NCBI GenBank assembly: GCA_009746045.1 | Contig: RPFO01000184.1 | Coordinates: 283,381-347,380 of the forward strand | DNA length: 64,000 nucleotides | Reading direction: 5' to 3' | Source: Mesostigma viride | Taxonomy: Eukaryota > Streptophyta > Mesostigmatophyceae > Mesostigmatales > Mesostigmataceae | Shown here: positions 1 through 64,000 of the stretch, in pieces | Layout of the letters: every line of letters starts with the position of its first letter | How positions within the stretch are numbered: position 1 is the first letter of the stretch | Translations under genes and position numbers: made by a program | Notes under the pieces: model-generated | Seen by the model: only the letters and a program-made list of their open reading frames with translations | What the model was told of the DNA's origin: nothing | The model's database searches: none

Positions 1-782
1 AGATTAAGGACCTAACCAGGGAGTGCAAAAAGGCCAATAAGGCCTGGGCACTGTACGTGGCTGAGCTGAAGGAGCTGCTGGAGACCAACGAAAGAAGGTC
101 GGCATCCATTGGCAGGACAAGTACCAAGGGTGGGAGGTCAAGGGGGACCTGATCCAGAACTTTCTCAACTATTGTAAGATGGTTGAGGAGGGCAGGGCTC
201 ACGGCTTTAATGTCGCTGATAACATAGCCCTAACCAACTGGCTCAAGGTTTCTGGGCTGGATAAGGCGACACGTGGCTCCTTAAAAGTCATGTGTGCCCC
301 ACACTCTACCCTGAAGGCCTACAAGGTCATCATTAAACAAGCACTCGAGGCAGAGGAGCTGTTTGAGGGTGGAGTGCCAGCAGTGAAGGCTACCCAGGCA
401 GGCGGGCGTACCCAGGGTGGCTCCAAGACGTCTGAGGCTGACCGAAGCCAAGGAGGGCGTAGGGGCAACCAACAAGCGCAAGGGAGATCATTCACCTGAT
501 TCTGACAGGAGGTCACACTCCAAGTCGGTGTTCAGGCGGGTGGGTGGTCAGCCCAAGCAGGGCAACGCGTCTGACAATGGGGGCAGTGGCCAGGGCAAGT
601 CCAAGATACAATGCTACCTGTGCAAGGGGTGGGGGCACATCAAGAAGGAGTGTCCCAGCTTCAAGAAGTCCCAGGGCCAGGGCAGCAACAAGAATAACAA
701 CAACAACAAGAAGAACAACAACAAGTCCCAGGCAGGCCAGCCTTCAAAGGGCAGTCAGCAAGAAGACAACAAGGAGCAGTGA
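1..782 (+). pseudogene. gag: gag (nucleocapsid) of copy 1, frameshifted
   Basis: Structural protein that would package the retrotransposon RNA. The reading is homologous to the intact gag start at 28232-28980. A 1-nt deletion near 85-95 and a 2-nt deletion near 470 relative to that copy break the frame; together they restore it. The C-terminal third is basic and N/Q/K-rich and has a retroviral zinc knuckle CX2CX4HX4C at 612-653 (C-Y-L-C...H...C). The gene ends in TGA at 780-782. The N-terminus is beyond the window edge. The N-terminal half is helical in character and unlike any capsid I can name. Confidence 0.8.
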
Positions 783-785
783 CTG
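780..785 (+). promoter_or_regulatory. Candidate gag-pol stop-codon readthrough site (TGA CTG)
   Basis: The gag stop TGA is followed in the same frame by an uninterrupted reading from 783 into the integrase ORF whose first ATG is at 924. The base after TGA is C, the weakest termination context known, and the first sense codon is CTG. Copy 3 has TGA CTA at the same place (51895-51900). This suggests that Pol is made by readthrough; that is inferred from position and conservation, not shown. Confidence 0.5.
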
Positions 786-2528
786 TCTGAGGCAACCCCT
801 ACACACCTTAATTCACCCAAGGGGGAGGCCAGGTGCTCCAATGCAGATTTTATATCTGGGCAACAAGAGGGTGATCTCCAGGTTCAGTGTGGCCCCAGGT
901 CACCTGGAGAGGTACAGGTTCCTATGAAGACGTCCTTGACAGCTGATGCAGCTGTAAGAATGTCTGACCCTATGCATCCTCGTGCTGGGCACGAGGGTGG
1001 ACCTCTCATTTTGAGAGAAACCAATGTACAACCACAGAGGGGTGTGAAGGCCTCTGGTGGTATGCATGTGGTCCCTGCTGGCGGTCCAGGTGTTGGGCAT
1101 GAGCAGGGTGACTCAGGCTCTGAGTCAGAACAGGATGGAAGTCAGCATGGTGATGCTGGACAACCTGACAGCACAGTCCTGACTGTGCCAGGGACTGCTT
1201 CCTCTGTGTACCAGGAGTTGGGTGCCCGAATCCACAACATGTTTGGGCATGCCACTTCTCTGTCAAACAACTTTGCCTTCCGTATGGGCAGGGCACCCCT
1301 TCTTAAGGCGTGTCAGCAAGCTGCCTCACGGTGTAAGTGCCAGTTGTCCTCCAACAAGCCCAGGAAATCACATGCCAAAGCTCTACCTCAGAGCATTGGT
1401 GATCTGCAGTGTGATATCCAACACATCAGGGGCATGCAACTGTTGGTGTGCGTGGACAGGTACACGAAATACAAGGTGCTGGAGCATTTACCTTCTATGA
1501 AGAACAGGTACTTGCTGGCTGCCCTGCAGAATGTAAGAGCCAAGTTTCCTACCACAAGGATCCAGGTGGACATGCAGTTTCAGCATCTCAAGGGTGATCC
1601 TACCCTTCCTGAGTTGCTGGTTACACCTAGGGAGGCTCATGGGCAGCAGGGTGCTATCGAGAGGGCAATCCAGGAGGTCAAGAAATTGATCATCTCTGAA
1701 GACTGGGTACCCTTGTCTGCACCTGCACTTGTCAGGAGTGCATGGCTGAGGAACGTGGAGCAGCAGCTGAACAGCAGGGTTAACTTCTACTATGATGGAG
1801 TTGCTGTCAGCCCAATGGGTCTATATCATGGCCTGTGCCCACCACATGTGCTGGAGGGCTGGAAACATGCTGCACATGTCACCTTTGCCAAGCTGAGGGA
1901 GAAGGACCGGGGTTGGAAGATGCTGGAGCCACAAGTGGGTCAGAAGGTCCTAGCTTGGAAGGAACCTAGCCTTTATGGCAAACGTGGTAGCTGGAGTCCT
2001 GGGGTGGTTACCCAGGTTGATGAAGCTAGCCACGCATGCTTGGTCAGCATGGAGGACGAACCAAAGCATGTACACCGGCTGAGTTGGTCATATGTCAAGC
2101 CTAACCTGATGAATGAGGGCAGTCAGGCACAAGGCTCACAGGATCTGCAGGATTTTCAGGTCCCAGGTGACATCACTGACGCAACGACCACATCTGTTGC
2201 AGGGGAATCTGTCAGCCCTGGCCAGGTTGCAGAGGTACTTGTTGAACAGGCTGCAAGGTCAACAGCTGGGGAGTCAACTGTCAAGCCCAAGGCACTAACC
2301 AAGCCCAGGGGGACAAGTTTGGCTGGATTGATTGGGGCTCTACAAAGGGCCAAGAAGCAGCCCAAGGTAGCCAAGCTCAGGTGGCATGGCAATCTGGGGC
2401 TGGACACTGCCTTAGAGGTAGACACTAATTCTCAGGTTCCATCATTGGGACCAGGGCTGCAGCAGGGTACAGCATGTCTGAACCCAGCTATCAGTTTGTG
2501 TCTGACTTCAGTGGCGGGGTACACGTGA
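783..2528 (+). pseudogene. pol: pol part 1 of copy 1: integrase then start of aspartic protease
   Basis: The integrase inserts cDNA into the genome. A zinc-binding region (H-X4-H at about 1232-1249, then C-X6-C-X-C near 1310-1345) precedes the DDE core. The first Asp lies in the D-I-Q-H-I-R-G segment near 1410, the second in V-D-M-Q-F near 1566, and the Glu in G-Q-Q-G-A-I-E-R about 29 residues later. An SH3-like C-terminal region follows (about 1930-2100). After a low-complexity linker comes the protease active site, L-E-V-D-T-N-S, with Asp codon 2421-2423. A 1-nt loss near 2438 throws the rest out of frame, and the protease continues in the next ORF. Confidence 0.8.
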
Positions 2529-3685
2529 AGGTACTGGGTGAGGTATTCATTCCTATCCTTGGACAGGACACTGCTTTTTGTGTCTTGGAGGGCTATCAAG
2601 GACCTGCTCTTCTGGGGCAGAATTTCCTATGCCAGGATGGGGTAGTGATCACGTCCTCTCTCCTGACTAAGGAAGGGGCTGGTCAGGTCCCACTGATTAA
2701 TTTCAGGACCACTCACCTATCACGTGCAGTAACCAGGACGGTTAAGCGTGTGCAAGTGTGCCAGGGGCAGGAGCCCTTGGTTGATGACCTCATACTGCCA
2801 GCTGCTAGTCATCCAAGCAGTTTGGGCATTGGTCCTCACTCACTTGCTGGACACAGCCCTATCAACTACCAAGGCCTGGTGAAGCTCATGTCCTCTCCCA
2901 TTATGTGTCCCCAGGTCACACTGGGTCTGATTAAATCTGGGGAGGACTGGATCTCCAAGAAATGCGTGGAACCTGTCAATGACCTGCCTCCTGCACGACG
3001 TCTACTCAAGCTCAAGTTTGTCATCAAGATGAAGGAGGTGGACGGGGTCAAGGTACCACATGTCAGGCCAGTGCTGAATGAGTTCAAGGGTACTGGTGAG
3101 TGCACTGCTGAGGAGTTGTATACCCCTGGCATGCTGCATGATACTTGGAGGCTGCTGCTGTGTGTCTTTCTAGGCCTTCTCAACAAGGGCTTGGACTATG
3201 GCTCAGTGGTGATAGACTTCAAGAGGGCATTTCTGGAGGGTGATGCAGATGTGGCACAGGAAAAGTGGGAGGGCAAGACGCCTTTCTATGTTAGGGTGCC
3301 TGCTGTATGGAAAAGGGACATCCACACGGAGTTCCTTAAAATCCTCAAGGGCCTGGAGGGCCTGAGGTCAAGTCCAATAATCTGGAGGGAGACTCTCAAC
3401 CGTTTCCTGAAGGAGCATTGCAACTTGAAGGTCTCTCCTGTAGACCCCTGTCTGTTTCTGGGGCAATGGGAAGGCCTGCCAGTGTATGCTTCGCTGCACG
3501 GGGATGACCTACATCTGATAGCTCCCACGTCGTGGCTTAAGGAGCTGATCTCCATCATTAAGTCCAAGTTTCCTCTGGGTAGGGAGCAATGGCAGGTGGA
3601 GAATGAGCCTCTGCTGTTTGTGGGCATGGAGGCCACACTGGTGAAGAAGGGGGGAGTGGCGTATGCTGCTGGTGGGGGGCAATGA
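2474..3685 (+). pseudogene. pol: pol part 2 of copy 1: protease C-terminus and reverse transcriptase
   Basis: The first part is the remainder of a retropepsin-like fold: V-L-G-E-V-F-I-P-I-L-G, then A-L-L-G-Q-N-F-L, the counterpart of the ILG-x-D-F-L helix in retroviral proteases. The RT follows from about 2940. Copia-type landmarks are V-I-D-F-K-R-A-F-L (catalytic Asp, near 3210-3235), S-S-P-I-I-W, V-D-P-C-L-F and the catalytic box H-G-D-D at 3497-3508, in place of Y-V-D-D. A frameshift near 3660 ends the ORF. Copies 3 and 4 share the H-G-D-D box. Confidence 0.85.
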
Positions 3686-4406
3686 CTATCAAGAGACCCT
3701 CATTAGCAAGCTTCCTCCAACCATCACACAGGCACTGTGTCCCATGGTGAGGGGCATGGTTGCTTGGGTGGCAGGCATTTCCAGGCCAGACCTTATGGTC
3801 ATAGCCAGGTTGCCTGATGACATGCTGGTGGAGCTAGGGTCTGCCAAGGTGGCTGATCAGGTCAGGGCTTCATCTGGCATTCTGTTGTCTGCAGTGGATT
3901 TATCACAACCCATTTGCATGGAGCTGTATGTGGATAGCTCAATGGACAGCAGGCAGGTCTCCAAGGTCAGGGGCAGGGCTGCAGGGCTCTTTGTGCTCAG
4001 ACAGGAAGGCCTGGGGAGTTTGGTGAGCTGGTTTAGTCGCCTGCACAAACGGGTGGCTGTCAGCAGTGATGTGGCAGAATGCAGGGCTATTTGTGAAGGC
4101 ATTCACACAAGCCTTTATCTGAAGGAGTTGCTTCATCAGATGACTTCTAACACTCCTTGGCCACTTCAGGTTACCACTCTTCTAAAAACAGACTCCATGG
4201 GGATGGTGCAGTTTGTGCACAGGCAGATGGCCAGAAGTAGGGACTTGGATTATCTCCTTCTTAAGGAGTTGTCCTCCTTGGCCAATATTGAGCATATCCC
4301 TGGGGTTGACAATCCTGCTGATGCTTTGACCAAGCTAGTGCAGAAGGCAGCAGTGCAATACAAGGTTCTTCAGTCTCTGATGGACCCATCTCAGCAAGCT
4401 GTCTAA
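3663..4406 (+). pseudogene. pol: pol part 3 of copy 1: RT connection and RNase H
   Basis: The ORF continues the RT thumb/connection and enters a Copia-type RNase H. The first catalytic Asp is in Y-V-D-S-S-M-D-S (about 3930), followed by S-S-D-V-A-E-C-R-A-I (about 4061-4090), the T-D-S-M-G-M segment (about 4190), and the terminal motif G-V-D-N-P-A-D-A-L-T-K-L, the Copia hallmark just before the C-terminus. The natural stop is TAA at 4404-4406. Degraded RNA of the DNA-RNA hybrid is its expected substrate. Confidence 0.85.
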
Positions 4407-5356
4407 GCTGGTGCATGGTTATAGGGCATTGGAGAGCAGATTGTGTGGTAGTGTCAGCATTGTGACTGGCATAATACCTGTATTTTAGTCTGTACTAAGG
4501 CTCATGGACCATGGTACACTCACTCTGATTTTAATCAGGATACAGCCAGGTTTTGGCTGGGGTTCATGCTGTTGACTACACAAGGTTGACAGGTCCATTA
4601 CAGACCATGTATTCTATTTTAAAAGAAATGTATATTTGTACATACTTCTCACAATGGTCTGGGAACCTTTATTCTGGGGTTTATAGGGCGGGGTTCGATT
4701 CCCTGGTATTATGTTTCTACAAGCTGGCCTGTTCAGGTGTTTGCCTGTTCAGACTTCCCTAGTTCCCCAGGGCAGGATTTAATTGTTGCCTATGTGTTTC
4801 ATTTTGTCATTTGTTTGCTGTGGCAGTTTACCATCTGGCAAGTAGACGGGCGCCGTAAGACGGGCGCCAATAGACCCCTGTTGAGAGAATGACAGGCAAA
4901 CTATTGTAATACGCCTTACTTTGTCAAGTGGTATTTTAATTGTCATGGATTTATTGTACTTATATTGAATATGTACTGGGTTTTATGGGATTAGTATCTG
5001 GGATTAATGTAACTCACCGCCAGAAGGTCATTGTACTGGAGGCTCTACCGAGGTGATGGGATTAATTCCTGGAGAAGACCTCATAGAATTAACCTGTATG
5101 TATTTAATTTTGTGTGCTTCTAATATCTGGTGGTACTCTGTAATGCCACTTCCATAGGTTTTTATCCATTTCTCATGGAATGGTTTTCCCTGTGGCAGAT
5201 CTGTTTCTTTTCCAGTTCCTTAAAAGAAAGGGCTGGGGGAATGGCAATGGCCATTAAAGACATCTGTTCAAGCTTCAAGCTGGAGTGAAGGACATTTCAA
5301 GCTACTTCAAGGGTCCCTGGCAGGGGATGTGATCCCTAAAGAAAAGAAGGGATTGG
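4407..5356 (+). other. 3' untranslated region of copy 1 with T-arm-like hairpin and polypurine tracts
   Basis: No gene is visible. At 4689-4705 there is a tRNA T-arm look-alike: 5-bp stem, 7-nt loop TTCGATT, containing the pol III B-box core GGTTCGATTCC. Copy 3 has the same hairpin with a compensatory pair change (63009-63025). Two purine runs (about 5223-5240 and 5340-5354) resemble polypurine tracts; the second abuts the LTR. A paired GGGCGCC motif at about 4850-4870 is also found in copy 3. Confidence 0.55.
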
Positions 5357-5935
5357 AGTTAACGTAAAGGATTTACGTTAGATGGATAGAGATTGTTACG
5401 CTCTTTCCAACGGCACCTTGAACGCCTCATTTGGTTAAGGAACGTAAAAGTTATGACGTTTCCTAGGCTGTGCCGACAGTACCCGGCGCGCCACTGTGGG
5501 CGCGTACGGACACAGGATGTACAAGTGTCACTTTGATAGTCCGCAGGACGTTGACAGGACTTGTACAGGACTTGATGGTCAATTGATAGGTAGGCGCACT
5601 GTAGCGCGCCAAGACCTATGAGACAATTGATGCTGACCAGTGTACGGATAGGTCCACAGGACTAGCCGTATGGACAATTGATAGATCTGCGCGCCAAAGG
5701 CGTGCCAGAGTCTGTGTAATCAATTGATTGACAGTTCAGCTGTGACAGTGCAGCTGAATACTTGGACGCGTCCCTAGCAAGCTATATGAGTGACTTGGTC
5801 ACACCGGGACGCTAGTTCTTGCGTGCACGTTCTCTTGGCACTGCGACCCTGTCGTCTGTGCTGCGTGCAGTCTTGGAAGTGACGTGACTTACGTCTGTGT
5901 TTCCTTGTTATTAATAAAGGCAACTTCCTGCAAGA
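5357..5935 (+). repeat. 3' LTR of copy 1 (right end approximate)
   Basis: It starts directly after a polypurine tract with AGTTAACGTAAAGGATTTAC, an inverted repeat (AACGTAAA/TTTACGTT), instead of the usual TG. The following block (CTTTCCAACG..., GACGCCTCATTTGG-like) aligns with the copy 3 LTR. An AATAAA lies near 5912. The right boundary is placed just before the ATG at 5939 and is uncertain because the partner LTR is outside the window. Confidence 0.55.
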
Positions 5936-5938
5936 ACC

Positions 5939-6820
5939 ATGGCGGAATTCGTGGCATTCTTACCCTCACAACTAGTGGAAACGTTGGGTGACGCCACTGC
6001 ACCCCCGCTTCCTGTTGTAGACGACCCAGACGACGGCAGAGAAGTTGTGATGTTGAGCGAGGAGGAGTACAAGGAGCTGGAGGGGAGAATTGGAGGGACT
6101 GTGCCATTGACACAGTATGAAATGCGACTTAAGGCGGTGTACGAGCTGGCTCACCGGTCGTATCAGATACCGAGCGAACGATTTGATGATGACCTTCCTC
6201 GGATACTGGACAGCGAGATGGGCAAGAAGGCATACGCGGGCATCCGGCAATACTCGAAGCTGACCGGGCTCGGTACCAAAGAGCATTTCAGAGACAGTCT
6301 GAAAATTCTGCAAAAGTCAGAGTCGCTGTTCGACCTCAAGTCATATTCTCGTTTTGGGCTAGCGCAGGCATTAGCGGTCTCACTCGAAGTGCTGGAAGGG
6401 ACGCGGATCATCGAATTCGCCACGACAGCCGACGCATCGAACCTGGTCCTCGAGATGACACGGGAGGAGACGATAGCACTGGGAAATGAGATCGACAAAA
6501 AGCTTGCATCCAAGTCTTCTTTCGTGCGCGCAGTTTTTGGGTACAGAAGACGCGCAGGAGATACCGATAAACTGTCGTTTGCTAAGTGTAGCGGGCTGCT
6601 TAATGGTCTATTGAAACCGACCCTCGGGATTTCTGTCATGGGGGTGAAGGGTAACAGTCGCAACCACGGGCATTTGAAAATATCGAAAGTGGATATGCAC
6701 GAGTTTCTCGATAGGTATACGCCGGCGTGGTGGGGGAATGAAAAGGATTTGTCTCTCGTTTCGTCGTCTGTTCTTTCCATGGACGAAATCGCCCAGTTCC
6801 TTTCTGGAGGAGATAAATGA
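5939..6820 (+). CDS. Orphan protein of 293 aa directly downstream of an LTR
   Basis: An intact ORF with a good start context (AACCATGGCG). I recognise no family. The protein is soluble, of mixed charge and mostly helical: an acidic N-terminus (residues 25-50, D/E-rich), a helical middle rich in K/E/L (about 65-180), a basic patch near 200-215, and a C-terminal region ending in Q-F-L-S-G-G-D-K. No zinc finger, membrane segment or catalytic motif is visible. Copy 3 has an ORF at the same place relative to its 5' LTR (49540-50325), although I see no convincing sequence similarity. It could be the first ORF of another retroelement, or a host gene using the LTR as promoter. Confidence 0.5.
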   Translation: MAEFVAFLPSQLVETLGDATAPPLPVVDDPDDGREVVMLSEEEYKELEGRIGGTVPLTQYEMRLKAVYELAHRSYQIPSERFDDDLPRILDSEMGKKAYAGIRQYSKLTGLGTKEHFRDSLKILQKSESLFDLKSYSRFGLAQALAVSLEVLEGTRIIEFATTADASNLVLEMTREETIALGNEIDKKLASKSSFVRAVFGYRRRAGDTDKLSFAKCSGLLNGLLKPTLGISVMGVKGNSRNHGHLKISKVDMHEFLDRYTPAWWGNEKDLSLVSSSVLSMDEIAQFLSGGDK

Positions 6821-6861
6821 GTTGATAATTTTAATACAAACATTAATGGCCAACTCGATCC

Positions 6862-7240
6862 TTGACCATCATTGGCGAAAAATTGTCCAGTCTTATTCTT
6901 AGGACTAACTATGGACAATTTTTCGCCACCTGCACACACCAAAAAAACACACGCATCGGCCACCGAGCACGCGGCGAAAAAATGTCCAGTCTTATTCTTA
7001 GGACTAACTATGGACAATTTTTCGCCACCTTCACCCACCCACAAAAAACACACGCATTGACCATCGAGCACGCGGCGAAAAATTGTCCAGTCTTATTCTT
7101 AGGACTAACTATGGACAATTTTTCGCCACCTTCACCCACCCACAAAAAAACACACGCATTGACCATCGAGCACGCAGCGAAAAATTGTCCAGTCTTATTC
7201 TTAGGACTAACTATGGACAATTTTTCGCCACCTTTCCCCC
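6862..7240 (+). repeat. Four ~102-bp tandem repeats, each a hairpin
   Basis: Copies begin near 6872, 6970, 7074 and 7176. Each unit holds a 16-bp perfect inverted repeat, GGCGAAAAATTGTCCA, whose partner lies about 22 nt further on, followed by a C/A-rich spacer with CACACGCATTGACCATCGAGC. The repeats remain open in several frames, so predicted proteins here are artefacts of the periodic sequence. Confidence 0.85.
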
Positions 7241-7263
7241 ATTGTATACACCGCAAGCCTAGT

Positions 7264-7836
7264 TAATGCTGTCATCTGTGTGACCTCGTGACCTCGTGAC
7301 TTCGTTAAAGGCACCCCCCTCCACCTTGCGTTTAATGGCACGACCCCTGGTTTGCGTCTGGCTATTTTTAGCTTGTTTGGTCGACAACTAATGCTAACAA
7401 CCCAAGTGTGCCTAAGTTCCCGAGATCCTGAGATTTCCCCCCCTTGAAAAAGTTCAATACAATGGCACGACCCCTAGTTTGCGTCTGGCTATTTTTAGGT
7501 ATACTCTTATAATATCCATATTTAGCCATAAATATTTTATTCCCTTTCACCATAAAATTTATGGCGAAAAATTTTTAGTATAAAAATAGACACATTGCCT
7601 ATATTTAGCAACGCAAACTAGGGGTCGTGCCATATGTATTGAACTTTTGCAAAGGGGAAAAATCTCAGGATCTCGGGATCTTAGGCACACCTGAGATGTC
7701 AGAATTAACTCTGCTCGCTTGTAGAAAAACCTAAATATAGCAACGCAAACTAGGGGTCGTGCCATTAAACGCAAGGTGGGAGGGGGTCCATTTCACGAGG
7801 TCACGAGGTCACGAGGTCACACGGACGACAGCATTA
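7264..7836. mobile_element. 573-bp palindromic MITE/foldback element
   Basis: Both ends read TAATGCTGTC inward and continue as an imperfect inverted repeat of more than 200 bp per side. Shared blocks include GTGACCTCGTGACCTCGTGA, CCTTGCGTTTAATGGCACGA and ATCTCAGGATCTCGGGATC-like sequence. The centre near 7550 is AT-rich. No protein is encoded. The target-site duplication is not clear. Confidence 0.7.
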
Positions 7837-8009
7837 CCCGACCCCCGGCCGCTGATGGTACTTTGTATAGCCCACCTGTACCCACCGTGACTAGCCATCC
7901 GCGCGGACTTTGCCATGCCAGCGTACGTGACGGGACTTGGACGATGTTGTTAGTGATGAACTGCATTATTAACCAGGTAGCCAAGTCGTGAAAACGTTCC
8001 GAACTAGCC

Positions 8010-8582
8010 ATGGCGGCCAGAAACGCAGGCCCATGCGAGAAAGCGCTTGCTCTTTTGGGGAAAGTGTTTGACGAATTCGATGATAAGCTAACGGCCATGG
8101 ACAATAAAATTTCTCGTCTGTCCGAACAATTAGAAGGTGATATCGCACCATCTGGCGAGGCCGGCGATTACGCCCCAACATGCGAGGTGCTAAAAGTCCA
8201 CGATGCCGCTTACGATGCTGTTGACAGAAAAACTCCCAAGGTCCTTGTAGAATGGGTTTACGAGAAAGGCTCGAGCAAGCCCAAGAAGCTCGAAGATCGC
8301 TGCGAATGGAAGCGTCTCGACGAATGCGCTGGCTGCGTTGAGAAGGTCAACGATTTCATGAAAACTTTCAAGGCCTCGAAGCGCCAGCCCGGAATCTCTG
8401 CTTTTGCTCTCATTCACGCGTGGGCAGAGGCGAAGATGGCCTTTGCCGCAAACAAGGACGGGTCAGAAAGCAAGAAGCGCTCGTTCAAGCAACTGGCTGG
8501 GGGCGACGAGCACGAGGACGAGAGCTCGAAGAGGCTCGCCGGTGCTGGGTCGCGGTACTCGGGCCACGAGGCTCGGGATTGA
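8010..8582 (+). CDS. Small orphan protein of 190 aa, coiled-coil and charged
   Basis: An intact ORF with a favourable start (GCCATGGCG). Residues 10-45 form a probable coiled coil (heptad-like L/I with K/D/E). A central region has W-x4-K and Cys at about 110, 119 and 122 (C-x8-C-x2-C), which could bind metal. The C-terminus is low-complexity, charged and lysine/arginine-rich, suggesting a nuclear protein. No known family is recognised. It lies just outside the palindromic MITE and is isolated, with no obvious partner. Confidence 0.5.
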   Translation: MAARNAGPCEKALALLGKVFDEFDDKLTAMDNKISRLSEQLEGDIAPSGEAGDYAPTCEVLKVHDAAYDAVDRKTPKVLVEWVYEKGSSKPKKLEDRCEWKRLDECAGCVEKVNDFMKTFKASKRQPGISAFALIHAWAEAKMAFAANKDGSESKKRSFKQLAGGDEHEDESSKRLAGAGSRYSGHEARD

Positions 8583-9028
8583 GCACGCTTTCATGCGTTG
8601 CTTGGGGCTGACTTGAATTCGCGTGGTATTGCGTCCTTGTTAGCAAATTCGTTATCAAGGAATGCTATTTGTCATGGCTGGCCGTTTTTTCAGGGCCTGT
8701 GCCAATCCGTGGATGGATATCTCCTCACTTCCACATGGCCTAATAAGCGTGACATGTGCCAGCAATATAGTAGTGATGGCAGATGCCAGAATAAGGGATG
8801 ACGGAATTCATAGTCATGATGACGGAATGATGATGGAATGATGATGGAATCTAATAAATTAATTAATTAGTAGTTAATTAATTAATTAATTAATTAATAG
8901 ACACGTGCTCCGTGACTCCGCGACGCGAGCACGAGTTTAATTAATTAATTAATTTGCTGCTGGAATACATTAATGAATTATATAATTACACTCGTGCTCC
9001 CGTTTGGGAGTCACGGAGCATTAACCCC
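8583..9028. other. Intergenic, AT-rich tracts and dispersed 50-bp motif
   Basis: No gene is seen. (TTAA)n tracts at about 8855-8900 and 8938-8955 flank CGTGCTCCGTGACTCC. A second copy of this motif in the other orientation (CTCGTGCTCCCGTTTGGGAG, about 8990-9010) leads into GGAGCATTAACCCCGATGG. The same block recurs at 24955-25010, and partial forms at about 10445 and 10650. Confidence 0.6.
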
Positions 9029-9483
9029 GATGGATGGATGGATGGCCGATGGATATGGATGGATGGATGGATGGATGGATGGATGGATGGATGGATGGAT
9101 GGATGGATGGATGGATGGATGGATGGATGGATGGATGGATGGATGGATGGATGGATGGATGGATGGATGGATGGATGGATGGATGGATGGATGGATGGAT
9201 GGATGGATGGATGGATGGATGGATGGATGGATGGATGGATGGATGGATGGATGGATGGATGGATGGATGGATGGATGGATGGATGGATGGATGGATGGAT
9301 GGATGGATGGATGGATGGATGGATGGATGGATGGATGGATGGATGGATGGATGGATGGATGGATGGATGGATGGATGGATGGATGGATGGATGGATGGAT
9401 GGATGGATGGATGGATGGATGGATGGATGGATGGATGGATGGATGGATGGAGGGATGGATGGATGGATGGATGGATGGATGGA
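9029..9483. repeat. (GGAT)n microsatellite, ~450 bp
   Basis: About 110 copies of GGAT with few interruptions (CCGATGGATAT near 9045, one AGGG near 9450). It is open in every frame on both strands, which creates spurious W-M-D-G and H-P-S-I polypeptides. The same GATGGATGG start follows the dispersed motif at 24990-25012, so the tract may have grown from the edge of that repeat. Confidence 0.95.
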
Positions 9484-10861
9484 GGTGGCAGTTTACACCC
9501 ATCACCAACAGGTTGTATCCCATAATGTAGTAAAAACCCTATTAACTGGGACATGGACGCATGGCGATCCAACGCCATATTTGAAGTGAGACAACTAATA
9601 TGCCCCTAGTCAGCTGCACATGTGTTACATGATTTCATGTTATTAATTCCTATATTTGTAACACGTAACTTTCGAACATAACAAATTAATTCATGAAATA
9701 GTATCGTGTGCATGCCCGTTGTGGGGTCACGGACAACTTCTTTTCCTCAACAAAGATAGTGGATGTCTCCCCAAGACGTCAATATGTACATGTAGGTCCA
9801 CTACTATATAGCCTAAAAACAGCGGCCCAGACTTAATTAGTAACTCGCTCCTGCTGGGGCCCTCGTGGAGCAAAATAACCCTAAGAATTATAGTTGTCTC
9901 AGGTTCTTACCAGCATATTTGGCAGTCAATTGTGGTCAATTATATTGCCTCATTGTATGATATGGCATAGTAGGCTGTTTGTGTGCGCGTAAGCCACACA
10001 CGTAAACGCGGGCATTGTATGGGTCAAATGGGCTATCCGGGTGGTTTGACCAAAGGAAAGCACCATTGGACTATCCAACTAAATTGTCCAATGTTGGGTT
10101 TGAGGTTTCTCACCCTCCCCTGAAAAAAATGGGGGGATATACTTTTTCTGTGGCACAAAATGATCGTCTTTTGGCTCACTTTGACTTAATTTATCATCCA
10201 AAATACTCATTAGACTCATGATATTAGTACATATTCTGAAAGCCCTTGAAGTGTAGATACTCGTAGCATCTTGGTTGGGGGTATTTGGAGTTGTGGCCTA
10301 TGAGTTATGATTTTTTGTATTTTCAGGGGTCTGAAAGTGCCTAAAATGGCTTGGCGGACCATGGGTTAACCTTGCATGAAGTAACCACCCTTGCATGAAG
10401 TAGCCTAGGATGTCTTAAAAGCCATATGCCCCTTCTCAGGGATATGTGCTCCATTGACTCCCAACGGAGTGATGTTCCTCATTAATTAATTAATTAATTA
10501 ATTAATTAACCTATTAATATGACGCCCCACTTGTCTCGTTGCCTTAAAAAGCCTGGCCCCAGGTTCAATTAAACTGCTCACTGCATGGTACCTAAGATGA
10601 TCATGCCTTCGCGTTAGGTAGGGCATCCACAAAAGGTCATATCAATTACTTAAACTCGTGCTCCCATTGGCGAGCCACAGATCAAGAGCCCTCGGAGTGA
10701 TGGAAAGAAACCTTAACCAAGTTATGTAATATTTGATATCCAGGTGTATCATGCAGTGTACATGGAGCATAGTTGTCTGACTTCAATTGCAAAGTCTCAG
10801 ATAATTTCCTAATGGGTCGTTCCCTTACCACGTATATGAATACAGAAAAACATTTAAATAG
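9484..10861. other. Intergenic, no convincing gene
   Basis: Unique AT-rich sequence with a (TTAA)n tract at about 10480-10510 and two partial copies of the GTGCTCC/GGAGTCAC motif (about 10445 and 10652). The longest ORFs are under 70 codons and lack coding character. Confidence 0.6.
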
Positions 10862-11335
10862 GATGTCCCCATTTGAAACTGGGCACACGCAAACTGGGCA
10901 CGAGCATGACGAATGGGATGCTCACAACCTCAGCCCCATGGCCAACAATATAAATACAATGTCCCCAAAACTGGGCACACGCAAACTGGGCACGAGCATG
11001 ACGAATGGGATGCTCACAACCTCAGCCCCATGGCCAACAATATAAATACAATGTCCCCAAAACTGGGCACACGCAAACTGGGCACGAGCATGACGAATGG
11101 GATGCTCACAACCTCAGCCCCATGGCCAACAATATAAATACAATGTCCCCAAAACTGGGCACACGCAAACTGGGCACGAGCATGACGAATGGGATGCTCA
11201 CAACCTCAGCCCCATGGCCAACAATATAAATACAATGTCCCCAAAACTGGGCACACGCAAACTGGGCACGAGCATGACGAATGGGATGCTCACAACCTCA
11301 GCCCCATGGCCAATAATATAAATACACTGGCTCCC
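10862..11335. repeat. Five 92-bp tandem repeats downstream of the transposase gene
   Basis: The period is exactly 92 (starts near 10879, 10971, 11063, 11155 and 11247). Each unit contains ACTGGGCACACGCAAACTGG, a CCCATGGCC block and AATATAAATAC, a TATA-like element. Copies are nearly identical. They sit just beyond the 3' end of the minus-strand transposase gene, where CACTA-type elements carry their subterminal repeats. Confidence 0.9.
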
Positions 11336-11527
11336 TACGTTACAAAATGCCGTGATTATCTGACACGCCCATCCTGTGCAGGTCATCGTTTCCCATGCTG
11401 GTCCGTCACGCCCCCCATGTGCAGGTCACGATAGTACGCTGGGCACGCCCAATCAAACGCATCGAGCACATAGTGGTTGTTCCCAAGGTGGTCGTGCTTC
11501 ACCTGTAGGACTGGTTCTGATCTGGTG

Positions 11528-13484
11528 TCACCTACACGTGCCGCCACATGCTTTCCTTTGCATTTGGTTTCGTAACCACGCCGCCAGCACTGATGCAACA
11601 GTCGGACCTGTGACCCCAGGTAGGACAGAGGCTGTGGATACGTCCCCTTGGCTTTCCACTAGCTGCGAGGACAGTGTCATGTCTTTGGTGAACACAGGAC
11701 AGTCCGTCCAAGTTTCGTCCATGTGGAACATGGGCTTGCCCTGAACGTCCGTTGCATTCCCTGACTCAAACCAAATCGGGACAAACCACATGCTCCCCAT
11801 GGCCCCCTCAGCAGGCGTCAGCATGAAGATGGTGCCAACCTCAGCAAACCAAAATTCAGCGTCCACATTGTCCGCCGCCTGGTATGCCAATGAGTCTGCC
11901 GTCGCCACTTGCCCTTCCGGGTATGCATCAGTGTGGAAGCACCTGACCTCCCCAGTCGTAATGGTCCTGGCACCGACTACTGCACTAGCATAAACCTTCA
12001 CGCTGCCAGTTGCTTCATCCCAGGGTGGACAGCCCAGCGGGGCGAGAAGCTCGTCCACCGTCTGCTTGTCAGCGCCAATTTCCGCCAACGCAGGTGTTGA
12101 CTTATTAGGGTTACGGCCGCAAGGCATGCCCCCCATGACCTGCACACACACAGCACCACATGCAAAACACACAAGTGCCGTTGTTAGCCTGGGCATATGA
12201 ACGGAAATGCTGGGTCGGCCCAGCACACCAAGGAATGCCCTAGCCCTAGCGCCATGCAGCGCAGCCATAGCAACAGCGCCCATGCGTTTCCTCACCTGCT
12301 CGATGCGCCCCAACGCGTAGCGCTCGTGTATGACCGTTGGAAAAGTCGCCCCTTGCCGCACCCACACCTCCCGTCCACAAGGACCGCCACTCGCGCCACT
12401 ACCAGTCGCGGACGCTTTGGGATACAGCTTGTTGAACATCCTGCTTTCCTGCAAGGTTTGCAGCACGCGTTCATCGAGCTGGGATGTCTCCTTAACCAGC
12501 ATGGACTGCATGCCACGCCAAGTAGCCCTGTAGTTTCTGCAGCAAGTAACGCCCCGGCTCCTTGCTGCGGCATTTGGCCATCGACTCCATGAGAGATTTC
12601 AGGAATAAGTGGTACCCCTCAAATTCATGCAGGCCCAAGGACCAGATACGACCCACATCGTCAGTCTGTGCCAAAGCATGGCGCGGTATGTGGACGTTAT
12701 GGCTGGCGGCATTGTCTTGGCGTGCCATCCTCTTCTTCTTCTTCTCCGCGTTCTTCTTCTTCTCCGCGTTTTTCTTCTTTTCGTCGCCATCCGCTGCCTC
12801 AGCCATTGCCCCAGGACCCTTTCCTGCAAGGCTGCCACGCGGCCACAAGGTGCCGAAACACTCTTGAAAAGTGGCGTAGACGTTGTCAGCAGCCAAGTTG
12901 TAGATTGGAGACGTAACGGGACCAAGCATCATCTGCGCCCACTTGGCGAGGTGCATCACCATCTTGCTGATCCGCCGGGCCTTCCTTTTCTCCTTATCAT
13001 CTCCCTCATTCCGCCTCCTCAGCAGCAGCATGGGAAGTGCAAAAGGCATTTGGAACAGCAGGGTCAGCAGCTCCATTCCCTTGTAATGTGGATACAAGGT
13101 AAAAGCTTTCCCCTGCGGCAGCCGGCTCCCGACGCGCGTGGGGTGTGCGCTTACCCAAGCATCCAACTCCGGGTGCTGGCGAGTGGGAATTCCATCCTCC
13201 TCGAGGTAGCGAGCCACCTGCTTACATAGACCCAACGTCAGATTGTGAAAGATATCCATCGGATACTGCCGGTAGCGGTCAAAGAATCGAAGATCCCGCC
13301 AAGGCCACAGCGGCTGATACATCACCCCGGTCTCCTTCGCCTTCTCTTTCCGTGCCGTGGCCGTCGCCATGCCCTCCATCTCCTCCAATATTTCCGCCGT
13401 TTGCTTCTCACTGCGCATGTACTCCGCCACGTCCACCGTCGCATCCGCCCAGTCGTCGTGGTGAACGTTGCAAAAGGGGCATCC
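11528..13484 (-). pseudogene. TNP2-like transposase, exon 3 (catalytic and C-terminal part)
   Basis: The exon starts after CTGCAG (acceptor at 13485-13490) and reads G-C-P-F-C-N-V-H-H, a C-X2-C motif. It continues to R-F-F-D-R-Y-R-Q-Y-P-M-D-I-F-H-N-L-T-L-G, which matches the P-x-D-x-x-H-x-x-x-x-G signature of TNP2/Plavaka transposases and probably holds a catalytic Asp. A lysine-rich linker (about 12720-12790) follows. Near 12520 the frame shifts by one; the second frame then runs to 11528 with C-terminal similarity in pattern (V-K-V-Y-A-S-A-V..., W-F-V-P-I-W-F). Family assignment rests on remembered motifs. Confidence 0.55.
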
Positions 13485-13643
13485 CTGCAGTGGCGCACAC
13501 ACCCACAATGCGCCGCACACCAAGGTACGCAGAAATAAAAGAAGGGCTGATGGTTACGGTGATACCACACCAACACAGCTTCCCAATGAATCAAGGTCAC
13601 ATGGGCAGCACCCCGAACCAAGCTACGTGACAACATCACTCAC

Positions 13644-14293
13644 TTTGTCGCCGGTGCAACCCTTGTGCCCCATCGCGCCGTTGCGGGCGGCCGAATCCAT
13701 CACGTTCAGGTTCGCGACACGGATTTCCCAAAGCTCATTGGCGTTTTGGGAAACTTCACAAGCATGGGCACGCCCTCTGCCATCGCATCCATGTCCTCCA
13801 CAAGACACTCAAGGACTGCCTCTCGTGGCACATGTGTATCTCTCACGGTGATGGGGAAGATCATGTCTCTTGACTTGTTGTCGGCGCGCTCGATGTTCAG
13901 AACAGTGAACAAATGCGCTTCCAGCGTCCCATGCCGATGGAGATACTCCTCAAATGAGTCATCCCACAACGCCACTACCAAATATAGGATGCGTAGACCA
14001 GACTTAGAAGGGCGGTAACAGCGGAATTCGGCTTCCCATCTAGAGAATCTCAGCCTCTTGTACCGAGGCTTGTCCGGGGACAGGTTGTACGACCTGCGCA
14101 TGAAGAACACTCGCCCGCCCTCTCGGTCAGCCTCGGCAAATTTCCTCCACTTACGGACGCCAACCACGTCAATGTGACCCCCGTAGTTCAGTAAAGAGAT
14201 CTCCTGCTCATGCTTCGTCCAGAAGACCTCACTGACACGATCGGCATCCCGCGGTACGGTCCCCCCGGACAATCCCTTGCGCGGTAGAAGAAC
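13644..14293 (-). pseudogene. TNP2-like transposase, exon 2
   Basis: It is bounded by acceptor CTGCAG (14294-14299) and donor GTGAGT (13638-13643 read on minus). It encodes a block with L-Y-L-V-V-A-L-W-D-D-S-F-E-E-Y and later G-A-M-G-H-K-G-C-T-G-D-K, which joins in phase to the C-P-F-C of exon 3. This fits the segment before the Cys motif in TNP2-like transposases. A missing A in the run near 13745 shifts the frame; reading with one more A gives continuity. The intron to exon 3 is 159 bp. Confidence 0.5.
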
Positions 14294-14822
14294 CTGCAGG
14301 CATCATGACGGCGGGCAAATTATATAGCGTTGTCATCAATATACAATACTAGATCCATCCAAGCGTGCTGGACGTGCACACGTCAATATCCTCCCACCAA
14401 ATGTAGTGCACTCTGTGTAATCCTGCGCAGGCGTGGTCTCAATTTAGGATGCCGAGGATGCCGAGGAGTGGCTAACCTCGGGAAAATAGTGTTCGGAACT
14501 TTGCGCTCATGCAGGACCAAAAAGGTTAAGACATTATTTGGTCTCTAAACACGCCACATTGCTGCATAAACACTGTCATCATACTTGATATATGGTGCAA
14601 ACATTGCACTTCCCACAACCCAGTTTAATAACCATGCTTGCACTGGCCCGGATGCATGCCCATTACGGCAGTTTATAGTGGTCAACTGGTACCAACCAAC
14701 AAGGGAGCCCGGACAAACACCAATCTGTTTTCAGCAGAATGCAATTAACTCAGCATGTGCAATCCCAACAACATATCATGATGAGTGTACATCGACACAA
14801 AAGCACCATCCGTGCCACTTAC

Positions 14823-15670
14823 CGGACTTTCGCCCATGGCTCACGAGTCCCGTCAGCGTTTACTTGCATGCAGACAGCGCGGACAAGGTAAAGTTCTTCT
14901 CGCTTTCGCTGCCCCTTGTTGTTGTCCATGATGGTGTCCCCAAAGCGGACGACACTCTGCCGCTTCTCACTGGAACTTGCTGCCAAGGCGGGAAGCTGCA
15001 CCTCCTGTTGTTGAACTGTTGGATGGGTGTTGTAAAACTGGGTCTGATTGAAAGTCCACACACGCCGATCCTCATTCATCTCGTGTTCTAGTAACAGTTT
15101 CCCCGTGAACGACTCATTCTGCAGCAGAGCGGATAGCGTTGACTGTATGCTGATGTAAGTGAACTTGACTGCCTCACGCAAAGGATCGCCCTCTGCCTCC
15201 GCTGGGACCCAATTCACAGTCAGTGCGTCCGCAAGGGGCAGGCCCTTCTCCAATGACCGTCTCCTAGACACGCCGAACTCCCCGTGGCTGGTCACACTGT
15301 ATTGTGGGTGCTTTGCCAGTTCCTGAAACGCTTCGATGCACTTATCAGGAAGACCAAACTCCGTGGCTATGCAGAAAAGCGAAGCCTGTGTAAAATCGGC
15401 GTTCCCAGACAACGGCTTAGACCATGCCCATGGGTTTCTTGATGCACGGCCGGCGCCGGCCTCAACATCACCAGCCGTTCCTCCCCCACCGTCTGTCGTA
15501 AGCCCCTCCTCCGCCATCGCCCCCCCTGCCCCACCGTCTGCCGTAAACTCCTCCTCCGCCATCGCCCCCCATTCCTCCTCCATTGAGTCATCAGGGCGCG
15601 GCTCAGCAGGCTCTACGCCTTCCATGCCCGCCGCATCGGGCTCCGGCGACCGTGTATCCACTTCAGCCAC
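14823..15670 (-). CDS. TNP2-like transposase, exon 1 (N-terminal acidic region)
   Basis: The ATG at 15670 begins an acidic, low-complexity N-terminus (E/D/G-rich repeats about residues 15-75), then a more globular region with a Q-x-F-Y-N-T-H-P segment. It ends at a GTAAGT donor (minus, 14817-14822). The 529-bp gap to exon 2 looks intronic. Codon phase at the junction with exon 2 does not match, so an extra exon, a frameshift or a different gene is possible. No similarity to a named domain is seen. Confidence 0.4.
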
Positions 15671-16075
15671 TTCAACAGCTGTTCACCTTGCGGGCATTCC
15701 TGGCGTGGCTCACCAAACAGCCTTCGCCGTTTGGCTGGGTCGTTCCCGCCGCTGGGAACGGACCAGGAGGCACCGACATTGGGGCGCGCGACGAGCGGTT
15801 GTGAACCGATATCGTGGAACGCGAAGGGTCGATGTGCCTGACGACGAGAACGTTCAATGGCCTCACCTACGAACGATTTTTGGGGGGACTTGTAATATGC
15901 CTGAGATCGACGAGAAAACAGCCAGCTCATTTGCTTGTCAGGCTGACAATTCCGTGCGCATCGTTGCCATGCAGTGTCGGCCCATTAATATTGTATACAC
16001 CTCCAGTTGCAACAAACGCCATGGACGTACAGCAATTACAACACGAGGCTTATACCAATACCTAACTAAACCGAA

Positions 16076-16612
16076 GGTGGTACACAACTGCCGCCAGTAC
16101 AACAGCGGGGCGCTGCGTACCTGCCGTGGGAAGGAGGGGGGTGGTACACAAATACCGTACCAGACAACAGCCGGGCGCTGCGTACCTGCCGTGGGAAGGA
16201 GGGGGGTGGTACACAAATACCGTACAGGTGGTACACAACTGCAGCCAGGACAACAGCGAGTCGCTGCGTACCTGCCGTGGGAAGGAGGGGGGTGGTACAC
16301 AAATACTGTACAGGTGGTACACAAATACCGTACAGGACAACAGCGGGTCGCTGCGTACCTGCCGTGGGAAGGAGGGGGGTGGTACACAAATACCGTACAG
16401 GTGGTACACAACTGCCGCCAGTACAACAGCGAGTCGCTGCGTACCTGCCGTGGGAAGGAGGGGGGTGGTACACAAATACCATACAGGTGGTACACAAACA
16501 CCGTATAGGTGGTACACAACTGCCGCCAGTACAACAGCGAGTCGCTGCGTACCTGCCGTGGGAAGGAGGGGGGTGGTACACAACTGCCGCCAGTATAACA
16601 GCGGGTTGCCGC
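16076..16612. repeat. Tandem repeats upstream of the transposase gene
   Basis: About seven units of variable length (70-90 bp) built from GGTGGTACACAACTGCCGCC, CAGTACAACAGCGAGTCGCTGCG-type blocks, CGTACCTGCCGTGGGAAGGA and GGGGGGTGGTACACAAATAC. Sub-blocks such as the ACACAAATACCGTACAGGT element are duplicated in some units. They are in the right place for subterminal repeats of the transposon on the minus strand. Confidence 0.85.
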
Positions 16613-18698
16613 GTTCTAGGGTGACCTGACAGCGATGCCGCAAGAACGTGTACCGTGCGATGTTTGGTTTGCCCCTGACCACTGGGGTTGTAGCCGTCGG
16701 ATGGCTGCAACCACGTGTGTACGCGAAATTTGACAGTGCACCAGGAGTGCACGCGAAATTTGACAGTGCGGGGTGGTCCCACGCGGAATGGGGTAGATTT
16801 TTGCAAGAAAAAAACGCTAGTTTCAATCGTCCGAAAACCGGACATTGCGCCGAAATTCTTGCCGAATTTTTTGCAGCCGAGCGAATTTTCCGCCGGCCGG
16901 ACTTTGCGCCAGTTTTATTTAACTTGACCTTTTCCTGCTGTCGCGTGCACTTTGTCCCATGCCTCAGGGACTGAAATTTTTGTAGCGGAAACGTTTTGGC
17001 CGTCACTTCCTTTTGCGCCAAGTGTTGGACTAGAAAATTCGTAACAGAAACTTTTTGGCAGTTGGCGTCACTTCCTTTCGTTCGACTGAAAATTCTCTGA
17101 AATTCGCTGAATTCGTACCGTAGCCTAATTTTTAATACCTCGAAGTGACGGGGCACTTAAAAATTTGCCCACAAGTACACTTGGCAGCGCGCTCACTGGG
17201 AAAAATTGTACAGCCGCTCGGCGGGCCACTTCAAAATTCGTGCGTGGCCTGCACTAATACAATTCGTCTCCATGGCCTGCTAGCAGCTTTTTACTATCAA
17301 TTCAGGGAATCAACAAACTCTAAAAAAAGTTTGATGGAATCGTATATATATTTGCATGTACTAATTGACAAGGCAATGTGCCTACAAAAAGGTGCGGGGA
17401 CAACCTGATGACGGAAATTGTCGAAGTCTTTCAGACTACTACCGTTCCTGCTATCGCGTGCACTTCAGTTCGTCCGTTGCCTATATCATTTACATAACTT
17501 AAATAATAAAATCAAGGTCGCGCTGCAAAAAGAGGCTTCACAACAACCATCACCAACAATACTAGGATCAGAATACTAGGAAGAAACCTGATGGCTCTAT
17601 CTTGACCGCATAGAATAGTAATTCCCTCAATTCAACAAAAAACGACTCACCTTTACTCACCCTCGTTCCGGGCCACCTCTTGCTCCTTCATCTCGTGCGT
17701 GAACCATGCACCGCAAACATTGACTAGGTGTGCTTTGAAAGAAACCGAGCATACATGTCAAAGTGTAGAAAATACATGTCAAAGTGCGCCCCTTCGAACA
17801 ACAGCAGCAAAATTATAACCCCTGTTGCCGCGGCCCATCCCGTCACATGTGACTTCAAGACGTCCCTCATTTGCGACGAGTATTGCAAAGTAGTGTCGTA
17901 ATCCATCGATGTGTCTGTAATCTGGGGGCCAATTGTTCGCAAGGATAGGTGGCAATTAGTAATGAAGGAGACCACCCCCAAGCCAGTGGGGGCTCCGCGT
18001 GTGACACCCCCAAGCCGGTGGGAGGCATTCACAGTACCCCAGATTCGGGCCGTGGTGCCCACATACCCCTGTCACTAGGACTTCGATAATAAGCGCCATC
18101 CATCCCATCACACTCGACTGTACTGAGTCGGCTTATCAAGGAGACAACCAGCGCAGGTATATATTTCCGAATTCAACTCCAATTGGAATACTTGCACAAA
18201 GCGAAACGAAAATAATTGCAATTGAGGACTCTCTGCAGCTAGACCCTCGCCCACTTGCTCAACATCGATTCTACCATATGGTGTGTGCAACTTCACACTT
18301 AACCTCCCCGTTCTCAACATGCGTGCCTCAACTCCCCCTTCCGTTGGGTTATACCAAACAAACAAAGAATTATTAAGTTGCGCAGCAAGTTCAAGAGTTG
18401 TTCGTTAACAAAAAAAACAAGCTACTAATTATTTATTTGCACGGGCACAGTAGCACTTGCAGCTAATAAAACGCTATCGTCTAATTCCGAAGGGCCTTTC
18501 GGCTAAATCAAAATTAACGATGCGGGCAGTGTGGCCGGAGCTGGAGACCTAACGGACATGACAGACCCCTAATGCGTCTGAGGGGACGCACGAGGAGGCA
18601 AGGCTGGAACGTCCTCTGGAACCTTCCCCACCTAATCCGGAGATCCCGGGGGGCTCACTGTTTGCGGTGAAACATTGGTGGCCTTGGCCTTTGAATAA
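16613..18698. other. Non-coding stretch with left end of the 10.3-kb element
   Basis: It contains the left terminal repeat at 16771 onward. A tandem ACGCGAAATTTGACAGTGC pair lies just outside it at about 16721-16770. The rest is AT-rich with no clear gene. One minus-strand ORF (17724-18062) has a hydrophobic stretch near its C-terminus but no recognisable domain. The sequence TATCAAGGAGACAACCAGC at about 18135 recurs at about 25529. Confidence 0.5.
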
Positions 18699-18807
18699 TA
18701 GGACGCATCGTTCCAAGACATCTGCAGCAAATGATACAAAGCCATGGAGCAATTTCGAAAGTATCCGTAAGAATCATGTAGACCTGAGAAACAATTTTTT
18801 CGCAACC

Positions 18808-19460
18808 TCCAAGTTGGGAGGGGTCTCGCTGCAGCTAGACCCTTCCGTGAACGCAAAAAATAAACATCGAATAACTGGGAGGTCTTCCTGCAGCTAGACC
18901 CCTCAAATCATACAAAGATGAAACATTGAAGTTGGGAGGGGTCTAGCTGCAGCTAGACCCTTACAGGAATGCGAAAAAACAACCAATAATTGGGAGGGTC
19001 TACCTGCAGCTATACCCTTACATGCAATCAAAAAGGATGAAACCTTGGAAGTTGGGAGGGGTCTAGCTGCAGCTAGACCCTTACAGGAATGCGAAAAAAC
19101 AACCAATAATTGGGAGGGTCTACCTGCAGCTAGACCCTTACATGCAATCAAAAAGGATGAAACCTTGGAAGTTGGGAGGGGTCTAGCTGCAGCTAGACCC
19201 TTACAGGAATGCGAAAAAACAACCAATAATTGGGAGGGTCTACCTGCAGCTAGACCCTTACATGCAATCAAAAAGGATGAAACCTTGGAAGTTGGGTGGG
19301 GTCTAGCTGCAGCTAGACCCTTACAGGAATGCGAAAAAACAACCAATAATTGGGAGGGTCTACCTGCAGCTAGACCCTTACAAGCAATCAAAAAGGATGA
19401 AACCTTGGAAGTTGGGAGGGGTCTCTCTGCAGGTAGACCCTTCAACGAAGGCAAGAATTC
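18808..19460. repeat. Left-arm ~120-bp tandem repeats
   Basis: About five units, each with GGTCTAGCTGCAGCTAGACC (a 20-bp perfect palindrome) followed by CTTACAGGAATGCGAAAAAA, AATTGGGAGGGTCTACCTGC and CATGCAATCAAAAAGGATGA. The two GGGTCTA(G/C)CTGCAG blocks per unit alternate with A-rich spacers. The right arm has the inverted counterpart at 23845-24372. Confidence 0.9.
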
Positions 19461-19508
19461 TATCACAAATTCATGGGAGCAGATCTGAAGAGAGACCTAA
19501 TCCAATCA

Positions 19509-20640
19509 TGTGAGGACTGGCATGGGTGTGTCGCATGCGTGCGTGGGTGTGGTGGATGCGTGCGTGTGGTGGGTGGCTGCCATGGCGTGCGTGGGTGTGG
19601 TGGATGCGTGGCATGCGTGCGTGGGTGCGGTGGAAGGCTGGCATGCGTGCGCGGGTGGGCTAGCATGCGTGCGTGAGTGTGGTGGTGGGCTGGCATGCGT
19701 GCGTGGATGTGGTGGGTGCCTGGCATGTGTGCGTGGGTGTGGTGGGTGCCTGGCATGCGTGCCTGGTTGTGGTGGGTGGCTGGCATGCGTGCGTGAATGT
19801 GGTGGTGGGCTAGCATGCGTGCGTGGGTGTGGTGGTGGGCTGGCATGCGTGCGTGGGTGTGGTGGATGGCTGGCATGCGTGCGTGGGTGTGGTGGATGCG
19901 TGGCATGCGTGCATGGGTGCGGTGGATGGCTGGCATGCGTGCGCGGGTGGGCTAGCATGCGTGCGTGAGTGTGGTGGTGGGCTGGCATGCGTGAGTGGAT
20001 GTGTTGGGTGCCTGGCATGTGTGCGTGGGTGTGTTGGGTGCCTGGCATGCGTGCCTGGTTGTGGTGGGTGGCTGGGATGCGTGCGTGAATGTGGTGGTGG
20101 GCTAGCATGCGTGCGTGGGTGTGGTGGTGGGCTGGCATGCGTGCGTGGGTGTGGTGGATGGCTGGCATGCGTGCGTGGGTGTGGTGGATGGGTGGCATGC
20201 GTGCATGGGTGTGGTGGGTGGCTGGCATGCGTGCGTGGGTGGCTGGCATGCATGCGTGGATGTGGTGTTGGGCTGGCATGCGTGCGTGGGTGTGGTGGTG
20301 GGCTGGCATGCGCGCGTGGGTGTGTTGGATGGCTGGCATGCGTGCATGGGTGTAATGGATGGCTGGCATGCGTGTGTGGGTGTGGTGGTGGGCTGGCATG
20401 CGTGCGTGGGTGTGGTGGGTGGCTGGCATGCGTGCGTGGGTGTGGTGGGTGGCTGGCATGCGTGCGTGGGTGTGGTGGGTGGCTGGCATGCGTGCGTGGG
20501 GGTGGTGGGTGGCTGGCATGCGTGCGTGGGTGTGGTGGGTGGCTGGCATGCGTGTGTGGGTGTGGTGGGTGGCTGGCATGCGTGCGTGGGTGTGTTGGAT
20601 GGGTGGCATGCGTGCCTGGGTGTGTTGGGGGGGCTGGCGT
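19509..20640. repeat. Left-arm 30-bp minisatellite
   Basis: About 38 units based on GGCTGGCATGCGTGCGTGGG plus TGTGGTGGGT, with higher-order blocks of ~300 bp that are themselves duplicated (19509-19960 against 19960-20260). All six frames are open over long stretches, giving spurious H-A-R-M-P and W-H-A-C-V proteins. Confidence 0.95.
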
Positions 20641-21894
20641 TTATATACTGAGAATAATATAGTTTTAAAAAGGACATATAGTTACCAAACATAATATATA
20701 ATAGCTATTAATCGTTGCCTATCCAAAGTTGCATGCAGTAAGTGCAACAGCCAAAATATGCCAACAAATCAGTTGATGGGAATTTCATAAAACTTACAAT
20801 CGAAATACAACAGACCCCAGTTAGAAGAACGAAGGAATATCTGCGTGACAGGGAATAACGCACCAGAGATGCTCGGTAAGCGTTGCTGACCGAAACACAA
20901 CGGAAAAACACTGCCCGGTTGCTGGTAAGAGAATAAAAAGGCGTTGTCCATAATCGAAATACATAAACAAAGAGCGGGAGTCATACCTGCCTTGCGGGAA
21001 GTGACGCAACGAATGTTATGGCCGAGCAAACTGGGCCTCCTTTCCCGTTGCTGACGGAAACACACCTCAAACAGACGGCCTCGAAGCATGGTAATGCATG
21101 CAACGACGTTCAAAAGCGTCCCAAATCGAAATAAAACGAAACCGAGCGCAAAATACAGTGGAATATATGCATATCGGAATATATGCATGGCGGGGCATGA
21201 TGTATTGGAAAAGCCTGGTTGCCTTCGTATCCGCTCCTGACGTGAACAAATGGAAAGAGACCGCCTGGAAGCCAACATATGCAGGCGACACCGTTCCAAA
21301 GCCCAGAAAACAAAAATGCAGCTTACCCAGGCGTCATTCCGGGTGCCACCGTCTTACCCTGACAGTCGTCATCCCAGCAACCTCTCCAAGAGCTTACGGC
21401 CCCCACAGTCCAGGAGCTTGCATGACCCATCATTACGTACCTAAGCATCGGTGATTTTAAAACCGCGCTCCTAAGCGCACAAAAAGAGAGCTAGCTTTCC
21501 CAACGGCATGACGAACTGAACACTTTCCTATCGACAGCCATACCGTAATCCCGTGGCCATTTGCAGCGTGATGCAATTAGGGTTGGGTAGGTAATAGGTA
21601 GGCTGCTGGTTTTTGTTAGAATTGTGATGTGCATCATTTTGTTGGGCCCGTGGGCCACAATCATCGCCGTCAACGGCTCAACGCTGCGCTTTGAGTTTTT
21701 ACGTGTGAACCGTCAGCCCTCGAGTGTCGTCCAATCTTCTTGCTCGGTTACTAATAATGTCGTATTCCAAAGGAACACTAGTAATGAAAACGGTCGCAAA
21801 GCGTACGGCTGTAAAAGGGTAGAAAACGGTAACGTGGCATCCTCGCAGTCGCCGGAAAGTGGAAGCGCGGCGCCGATGGCAATCGTCTCGACCA
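20641..21894. other. Left inner arm and central loop of the palindrome
   Basis: 20641-20995 is unique to the left arm. 20996-21480 pairs with 22140-22604, and 21535-21755 pairs with about 21895-22075. A ~90-codon reading stays open in both arms (+ strand within 21190-21454, minus within 22155-22400) with high protein identity, but the opposite strand is equally open, so I do not call it a gene. The loop (about 21755-21894) has no feature that I recognise. Confidence 0.6.
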
Positions 21895-22597
21895 AATTTT
21901 TCGAAACCGAGAAAGCAGATTGGACGACACTTGAAGGCTGACGTCCACACGTGAAGACCCACCAGAGCGCAGCGTTGAGCCGTTGACGGCGATGTGGCCC
22001 ACGGGCCCAGCAAAATAATGCACATCAATTGCATCGCGTCGCAAATGGCCGCTGGACAAATGGTATGGCTGTCGACAGCGACGTGCTCAGTTGGTCATGT
22101 TTGTTACAGGAAAGCTAGTGGTATTCTTGTACGCTTAGAAGCGTGGTTTTAAAGTCACCGATGCTGAGGTACGTTATGATGGGTCATGGAAACTCCTGGA
22201 CTGTGGGGGCCGTAAGCTCTGCTAGAGGTTGCTAGGATGACGACTGTCAGGGTAAGATGGTGGCACCCGGAATGACGCCTGGGTAAGCTCTGTTCGTGTT
22301 TGCTGGGCTTCGGAACAGTGGCGCATGCATATGTTGGCTTCCAGGCGGTCTCTTTCCATTTGTTCACGTCAGGAGCGGATACGGAGGCAACCAGGCTTTT
22401 CCAATACATCATGTCCCGCCATGCATGTATTCTACCGGCTTTAGCGCTCGGTTTCTTTTCATGTCGATCTGGGACGCTTTTGAACGTCGTTGCATTCATT
22501 ACTATGCTTTGAGGCCGTCTGTTTGAATTGTATTTCCGTCAGCCACGGGCAAGGAGGCCCAGTTTGCTCGGCCATAACATTCGTTGCGTCACTTCCC
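21895..22597. other. Right inner arm of the palindrome
   Basis: Inverted partner of 20996-21755, with roughly one difference in ten bases by eye. The segment around 21960-22030 matches the left GGGCCCGTGGGCCACA block. No gene is called. Confidence 0.6.
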
Positions 22598-23772
22598 GCA
22601 TGCCACGCATCCACCACCACACCCACGCACACATGCCACCCATCCGACACACCCACGCACGCATGCCACCCATCCAACACACCCACGCACGCATGCCACC
22701 CATCCAACACACCCACGCACGCATGCCAGCCACCCACCACACCCACGCACGCATGCCAGCCACCCACCACACCCATGCACGCATGCCAGCCACCCACCAC
22801 ACCCACGCACGTATGCCAGCCACCCACCACACCCACGCACACATCCACCACACCCACGCACGCAAGCCAGCCATCCACCACACCCACGCACGCAGGCCAG
22901 CCACCCACCACACCCACGCACGCATGCTACCCATCCAACACACCCACGCACGCATGCCAGCCCACCACCACACCCACGCACGCATGCCAGCCATCCACCA
23001 CACCCACGCACGCATGCCATGCATCCACCACCACACCCACGCACACAGGCCTGCCAGCCACCACACACACCCCACGCATGCATGCCAGCCCACCACCACA
23101 CGCACGCATGCCAGCCCACCACCACACCCACACAGGCATGCCACGCATCCACCACACCCACGCACGCATGCCAGCCACCCACCACACCCATGCACGCATC
23201 CACCACACCCACGCACGCATGGCAGCCATCCACCACACCCACGCACGCAAGCATGCCACCCACCACACCCATGCACGCATGCCAGCCACCCGCGACACCC
23301 ACGCACGTATGCTAGCCCACCACCACACCCACACATGCATGCCAGCCATTCACCACACCCACGCACGCATGCCAGCCATCCACCACACCCACGCACGCAT
23401 GCTAGCCCACCACCACATTCACGCACGCATGCCAGCCACCCACCACACCCACGCACGCATGCCAGCCACCCCAGACACCCACGCACGCAGGCCAGCCCAC
23501 CACCACATCCACGCGCGCATGCTAGCCCACCACCACATTCACGCACGCATGCCAGCCACCCACCACACCCACGCACGCAGGCCAGCCACCCATCACACCC
23601 ATGCACGCATGCCAGGCACCCACCACACCCACGCACGCATGCCACCCACCCACCACACCCACGCACGCATGCCAGCCACCCACCACACCCACGCACACAT
23701 GCTAGCCCACCACCACACCCACGCACACATGCCCACCACACCCACGCATCCCACCCAGCACACCCACGCCAG
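22598..23772. repeat. Right-arm 30-bp minisatellite (inverted copy)
   Basis: Units of ACCCACGCACGCATGCCAGC plus CACCCACCAC, the reverse complement of 19509-20640. The order of variant units differs from the left arm, showing independent unit turnover after the palindrome formed. The large predicted proteins here are artefacts of periodicity. Confidence 0.95.
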
Positions 23773-23844
23773 TCCTTGCATGTTTGGCAAGGGTCTCTTT
23801 GCAGAGAGACGATGTTACTCATTTGTGATAAAGTTCTCGAATTC

Positions 23845-24372
23845 CTGTAAGGGTCTAGCTGCAGCTAGACCCCTCCCAACTTCCCAGGTTTCATCCTTTT
23901 TGATTGCATGTAAGGGTCTAGCTGCAGGTAGACCCTCCCAATTATTGGTTGTTTTTTCGCATTCTTGTAAGGGTCTAGCTGCAGCTAGACCCCTCCCAAC
24001 TTCCCTGGTTTCATCCTTTTTGATTGCATGTAAGGGTCTAGCTGCAGGTAGACCCTCCCAATTATTGGTTGTTTTTTCGCATTCCTGTAAGGGTCTAGCT
24101 GCAGCTAGACCCCACCCAACTTCCAAGGTTTCATCCTTTTTGATTGCATGTAAGGGTCTAGCTGCAGGTAGACCCTCCCAATTATTGGTTGTTTTTTCGC
24201 ATTCCTGTAAGGGTCTAGCTGCAGCTAGACCCCTCCCAACTTCAATGTTTCATCTTTGTATGATTTGAGGGGTCTAGTTGCAGGAAGACCTCCCACTTAT
24301 TCGATGTTTATTTTTTGCGTTCACGGAAGGGTCTAGCTGCAGCGAGACCCCTCCCCAATTCGAGGTTGTGAA
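23845..24372. repeat. Right-arm ~120-bp tandem repeats (inverted copy)
   Basis: About four units, the reverse complement of 18808-19460, ending outward in the same variant unit (GGAAGGGTCTAGCTGCAGCG) that ends the left arm. Outside it a diverged ~100-bp segment still pairs with 18699-18807. Confidence 0.9.
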
Positions 24373-24632
24373 ACATGCTTTTGTGCGGGGGTACTTGATT
24401 CGTCGAATACTTTCGAAATGCCTCCGTTGCTTTGCATCATTTTTTGTAAATGTTTTCGAGCGACGCGTCGTAGACTACAGGTGCTTGACGACGGTATGCG
24501 TGACTGTGTTTTTGTTGTGTTATGTGCAGCCCGAGACATTGACGGTAATGAAACTTTTGAAGGGTGAGGCGGGCTATTAAGTGGATAAGGCCATAATCCG
24601 CTTGCCATACTAAGTGCTTGCTATGTGTTGAG

Positions 24633-24878
24633 ATGGCGGGTGCGGGTGCCGTCGGCGCGCAAATTAAGTTGTGCGAGAGTGTAGCTTACACAGATAACTG
24701 GCTGGACCACATTGCGATGTTGGAAGCCATAGCGTGATCCCTAATCGGGAACAGTGTCAAGGAGGACTACATTTTTCATGTTTTGAAGATTGCCGAATCG
24801 TGCATTTTACAGTTGAAGTCGGATGTTGGGAGTGTCATACCTTGTCGTGCTTTTTTATGGGCGACGCTCGTTGATTGA
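24633..24878 (+). pseudogene. Short broken gene, 82 codons with one internal TGA
   Basis: ATG at 24633 opens a frame that is coding-like (M-A-G-A-G-A-V-G-A-Q-I-K-L-C), meets TGA at 24735-24737, then continues in the same frame with K-E-D-Y-I-F-H-V-L-K-I-A-E-S-C to a TGA at 24876. No family is recognised. It could be the remnant of a host or transposon exon. Confidence 0.35.
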
Positions 24879-27084
24879 TTTGGCGAGTCCAGAAGTACAA
24901 GTTTGAGGGTTGTGATGAACGGGAAAGGATGTATACTAATTAATTAATTAGACTTGTGCTCCCGTTGGGGAGTCACGGAGCATTAACCCCGATGGATCGA
25001 TGGATGGATGGAAACGGTGTATATGGAAAACCGTGATACTTGCTGCCATGTGGTTGTCTCCTTAATGTTTCAAATATATAAGACAGCCGGCACTTGCTCA
25101 TTGACGTTTCTGTGGCTCGCCCCTTGGCTCTTAGCCATGTGCGCATGGTTCAGTTGGTGCATCCCAGGCGGCGGCCGGGCTACCCGGCGGATCGGGTTGA
25201 GCGGGCCAAGCCCACGGCCTAAGGCGATGTCGGGCACCACCGTGTGGTGCCCTTCGTCTTGGAGTTCGGGGCCTTGGGGACCCTTACCGCCGGCTTCTTT
25301 AAGGAGTAAGTAAGTACCTGCGGAAGTTCTTTTAAGGAGTGTTGCCCGCGGCTCCGGGAGGACTGCGTGGACCTGGAGGGCTAGCGGGCCCCTGGGTCGG
25401 CGCGGACCTGGACGCCGTACTGTTTAGGCTTGTTGTTGTTGTTGTTGTGTCTCACGCCGCACATGGGCAGCAGAGAATCTGTAGTGGCCGAGGGCCGGAT
25501 ATATTTAGTATCGGTGGTACTATCAAGGAGACAACCAGCAGTACTATGTTTAGGCTTAGGCCCAGTCTAGTACACGGAAAGTTGGGAAGCCGATAACCCA
25601 AAGAATAAAGCTTGGTCAACGCGAGTCAGCGCATGGAATCCAGTAGAATCTGGCAGCGAGGAACGGATAACGCTCGGATTGTCTTTTTCATTTGTCTCGA
25701 TAAAACTCTCAAAAAAAAAAAATGCCTGATCAAGCAGTAATTCTGGGTTGCTGCCCAGGCATTTGACACCGATTTTCGTGAGTTTTCGTGTAGTTGGCTA
25801 GTTGCCCCCGTGTCCAGGATTTCAGAAATCGGACGTATCCAACGCAGGTCAACCTTCCTTTACGGGTTTGGTGTGCGTCGAAAAGACGATTCCAGGTATT
25901 AAGAATCTCTGCTTACCGTATTTGACGGACGACTTCCCGATTCCTCCGCCGACCCTTGAATCTTCATGTCGGCTCTCAGGAACTTTCACTTTTGCCCCCC
26001 CCAACTTTCCGTGCCTTGAGTACGTAGTAAGATTATGCCAGCCCGGGTCTATCTGCGAGGAGAGGTTGAAGGACGAACCGCACCATGTGCAAAGACAACA
26101 AGGGTAAATTATAAGAAGGGTAATCTAAAATTTCTGCGAGTGGATTGTGTCCTCACTTGATATCCAAACTTTGGCAATCCCTCTTCTTCTAATAACTCGA
26201 TTTTAGTCACTCGTTGATGGGTTGATCGGTATGCGCGCAGGTAAGGAGGATGTGGAGCGGATCCTACACTTGGCAAATGTGGCGGTGGACTTCGGACCAG
26301 CGGCTCAACATGCTGACACTTCCGGAGGGAAGGCTAAGGGGGCGGAAGAGAGGCTAAGGGGGCGGGCAATGAGGGTGATGAGAAGCCCACGTTGGAAATG
26401 AGACTTATTAAGTGAGACAACTATGGACGGGGAAAAAGACTTTGGAGCACGAGAGGCCTTTTGGTCTGATGGGTGGACTTCTGCCGTTATGAAGGCAGGG
26501 AACAAGGATCCGGAGAATCCAATGTATGCAAAGTTAGAAGACGTGATGCTTTATGGGCAGATGTCTGGATACGACACCAATAGGAGGGTCGTCAGTCGCA
26601 CTTAATTTTTTGAGGGCCTTATCCGTAATTTCGCTTCCGCAATCTGCTCTTGCGTTTTCGACTTCCTCCTCTTGCTGTCCGTCAGCTCTGCCACCTTTAT
26701 CACGTAGTCTAGCGGCATCCAGTACAACTGCCTCTTCAACTTCCCTCCGTCCTCCCCCACAGGAAAAAAGTTGAGGGGAAATGATGAGCGCTCCATGTGG
26801 TTGGCAGTGCTCGTCCTATTGTTTTAGATTCGAAGTTTAGGTTGTTGTCGAGTCTCTCCATGTGAAATATACCCTTAGATTGACATGTTTTACTAAATTT
26901 CAAGCCTCTCGATGTGGAATGTACGCTCAAATTGACATGAATTAAGCATTATGACACCAAATTAGCTCGAAAATACGCGATCGGACGCCAAATTCGCGCG
27001 AAAAAACGCGATCGGACGATTGAAACTAGCGTTTTTTTCTTGCAAAATGCGCAAAAAATGACCCCATTCCGCGTGGGACCACCC
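24879..27084. other. Mixed non-coding sequence with possible short exons
   Basis: 24955-25012 repeats the 8985-9045 block. 25140-25420 is GC-rich. A 13-A run near 25712 follows a segment that could be a retroposed tail. Exon-like pieces occur after a CAG acceptor at about 26240, on the + strand at 26423-26605 and on the minus strand at 26602-26796; all are short, unassigned and without a common reading. The right terminal repeat of TE-D ends at 27084. Confidence 0.4.
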
Positions 27085-27152
27085 TGCGCATTCACGTCTT
27101 CACCACGCGTAGGTGACTCCAGTTAACGTTTACGCGCAGCTCATCAGTTTCT

Positions 27153-27786
27153 ATGGCGCCCAAGCTCAAGAAGAAGGCCACGATGTCGCGGGAGGAGGAG
27201 GACGTGGGCCGGCGGCGCAAGAAAAGCCGCAACTTGATTTCCTCCGAATCCGAATCCGAATCCGATTCCTCTTCCTCGTCGTCCTCCGACGAGGACGACG
27301 ATATTGCCCCGGTGGCACCGGCCACCACGTCCTCCTCCGGCAGGAACCTCAATGGCCTGCAACTCGCGGCGAACAAGTCGGAGGAGAGCCTCAGGCAGGA
27401 GGTGGCGGCCTTGAAACAAGACGTCGCCAGTCTCATGACGCGACTGGGCACCAAACTGCCCAAGAATTTCGTGGGTTGCACATTACGCATTATATAGCTT
27501 ATTTGCTGAACTTTTTTGCTTTACACGATTCATTATTCCAGATTTCTAACTTCGCACTTTCTCTATCTTGCACATTGCACGTTTGCAGAAGACAACCCCA
27601 GCTTTTTCGGCCGCTGCATGCCGAACACCTCTCCCGGCATTGCTTGTCCATTCGCGCTGATGTCGGGAAAGAGGTTCAGCGGGACCAGGAGCGGTCCGTC
27701 AGGGAGTCGGGAATGCGTGGCGCGATCGCCATGTTCTTCCAGGAGGCGGGCATCGTGAAGAGCCCCGCCGACTCGGTTCCTGCGGA
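27153..27786 (+). pseudogene. 5' part of a spliced gene disrupted by TE-A
   Basis: Exon 1 from ATG 27153 encodes a lysine/arginine-rich N-terminus, then a run of E-S and S/D residues (about residues 30-55) typical of acidic serine-rich nuclear proteins, and a coiled-coil segment (E-E-S-L-R-Q-E-V-A-A-L-K). A donor lies near 27470 and an acceptor GTTTGCAG near 27588. Exon 2 reads G-M-R-G-A-I-A-M-F-F-Q-E-A-G up to V-P-A-E, where TE-A begins. The reading resumes at 40038. It lies 68 bp from the right end of TE-D. No family is recognised. Confidence 0.6.
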
Positions 27787-27846
27787 AGTTAAGTAATGCA
27801 ATACACATTACTTTTGCATACTTGCAAGTATGCAAAAGTAATCCGG

Positions 27847-28094
27847 CAAGCACTGGAAAAACGGCCGACGTTTTAATAGTCAAGGCCACGAAAGTCGCAT
27901 CCTCTTCGCATCGTCGCGCGTCGGCGCATTGCGATTTTCATCCCGACGCAAAACCAGGCGAGTACGCCTGTTTTGATCCACGCCGGCGCAGGTCCGGCTA
28001 TCACGCCAGACATGGAGGACGCCGAGTTTGCGTACGAGTACTGCGACTTTTGTGGCCTTGACTATTAAAACGTCGGCCATTTTTCCAGTGCTTG
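27847..28094. mobile_element. 248-bp MITE
   Basis: Near-perfect ~50-bp terminal inverted repeats starting CAAGCACTGGAAAAACGGCC. The interior is unique and about 150 bp. The target duplication is not clear (CGG nearby on both sides). Non-coding. Confidence 0.75.
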
Positions 28095-28231
28095 TCGGCA
28101 TTTAGTCGACACTTCGACGGCATTTCGCGGGGGCGGCGGCGACACAGGCGCAGGCGGCAATACTCGACAGTTTTGTACATACTTTGTTTTGCTGCTTTGC
28201 TCCAGTGTTCTAGGACAGCTTGTAGTGCATC

Positions 28232-28980
28232 ATGGCAGACGGGCGCCGTAGCAAGGGTGCCCCAGCCAGTGGGAATAATGGTGGTGCTGGTAGTGGGACA
28301 GCTCACGTAGATGACGTGGGTGTCACCGGGGAAATAACCACTATACATCACAACAATAATAATACACAAGCTGTGCATGGATTTCACCTTACCACTCAGG
28401 GCTTATTAATTGTAAATCAGCTACAACCTGTGACATCTGACTCCAAGCCTAAGCAGGCTGAAGAGTTTGTAGAAGGGCTGGAAGGGTTTCCTAGTTTGTA
28501 CGGGGGTACCAACTACTATCAAATCTGGACAGGCAGCAGCACGTTTGGCAAGTGCACTGACCAGATCAAGGACCTAACCAGGGAATGCAAAAGGGCCAAC
28601 AAGGCCTGGGCAGTCTATGTAGCTGAGCTGAAGGAGCTGCTTGAAGACCAGCGCAAGAAGGTCGGCATCCATTGGCAAGACAAGTATCAAGGGTGGGAGG
28701 TCAAAGGGGATCTCATCCAGAATTTCCTTAACTATTGCAAAATGGTTGAGGAAGGCAGGGCCCACGGGTTCAACGTGGCAGACAATATAGCCCTGACCAA
28801 CTGGTTGAAGGTCTCTGGGCTGGATAAGGCCACACGTGGATCTCTCAAGGTCATGTGTGCTCCTCACTCCACCATGAAGGCCTACAAGGTCATCATCAAG
28901 CAGGCCCTCGAAGCTGAGGAGCTGTTTGAGGGTGGGGTGCCAGCAGTGAAGGCAACCCAGGCAGGTGGGCGTACCCAGGG
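28232..28980 (+). pseudogene. gag: gag, 5' part, of retrotransposon copy 2
   Basis: ATG at 28232 starts an intact gag N-terminus of the copy 1 family (A-D-G-R-R-S-K start, low-complexity G/N/H region to about residue 45, then the helical capsid-like domain). The frame here is intact where copy 1 is shifted. It is interrupted at T-Q-G by TE-B, whose removal joins it to 37361. No LTR is recognised upstream; only ~130 bp separates the ATG from the MITE, so this is a fragment. Confidence 0.8.
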
Positions 28981-29649
28981 CCCTGCCAGCCGTTAAGAAT
29001 GTACTCCAGCACAAGTACATTTTGAGTTTTTCCAAGTTTCTTGTTTTTTGCTTGTTTCAAGTTCAGTTTTGCATAAAAAGTGTCCCCATAGCCCCTGGAT
29101 CTCATCTGGAGGTAGTTGAACTAGTATATGCTACAATATACTAGGTTGTACTATTTTCTACTACATTTATACTATAATGTACTAAATTGAACTACATATG
29201 AACTAAATGTAACTGTGATTGATGCCCCTGTAACGTCTCCCAATGCTCAATAACAGGTCTGGCCACCATTGGTGACCTCCTAGAGCCATTCACAGCTGCA
29301 TTTCGTGGATCACCGCACAAAAAAAAAAAGTTTTACTTAGCCTTATCAACATGGGAATGAGGGCTTTGGTGTGCAAACATGCATGTGTGCTAAAAATTGG
29401 ACATTCTGACACTGCGCGAGAGTCTGGTAATACTTAAGCACTTCAGGTCATGATCGAAGTATAGAATGAACTGATGCAAGCAATCAAGCATTATGCAAGG
29501 AATGGAATGCTGCAATGAATTTTAGCAGTAATACTTGCAACTAGGGAACACACGATAAAGTCACGAATCTGACATGCATTGTGCCGTCATGGCACATGCA
29601 TGAACATGTACACGAACAGAGGATCACGCGGACGCCCACGTGCACGCGC

Positions 29650-31015
29650 ATGGCAATCCCCATGCCCCCCCCCCCACACACACACACAAGCCCCAACTCC
29701 AAACATTGCACCAATGACCCACCCACCCAAACCCAACCCCAGCCCCCCTGACCCCCCAACGCCCATGCACACGCCCATGCCCCCCCCGCCGCCCCCCCCC
29801 GCCCCCGCCCCCGCCCCCGCCCCGCCCCCGCCCCCGCCCCCGCCCCCGCCCCCGCCCCCGCCCCGCCCCGCCCCCGCCCCCGCCCATGCCCATGCCCCTG
29901 CCCCCGCACCCGCCCATTCTCACCCACGCCCACGCCCACGCCCACGCCCACGCCCACGCCCACGCCCATGCCCACGCCCACGCCCACGCCCACGCCCACG
30001 CCCACGCCCACGCCCACGCCCACGCCCACGCCCACGCCCACGCCCACGCCCACGCCCACGCCCACGCCCACGCCCACGCCCACGCCCACCCTAGCCTCAC
30101 CCCTACTCCAAGCCACAATTATACCCAAAGCCACAGCCAGAAGTAGAGCGCAGCTGCAACAATAGCAGACGTAGCTGAGACACACACCTACCCACGCCAA
30201 CGCCCACGCCCACGCTCACGCCCACGCCCACGCCCACGCCCACGCCCACGCCCACGCCCACGCCCACGCCCACGCCCACGCCCATGCCCACGCCCACGCC
30301 CACGCCACGCCCACGCCCACGCCCACGCCCACGCCCACGCCCACGCCCACGCCCACGCCCACGCCCACGCCCACGCCCACGCCCACGCCCACGCTCACGC
30401 CCACGCCCACGCCCACTCCACGCCCACTCCCACGCCCACGCCCACGCGCACGCGCACGCCCACGCCCACGCCCACGCCCACGCCCATGCCCACGCCCACG
30501 CCCACGCCCACGCCCACGCCCACGCCCACGCCCACGCCCACGCCCACGCCCACGCCCACGCCCACGCCCACGCCCACGCCCACGCCCACGCCCACGCCCA
30601 CGCCCACGCCCACGCCCACGCCCACGCCCACGCCCACGCCCACGCCCACGCCCACGCCCACACCCACACCCACGCCCACGCCACGCCCACGCCCACGCCC
30701 ACGCCCACACCCACGCCCACGCCCACGCCCACACCCACACCCACGCCCACGCCCACGCCCACGCCCACGCCCACGCCCACGCCCACGCCCACGCCCACGC
30801 CCACGCCCACGCCCACTCCCACGCCTACGCCCACGCCCACGCCCACGCCCACGCCCACGCCCATGCCACGCCCACGCCCACGCCCACGCCCACGCCCACG
30901 CCCACGCCCACACCCACGCCCACGCCCACGCCCACGCCCACGCCCACGCCCGCGCCCATGCCCACGCTCACGCCCACGCCCACGCCCACGCCCGCGCCTG
31001 CGCCCACCCTAGCCT
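29650..31015. repeat. (CCCACG)n and C-rich hexanucleotide tract, ~1.3 kb
   Basis: A poly-C/CCCCCG zone (29665-29890) leads into two long (CCCACG)n arrays (29920-30088 and 30190-31005). Between them is a ~100-bp unique piece containing ACTCCAAGCCACA, which is repeated after the second array (about 31020). The array-plus-unique-piece is therefore itself duplicated. All ORFs here are artefacts. Confidence 0.95.
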
Positions 31016-31273
31016 CACCCCTACTCCAAGCCACAAATGCACCGTAAGCCACAGCCAGAAGTACAGCACAGCAGCGACAATTGCAGACTTAGCCCAGACA
31101 CACACCTACCCACGTCAATGCCCCTGCCCAGAGACTCGCGGCCTCATCCCACCCCCCTGCACGAACAGTTCCCAAACAAAAGAAAAGGCAAACAAAAGGA
31201 ACAAGAGTAGCAAGCTGCATTGCGAGCACATATGCCAGTTCTGGTGCACATGCCAGGCCGAAAGCAACTCATG

Positions 31274-31446
31274 ATTGCCCCTGCCCCTGCCCCTGCCCCT
31301 ACCCCTGCCCCTGCCCCTGCCCCTGCCCCTGCCCCTGCCCCTGCCCCTGCCCCTGCCCCTGCCCCTGCCCCTGCCCCTGCCCCTGCCCCTGCCCCTGCCC
31401 CTGCCCCTGCCCCTGCCCCTGCCCCTGCCCCTGCCCTGCCCCTGCC
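31274..31446. repeat. (CCCCTG)n hexanucleotide tract
   Basis: About 28 copies of CCCCTG in a row, with one TACCCC variant near 31298. A variant of the neighbouring CCCACG unit. Confidence 0.95.
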
Positions 31447-32642
31447 ATCACCATTCTAACCACCACACATTACGAAAAGCAAGAAGAAATTATAATAATA
31501 ATAAGAAGAAATTATAAGAAGAAGAAATAATAATAATAAACAAGCACAAAGTTGACTGCACATGCGACTGTACCAGTTAGGCACGTAGCAAATTTTAGCT
31601 GCAGCTTCAATTTCAACTTCATTGCAATTGCAAGTGTGACTGCATGTGTAATTGCACTACCAATGCCTAATGCCCACTGCATGTGCCCAGTGCGAATGCA
31701 ATTCAAAAGCAACATGCAATCGAAATTACAGCTGAAGCCGGCTATTAACAAAGATATTTAAAGCAGTTGTTAACTACAGAGACCCAATGAAAATGCAAAT
31801 GCAATGAAAAAGCAACAGAAGTTGAAGCCACTGCCACTCTACCTGCCGACAGTAACACCACCGCCAGCACCCACTCATATCCCAACGACAAGGAAATAGA
31901 ATTGCCCAAAGCCAGACATACATTGGGACGCATAAGCAAACGGCAACGCAAGCGCACATGCAAATGTATACGCAAAGGCAAAGGCAAAGGCAAACGCAAA
32001 CGCAAACGCAAACGCAAGCTTGTCATGTACCTACGCTTAACTGCAAACGCAAACTGTGCACGAAGCAAAAAGATTGGATGGCCAAGATCATGGCAAATAC
32101 GAGGGCCGAAAACAATCCAACTTCATCTAAATGTCCGAAATCCTCACGACGTTTCGATGCGCGCTTGAATGTCGAAGGCCTGCGCCGATTATCGATCATA
32201 AGTCGAATGTGTAATTGTCGGCTTATGAGAACTGCTTTGCGACAGTATCACGTCAGGCCGTTCCTGTGCAGCCATTTTCCCTGTGCAGCGGGTGGACAAC
32301 GTTCACTTTCCGCATTATTCATGGCTATCGAAGTTAATTCTTACCGACCCCGGCTGCCATGGCCACTGGCCACGCATATCAAGTTCAGGTATTCCCGACC
32401 TGTAGCGCAGCAGATTTCTGTCGGAAGGCATCCTAAGCATCGTGATAAAAGAAATCCGAACAGTAGACATTCATGCTGCATCTAAGGACATTATGGCATT
32501 TGTATATACTGCAAGTACATGTATCGACATTGCCGTGATTGCTAACCCCGACTCACCATGAACAGGAACTTTCCCTCTGCCTCCATGAAATGTACTTCGT
32601 GAAATGTACTGTAATACATATGATGTACTACGATGATAATCA
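31447..32642. other. Non-coding stretch in TE-B
   Basis: It has a short (TAA)n/(GAA)n zone at 31490-31540 and a run of (GGCAAA)/(CGCAAA) hexamers at about 31970-32010. Otherwise the sequence is unique and I see no gene. Confidence 0.6.
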
Positions 32643-33257
32643 TCCCAGCAAAGCCATAGCACACCTTCCGTTTCGACCGCCATGTCGGCCACTAGTCCGG
32701 ATAGCTCAATGTGCACCTGACCTTGACACTAATCGCACAAACAGCCACAATTTTGCAAGCAAGAAGACATGGCTACCTCGGCATTTCATGAAATGTACTT
32801 CGTGAAATGCATTTCGTGAAATGTACTAAGGAACGTGATTGGCCGGCGTTCGCTCGCCAAATCTCGCAAAATGTACTAAGGCACGTGATTGGTCCCGCAA
32901 AATGTACTAAGGAACGTGATTGGCCGGCGAAGATTCTGTTTGCTGCAATTAAAATTCCCTACAGAATCTTCGCCGGCCAATCACGTTCCTTAGTACATTT
33001 TGCGGGACCAATCACGTGCCTTAGTACATTTTGCGAGATTTGGCGAGCGAACGCCGGCCAATCACGTTCCTTAGTACATTTCACGAAATGCATTTCACGA
33101 AGTACATTTCATGAAATGCCGAGGTAGCCATGTCTTCTTGCTTGCAAAATTGTGGCTGTTTGTGCGATTAGTGTCAAGGTCAGGTGCACATTGAGCTATC
33201 CGGACTAGTGGCCGACATGGCGGTCGAAACGGAAGGTGTGCTATGGCTTTGCTGGGA
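32643..33257. repeat. Perfect 297-bp inverted repeat with 21-nt loop
   Basis: Arms 32643-32939 and 32961-33257 appear identical base for base in inverted orientation. The inner part holds three GGAACGTGATTGG/GGCACGTGATTGG motifs, each next to AAATGTACTAAG. The right arm contains the ATG of the membrane/Cys ORF, so the left arm encodes the same first residues on the minus strand. It can act as a bidirectional start region or give a dsRNA hairpin. Confidence 0.9.
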
Positions 33258-33690
33258 CATAATCGTGGCTATCTGCTTCCTGGCTTTCGCTATCATGGTG
33301 ATGGGACACCATGGGAAGCGCAAGTTCGCAGCCATAGTGCTAAGCGGCAGCACCCATGCCGGCAGCCTAGTGACCGACGAGACGTTCGACTGTAAGTGCG
33401 GCCACGAGTGCATGAAGCCCATTAGAATATCACATCTCCAGGCATTGCGAAGCGCCTGGTTTTCGCCCGGGCGGAAGCAAGAGGACAGGAAGGCGGCGAT
33501 AAAGCAGCAGCTGCACCAGGGGGGGTACGACGCCATAACCACGATGTCGTCATCTACTCGTCACAAGTTCGTTCATGGCGCTGGTTTTCGGTTCGTTCTC
33601 GACGGGGGAGTCAAGGATATGAACATAGGGTTTGTGACCCCTTTTCACTTTCGCGTTTCACTTTCGAGGCGGCCTTCAGGCACTGCCTGA
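33217..33690 (+). CDS. TE-B membrane/Cys-motif protein (157 aa or first exon)
   Basis: The first ATG is at 33217, inside the right hairpin arm. A hydrophobic segment (residues ~11-30, I-I-V-A-I-C-F-L-A-F-A-I-M-V-M) is followed by basic G-K-R-K, suggesting one membrane helix. Then comes C-K-C-G-H-E-C (C-X-C-X3-C, residues ~59-65) and a helical stretch L-Q-A-L-R...D-R-K-A-A-I-K-Q-Q-L. The TE-C ORF at 61287-61664 has the same order and spacing. Similarity ends near 33540, after which an intron or degenerate sequence is possible. No named family. Confidence 0.55.
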   Translation: MAVETEGVLWLCWDIIVAICFLAFAIMVMGHHGKRKFAAIVLSGSTHAGSLVTDETFDCKCGHECMKPIRISHLQALRSAWFSPGRKQEDRKAAIKQQLHQGGYDAITTMSSSTRHKFVHGAGFRFVLDGGVKDMNIGFVTPFHFRVSLSRRPSGTA

Positions 33691-34118
33691 AAATTAGCAA
33701 CCACGTTTGGAACTCTTCGGACCACCTGTGAAACTAATCACATTTGATGATGTGCTGGCGGGCCTGGGCATCGCATTTGAGCATTACTTCGAGCAGGGCT
33801 CAACAAGCTCGATTCGCCAACTCAACCCGAAGAAGCCCTAAGCTGCGGTAAGACATATATTTGTGTGGATGGCTCTTGATATCATGCTGAATTTCTAGTC
33901 TTCTCTAGGTGGACAGTTCATGTGCAGCCATACAGGTCATCCATGTGTGTTTTAACCATGTTGCATGTGCCACAGATATTATGAGCAGTATTTACTAAGT
34001 GTGCTGGAGTCGTTGTTGCATGCTTGTTGTATTTCACAGTTCACGCCTGCATGAACGCATCGTTGATACTAATGATTATTCATATTGCATGACTGTTCTA
34101 TTGGGGACGCCGCGCTTG

Positions 34119-35879
34119 ATGTCACAACGTGGCCGAAAGGGTGCATCCACCGCTGACGGCCGGTGGGTGAAATCGATGGACGCATTTCCGAAGAAGCCAG
34201 CCGCGGGCCACACCCATGGCGCGGGCGGGGGCGCGGGCGGGGGCGGGGGCGGGGGAGAAGGCGCGGGTGCGGGCGCGGGCGCCACCCAAGACGCGGGCGC
34301 GGGCGCGGGCCCAGGCGGGGGCGGGGGCGGGGGCGCAGGCGCCGGCGCGGGTGCGGGCGCGGGCGCCACCCAAGGCGCGCGCGCGGGCGCGGGCGGGGGT
34401 GGGGGCGCAGGCGCCGGCGCGGGTGCGGGCGCGGGCGCCACCGCCGACTTGGATGATGAGCCAGCAACCGAAGCCGAGAGGGAGAGGCACCGCTCTTCGA
34501 AGGTGTTCGATCTCGAAGTGTTTTGGGGCCCGGATATGACCGTGTATGTCCGCTGGCGCCTAGCCGCATCGGAGACGTTGGTAAATGCACCGGTGAACAA
34601 GTGGCAGCCCACAGGGCCTAATGGCGAGGCTTGTGACGGGGTCACGCCCATTGGGTACACCCCGCAGGGAGATCCTGTCTATGGGTGCCTCCTCATAGAG
34701 CGTGGCAAGGCCCCCAAAGGAAGTCCTGGTCTAGTGCCGCTTTTTGAATGGGACGAGGGCGGTGCCAGGAGATGTACCTGCGCTAGCCTTCACAGCCTTT
34801 TTCCTGACATCGTCGCCGCTGAGAAGCAGCAGTTGCTGGACGGATGGATTGAGCAGGTGCCAAAGTCCGTGGAGGATGTGCGTGCCAACAACGAGAATCT
34901 GTTCGACATCATGGAGCAAAAGCTCAAAGAGAAGCGTGAACTGCAAGCGAACAAGGCGGTACCCTTACCGCTGCGATCTGCAGGCGACCAGTCGGTTGCG
35001 CGGGCAACACGAGCACTGAGGCTGCCCATAAAACAAGTAATCTCACACGTCGCTTGCCCTGCCCGCGAGATTCAAGCGCAGATCAACCGCGCATGTGCGC
35101 CCGCTGCGCGAGGGAGCACATCAACGGCAACGCCCGCTTTGCGCACACTGATTTCCGGCAGGCACACCTTCAAGGTGAATGGAAGCCTCATACGACGCAG
35201 CGACCTACTCGTTGTTAAGCGGCCAGCCGTCACCTGCGGGCAGGGAATGCCGTGGGCACCACACATGCTGGTGAAGGTCCTTGATCTGGAAGGCGATCGC
35301 ACGGAGCGTGACAGCATTGTCGCCTCTCCTTACTACGCACCGTCGTGGACGGGCCAGTTTTCTAGAGTGACATTAGGTGGCGGCAGCGCAGGGATGACGG
35401 TCCCCATTTCTGATGTACACCTGCAGCACTGGACAGTGGGCGGTACGGCAGAGGTGCACCAGCCTGAGCTGATCAGTACCGGCAAACTGTCAGCTGCCAC
35501 GGTGGCGGCGTTGAAAGAGCACCCGCAGATTGACTTTGAGCATTACAAGACTGCCACCGCCGCCAGGGCAGCAGCAAAGGATGACTGCAATGCCTACTTT
35601 GCCGAGCATGGAGCACGTGCGCTTATCGGGATGCGCCTGTGTGCCCTGTTTCCGGGGATAGCGAGGAAGAGGGAGCGCTTCCATGGCTGGGTCACTAAGG
35701 TTCAGGAAAGGGGAGGTCACCTGCTCATCAAGGCGATGTGGGCTGATGGGCAGTATGAGGACTATCATGCCCTGGCGGAGGTGACGCAGTTCGTGTGCGG
35801 CTGCCCACACCCAGTCGAGGCATTTGGCCGCGCTCGCTTCTTTCCACAGGAGCTAGGCTGGCACCGTGAACGCAGGTGA
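34119..35879 (+). CDS. TE-B large ORF, 586 aa, function unknown
   Basis: ATG 34119 is the first start in an Arg/Gly context (M-S-Q-R-G-R-K); the frame is open upstream to 33999. Residues ~30-110 are Gly/Ala repeats encoded by a (GCGGGC)n tract. The remaining ~470 residues look globular: a block with F-D-L-E-V-F-W-G-P-D near 130, a coiled-coil-like block near 270-310, and a C-terminal block (R-F-H-G-W-V-T-K-V...W-A-D-G-Q-Y-E-D-Y) whose pattern resembles Tudor/SH3-like barrels. I see no DDE triad. It may be a DNA-binding or accessory protein of TE-B. Confidence 0.55.
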   Translation: MSQRGRKGASTADGRWVKSMDAFPKKPAAGHTHGAGGGAGGGGGGGEGAGAGAGATQDAGAGAGPGGGGGGGAGAGAGAGAGATQGARAGAGGGGGAGAGAGAGAGATADLDDEPATEAERERHRSSKVFDLEVFWGPDMTVYVRWRLAASETLVNAPVNKWQPTGPNGEACDGVTPIGYTPQGDPVYGCLLIERGKAPKGSPGLVPLFEWDEGGARRCTCASLHSLFPDIVAAEKQQLLDGWIEQVPKSVEDVRANNENLFDIMEQKLKEKRELQANKAVPLPLRSAGDQSVARATRALRLPIKQVISHVACPAREIQAQINRACAPAARGSTSTATPALRTLISGRHTFKVNGSLIRRSDLLVVKRPAVTCGQGMPWAPHMLVKVLDLEGDRTERDSIVASPYYAPSWTGQFSRVTLGGGSAGMTVPISDVHLQHWTVGGTAEVHQPELISTGKLSAATVAALKEHPQIDFEHYKTATAARAAAKDDCNAYFAEHGARALIGMRLCALFPGIARKRERFHGWVTKVQERGGHLLIKAMWADGQYEDYHALAEVTQFVCGCPHPVEAFGRARFFPQELGWHRERR

Positions 35880-36480
35880 TGGCACCCACATAGACGATGC
35901 CGTCCCTGCTGTGCACAGTGACAGTGAAGGCGGGGAGGAGGAGGAAGAGGGAGAGAAAGAGGGGGAGAAAGAGGGGGAGGAGGAGGGGGAGGAGGAGGGA
36001 GAATGGGAGGGGGAGGGGGAGGAGGAAGAGGGAGAGGGAGAGGGAGAGGAGGATGCGGAATGGGAGCCGGGGATGACTGGTAGATGAGACGGTGCCATCT
36101 ACCGGCGCATGGAATGAAGTGGTAGACAAGTTTACTCATGGTTGTCGGCAAGTAGAGCATGCACGCCTGGCCTAGCTGAATTTAAATCAATGAGTTGAGT
36201 TTGGAGAGGCTGCATTTTGCTTGGATGAAGAATGTGTTAGCATGGCCAAACTTTTATGGCTTGTAGCCAAATCCTCTTGGGGTATGTGCACAGTGTACTA
36301 GCGGTGTTGTGCAATTGCGAGGATTCCTGTCTTGTAGCGATGTGGCCTCTCACCCTGCAGCCTGGTAGATGTGATGGCATGCAGCCACCCATCATTGGTC
36401 ATCCGATCTGGTGTGATTTGCATTTGCACACCTTGTATTAAGGCCATGATATGATGATGTCTTGTTATTTTTAATGTGTA
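35866..36480 (+). other. Purine-rich acidic tract after the large ORF
   Basis: 35930-36060 is a GAGGAG/GGGGAG run that would encode a Glu-rich tail (S-D-S-E-G-G-E-E-E) in the +1 frame, open to 36087. An acidic C-terminus reached by splicing at the CAG|GTGATG near 35875 or by frameshift is possible. The rest has no gene. Confidence 0.35.
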
Positions 36481-37260
36481 TATGCGAAAAGAGGCATAAT
36501 ATGCTTGTATATAGTGCTAGCAAATGTCACTACCTTTACCTATGCCTGACCTTACAAGTTGAGGATGGTCTAATGTAGTGGCAAACAGGTTATTTACAAC
36601 AATTCACAGTTTTCTGACATAGTTTGAGGCAACTATACTTACCAAAATGCTTGAAAAAGGCAAAAATTGCACCATTTATGCTAGCAAACGTCACTATTTT
36701 GAGATCAAACTGGGCCCAAACTTGGCCCATGGTCTAATCTAGTGGTGTTAGGTTGCTTCCAACATTTCATAGCTTTCTGACATAGTTTGATATTGTTTAG
36801 TAGCTTACACTGAGCAAAATGCTTGAAAATGGCAAAAAATGCACCATTTATGCTAGCAAACGTCACTATTTTGACGTCAGACTGAGCCCAAACTTGGCCC
36901 ATGGTCTAATCTAGTGGTGTTTAGGTTGCTTCCAATATTTCATAGCTTTATGACGTAGTTTGATATTGTTTAGTAGCTTACACTGAGCAAAATGCTTGAA
37001 AATGGCAAAAAATGCAGTATTTATGCTAGCAAACGTCACTATTTTGAGTTCAGATTGACCCCAAACTTTGTGCATGGTCTATTCTAGTGGTAATTAGGTT
37101 GCTTGCAAATATCCATGATGGTTTGACGTGATTTAGTACTGTTTCCTATTTATTACTATTTAATTTAACAAAAAATGACAAAAATGTACCTTTATTGCTA
37201 GCAAATGTCACCAAGATGACGTCCGATCGATACCAAACTTTGTACGAGGTCTATTTTGGT
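36480..37260. repeat. ~180-bp tandem repeats near the right end of TE-B
   Basis: About four diverged copies with ATGCTAGCAAACGTCACTAT, GGCCCATGGTCTAATCTAGT and AAAATGCTTGAAAATGGCAA as landmarks. Subterminal in TE-B. TE-C has ~190-bp repeats of different sequence but the same size (57500-58065). Confidence 0.8.
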
Positions 37261-37360
37261 TGCAAACATCATGCATGACAATTTTCAGCATAAAAAGACA
37301 AACTTCGGTACGAAGTACATTTTGCGTGCTGGAGTACATTCTTAATGGCTGGTAGGGGGG

Positions 37361-37650
37361 GGGCTCCAAATCGTCTGAGGCTGACAGAAGCCAAGGAGGG
37401 CGTAGGGGCAACCACAACAAGCGGAAGGCCAATCATTCACCCGACCCTGACGGGAGGTCACACTCCAAGTCGGTGTTCAGGCGGGTGGGTGGTCAGCCCA
37501 AGCAGGGCAACGCATCTGACAACGGGGGTGGTGGCCAGGGCAAGTCAAAGATCCAGTGCTACCTGTGCAAGGGGTGGGGGCACATCAAGAAGGAGTTTCC
37601 CAGCTTCAAGAAGACCCAGGGCCAGGGCAGCAACAAGAATAACAACAACA
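37361..37650 (+). pseudogene. gag: gag, 3' part, of retrotransposon copy 2
   Basis: Continues from 28980 in frame once TE-B and one GGG are removed. It runs through the basic linker and zinc knuckle (near 37555-37600), whose last Cys is Phe (GAGTTTCCC in place of the TGT seen in copy 1). The sequence breaks off within the Asn/Lys run at 37650 and is followed by unrelated DNA, so no pol is present in this copy. Confidence 0.8.
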
Positions 37651-37845
37651 AAATATTTGTGGATTTCTATGTTTGGCGGAGGCCGGGTAGGCCAAGTCGA
37701 AATAGGAATTACGGCGTGAGGCTGGGAATAGCCGAGTCGTAATTAATCGAGTCACCTCGGTAACGAGCGGTGTGTGCGGAACGCCGGATTTCCCCACGCG
37801 GCCCAATTTTAGTTAAGTAATGCAATACGCTTGAGCTCCCAAGAA

Positions 37846-39983
37846 TGACACTTGAGCTCCCAAGAAAACCAGCATTTGATTGAAAACAATGAGTAGAGCC
37901 CCTGCCAAAGGCAGGTTTAAGTAGTCATCTCGTCTCCCTCGCATGCAGGAGCAAGAGCCCCCCAAGGGTGGGATGGGTGGGAAGAAACAATTACGGGTCA
38001 CAACCCGCCGACCATGCTTATCAAGCCTACCGTCAAAATGGAAAACGGCAAAACCAGAAATATCCTAACGCTGACAATTTAATAATTCAGCCAGCCAGCT
38101 CATCTGTCACACGTCTGAGCTGTCAGGCCATGTGTACTCTTCGAATGCAACCCTGAACACACTACCCAACCAAGCAGCACACCAATCAATTGGTGAGTGC
38201 TGGTTACATCAGATTTTATTACAGCTTTTTGACGCAACTTCCGTCAGCATTCAACACATGGCCGGCCGTTCAAACAAACGGCGCCTGACTTACAAAAGGC
38301 AAAGCTAGTTGCCAGTAGGATTCCCCGGTAAACAACAAGCCGTCCCCATTCGTCTAACAAGCCTTTCTGCATGTACAGCCACAAGGTTGTGGCGGCCCTT
38401 TCTTTCCCGCATGCTGTTTAATAAACTATTTTCAGAGAAATCCGATTATGACACTTGAGCTCCCAAGAAAACCAGCATTTGATTGAAAACAATGAGTAGA
38501 GCCCCTGCCAAAGGCAGGTTTAAGTAGTCATCTCGTCTCCCTCGCATGCAGGAGCAAGAGCCCCCCGATCCACCCCAGTCCCTGGCGCCATTACCCTCCT
38601 CCCCCGCACTGTCGCCGCTCAGGAAACAAAACTTGATAGGATCACTGTTGCCCCAATAACAGTGAACAAAGAAAAGGAGAAGACCCCCCCCCTCTTCCGA
38701 GCAGCCTCGAGGGTAGCCGCTTCCATAAAAGACCACAAAGTGGGGCGTGTCGCAACATCTCCTTCATGGCGACTCAGCCCGCACAAGGCTATAATAACCC
38801 CCTAAGGGGCCCGACAATAAAAGGTTAGCGAATCCGCGGAGCCGCCTCAGCAAAACATTATTCCGGATAAAAACCCAGAAAATTCGCATTCCGACGCCAC
38901 CAGGGTTTGAACCGCTACCTGCCGGGTGCTGAGCAGGAAGAGACGACAAGGCCAGACACTGCCACTGTCAGCCGAGACGCCTTTCCGATACTCGGTTCCT
39001 TTTGTGGGAATTTCGCAAATATATTTTCTTCCGGAACGCAAGAAATTAGCCGGCCGCGCGTCACCCTTATATCCCTCGCTGGCCCATAACAAAAAAGGGC
39101 CGCGCACCAAGCCGAAGGCAGCGCCATGCAGCGCCCTAGGCGGTGGGCCGCTGACTGACTACCAGCGCAGTCTCATGGAATCCAAATTAATCTATTGACC
39201 TTCGCACAGTTTCCGCATCAGCTGCGGACTTCTTAGTCGACATGATTGGCTCCGCTGCTGGAATTACCAGCAGCCGGGGCGGGGCGCCCAGCCCACTTTC
39301 TATGACCACCGAGACGCTGCCCAGCAAGGTGCCAACCAGAACCACTTGGCACATTGGTAACGCGAAATTTCCGTTCCGTTCAAACCGCCCCTACCTGCCG
39401 TGAAGTCGCAAAGCCCGCGACTTCATAGCAGGCAAGGACGGGGTCTTTGCCTAATTTTCTTTAGCCCCGCCGCCATAGCAGCGAGGCCGCGCATACTGCT
39501 TCAGTGAGCACATTCAAAGAAACAATTACGGGTCACAACCCGCCGACCATGCTTATCAAGCCTACCGTCAAAATGGAAAACGGCAAAACCAGAAATATCC
39601 TAACGCTGACAATTTAATAATTCAGCCAGCCAGCTCATCTGTCACACGTCTGAGCTGTCAGGCCATGTGTACTCTTCGAATGCAACCCTGAACACACTAC
39701 CCAACCAAGCAGCACACCAATCAATTGGTGAGTGCTGGTTACATCAGATTTTATTACAGCTTTTTGACGCAACTTCCGTCAGCATTCAACACATGGCCGG
39801 CCGTTCAAACAAACGGCGCCTGACTTACAAAAGGCAAAGCTAGTTGCCAGTAGGATTCCCCGGTAAACAACAAGCCGTCCCCATTCGTCTAACAAGCCTT
39901 TCTGCATGTACAGCCACAAGGTTGTGGCGGCCCTTTCTTTCCCGCATGCTGTTTAATAAACTATTTTCAGAGAAATCCGATTA
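37846..39983. repeat. Direct repeats of 467 bp and 118 bp, LTR-like array
   Basis: The 467-bp repeat occurs at 37982-38448 and 39517-39983. The 118-bp repeat occurs at 37846-37963 and 38449-38566. The order is R2-R1-R2-unique-R1, as if an LTR-internal-LTR unit (LTR = 467 bp, internal 1068 bp starting with R2) had suffered unequal recombination. The copies look identical. No gag or pol is present, so a TRIM-like element is one reading; a tandem duplication is another. The second R1 abuts the TE-A terminal palindrome. Confidence 0.6.
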
Positions 39984-40037
39984 CTTTTGCATACTTGCAA
40001 GTATGCAAAAGTAATGCGTATTGCATTATACTTAACT

Positions 40038-40888
40038 GCGGAGGATTACGTTCAAGTCCGGGCTGCGCTGGTCAAGCGCCTGTCCAACCACCGGTCCAAC
40101 TAGCTTGTACAAGTTTGGCCTGACGCGTGTGTCTGACGACTACACGCCGTGGTTGGTGGGGACGGCCACCACCAATCGCATCAAGAAGTACGCCGACCTT
40201 CCCGCATGGCTGAAGGAGGACTTCTGCCGCGTGGTACTTTTTGTACTATCTGAAGATGTTGCACTTCACGGTGCAGGTAAGCAGCCTTATTCTCCTTCTT
40301 ATACCTGTTTCGTGGCATGCGCTTACTTTCTTTGACACATTGGTACATAGGCCTATACTGCATGTCACTATAGTATATGTATACATTTAGTTTTTGTATG
40401 CCAACAATGACTTATATTGTTTGTTCAATGCATGCACGGTTAAAATGAATGTACTTGCCATGTGATCATGACACCACAAGCAGGAGGTGCGGGACAAGCG
40501 GCCTGAGCTGTGGGAAGATTGGGAAGACATCGCCTCCAAGTGCTGGGACAAGAAGAAGGTGCGCGAGGCCTCTGAGGCCTCGACCGTGATGCGGTGTGGG
40601 CCAAGGCGCGAGTGGGACGACGTGGACGAATGTTTCAAGGAGGTGGCGAGGACGCGTGGTGCTTGCTTCCGGCATGTGCCAACGCGTGTCTTGTTCGACA
40701 ACATAAACAACCCGTGGCCCTACTCTGACGCAAGCGCAAACTCGCACAAACGCGCAAGCATCGGCGCCTCGAGCGCACCAAGCGAGCGCACATCAGCACC
40801 TGCCGAGGAGACCACACCCGGCATTGGCGCCGCGAGCGGGGATGTCACGCACTCGGCACCGAGCCAGCCCCAGTCAGCACCTTTGTAG
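40038..40888 (+). pseudogene. 3' part of the spliced gene disrupted by TE-A
   Basis: It resumes after the GCGGA duplication with D-Y-V-Q-V-R-A-A-L-V-K-R-L-S-N-H. A 1-nt shift near 40095 moves to the frame Y-K-F-G-L-T-R-V-S-D-D-Y-T-P-W. A donor GTAAGC lies at about 40277; the next exon starts near 40480 and runs through V-R-D-K-R-P-E-L-W-E-D-W, charged helical sequence and a Ser/Ala/Pro-rich tail to TAG at 40886-40888. No named family. It could be a host gene or a captured transposon gene. Confidence 0.55.
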
Positions 40889-41036
40889 AAGACCCCACAG
40901 TTAGGAAATGAGAAATGAACGACGTGGTATATATTGCTTGAGAACACTGTGTGCGGAGAGCAATGAATTGCTTGGTTCATTAGAAAATAGGTTTACCCTT
41001 TATCAACGTTCCTCTCACTGGCTGCGCCGCCAGTGA

Positions 41037-41441
41037 TGACCGTTGGGTGCAGACCGTTGGCCCGAGGCCGCACGATGACAGGTATATAGCAGTCTAGTCA
41101 CTGCATCGTGCGATCACAGATCAATGCACAATGCAGTACGGTCCCTATCTAGGATACTCTAGTACCGTCCAATGACAGGACACTACGTATACTGGGTACT
41201 GACATCTGTCACGTACCTCAGTACCCAAAGTACCTATCTAGGGAAACGTATGCGACTCGACTAGCATTCCTATCTGCATAGCCCACGTGGTATTTATACT
41301 CACATACCAACGTAGGTTTACAAGGCTTATTCATACGTTGTATTCACAATGCCTTTGAGACTTAGTCTACAGCAAAGCATGGAGACTAACTCCAGTATTG
41401 TTTTATTATTTATTTCTTAATGCAGGTCTGCACCCCCAACA
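41037..41441 (-). repeat. 3' LTR of copy 4 (405 bp, TG...CA)
   Basis: On the minus strand it starts TGTTGGGGGTGCAGACC and ends GGTCTGCACCCAACGGTCA, so the ends are inverted repeats with TG...CA. A TATAAATA lies near 41290 (minus). No second LTR is in the window to confirm it. Confidence 0.5.
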
Positions 41442-41599
41442 TTGTTGTTATTGTTTTTAAGTTGATTAGGGGTACAAAAGAGACATGGCTGGTTGAGCCA
41501 GGTTGGTTACAGCTGGCTGTTCTGGCCAGGTGTTAAATTGCACATTAAATAAGGTGTACACAGCTGGCTGGTTTGGCCAGTTATTGGAGCACACATTAA

Positions 41600-43321
41600 C
41601 CCTTCATTTGTACTGAGTCCGTTTTCGTGGCGCCAGTTGAACTCGCGCCACTCTAACGGACTGAGTTTGTGGCAGAACCAGGCGCCGCGCCAATAATAAT
41701 TCAACGGTCAAACCTGGGGGGATCGAAAGATCTAGATGTAAGCTTTGCCTGGCACTATTCAGACCGTACTTTGGACAACTGGCCAGGGAGATATACTCAA
41801 TCAAAGCTGGGGGGGTACCATGGTCAAACGGGACCGACGTGAATGAAAATAATTGACGTCCGCGGCTATGGCGGTGCAGGCAAATGACTGGTACGAGAGC
41901 ATGGCTTGGAATTTTGAACTCAAATCTTGTAGTAATTATCCTTGAGTGTTATAAAGGTTATATCTCTGGCCGTGAAGCGTCTGGATGTGCGCAAGTATGT
42001 CTCTAGGTTCTAATCGGTGCGGCAGATCCTGTCAGCGGTCAGGCGGTGACAGTGCGTATGCTACCTGTTGTTCGGCAGCAAACGTCCATATATTTGCGCG
42101 TGGATAGACTTGCTACGTTATTCTTGACATGTTTTATTAGCGATGACGGCCAGGAAAGGTTCGAGGCTATGTCCGTGAGGTGGGAGTGATGGCTCCCGCA
42201 CAGCAGGTAATCTGCGGTTTCGACCTGGTACGTATTAACGTGTTAGCGTTTATACATTACAGTACCAAGTCGTCCTATCGTTTATAAACTAGTTGTAGAC
42301 ATGTAATCGATGGTTTTTGCTTGTCGTTTTGTTGCTTTAGTGCTTGTACGCGTTCGCTTGTGATGGTTGGGGAATACCACTATGTCACGCAGATTTTGGA
42401 CCAGATTTGATTGCTATTAGCTGAGGCTTCAACGAAACCAGTGAAGTAGCGTTTGGTATTGTCTCTAAACATGGTGGGCTTGATAACGGGATGCTTTTCC
42501 CTGCACAGACATAGCGAGACAAGTGGTTTTCTGGCCAGCTCTACTGTAGGCATTGCTTCTTGGTTTGCTGGCCCAAGTTATCCTTCTGCTTGTGCGTCCA
42601 TAATGCATGCAAGAAACATGAATGGCCAGGGCCTGCTTGCATGGAAGCATAACCAGGTTAGTTCTTTTGTTTTTTCTATCATTGCCAATCATTGGAATTG
42701 CTTTACAGTGTGTTGGATGCATTGATAATGTAGCTCCTTGTGAACCCGTTATACGCTTGGTTTGGGGCCTTGGCACAAGCTTTATACTTGTTGTATAGCA
42801 TGATGTTGTGACTTTAAAGCTGGAAATGTGTTTGGGAATCCATGTGTGGCCATCTATGATGTTTTGTGCCACGTTGGAATTGAATGCCTATACGGTAATG
42901 CTAGCAAGACACCCCAAAATAACTGCACCCGTTATAACGGTCTGAGCTATTTTGGGCTGTATGCTAGCTAGCCTGTGCAGTTCTATGGCATGTCATGTTG
43001 TGAATGCATCTATGGCATGCCTGTGATTATCTTAAACTCCCCTCAAAGGGCCAGGGTCGGCAGATTTTGAGAAATGGTCCATATTGCATTATATATCTCT
43101 TGAACCCCATATGCACCGTACCCCCTTGGGGGGGGTGCTATTTATAGCAGCTGTGGGGCATAGATATGTGACCAATGACATGACCCCAAAGTTATTTGAT
43201 ATAAAAGCATCCTTGGTTCCAAGGGTGGGCCAGAAAATGTTATTTGGCTAGATACTCTCATACTTACTAAGATGCCCATACTCAGTCCGTTCTGGCGGTT
43301 CCAGTTGACACAATTGAAGGG
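41600..43321. mobile_element. Non-autonomous piggyBac-like element 1 (1722 bp)
   Basis: Flanked by TTAA at 41596-41599 and 43322-43325. Both ends begin CCCTTCA(T/A)TTGT when read inward, and subterminal CGGACTGAGT blocks occur at both sides. TTAA duplication and CCC termini are the piggyBac hallmark. No transposase ORF is present. Confidence 0.7.
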
Positions 43322-43492
43322 TTAAGAAAGTGTATACAAGGCTAGTGTCCTCAAGCTGCAAATGGATACAAATCTGACCTAGCCAGCACTCACACCCCAC
43401 AGCAAATGTGTTGAATTTTATGGCGCCCAGCAGCTATCGCTGTGGTAGCGGGGTGTGGTGGTTGTGTACTGAGCTGTAGCCAGACATTTTAT

Positions 43493-44697
43493 TCATAAAC
43501 TGACACGGATACCATAGGGATTCATATTCTCAAAGAGTAGCTGGTATTGTGGGCCAGCTGCATCCCTCAGCTTGGTTAAGGCATCTGCTGGGTTTTCTTC
43601 ATCTTCCACATGATGCCAGCTGGAGAAGTAGGTTGCCTCCTGTTTGAGGATCACCCAATCCAGGTCAGTGTGGACAGCAGCAGAAACAGATTTCTTGGTT
43701 AGAAAACTGATCACAGAGTAGCTGTCAGTATAGAGATGTGAGATGACATTGCATGTGCTGCCTGCCTGGGTTTGTAGCCAGGTGAGCATGTGCTGCAGGG
43801 AACGAGCATGCAATGCAGCAGACACCACAGCACGACATTCAGCTCAAGTTGCTGCTGCCAGGTTTTCTGCGGTGTAACCTGCTGTACCAGGAAGTGAGGG
43901 ACATGTAATCTGACCTGTTGGTGAGAAAAAACAGCCCTGATTCCCGTGCCCCCATCTGATTGATTGTTCTGCTCTCCATGGAGCTGTCCATGACACTGTG
44001 GATGTGGATATGTCTTCCATCAGATTCAGGCCATGGAGGATGAGGGGGGGGGCAGTCATGGATCAACTTCCTGATGTGACTGCATTTTATTTTGACTAGA
44101 ACATCATGGGTGACCCTGCTGATGACAGCTAAGGGAGCCCCACAGATGGCTGACCACCACCCCAGTTTGCCTTGAACAGTGGCACACATGTGTAAGGGGA
44201 GGCAGGTGTGATGCAGCAGATCTAGACAATCCTGAATATATTCTGCAGGAGGAGAGAGAGAGCAGACCCATTGATCTGGCTGCCTGTGCAGCTGCAACAT
44301 GATGCCACAGAACTGGATGGGGGTTGTGCTCAATTCCACCTGTTTGCCAATCCCATATGAGTCCTGGACCTGCTGAATAAATTTTTCCACTTCAGCTCTA
44401 GGCCCACAAATGAGTTGGTCATCTCCATGCCACACAAAGAACAGCAGTCCAGAGGGGGTGGGTACAACAAAAAAGCATGGGTCCAGGTCATCATACGTGG
44501 CCTTGAGCTTTTTGAATACTTCCTCTGCTGAGTCTCTGAAAATTTTGGGGGCACTGACAAGCCCTTCCACCCCAATGTTGATGATAAGGTGGGGCTCATC
44601 AATGTAAGGTTTCCACACAGCTGGGGTGTCTACCACGTACACCTTCCCTTTCCACACAGATTCAGCCTTTTCGGGGTCCCCCCTGAGGAAGGCCCTT
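43493..44697 (-). pseudogene. pol: pol of copy 4: RT C-terminal half and RNase H
   Basis: Minus strand. It starts at K-R-A-F-L-R-G-D next to the TTAA, has the catalytic H-G-D-D box (44418-44429), then a tail region and RNase H with M-D-S-S-M-E-S (about 44000-43980). A 1-nt shift near 43840 separates this from the last part (A-E-C-R-A..., Y-T-D-S-Y-S, N-P-A-D-A-L-T-K-L). The stop is at 43493. Confidence 0.8.
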
Positions 44698-44701
44698 TTA
44701 A

Positions 44702-46801
44702 CCCTTGGATGGTGTCCAACTGGTTCCTAAAAGTAGTTACCAGTTGCACTTTGCATTATAAGGTCCACAAACCAACCTAATAACAATTTTACTATCCATA
44801 TTGGGACCAAAGCACACACATATATATAGTTACTTGGGGGTCATGCCATTGGTCATGTTGCACTGTCCTATGGGTACATATTAAGGACCCCCCCCCCAGG
44901 GGGGGGCGCTGGGTGCGAGACATGACACTCTTTTCATGCATTATTGGACGTTTAGACGGTGAAGTTGACCCTGGCCTCGTAAAGGCAGTTGCACAGGTAG
45001 CTGGGCATGGCTACTGAACACTGACACCGGAGGTTGTCCCAGGGACCCATCAGGCAGATCTAAAAATAACTGGTGACTAAAAATAGGGACCAGTTTCCTT
45101 GGTACAATTGCTATCATTACAAGGCAAGTTTCCTAGTCCACATCGTTAAAAAACATCATAGATGGCAAGGCATGCATAGTTTCATCAATCCCAGCCTACA
45201 GAACATGTATGCACTATAGCATCCAAACATAGATCACAACGCCAATGCACAGCTGCACTCCTACGTATCATGGCATGGTACAAGGGCGAAGACTATAGCC
45301 AACACACTAACTACCACATGCTCATTTTTCTCACATGGCGATGCTCTAATAAGCGTGTTCCAAAAGGCCTAGCATGGTGACAATGCTAGTTGAAGCTCAT
45401 TTTATGCTGGGCTTGATTATATTAGCTGCTAATCGTACGAAGCAACAACACAGCAACAAGAGGCATTGTCACGGTAGTGGTGATCTTTGAGCTTTACATG
45501 TTGCCATATAAAGCTCAAATCATCACTAACGTGCGGCTTCAACTATATTTCATGTTGGTGTGAAGAAATAAAACCATATGGTAGCTAGCAAGGGCTAATA
45601 GTAAGTATGACACTATGCCAAGGCCCAAGTGCACACGTAGCAAGGGGGTGCAAGGGGCTGTGTTACACATGCATCCAAAACATGAGAAACGACCTCCACG
45701 TGCATGGCCGAAGTGAAAGAATATAGAGACAATGCACTGACATTGTATTTTATGCCAGCAAGGCACTGGGGCTTCCATGCTTGTTACATGGAGTGACTGC
45801 ACAATGGCGCAGGCTTCCCATACTAGCAAAGCAAAAAGGCCAACCTAAAACAGGTCAGAATACCCACTGTCTTGAAGTTCTTAGGCAGTAAAAACCATCG
45901 TGATACCATAAACCACTTTTCTAAACGTTATATCAATCGTTATTTTCGTATATTTGGTGTAAACACGGCTAACCATGAAGAAAACGGATGAAAAACTGAT
46001 CGCAGTGGTTGTGTGCAACAACCACCATTGACCAATCCATAGAGTAGTAAAATAGTGACTTTTAGCCTATCAAAGTTTCGATTACAGGTCGAGGATTACT
46101 TACCGAACGATAGAACAGCTTTACCTTGTCGATGGCCGACGCTGGGATACTAAACTGCGCCAGGTCGAAACCGCAAATTATGGGTCTTGCGGGAGTTAGC
46201 ACGCCGGTGGCAAGAAGGTGCCTCGCGACTTTCCCGGCCCATGAGCGCTAATGGAATATGCGAAACACAATATATATAAAATATTCGTGGCGAAACACCC
46301 CATGATACGACGTCAAACAACAAGATCTAGCTCCATCATCACCGCCCAGACAAAAAACGCGCCCTGCCGCAATAAAATCCAGCCCGAGATAACTGCGCGC
46401 ATCATTAGATGTTGCGTGACTGCGGCTATAGCATTTTTATAACGTATAAATTATGCCTACAAAATTTGGAACGGATCCATGCATCGATGCTCCTACACCA
46501 ATCAATTTTCTGCACCGCCATAGCCCCGAATTTGCATACACGTCAATATTTTACATCCACGTTTCGTCCCATTTTACTGGGTACCCCCTGTACTTTGGTA
46601 CTTCATACCTCCCTGTACACTTGTCCAAATATAGTGATGTCCGGTTGCAAGCTGTAGTACACATCTAGATCTAGCAGCAGATCTAATAATATCATGGATA
46701 CTACTTCTGGCATTCGCGCCAGCTCGGTTCTAAAACTGGTACCTATTTCTAGTTACCAGTAAAACTGGTAACTAGAAATAGGTACCAGTACCATTTAAGG
46801 G
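44702..46801. mobile_element. Non-autonomous piggyBac-like element 2 (2100 bp)
   Basis: Flanked by TTAA at 44698-44701 and 46802-46805. Left end CCCTTGGATGGTGTCCAACT and inverted right end CCCTTAAATGGTACTGGTAC share a ~45-bp pattern including AGTTACCAGT. Excision with one TTAA restores D-I-K-R-A-F of the RT. A poly-C/G patch is at 44890-44907. No transposase ORF; the interior looks unique. Confidence 0.8.
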
Positions 46802-48871
46802 TTAATATCAGTGGCTTTACAGACATAGTCTTGGCCTGCATTGAGGTTGTGGAGGAAGAGGGAGAGCCTGATCCTGAGTGAGGTTTGTTGCAGCCCAGGT
46901 GTGTAGGTTTCCCCTTTTGGCAGGGTGGATGTCCCCTTTAATTCTGTGACACATGGTCTGGCATGGAAAATTGGGGAGCCCACTTTTTGTGGTTTTTGTT
47001 AATTGAGAACAAATTTTAATCTGAGCTTTTTGGCTCCCTCAGGCACGTCCCATGAGGGGGTGACGGAAGGTTTGTATTGAGGTTTTTTGGGGTTGGGCAG
47101 GACCCATTCCTGCCTGGCTTGGTGGACAATGGCCATCAGCCACTTGGTAAACCCTTTTTGTGTTTTGCATTCTTGTATGACGTGGGAGATTTGGTGGGGT
47201 GAGTGCATGGCTATGTCCCACTTACCCAGCCCAAAGGCTGAGGGATGGAGGAACTGGCTGTGCACTAACTTGTCCAGATCAGGGATCTCCCCTGGTGCAT
47301 ACTGAGTGTTGACTGCCTTGATGACAGCATCCATACCAGGGACAATACTGGAGAGAGGGATTTTAAAGTGGTCCAGAGGAACTGCACCCACCCCTGTGAC
47401 ACTGAGCTCATTAGCTGAGATAAGCACCCCAGGATAGGATACAAAAGGTTCCCCCAACAAGGTGTTACCAGAGTACCCCTCCACCACCTGGAAGGGTGTC
47501 TGAATACCAAGTATAGGGAGCATCACTTGTCCCACTACATCCAGTGAGCTTTGGCCTGAGAAATCCTGCACCCGTGCCCAAAATGAAGGTGCAATCTCAA
47601 GACCAGGGATGGCTTGTGCACTGATCACACTGACCTGTGCCTGAGTGTCTATTGCCAGGGTCCAGGGGTCCTGACTAGTGCACACAACTGAGACTTTTGC
47701 CAGCCCTTCGGCCACAGCAGCTTGTTGCTTATGTGACCTGTGTAGTGCTTGCAAGGCGACTGCCAATTTTGACCTCAGAGCGGGAGGTTTGGCAGACAGG
47801 TTCGTGCCTTGGGGCTGAGCTAATGCTTCCAACCCAGCTACCTCGTGCCTGGTTAAGCAATCCCCAGGTTGTGAAGTGGGCCTGGCTTCACTGAGGGTGG
47901 AAGGGTTCACAGAGGGTGCTGTGGTGCTGTCAACAGCAGTAATTGGTGGCTCAGGGCTACTGCTGGGCATGCTGGAGTTGCCAGATAGAAGTAGTGAGTC
48001 CATGCTTAAAGACTCTTCCCCAGGCACGTCTGCCATGAGAGAATAATACTTCTTAATTCTATGACAGCTCACCCTGTGACGCTTCCCTTTGATATTGTGC
48101 TTGACCTCCACGGTCTTGCTGTTTTTGGTAAATCCACGGATGGTAACTGGACCTAGCCAAGTTCCAACCTTACCAAAGCTGTTTTCCTTGTAATAGAGAA
48201 CTTGATCACCTTTTTGGAATACTGGCCTGGGATGGGTTTTATCTTTTTCTGCCAGTTTTGCTGAGGTTTGTGCACGTGCAGTGTTGTACAGTGCTATCAC
48301 CTCTGGGGGATATACACCTGCCTGCAGGCCTGCTGGGATTACTTCACCCCACTTGGCATGCAAGACAGGTCTCATGTTTAGGGTTGTGCACATTTCATGA
48401 CACCAGAGTGCCCTGTCACAATAGACCCCTGAAGTAGCATCCTTGGAAGGATTTTTGGCTACTAGGGTTTTGACAGATCTGATGGTTCTTTCAATGACCC
48501 CCTGACCCTCATGATCTTCCAGCCCAGCAATCTCTATTGCTTCACACCCTTCCAGGTCAGTCAGACAAGAAAATTGTTGATCAAGCAAAATTCTGTCAAC
48601 TGGGTAGAATCTGGGTAAAGCAATCATGAGTGCAACACGTAGCTGCCCTGCAGACATGCCAGGTAGGGGTTCCATTACTGTGAACCTGGACCATGAATCT
48701 TTTAGGATCAGGTAGGGTTGGACATCTTTGTTGATGTGCATCACATCCCCCACTATCATGCCCCTAGTGGTGGAAGGAGTTGCAATATGCCATTTTTGAG
48801 GTTTGGGGCTGTTAAACTGACATTCTTGACAGTGTTGTCTAGCCAGTTTTACTGCATTCCTGAGTGGTTTT
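46802..48871 (-). pseudogene. pol: pol of copy 4: integrase, protease and RT N-terminus
   Basis: Minus strand. The first residues (from 48871) contain H-C-Q-E-C, the CX2C of the integrase zinc domain. DDE residues: D in V-G-D-V-M-H-I (about 48745), D in L-L-D-Q-Q-F (about 48580) and E in G-V-I-E-R 30 residues on. An SH3-like segment (about 48240-48040) and Ser/Pro linker follow. The protease active site is L-A-I-D-T-Q-A (Asp codon 47649-47647), then I-L-G-I-Q-T-P-F and L-L-G-E-P-F-V. The RT begins near 47130. One in-frame TAA (47001-46999) is the only break up to the TTAA. Confidence 0.85.
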
Positions 48872-49440
48872 AGTTAGCATATTGGTGATGCAATATGCTA
48901 AGCACATCATACTTGAAGTTGCTTTTCCAACGCCGTGCTAGACGCCTCATTTGGACAAGGAACTTGAGAGTTATCAAGTCCCGAAGTAATGCCGCCGGAC
49001 GCTACAGCAGTACCAGGACTAAGGACACGTGAGGGACAGGGCACGTGGCAGTGTTGGGTGAACCATCACACGTTACGTGTCACAGGACCGACTGTCACTA
49101 GGAGGTACTGTGGTCAATATTGGTTGATGGTACCAAGAATGTCACAGGACTTCAGGACTGGCAGTCCTGCAGGCCTGGGATGGACGGGTACTTGTCATGA
49201 CGGATAAATCCAGAGCGTTACTGTCATTCATGGAAGGACAGACGTCCTGGATTGATGCAACCAAGGAAATTGACAGTGGCGGACCTGCCAAGGCGTGCAA
49301 GGCCTGGCAGCAATGGTGAGACCTAGAAAGGCTCGGACACAGCAGTGGCCAAGCGTCTTTTCCCAACACCGTCCGTGGGTGCTGCCGCCTCAGGCTAGTG
49401 ACCACAGGGTAGTGAGGCAACTGTGGTAAAGGTTAAAAGC
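48872..49440 (+). repeat. 5' LTR of copy 3 (right end approximate)
   Basis: It begins AGTTAGCATATTGGTGATGC, where TTAGCATATTG and CAATATGCTAA form an 11-bp hairpin with a 6-nt loop, in place of TG. Identity with 63541-64000 proves the left boundary and at least 460 bp. The right end is set before ORF-A and is a guess. Confidence 0.75.
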
Positions 49441-49539
49441 CGCTGGTTGAAACCATGGCTCCATTCATCACATCTTGGGAAGACCAGAAACTCACTGATC
49501 CGCGTTCATCTAAATCGTATTACAGTCTGGTCGACGGAT

Positions 49540-50325
49540 ATGTCGAATTCGGACTCTGAAGCTAGGACAAACACCTTTGCGCGTGCAGCAACGGTAGCGG
49601 CGTCCAGTCCAGTACCCGCAGGAGGGCACGAGGACTCGGAGGAAGTGCGCCGAAATATTCGTGCGGTGTCGGCACCGGGCGAGTACGTCCGAGGAGCAGC
49701 CGAGCAGCTGCTGAGATTTCGCGAGGACCTCGCGGAAATCATCAGAAGGCTGCCAGCGTCTTGGCGGGCTGGCCACACAAACGCATTCGCGTTTGAGCAG
49801 GTGGTCACTCTGCTTTTGCAGATAATTGCCATAAGCCTCGGGGGTGCCCGAGAGATAAACGACCTTGTCGCCAATCTCCGCCTTGGGGACGACTACACCG
49901 GCGTGCCAAACGTGGTGCAGGTCGCCCGGGACAGGCGGGAGGCCATCGTTCGTGGCAGTACGCAGGCGTTGGTGGCAGAGTGCCAGAATCTGGCGCACTC
50001 TGTCTTAGAGTTGACCAGAGGCGCTGCTGATCGTGTCTTCATTACTCTTAATCCCTTCTCCATCTACACTAGTCGGGATACTCCACATTCTCGCCGAGAG
50101 TTAAACCAGCTAAGTTTGACTGTCGACGTGGTTGGCGGTCGAGAGGTCTCAGCCGACGACGCCTTCTACGACTTCGTAGATCAGCCAGCAGGGGCGGTAG
50201 TACAGCCGGCCCAGAGGCGTCACGAGGGCGACGGCTCTCAGGAGGGCCGTGAGCAGGCGCAGCGGGACGAGCTTAATCGCTACCACATTGACGACAACGT
50301 TGGTTTAGGTGAGGCCATTTGCTGA
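49540..50325 (+). CDS. ORF-A of copy 3, 261 aa, unknown function
   Basis: Intact ORF between LTR and gag. ATG 49540 is chosen because the upstream ATG (49423) probably lies in the LTR. It is acidic and Ala/Arg-rich, helical (residues 60-110 with E-Q-L-L-R-F-R-E-D-L-A-E-I-I-R-R-L), has no Cys cluster and no membrane segment, and ends in an E/Q/R-rich tail. A GGTGAG donor sits near 50305, so it may splice toward gag at 50573. It is unlike known envelope or accessory proteins that I can recall. Confidence 0.5.
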   Translation: MSNSDSEARTNTFARAATVAASSPVPAGGHEDSEEVRRNIRAVSAPGEYVRGAAEQLLRFREDLAEIIRRLPASWRAGHTNAFAFEQVVTLLLQIIAISLGGAREINDLVANLRLGDDYTGVPNVVQVARDRREAIVRGSTQALVAECQNLAHSVLELTRGAADRVFITLNPFSIYTSRDTPHSRRELNQLSLTVDVVGGREVSADDAFYDFVDQPAGAVVQPAQRRHEGDGSQEGREQAQRDELNRYHIDDNVGLGEAIC

Positions 50326-50572
50326 GGTGGGGGCGTTCTCGCTGGATACGTGATTACGCGTATGGTTTGAGGCTTCCGGTGGTTATTAGGCCTGTGCCTA
50401 CTCACGACGACCAGGGGCAGCCATTGAATCCGGTGGAGGGACCGTTCCACGAGCCAGCACCTGCACCGGTTGCAGGAGAAGCTTCGTCTGAAAACGAGGC
50501 TTGAGGGGGTGGAGGATAGGTGGAGAGTTTGCTGTTTTCTTGTTGCAAAGTTGGTCGCAGCCATTGTATATA

Positions 50573-51897
50573 ATGCCTAGGAGGGCAAGCCGGGGTGCGG
50601 CGACATTCGAGGAGCAACGGGAGCGAACGGCAGAGGAGGACATCGCCAGAGAGGAAGGGGAGGCGATGGAGGAGAGGGGCGTGGAGGCGCCAGCTGGGCA
50701 ACCTATCCCAGAGATGGACCCCAGAGCCGGGAGAACACACAAGCGGTGGCGTGATGGGCAAGCTGAGGCGGAGAAAGTCAAGCGTGCCAGGCGACCTACG
50801 GATGCAGTGGTGCTCACAACGCCTGGTGAGGAGGACGCCATCGTCACCCCAGGTGTGCGTGCTGCAAAGCAAGCTGCTGTTCACGATAGGGTGTCTGGTA
50901 TGTTGCCCGAGCGTTTGGAGGCTAGGATTGACCCTCCCCAGGCACCACCAGTGCGTGTGGGGAGTGTGTTGCCTGGCACCCGTCCATTTTCTGATGCTGT
51001 GACAGTCATGAATGGGCAGAAAGCGCTCAACCCTCCCTGAAGCAAGACAACCTGGATAAATGGCTTGATGACATGAAGCTAGTCGTGGGCTCTGTCGCAG
51101 CAGGTGTGGATATTGTCAGGGTGTTTCACTCTTCCACCGCAAACAAGGGGTCGTCTGAAAGGGTCAATGACATGGCTAGGCATGCTCTGAAAGAGGGGCA
51201 CACTTGGCTACAGTTCCTAGATGACATCAAGGAGGAGTTTTCTGACAGGGTTCACAATCTCACCATGGAAAAGAAGAGAGAATTTGATGAGTTTGAGATC
51301 AAGGGTGAGGTGGCTGCTGAGCTGGCCAGGTTTGAGTTGATCGTGGAGGCAGGCAAGAAGCAGGGCTTCAGTGTGACAGTCAGGGCAGCAGCAGACCACT
51401 TCTTTGATAAGATGGGCTTGTCAGAGGAAGGTAGGGCTACTGCTAGGCAGCTCTGTGATCTCACTGATGGCACCTGGGGGGCTCTGAAGCGTGTGATACT
51501 AAACTTCAGGACCCGGGTCCCTACCTGCAAGGGTATCAGTTCTCAGGGAGGGTCAGCGTCTCAGGCTAGCCAGGGCAAGAACCGTACCCCATCTGGGACA
51601 CGGTATGGTAGCAGGAGAAGGAAGCAGGCCCAGAAGGAGCAGAACCAGGGTGGTGGAGGAGGTCAGCAGGGGAACCAGAATCAGGGGAACCAGTCTGGCA
51701 ACCGTAACAGCCATCAGCAGGGTAAGGGTGGTGGCCAGGGGCAGAATAACAATCAGGCCTCAGGCAACCAGAACAAGCAGGACAGCAAGGCCCCAGGGGG
51801 AGGGTCTGGCAAGAGCAAGTGTTTTGCTTGTGGCAAGGAAGGTCACTGGAAGAGGGATTGCCCAAACAAGAAGAAGGGGCAGTCTGATCAGAAGTGA
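50573..51897 (+). pseudogene. gag: gag of copy 3, two ORFs with a frame change
   Basis: ATG 50573 opens an acidic/basic N-terminal part ending at TGA 51038-51040. The capsid-like helical part continues in another frame (…L-K-Q-D-N-L-D-K-W-L-D-D, in frame from ~51010; first ATG 51073) through a G/N/Q-rich linker to the zinc knuckle C-F-A-C-G-K-E-G-H-W-K-R-D-C (51820-51861) and TGA 51895-51897. The frame change could be a mutation or programmed; the element is otherwise young. The N-terminal ORF is not similar to copy 1. Confidence 0.75.
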
Positions 51898-51900
51898 CTA
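51895..51900 (+). promoter_or_regulatory. Candidate gag-pol readthrough site (TGA CTA)
   Basis: The gag stop is followed in the same frame by pol, open from 51898. TGA CTA is the leaky context known from documented eukaryotic readthrough genes. The position matches TGA CTG in copy 1 (780-785), although the surrounding protein sequence has diverged. Confidence 0.6.
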
Positions 51901-54900
51901 GTGAAGCAGTCCCGTGTACATAGTGAGACACCCTGTGGGGACACAGCTTCACATGTAAATAAATCTGGGCAGGGTGCCACCTCTGATCAGCACCAGGGGT
52001 GTACTGATGTTCTCATTCCACAAGATTGCATGCATGCTGCAGCACAACAATCCCCTCAACTGTCAACAGGTGGAGGGTCCCCAGACAGGGTTGGCTCTGG
52101 GAGCCTAGATGCTCTGCTGGGAGGGTCTGCTGGGTCCTCTGGATCCAAGATGCAGAAGGTGGATGTTGCGTCCTCACACGCAGGGCCCGTCCAGGCGTCT
52201 TCCCAGGTGCGTAATCTGGCTAGGCAACTGAGCTACACGGATGCTGGACGCAGGCTGCACAATATCTTTGGTCACACAGCCATGGCTGAGATGTTTGGTT
52301 GGAAGATTGGAGATGAGCCACTGAGGGAAGCATGCAGGGCTGCAGCTGAGCAATGTGCTTGTAAGGAGAATGCTGCCAAGAAGCCAAGGTCCCATGCTAG
52401 GGAGCCTGCCAGGGAGAAGGGGGACATCCAGGTAGACGTCCAGCATATCAGGGGCTTATACATTTTGGTGGCAGTGGACAGATTTAGCAGGTACAGGCTG
52501 CTCCAGATTCTGCCAGATATGAAGGGGAATACCCTGCTGCTGGGCTTGCAGACTCTCTTACCAGGCTTTGGGGTGTACAAGACAGTACAGGCTGATATTC
52601 AGTTTGAGTGCCTACTGTCACAGCAGGAGCAACTGCCATGCAAGCTGCTGGTCACGCCCAGGGAGAGCCATGGACAGCAAGGTGCTGTGGAGAGATCCAT
52701 CAGGGAGGTCAAGACCGTAGTGCTGGCAGAACCTAAGGTGCCACTGGTAGCATCTGCTTTGGAGAGGGCAGTGTGGACCAGGCAGGTGGAAGAACAGTTG
52801 AACCTCAGAATAAACTACTATTATGACGGGGTGGCTGTCAATCCTGTAGCACTGCAGTTTGGGATGCTAGCCCAGGAAGTGGTCCAGGCTGCTTGAGGAA
52901 AGCAGACAGGGTGTTTGCTCAGTTGAGACGCAAGGATAGGGGCTGGAATGTGCTGAGGCCTCAGGTGGGGCTGAAGGTCAGAATGTGGAAGGAGCCATCA
53001 ATGCAGGGCAAGAGGGGCAAGTGGCAGAACGGGGTGGTGACCTGTGTGGAAGATGCCAATCGTTCCTGCCTTGTGGCCTTGGAGAGTAATCCCAGGCATG
53101 TTTACAGGTTGAGCTGGGCCAACGTCAAGGAACGCAAGCCACATGCAATCTGGCCTGCAGACGGGCCTGGACCCCAGTGTTGGCTGGAGGGCCAGGTTAA
53201 GGACCAGGTAGTTGATGTGCCTGTCACTGACGTGGGAGGTGGCTATCCCTCTGATGATGATGAGGTGCAGGAGGCAACTGCATCACCTGTGGTGGAGCCA
53301 ACGGGGGCTGGGCCTGCACCAGGGTCCAAGAGGCCACTCATGGCAGACATTGTCCGGTCGCTCATGTTCAACAAGCACAAGGATCCCAAGGTATCTAAGT
53401 TGACTGAATGGGGTTCTTGCTGGGCTGCTACCCTAGAAGTGGATACTAACTCAGAGGTGTCTATCATCAGGGTGGAGGATGCTCAGGGCCTGAAGGTGAA
53501 TAAGGCTGGCTGCAGGGCAGTGAGTGACTTTACGGGCACTGTAACAATGAAGATCCTAGGGGAAGTGACTGTGCCTATCCTGGGTGTCCCCACTGCGTTC
53601 TGTGTGGTGGAAGGGTACCAGGGGCCTGCCATTTTGGGCCAGAATTTCTTGTGCATGCCAGGAGTGACTCTGTCAGCAGATGAGCTTGCACTAGAAGGTC
53701 ATGGCAGTTTGCCCCTCCAGAGATATCACTACTCCAAGGGTCTAGCTGTGGCAGTCAAGGCTGTGAAGGGGCAGCAGAGTGTGGGGCCTGAAGGCAAGGA
53801 GCCCATTGCTGAGGACTTGTTGATCATCCCAACCACCCTAGATCCACGGGACTTGGGGGTGCACAAGTACCAGATTGCTGGTCACAGTCCTATTTCCTGG
53901 CACCAGTTGGTAGAGTTGATGCAAAGCCCCAAGATGGCTAAGGCATGGATTCTAGGGTTTGTCTCCAGTGGGCATGACTGGATAGTGTCTAACTGTGCTG
54001 AGCCTGTGGATGAGTTGCCCAGGGAGCATCAGTTGCTAAGGCTCTTGTTTGTGCTCAAGCTGAAGGAGATAGACGGTGTGCAGGTGCCACATGTGAGGCC
54101 AGTTGTGACTGAGTACCATGGCACGGGGGAGCTGACAGATGAGGAGTTGTATACGCCTGGGATGCTGCATGATACCTGGAGGATTGTTCTGTGTATATAT
54201 CTGTCTTTCCTGGTCAAGGGCATTGCGTACAGCTCTGTGCTGATTGATTTCAAGAGGGCTTTTCTCAAGGGTGATGTGGAGCAGGCCAAGGAGACGTGGC
54301 GTGATATCCCTCCCTTCTTTGTAACAGTGCCCAAGGTGTGGAGAGCAGAGATCAAGTCAAAATATCTCAGAATACTCAAGGGTTTGGAGGGTCTCAGGTC
54401 CAGCCCTATCATCTGGAGAAAGAGCCTGGAAAAGTTTCTGAAAACTCACTGTGGCTTTACTGTGTCTCCAGTTGATCCTTGCTTGTTCCAGAGTACTCAT
54501 GAAGGGTTGCCTGTGTTTGCATCTCTGCATGGAGATGACCTGCACCTTTTAGGGCCTCCTGAGTGGGTGGATTCAGTACTGTCCAAGATCCAGAAGAGGT
54601 TTGAGTTAGGAAAGGTCCAGCACATGAAGCAGGATGAGCCCATGGTGTTTTGTGGAATGCAGGCCACGCTGATCAAGAGGGCAGGTACTTGGTTTATCAA
54701 GATGGAGGGTGGCAACAACTATCCTCAGCAGATCATTGATGCCCTCCAGCAGCCCATTACCCAGGCCAGGTGTGCCACAATCAGGGGAATGTTGGCTTGG
54801 CTAGCTAGCATTTGTGCCCCAGATTTGTTGGTACTGAGTAGGCTCACAGATGCTCAGCTGGTTGAGGTAGGGGCAGAGCAGGTGGTTGAGTCTGTCAGGA

Positions 54901-55120
54901 GCTCACCTCCACTCATACTGGCAGCTGTGGACTTGTACAAACCACTCAACATGGTGCTTTTTGTGGACAGTTCCATGGACAGCAGGAAGGTGACGGATGT
55001 CAGGGGTAGGGCAGCAGCACTCATTACACTACAACAGGAGCACACTTCTCTGGTCAGCTGGTACAGTAGGTTACAGAACAGGGTGACGCCCAGCAGTGAC
55101 ATTGCTGAGTGCAGGGCAAT
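51898..55120 (+). pseudogene. pol: pol of copy 3: integrase, protease, RT and RNase H start
   Basis: The integrase has H-N-I-F-G-H, C-A-C, D in Q-V-D-V-Q-H (about 52432), D in Q-A-D-I-Q-F (about 52592) and E in G-A-V-E-R (about 52690). A 1-nt shift at ~52893 changes frame inside the integrase C-terminus. Then come the SH3-like segment, linker and protease L-E-V-D-T-N-S-E (Asp codon 53442-53444) with A-I-L-G-Q-N-F-L (about 53635), RT with F-K-R-A-F-L and H-G-D-D (54528-54539), and RNase H V-D-S-S-M-D-S. It is cut at A-E-C-R-A by TE-C. Confidence 0.85.
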
Positions 55121-55224
55121 CCCTAAGCTCGTCTGGATTTGTACTAGAACACTACTACAAATTGAGATTTTTCAAACTTTGTTATTTAGGGCCTCTCGTA
55201 AGTCCAAAGCATGTAGGTTATTGT

Positions 55225-55990
55225 CCCAACATGTTGTGACACCGTGACACCGTGACACCGTGACACCGTGACACCGTGACACCGTGACACCATAACGCTA
55301 GTATTTTACGATTTTGTATGGTGTCACAAGGTAATGTGGCGCCCATGGGGTTGCAACAATGATATTACATTGCCCAGAAGCACTGATTAACATGAGGTGA
55401 CATTGTGACACCGTGACACCGTGACACCGTGACACGATGGCACCATAACGCTAGTATTTTACGATTTTGTATGGTGTCACAAGGTAATGTGGCGCCCATG
55501 GGGTTGCAACAATGATATTACATTGCCCAGAAGCACTGATTAACATGAGGTGACATTGTGACACCGTGACACCGTGACACCGTGACACCGTGACACCGTG
55601 ACACCGTGACACCGTGACACCGTGACACGATGGCACCATAACGCTAGTATTTTACGATTTTGTATGGTGTCACAAGGTAATGTGGCCAGCGCCCATGGGG
55701 TTGCAACAATGATATTACATTGCCCAGAAGCACTGATTAACATGAGGTGACATTGTGACACCGTGACACCGTGACACCGTGACACCGTGACACCGTGACA
55801 CCGTGACACCGTGACACCGTGACACGATGGCACCATAACGCTAGTATTTTACGATTTTGTATATGGTGTCACAAGGTAATGTGGCGCCCATGGGGTTGCA
55901 ACAATGATATTACATTGCCCAGAAGCACTGATTAACATGAGGTGACATTGTGACACCGTGACATCGTGACATTGTGACACCGTGACAGCA
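55225..55990. repeat. (GTGACACC)n arrays in ~140-200-bp units, left end of TE-C
   Basis: Four to five runs of 3-9 GTGACACC octamers separated by a constant segment (CATAACGCTAGTATTTTACG ... GATTAACATGAGGTGACATT). The mirror octamer GGTGTCAC occurs near the right end (61948-62140) and in the internal hairpin. Such clustered subterminal motifs are typical transposase-binding sites. Confidence 0.9.
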
Positions 55991-56231
55991 TGATAGTGAC
56001 AATATGACACGATAGCACTAGCATTTCATGATTTTGTTGTTTAGTGCCACAAAGTATTAACGCAACATTAATGTATTATGCAACCATGTATAAATAAAAG
56101 AAAATTTATGAATATGATGGATGACCAATAATCCCTATTACATGGCCTAGCAAACTTGCATCTGCCAACTGTGTCTCTCTGCCTCTTTAATATCAAATGC
56201 AAGATAAAATAATGTATAAATTAGCTTAAAC

Positions 56232-57128
56232 TTACCTGACAATGATTTGCATACAGCTTTCTTTAATGCAGAATCTGGTGCCAAGCAAATGCCGTAGCAA
56301 AACCATACATGCCCAATCTAATATGAACCATAATAATCGTGTTGCCCCGACTCGTCTACATCTTGCGAGTAGGGTGGCCTTTTCCGCGGTGGAGCCTGGG
56401 CATGTGCCAGGTTGTGGGGCCGGCCGGACGTGGGCGTTGTAGGCCCACGTCCCTTGCTCATCAAAATGACTATGACCCATGAAATGAGAATCCCTGGCTG
56501 CATAACCTCCTCCCTCATCATGATGTTGCCAGTCTTGCTCCCCGGCGGCCTTGGGGATTTGGGGCCTCGGCTTTGTCTTCCTTGGAGATCTCCTTAGAGG
56601 GGGGGCTGCGGCATAACGGTAAGTGCCGTCATTGTAATGCTGCACGGGCTCAGGGTTCTCAACGTAGGTGGTTTGTTGCAATGTGCCGCGACCTCAAGGC
56701 TGATGTGTATCAGCTGCCGACCCTTCGCCAGGCTGTGGATCGTACATGCCGGCATGGTATACATAAGCATTGGCCGCTTGCCTGCCAGCGGCAGTAGGCT
56801 GGGCATGCATTCCTTGGTCGTACGGCGCGTACACACCGTGCTCGCCGTACGGTTCCCCCTCCCGATCCAGCTGCCTCGGCCCATCCATTGCGACTGCGCG
56901 CGCGCGTGGCTCTTGTTGACGGTGTGCTGGTTGCAGTCCTGTCACTTGGCCATGGGCCGCGCTGAAGCTTTCGCGTTGCCCCAACGCGGCAGGCGCAGCG
57001 GGCCGGCGAAGCTCCGTGCCAACGCCAGTGCTGGAGCTGGGTGCAGCACTTGCTGGGGTGGATGGCATTCTTCGTTGGTTCTCCAAAGCATTGACCCTCT
57101 CGGTCAGGGCCTTAACCTTGACGTACAC
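56232..57128 (-). pseudogene. TE-C minus-strand ORF, coiled coil plus low-complexity tail, one TGA
   Basis: The frame from 57128 starts with a coiled-coil heptad stretch (V-K-A-L-T-E-R-V-N-A-L-E-N-Q), then Pro/Ala/Ser/Gln/Tyr-rich sequence. It meets TGA at 56694-56696 and continues in the same frame (Y-V-E-N-P-E-P-V..., R-R-S-P-R-K-T-K-P) to 56232, with a GTAAG-like donor possible near the end. Composition suggests a DNA-binding accessory protein. The TGA may mark an intron, a mutation or readthrough. No family is recognised. Confidence 0.4.
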
Positions 57129-57499
57129 GTGCGATTTCTTATTCCCCCGCCCTTCATCACCTACGGGTGTCCCCGCATCAACTGCGCTCTCAGTCTCCTC
57201 CCCGTTGGCCGTGCTACGCCCGTTCCATCGTCATGCTCCGCACACAACGGTCTGAAAGTGCCAAAAAACAGCCTTATAACTCCTGTACGATGCAAATATT
57301 GTCGAAACATGCTAGATCTTGGTAGGTAGCATGTTCAGGACACCAGTAGAAGGATTGCAACTTTCCGGACTTACCGGACCTCAGCTGACCTATTTTTGGC
57401 ATTTCTATTTTTAGCAGTTTTCCAGATTTTAATATAAACAAATACATTCTAATATGCAAATAAAGAGTTCTTGACCTGGCTGTTTGCAAGTAAGTTGAT

Positions 57500-58065
57500 A
57501 CTCATGACTAATGACTGTACACAAGATCTGATGGTCATCCAACCGCATTTGGTAACAAAATACCACCAAATGCTAGCAAAAATGTGCGTTTTTTGTATTT
57601 TTCATCAAATTTCATTGCAGTTTCCATACAAGCTGTGCTCGGTTGAGGCTGGAAACTTGTAGGCATCTTAAACATCATTATTCTAGACATCCCACAAAAA
57701 TTCAGGTCCATCATAGGGTATTTGATGTCAGTTTGCTCACAAATGTTACCAAAAGTGCACGTTTTTCGTATTTTTCATCACATTCCATGGCAGTTTCCAT
57801 ACAAGATGTGCTCAGTTCAGGCTGGAAACTTGCATGCATCTTTGCCATCATTATTTTAGACATTCCACAAAAATTCAGAACCATCAGAGGGTATTTGATG
57901 TCAGTTTGCTCACAAATGTTACCAAAAATGCACGTTTTTCGTATTTTTCATCACATTTCAGTGCAGTTTCCGTACAAGATGTGCTCTGTTGAGGCTGGAA
58001 ACTTGCATGCATCTTAGCCATCATGATTTTAGACATTCCACAAAAATTCAGGCCGATCATGTTCT
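57500..58065. repeat. ~190-bp tandem repeats in TE-C
   Basis: Three diverged copies with CAGTTTCCATACAAG, GAGGCTGGAAACTTG and TTTAGACATTCCACAAAAAT. They remain partly open in one frame, but similarity is uniform across codon positions by eye, so no gene is called. Confidence 0.8.
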
Positions 58066-58654
58066 ATTTGGTAGAGCTATCAATGCCATACCTGCCAGTT
58101 TCCATTACAAATTCTTACCCATGGATGCGAAACTGCCAGTGTGGAATATCAAGGAGACAATCTGGTCAACTCAAATAAGATGACTCACTAAAACATGGAA
58201 ACCATTCACGAGTGATGTAAGACAACCCGTCCAGGAGACATACATAAAAGTTCATTGATATAGACACAGCTGACAATATGCACATGTGGCCATGTGGATG
58301 CTCACGCAATTTCTATTATAGGGAGGAGCTTGCTGAACGTAATATTGGCAGCTGTCGCATGCATGGCTAGAAAGGTCATTTTACACGTGCACCCACAGCA
58401 TGCCAAGTAATGTAGTTGCAAATTACTCAACACGCGGCATGGCGCTGATGCGTTTGCGCGCCCTCATCTCGGTATCGCTAGCTAGGAGGTAGTGGCACCT
58501 CCCTGCACAATCTCTGCCTGACCTTGTCAGCCTTCATGCACTGTGTCAACATGGACACCCCCACACCCTTGCCCTTGGCATCACAGCCAAGCTTTCGACG
58601 GTGGTTGGTGAAGCTCTTGGTGTCCTCCTTGCGCATGTGGTGCATGTGCAAGTT

Positions 58655-58816
58655 ACTAAGTGAGTGAGTGAGTGAGTGAGTGAGTGAGTGAGTGAGTGAG
58701 TGAGTGAGTGAGTGAGTGAGTGAGTGAGTGAGTGAGTGAGTGAGTGAGTGAGTGAGTGAGTGAGTGAGTGAGTGAGTGAGTGAGTGAGTGAGTGAGTGCG
58801 TGAGTGCGTGCGTGAG

Positions 58817-58856
<40 letters not shown>

Positions 58857-59808
58857 TGAGTGAGTGAGTGAGTGGGTGGGTGGGTGGTGGGTGGGTGGGT
58901 GGGGGTGGGTGGGTGGTGGGTGGGTGGGTGGGTGGGTGGGTGGGTGGGTGGGTGGGTGGGTGGGTGGGTGGTGGTGGGTGGGTGGGTGGGTGGGTGGGTG
59001 GGTGGGTGGGTGGGTGGGTGGGTGGGTGGGTGGGTGGGTGGGTGGGTGGGTGGTGGGTGGGTGGGTGGGTGGGTGGGTGGGTGGGGGTGGGTGGGTGGGG
59101 GTGGGTGGGAGGGGGGTGGGTGGGTGGGTGGGTGGGTGGGTGGGTGGGTGGGTGGGTGGGTGGGTGGGTGGGTGGGTGGGTGGGTGGGTGGGTGGGTGGG
59201 TGGGTGGGTGGGTGGGTGGGTGGGTGGGTGGGTGGGTGGGTGGGTGGTGGGTGGGTGGGTGGGTGGTGGGTGGGTGGGTGGGTGGGTGGGTGGGTGGGTG
59301 GGTGGGTGAGTGAGTGAGGGAGTGAGTCCACGAGTGAGTGAGTCCACGAGTGAGTTCACGAGGGAGGAAGGGAGGGAGGGAGGGAGGGAGGAGGGAGGGA
59401 GGGAGGGAGGGAGGGAGGGAGGGGGAGAGGGAGGGAGGGAGGGAGGGAGGGAGGGAGGAGGGAGGGAGGGAGGAGGGAGGGAGGGAGGGGAGGGAGGGAG
59501 GGAGGGAGAGGAGGGAGGGAGGGAGGGAGGGAGGGAGGGAGGGAGGGAGGGAGGGAGGGAGGGAGGGAGGGAGGGAGGGAGGGAGGAGGGAGGAGGAGGG
59601 AGGGAGGGAGGGAGGGAGGGAGGGAGGGAGGGAGGGAGGGAGGAGGGAGGGAGGAGGGAGGGAGGGAGGGAGGGAGGGAGGGAGGGAGGGAGGGAGGGAG
59701 GGAGGGAGGAGGGAGGGAGGGAGGGAGGGAGGGAGGGAGGGAGGGAGGGAGGGAGGGAGGGAGGGAGGGAGGGAGGGAGGGAGGGAGGGAGGGAGGAAGG
59801 GAGTGGAT
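58655..59808. repeat. 1.15-kb tetranucleotide block: GAGT, GCGT, GGGT, GGGA
   Basis: Successive zones are (GAGT)n 58655-58798, (GCGT)n 58798-58857, (GGGT)n 58872-59308 and (GGGA)n 59365-59808, with short transitional bits. Each zone differs from the next by one base of the unit. G-rich strand composition allows G-quadruplexes in the last two zones. All ORFs are artefacts. Confidence 0.95.
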
Positions 59809-60758
59809 CGGTCACTCACAGCAGTTTATTCCCACCCCAGCAGGGCCCCTCCCTCACATCCGGCTGCAAAATCTGCTTGATGTCGCTTCTCTCTAGAATA
59901 AGCCGCACAGCCCTGATGCGAGCAAACGGCTCGCCATCATACTGTCGCTCACTGATGCTTTATACGCGCTTTCCGTAAGATGAAAACATGACGGAAAAGA
60001 GAGACTCGGGGAAAGGGGATACGGTGAAATACTTGTCTGCTACCGGCCGGGGTTTCAACAGCGAAGAAATTCGCACCTGAATGTGCACATACCACTCCGT
60101 CACGTCGACAACGGTCTTGCATCGCAATCGTTTCACAGACGCGGCAGCAAAAATTGCTGGCGGCATTGACATGCTCGCCGCAGTTAACGAACGTGCGGAG
60201 GTCCGTTTTAGCCCCTGACGCCACGGCGTCTTTGATGCCAAGAACGCCTGCAAAAGACACGATATCGGGCACAAAAGCACTTAAAAACGGATTACGGGTC
60301 TGCGACGCCTGGCCCAGCCTAGAAATTGGATTAAAAATCGCGCCAGCTCGGTTAAAGCAAACTGAGCCGGTAATGAAAAAAGTGCTTCGGTCAAGGCCTT
60401 AAAAACTAAAAAATGCGTCGGTTAGTGTCAAAAACCAGATGTTAGGGCGACTTTCATCGGGAAAATTTTTTGCTGCAGGTAGGTGGGGTCGAGAGAAAAT
60501 CGGCGACAAAACAGGCACCCACCTGTGAATGACGCCAAAATGGAAGGACTCCGCAGAATTTGTGGCGAAAAAAAATAACGGCAAGTAATATATGACCCTA
60601 GGAGCATACACTAAAATTTCCAGCCTCGATACTGCCTTTTTATTCGCTAGCCATTCTTAGCTATCCTGACCAGAATGGCCGATGAATGGTTGATAATTTC
60701 CTCGGGGATTGAAAGGAAATACCTGCTGCACACCTTGTGACATCGGTTGTGACACCCA
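59809..60758. other. TE-C stretch with minus-strand exon-like pieces
   Basis: Two pieces look exonic on the minus strand: 60247-60077 (acceptor TTTTGCAG, donor GTGCGA) and 59951-59816, where one frame reads E-R-Q-Y-D-G-E-P-F-A-R-I-R-A-V-R-L and ends in a stop. Codon phases do not join cleanly, so a gene model cannot be fixed. The rest is non-coding. Confidence 0.35.
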
Positions 60759-61043
60759 TGTCTCAACATGTTTGTAGTTGGTTTGTAGTTGGTGTCTCGG
60801 TGTCTCAGAAACTCGTGGTCCGCATTGAGTGGGTGTCACGGTGTCACGACATCTGATTGGCCCGGTTCAGATTCGCCCCAAATTAAAAAAAAAAAAAAAC
60901 GAATTAAAAAAAAATTTAAAAAAAAACGAATCTGAACCGGGCCAATCAGATGTCGTGACACCGTGACACCCACTCAATGCGGACCACGAGTTTCTGAGAC
61001 ACCGAGACACCAACTACAAACCAACTACAAACATGTTGAGACA
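60759..61043. repeat. Perfect 117-bp inverted repeat with 51-nt A-rich loop
   Basis: Arms 60759-60875 and 60927-61043 appear identical in inverted orientation. They include GTGACACC octamers and TGAGACACCGAGACACC. It is followed after about 240 bp by the membrane/Cys ORF, the same order as in TE-B. Confidence 0.9.
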
Positions 61044-61286
61044 CCGTGACACCGTGCGCTTTCACCCCGAATTCACGAGAGCGGCAGCGATGGTGATCGC
61101 TGCCAAATGAGGTAACATGGGCTAAACAACTCGGGCAGACCGGGCTGGCGTGACATCCCGGTCTGCCATGTTTTATTCCCCCCCACACATGGCGTGGGGA
61201 TCTACGTTTGCCATCTGCCAACGTAGAAATAGATGGGGAGGGGGGGGGACAAATGATGTTTGCAACATTGCCCAGTTGACATAGCC

Positions 61287-61664
61287 ATGGCGAGACCCGG
61301 CGTTTTCATGGAGCCCAGTGCGGGGGCGCTGGGTTGGCAGGTTTTGGGAATGTTCTTCTTGCTATTACTCCTGGGCGTCGTCGTGTTCAATATGATGGCG
61401 AGGCGCGGGGTCCGGTTATCTGCAGCCGCCGTGTTGGCGAAATGCACCCAGGATTCGTCCTTGGCTGCGGCACTTTGCAGGGACTGGGACTGTGGTTGTG
61501 GCCGCCATTGTTTGAGAAGCGTGCATTTCGAGGAGCTCAGGACGATGAGGACCGACATGTGGTCTAAGAAGCCTGCGGATCGGAAAGAGTTTATAAAGAA
61601 CCAGCTTTTTCAGGCCGGCCAGCGAGAAACTGAAATCCCGGCAAGTGATTTCATGACAAAGTGA
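61287..61664 (+). CDS. TE-C membrane/Cys-motif protein (125 aa or first exon)
   Basis: ATG 61287 (context GCCATGGCG). Residues ~18-35 form a strongly hydrophobic helix (V-L-G-M-F-F-L-L-L-L-L-G-V-V-V-F), followed by basic residues. Then come W-D-C-G-C-G-R-H-C (C-X-C-X3-C) and L-R-T-M-R...D-R-K-E-F-I-K-N-Q-L. The order, spacing and the D-R-K...I-K-x-Q-L tail match the TE-B ORF at 33217, though overall identity is low. It could anchor a metal-binding domain at a membrane; its role is unknown. Confidence 0.55.
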   Translation: MARPGVFMEPSAGALGWQVLGMFFLLLLLGVVVFNMMARRGVRLSAAAVLAKCTQDSSLAAALCRDWDCGCGRHCLRSVHFEELRTMRTDMWSKKPADRKEFIKNQLFQAGQRETEIPASDFMTK

Positions 61665-61947
61665 TTTTGATGGTTGCTTGCATGCATATTAAGTGAGACA
61701 GCTATTCCTGGACGCATGGCGTGCCAACATATATAAGTTGTTACCAGATATTAATCACATGCCCTATTGAAGCGACGTTGGACCGCATAAACGAGGAATG
61801 GCTGAACTTGTCATGACCCGGCAAGGTACCTACACGCACAACAAGAATACATCAACATGAGACGATATATGGTGAGATGACCGAGATGTATGGAGAAATG
61901 AATGTCTCTACTAGGATTATTATGAAGGTGTATACGTGGTATTTGCG

Positions 61948-62140
61948 GTGTCACGGTGTCACGGTGTCACGGTGTCACGGTGTCACGGTGTCACGGTGTC
62001 AGAAGCATAGGTAAAACTTGCAATGACCCATTGAATACATCATCCCCATTAATAATCACTGCATACCTGCAAAGATGTGTGTTTATATGCATTTTGAGGT
62101 GTCACGGTGTCACGGTGTCACGATGTCACGGTGTCACGGG
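61948..62140. repeat. GGTGTCAC octamer clusters, right end of TE-C
   Basis: Two runs (61948-62001 and 62097-62141) of the reverse complement of the left-end octamer, giving inverted subterminal arrays overall. Confidence 0.9.
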
Positions 62141-62261
62141 TCCTATGAACTTCCCCTTCCTCAGAGACTTAAGTGGAAACTTTAAATTCAATAAAATACA
62201 ACTTTTCAAAATGAACTACAAATTGCGTGTTCTAGTACAAATCCAGACGAGCTTAGGGAAT

Positions 62262-62577
62262 ATGTGAGGGGCTACACACTGCTCTTTACCTCAGGGAGTT
62301 ATTCTACCAGCTCTGTCAGGTAGCTTCCTGTAGCTTGCAGCTGCACACACTGGTCAAGACAGACAGCATGGGCATGGTGCAGTTTGTGCACAGACAGCTC
62401 GCCAGGAGCAGGGATCTGGATTATTTGTTGCTGAAGGAGATGTCTTACCTTGCTCATCTTGAACATGTGCCTGGTGTTGACAACCCAGCAGACGCCCTCA
62501 CCAAGCTGGAGAGCAAGGCTGAGCTGCAATACCCTGTGCTCAAAGGGCTCATGTACCCCTTTTCTGGTGGGACGTGA
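62262..62577 (+). pseudogene. pol: pol of copy 3: end of RNase H
   Basis: It continues from 55120 after removal of TE-C and one AAT: L-Y-L-R-E-L-F-Y-Q, then K-T-D-S-M-G-M-V-Q-F and V-P-G-V-D-N-P-A-D-A-L-T-K-L before the stop TGA at 62575-62577. A small indel near 62320 is possible, because the reading just before the D-S-M segment does not align perfectly with copy 1. Confidence 0.8.
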
Positions 62578-63540
62578 AGTCCAGCCTTTGCCAGTTGGTG
62601 GCTGACCAGTGCTGTTGTCCCCAGGGGGGAGGGCAACAGGTAGCCTACCTGTCACCAAGCAGGTAGAAGGCTCAACAGGAGCAAGCTCTTCCTGTAAAGG
62701 ATTAGCACAGTGGGATGCCTTTGGCCTCGGGCAGTTAGGCCATGACAGGGCAGGCCATGTTGAGAGTTCTTCCAGGTTGTTTGTATATATCTCTCTTGTT
62801 TAGTTTTCTTTAGCTGTGAATAATAACAACCTTGGATATTATGGTGCTGTAACCTGACAGTTGGGCCTTGCTGGTGCAGGCTGGTCCACTGGGAACACTC
62901 AACATTGGTTTTGGTGGATATTCTATAATAAAACATAATCATGTTGTATGCCAATCTCTCTTGTTGTCTGTCATGTGACCAGGTTAAGTTTAACCTGGGG
63001 TTCTGGGGTAGGGTTCGATTCCCTAGTTGAGCCACAGCCTGGTATGTATGACTCCTGGGCTTTAACACCCAGTGATGACATGGGCTCCCCATCAAGCAGT
63101 GGCACAGTGGTGTTGAAGTGGCTTCCATTGGTGAACATTTGGATGGATGATGCCTGGAACGCTCGGGGCGGGCGCCATGAAACGGGCGCCAGTGATAACT
63201 GGGAAGACCAGGAACTCACTGTAATACGTTTCCTGTAGTCAGGGCCTCTCATTCAGATATCCAGGATATGTTGCCTAAGGAATATTCAATATCCTCCTTT
63301 AAGCCCAAGCCAAGGTACAGTTGCAAAAGAAAGGGTTGGGGATGACCTGCAGGTCAAGTTAATGATCAGATGGCAGGGTTGAACCATAGATCCCTAAAAG
63401 AGGATACCATTAAGGTGGCAAAAGGGGTGCTCATGAGGCTTATTATAAGTCCAGGGTAACCAGGTGTCCATTTCACAAGGCAGCAAGGAATGGGTTGGTC
63501 ATGGTGTGAAGCTTGCAGCTCCAAAACAAGAAAGGGTTGG
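62578..63540 (+). other. 3' untranslated region of copy 3
   Basis: No gene. A T-arm-like hairpin (TAGGG-TTCGATT-CCCTA) lies at 63009-63025, paired GGGCGCC motifs at 63165-63190, and purine tracts at about 63327-63340 and 63527-63540, the second next to the LTR. The layout equals that of copy 1 (4407-5356). Confidence 0.65.
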
Positions 63541-64000
63541 AGTTAGCATATTGGTGATGCAATATGCTAAGCACATCATACTTGAAGTGGCTTTTCCAAC
63601 GCCGTGCTAGACGCCTCATTTGGACAAGGAACTTGAGAGTTATCAAGTCCCGAAGTAATGCCGCCGGACGCTACAGCAGTACCAGGACTAAGGACACGTG
63701 AGGGACAGGGCACGTGGCAGTGTTGGGTGAACCATCACACGTTACGTGTCACAGGACCGACTGTCACTAGGAGGTACTGTGGTCAATATTGGTTGATGGT
63801 ACCAAGAATGTCACAGGACTTCAGGACTGGCAGTCCTGCAGGCCTGGGATGGACGGGTACTTGTCATGACGGATAAATCCAGAGCGTTACTGTCATTCAT
63901 GGAAGGACAGACGTCCTGGATTGATGCAACCAAGGAAATTGACAGTGGCGGACCTGCCAAGGCGTGCAAGGCCTGGCAGCAATGGTGAGACCTAGAAAGG
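63541..64000 (+). repeat. 3' LTR of copy 3, truncated by window end
   Basis: Matches 48872-49331 with one visible difference (63589). Preceded by a polypurine tract. Confidence 0.9.

Follow-up and report, generated by a model that had tools for sequence, protein, structure and literature searches.

Two large insertions in a 64-kb stretch of the Mesostigma viride genome, analysed as a whole and hereafter called the window, raise the question of which transposase moves elements that end in CCCT, duplicate 3 bp of their target and show no recognisable transposase of their own. We conclude, with a probability of about 0.8, that the two insertions (TE-B and TE-C) belong, as non-autonomous copies with a reduced interior, to a large family of cut-and-paste transposons served by a DUF7869 transposase, and not to CACTA.

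Ends and target duplications of TE-B and TE-C

As originally predicted, TE-B and TE-C each carry 32-bp inverted ends flanked by exact 3-bp target duplications, GGG and AAT, respectively (Table 1). The end pattern occurs exactly four times in the window, always where the original prediction had placed it, compared with a mean of 0.00 in 100 shuffles. The left and right inverted ends are identical at 30 of 32 positions in TE-B and at all 32 in TE-C. The duplications had been deduced from the host reading frame, and indeed, excising either element together with one duplication copy restores that frame. Copies without the insert occur for both sites in the window: an uninterrupted Copia-type copy at window positions 83-472 shows 97.7% protein identity across the TE-B site, and an insert-free paralogue of the TE-C site, 61% identical, lies at 3645-4388. 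Direct repeats, AAGTACATTTTG and ACTACAAATTG, lie inside both ends as predicted. What had been described at the right end as related sequence is one and the same site, with its orientation unchanged; the ends differ in how this site is oriented and spaced with respect to the TGTACT of the inverted repeat.

Table 1. Window coordinates of the features of TE-B and TE-C
Feature	Position	Strand	Remarks
TE-B, complete non-autonomous element, 8377 bp	28981..37357	+	Inverted ends, target duplication, empty site
GGG target duplication, TE-B	28978..28980 (left copy), 37358-37360 (right copy)	.	
TE-B left 32-bp inverted end	28981..29012	+	First site TGTACT at 29000-29005
TE-B left second site AGTACA	29014..29019	-	Inverted relative to the first, the left signature
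TE-B central palindrome	32643..33257	.	297-bp arms, 100% complementary, with TGTACT sites; overlaps start of candidate transposase exon 1
TE-B remnant of candidate transposase exon 1	33217..33690	+	N-terminus with CxCGxxC motif
TE-B junction	33711..33734	+	1036 bp of the B2 gene absent
TE-B ORF with candidate transposase exon 2 (C-terminal half)	33999..35879	+	96% identical to B2, 471 aa
TE-B 173-bp tandem repeats close to right end	36576..37093	+	
TE-B right-end second site	37314..37319	-	Same orientation as terminal site (direct pair)
TE-B right 32-bp inverted end	37326..37357	-	
TE-C, complete non-autonomous element, 7138 bp	55121..62258	+	Inverted ends, target duplication, empty site
AAT target duplication, TE-C	55118..55120 (left copy), 62259-62261 (right copy)	.	
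TE-C left inverted end	55121..55152	+	TGTACT at 55140-55145 first, ACTACA at 55154-55159 second
TE-C GTGACACC arrays, left subterminal	55236..55990	+	Right-side reverse-complement arrays at 61944-62140
TE-C minus-strand ORF	56697..57230	-	Occupies position of B2 divergent second gene
TE-C central palindrome	60759..61043	.	117-bp arms
TE-C remnant of candidate transposase exon 1	61287..61664	+	CxCGxxC motif
TE-C right inverted end	62227..62258	-	Second, direct site at 62215-62220

A large family with polar ends

Strict matching of the end pattern to the 440-Mb genome yielded 789 sites (386 forward and 403 reverse), compared with 13 (4 and 9) for the reversed pattern used as a control. A list of 100 of the 789 matches contained, by eye, at least 41 convergent pairs within 31 kb. 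We read 40 of them and left the 41st (C2:3894925-3925191) out of the duplication and polarity counts. Among these listed pairs, an exact 3-bp duplication flanks 39 of the 40, with 27 different triplets, and the single exception, a copy on C20, has no duplication. Three further pairs of subfamily E carry TTT, TTT and GTT, and a copy of subfamily F (L020) carries ACA, as judged by eye. Duplications of other lengths in further copies had been named as a result that would refute the original prediction; with 39 of 40 pairs at 3 bp and one with none, the pairs read did not refute it.

The original prediction also held that the two ends can be told apart. Every one of the 40 pairs read among the matches listed combines one left with one right end. 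Each end has its terminal TGTACT site at base 20. A second site follows in 15 of 15 elements from six subfamilies: on the left it starts at base 34 and is inverted, whereas on the right it starts at base 39 and is direct. The first site belongs to the search pattern, so its part of this layout is not independent evidence. All 8 C pairs among those read have TGTAGT/ACTACA as their second site, left and right alike. Departures were seen in D and F, each with one extra overlapping AGTACA match (left in D, right in F); in the F copy, the right end also deviates from the CAC portion of the pattern. The pairing of left with right ends and the second-site layout together confirm that the ends are distinguishable, and the proposal that TE-B and TE-C share a family of large, polar-ended DNA transposons is supported. 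Most elements read measure 7-11 kb. The family is large and recently active, and TE-B and TE-C are crippled copies of it.

A candidate transposase carrying DUF7869

The statement that neither element encodes a transposase holds for TE-B and TE-C themselves, but both lack a core, that of a DUF7869 protein, which is encoded by sister elements whose ends are of the same kind. The search for a coding relative, suggested at the outset, led to a probable transposase in the sister subfamily B2. Its gene, with predicted splice sites, would encode 1184 residues comprising a cysteine-rich N-terminus, the Pfam DUF7869 core and a long C-terminal exon. A second gene of 730 aa runs divergently from it, the two being separated by a central palindrome with the candidate transposase gene on its right and the second gene on its left. 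In the three B2 copies read (L014, L015 and L017), frames of 1183-1185 aa and 730 aa are open, and the copies differ by 0-1 substitutions over 8.9 kb.

The DUF7869 scores of B2, D and E are 49.5, 46.2 and 54.1 bits, and those of four other core proteins 53.9, 54.1, 53.3 and 60.5 bits, so that all seven exceed the gathering cut-off of 26. Genome-wide we found 275 candidate loci, and 150 of the 150 scored lie above the cut-off. The 13 loci listed for the 51-bit, 585-aa (B2) type sit without exception at B2 ends, 11 of them between paired ends. All four D elements read hold the core between their ends, with the frame broken in one (L012). The E score group comprises five loci. Three of them fall within E elements of 10.9, 10.9 and 17.4 kb with target duplications; the other two, one between ends 57 kb apart and one 21 kb from a single end, prove nothing because their ends are distant or unpaired. 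In all 11 elements for which the gene as well as the type of end was read (4 B2, 4 D and 3 E), the DUF7869 gene is directed to the right end. The association of DUF7869 with CCCT ends and 3-bp duplications was established for B2, D and E only, and other DUF7869 families are more numerous. For family J, a search of two 1.9-kb stretches revealed no ends. In a tree, B2, D and E group together (94/98), apart from families G, I, J and K (100/99), a topology that carries a long-branch warning. No autonomous C-type element was identified among the elements examined.

Four aspartates, D349, D451, D490 and D492, are invariant in seven sequences, and in eight when a homologue from another contig is included. 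The catalytic residues are likely D349, D451 and either D490 or D492. A single AlphaFold model lent no support to the RNase H-like fold of a DDE/D transposase: its mean pLDDT was 51.8, with the core mostly below 50. No solved structure matched in sequence beyond chance. We regard the B2 DUF7869 protein as the probable transposase.

Against this background, the interiors of TE-B and TE-C can be read as remnants. Exon 1 of TE-B retains 90% identity to intact B2 over 147 aa. The 1036 bp missing from TE-B, bounded by CCAC at both breakpoints in B2, includes the proposed catalytic aspartates. TE-C retains only the cysteine-rich exon of the gene, which is 36% identical to that of TE-B over 78 aa (E 4e-10). 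The minus-strand ORF of TE-C matched no Pfam family and contains a short stretch that looks like a coiled coil. B2, too, has a central palindrome. The core is missing from every one of the 8 B and 4 C elements that were read over their full length.

Competing placements and a model of mobilisation

A possible placement, though one we doubt, makes DUF7869 a distant member of the IS630-Tc1-mariner/Zator/ISAzo13 assemblage, that is, a new lineage within a known supergroup; it is compatible with our main conclusion and a rival on placement only. Zator elements make 3-bp duplications as these elements do, and the spacing between the second and third aspartates, 38 or 40 residues, speaks for this placement. 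The ISAzo13 transposase model also gives one weak match (E 0.047), to the D core in the region of the second acid, but at 12.7 bits it stays far below the cut-off of 200, and it appears in one of the seven core proteins scanned. Neither B2, D nor the five other core proteins matched any Pfam DDE family. The elements described here differ further by their cysteine-rich N-terminus, very long C-terminal exon and mostly 7-11 kb length.

It is improbable that an unseen enzyme moves the elements, with the DUF7869 protein as passenger or regulator. In favour of this reading, the second gene and exon 2 likewise have no assigned function. Against it, the genes lie inside the ends of B2, D and E with a constant direction, the four aspartates persist in eight diverged core sequences, and the core is the very part absent from the non-autonomous B and C copies.

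We consider it very improbable that TE-B and TE-C are divergent CACTA/EnSpm-like elements (CMC/CMCT clade) whose ends drifted from CAC to CCC. En/Spm has a two-gene layout reminiscent of B2, and these elements share with it subterminal repeat arrays and 3-bp duplications, a length within the CMCT range of 2-5 bp but not diagnostic; end-like sites also lie close to the gene start in B and B2. The original prediction, while recalling CACTA from the duplication, had noted that CACTA ends are absent, and the ends bear this out: the termini are CCCT..AGGG, not CA..TG, the inverted ends span 32 bp, and each carries a polar pair of sites. According to PMC12730594, the stretch from the second aspartate to the last acid contains C(2)C and H(3-4)H in CMCT lineages, but under our triad assignment none of eight aligned cores has a CxxC between conserved aspartates two and three. 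B2 and D gave no Pfam CACTA, Plavaka or KDZ match at E<=1, nor did the five remaining core proteins at E<=0.1. When profiles were compared with the partial Plavaka-like protein of the window, the probability was 0.2%, a weak test as that side was one fragment. The sequence tests run thus revealed no kinship with CACTA.

Two further superfamilies were rejected. PIF/Harbinger has TNA/TWA-type duplications, and among the 39 duplications, with their 27 distinct triplets, TNA occurs only as TAA, twice. KDZ elements resemble ours in large size and in a cysteine-rich transposase, but no protein scanned matched a KDZ family in Pfam and the duplication here is 3 bp. Kyakuja and Zisupton, both KDZ members, make duplications of 7 and 8 bp according to PMC12730594, and giant KDZ elements are reported in algae in PMC12477816.

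For the DUF7869 family we propose the following model. A fuller element such as B2 would supply both genes, divergent and flanking the palindrome. Its transposase would bind TGTACT-type sites, at base 20 of each end and at the second site, and since the pair is inverted on the left and direct on the right, the synaptic complex could distinguish the two ends. Cleavage would occur at CCCT, and insertion would proceed with a 3-bp stagger into little-constrained targets. TE-B and TE-C would be mobilised in trans by the transposase of fuller elements. In B and B2, the transposase may also bind the TGTACT cluster of the central palindrome and thereby control its own promoter; this regulatory step is supported in B and B2 only, because C, D, E and F have no clear excess of TGTACT inside the elements.

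DUF7869 corresponds to Pfam PF25273, for which Pfam gives no function. A limited literature search, outside Repbase and most subscription papers, found DUF7869 named nowhere and showed no element of this anatomy. Viral contigs yielded no relative with protein, alignment or end-pattern queries. Genome contigs, where a prokaryotic source was sought, gave a single contig, L093, which is assigned to a Bacteroidetes bin but looks eukaryotic. Protein searches returned no match with the B2 query and three proteins with alignment A3, of which P0001 is identical to part of L093. The combination of a cysteine-rich N-terminus and the core recurs in P0002, a protein from another source. In this genome, DUF7869 sits inside complete transposons with ends and duplications. 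We tentatively suggest, at somewhat below even odds, that DUF7869 marks an undescribed eukaryotic cut-and-paste superfamily, also present beyond this genome, whose ends are distinguished by an inverted versus a direct pair of sites and in some members of which the palindrome site controls two divergent genes.

These findings propose a function, that of transposase, and an element anatomy for DUF7869, a domain found at no fewer than 150 places in this genome. Judging from its near-identical, open-framed two-gene copies, B2 is a large transposon that is probably still active. The layout of the ends yields a concrete model, open to testing, for the way in which a transposase may tell the two ends of its element apart.

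Ends, duplications and copies of the family

The inverted ends predicted for TE-B and TE-C, two large DNA transposons of 8377 and 7138 bp, were searched for as CCCT-N15-TGTACT-N4-CAC, a pattern with four matches in the window, all precisely at the termini proposed beforehand, and none in shuffled sequence. Both elements are inserted in Copia-type retrotransposon genes, whose frame is regained once the element and one copy of its 3-bp duplication (GGG for TE-B, AAT for TE-C) are removed. Together with insert-free host copies in the window, this confirms the duplications deduced originally from restored frames.

Coordinates of features in the window
Feature	Position	Strand	Remark
TE-B	28981-37357		
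TE-C	55121-62258		
Insert-free host copy for TE-B	83-472		
Insert-free host copy for TE-C	3645-4388		
TE-C tandem-repeat region	57243-58104		77% identical, inverted, to the stretch directly before the DUF7869 exon of subfamily D (copy L018)
Partial Plavaka transposase match (PF18759)	12492-13523	-	E 1e-4, 22 bits, below the curated cut-off of 26.3

The genome of 440 Mb (2243 contigs), in which the window lies at G000:C80:283381-347380, is marked as eukaryotic by its size, its Copia elements and genes that appear to be spliced. Across it, the strict pattern gave 386 and 403 matches, compared with 4 and 9 for a reversed-pattern control. Provided that most ends are paired, this amounts to about 390 elements with strict-pattern ends, diverged ends being left out. 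By eye, 100 listed places were assigned to subfamilies B (that of TE-B, 56), C (that of TE-C, 21), D (10), B2 (7), E (3), F (2) and other (1). The matches listed contained 41 convergent end pairs, of which 40 were read. The further elements that the original prediction called for were thus found, and its 3-bp duplication length stood: 39 of the 40 pairs are flanked by an exact duplication of 3 bp, 27 different triplets being represented, and one has none; three further E-type pairs from a separate search likewise show 3 bp. TE-B and TE-C belong to a large, recently active transposon family; inside each subfamily, the copies read show 97-100% identity by substitutions in their best aligned stretch.

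Modules appear to have been exchanged between subfamilies, judging from the TE-C repeat region and its counterpart in D. Separately, a 480-bp repeat (94% identical) is shared by a B copy (L010, element positions 6846-7325) and a D copy (L012, 375-853) and is missing from the sister copies compared with them; it is perhaps a smaller mobile element.

A DUF7869 protein as probable transposase

The original prediction recognised no transposase in either element. This holds for TE-B and TE-C, which lack the core, but a search for a coding relative revealed a probable transposase in B2, a sister subfamily with ends of the same kind. The three B2 copies read (L014, L015, L017; 8.9 kb, 0-1 substitutions between copies) all contain two open two-exon genes, one rightward (1183-1185 aa) and one leftward (730 aa), whose splice sites were deduced from GT-AG signals and reading frame. 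The N-terminus of the rightward protein carries a CxCGxxC motif, and the protein matches Pfam DUF7869 (PF25273) at 49.5 bits (cut-off 26), as do proteins of D (46.2 bits) and E (54.1 bits). All 150 loci scored, drawn from 275 candidates, exceeded the cut-off, and the same search found no DUF7869 in 14 control genomes.

All 13 B2-type DUF7869 loci listed lie at B2 ends, 11 of them between paired ends. In 11 of the 13, the distance from the left end, as set by gene direction, to the match start is exactly 5124 bp; it is 6846 bp in one, and the other has the far end alone. Two of 15 B2-end elements have no DUF7869 among the matches listed, one on contig C2213 and a 4.2-kb element (G000:C1391:1591386-1595597) that may be a short derivative produced by deletion. 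Of the five loci in the E score group, three are inside E elements of 10.9, 10.9 and 17.4 kb; a fourth is flanked by ends 57 kb apart, and the fifth has a single end beside it. The only protein sequence read from this group came from the 17.4-kb element (L085). The gene points toward the right end in all 11 elements with gene and end type read (4 B2, 4 D, 3 E). The DUF7869 protein is the probable transposase of the family.

Four aspartates (D349, D451, D490, D492) are invariant across seven aligned proteins of the genome, and their equivalents are still kept once the alignment takes in a homologue from another contig that looks eukaryotic. They are also present in the homologous protein P0002; a second homologue, P0003, stops short of the last three. 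Their conservation and spacing (101 residues for D349-D451, 38 for D451-D490) would fit a DDD/E enzyme. An AlphaFold model built with seven sequences had a mean pLDDT of 51.8 and an unreliable core.

Two DUF7869 proteins, L082 and L083, practically one family in the tree, have very long low-complexity Gly/Ala/Arg-rich tails that stay open to the limit of the stretch examined. Contig L093 (CAILMA010000604.1), from a Bacteroidetes bin, contains a DUF7869 gene in several frames adjoining a gag-like ORF and is probably eukaryotic contamination.

The core is absent from all eight B and four C elements read whole. TE-B retains exon 1 to residue ~150 and exon 2, and lacks 1036 bp of the B2 gene, a stretch bounded there by two CCAC tetranucleotides and containing all four aspartates. 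Internal deletions of this kind can give rise to non-autonomous copies, and we infer a deletion in TE-B, not an insertion in B2. In TE-C the cysteine-rich exon survives, sharing 36% identity over 78 aa with its TE-B counterpart (E 4e-10), and a minus-strand ORF lies at the place of B2's second gene; no autonomous partner of TE-C was found.

Polarity of the ends

The two ends were predicted to be distinguishable, and all 40 pairs read indeed combine one left-type with one right-type end. The subterminal direct repeat noted earlier duplicates the TGTACT site that each inverted repeat contains. By the search pattern itself, this first site begins at base 20 of either end; in all 15 elements examined, drawn from six subfamilies, the second, counted as TGTA[C/G]T, is inverted and begins at base 34 on the left, and is direct and begins at base 39 on the right. 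The left end in D and the right end in F each have an extra overlapping AGTACA at base 23, and the right end of F also lacks CAC. Subfamily C has TGTAGT (ACTACA) as the second site of both ends in all 8 pairs, a matched change that would fit one protein recognising both. TGTACT/AGTACA clusters also occur in the central palindrome of B and B2; site counts gave no clear TGTACT excess in C, D, E or F.

Placement among known transposons

PMC12730594 gives the CMCT clade a CxxC motif located between the second acid and the third. The eight aligned cores lack this motif, and the termini of the present family also differ; both points argue against membership in the clade as described there, in line with the original exclusion of CACTA by ends. 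The same source gives 7- and 8-bp duplications for the KDZ members Kyakuja and Zisupton, in contrast to the 3 bp here, and the proteins scanned had no KDZ-domain match. An ISAzo13 model matched one of the seven core proteins weakly (E 0.047), which would allow a link to the IS630/Zator assemblage. The name DUF7869 was not found in the literature searched; the group may stand under another name in Repbase, which was outside the search. We regard the family as TIR transposons of unassigned superfamily, possibly a new one, and treat steps of mechanism beyond this anatomy as proposals. The original observation is real and extends further than the sequence alone could show, since the family's probable transposase can now be named as a DUF7869 protein.
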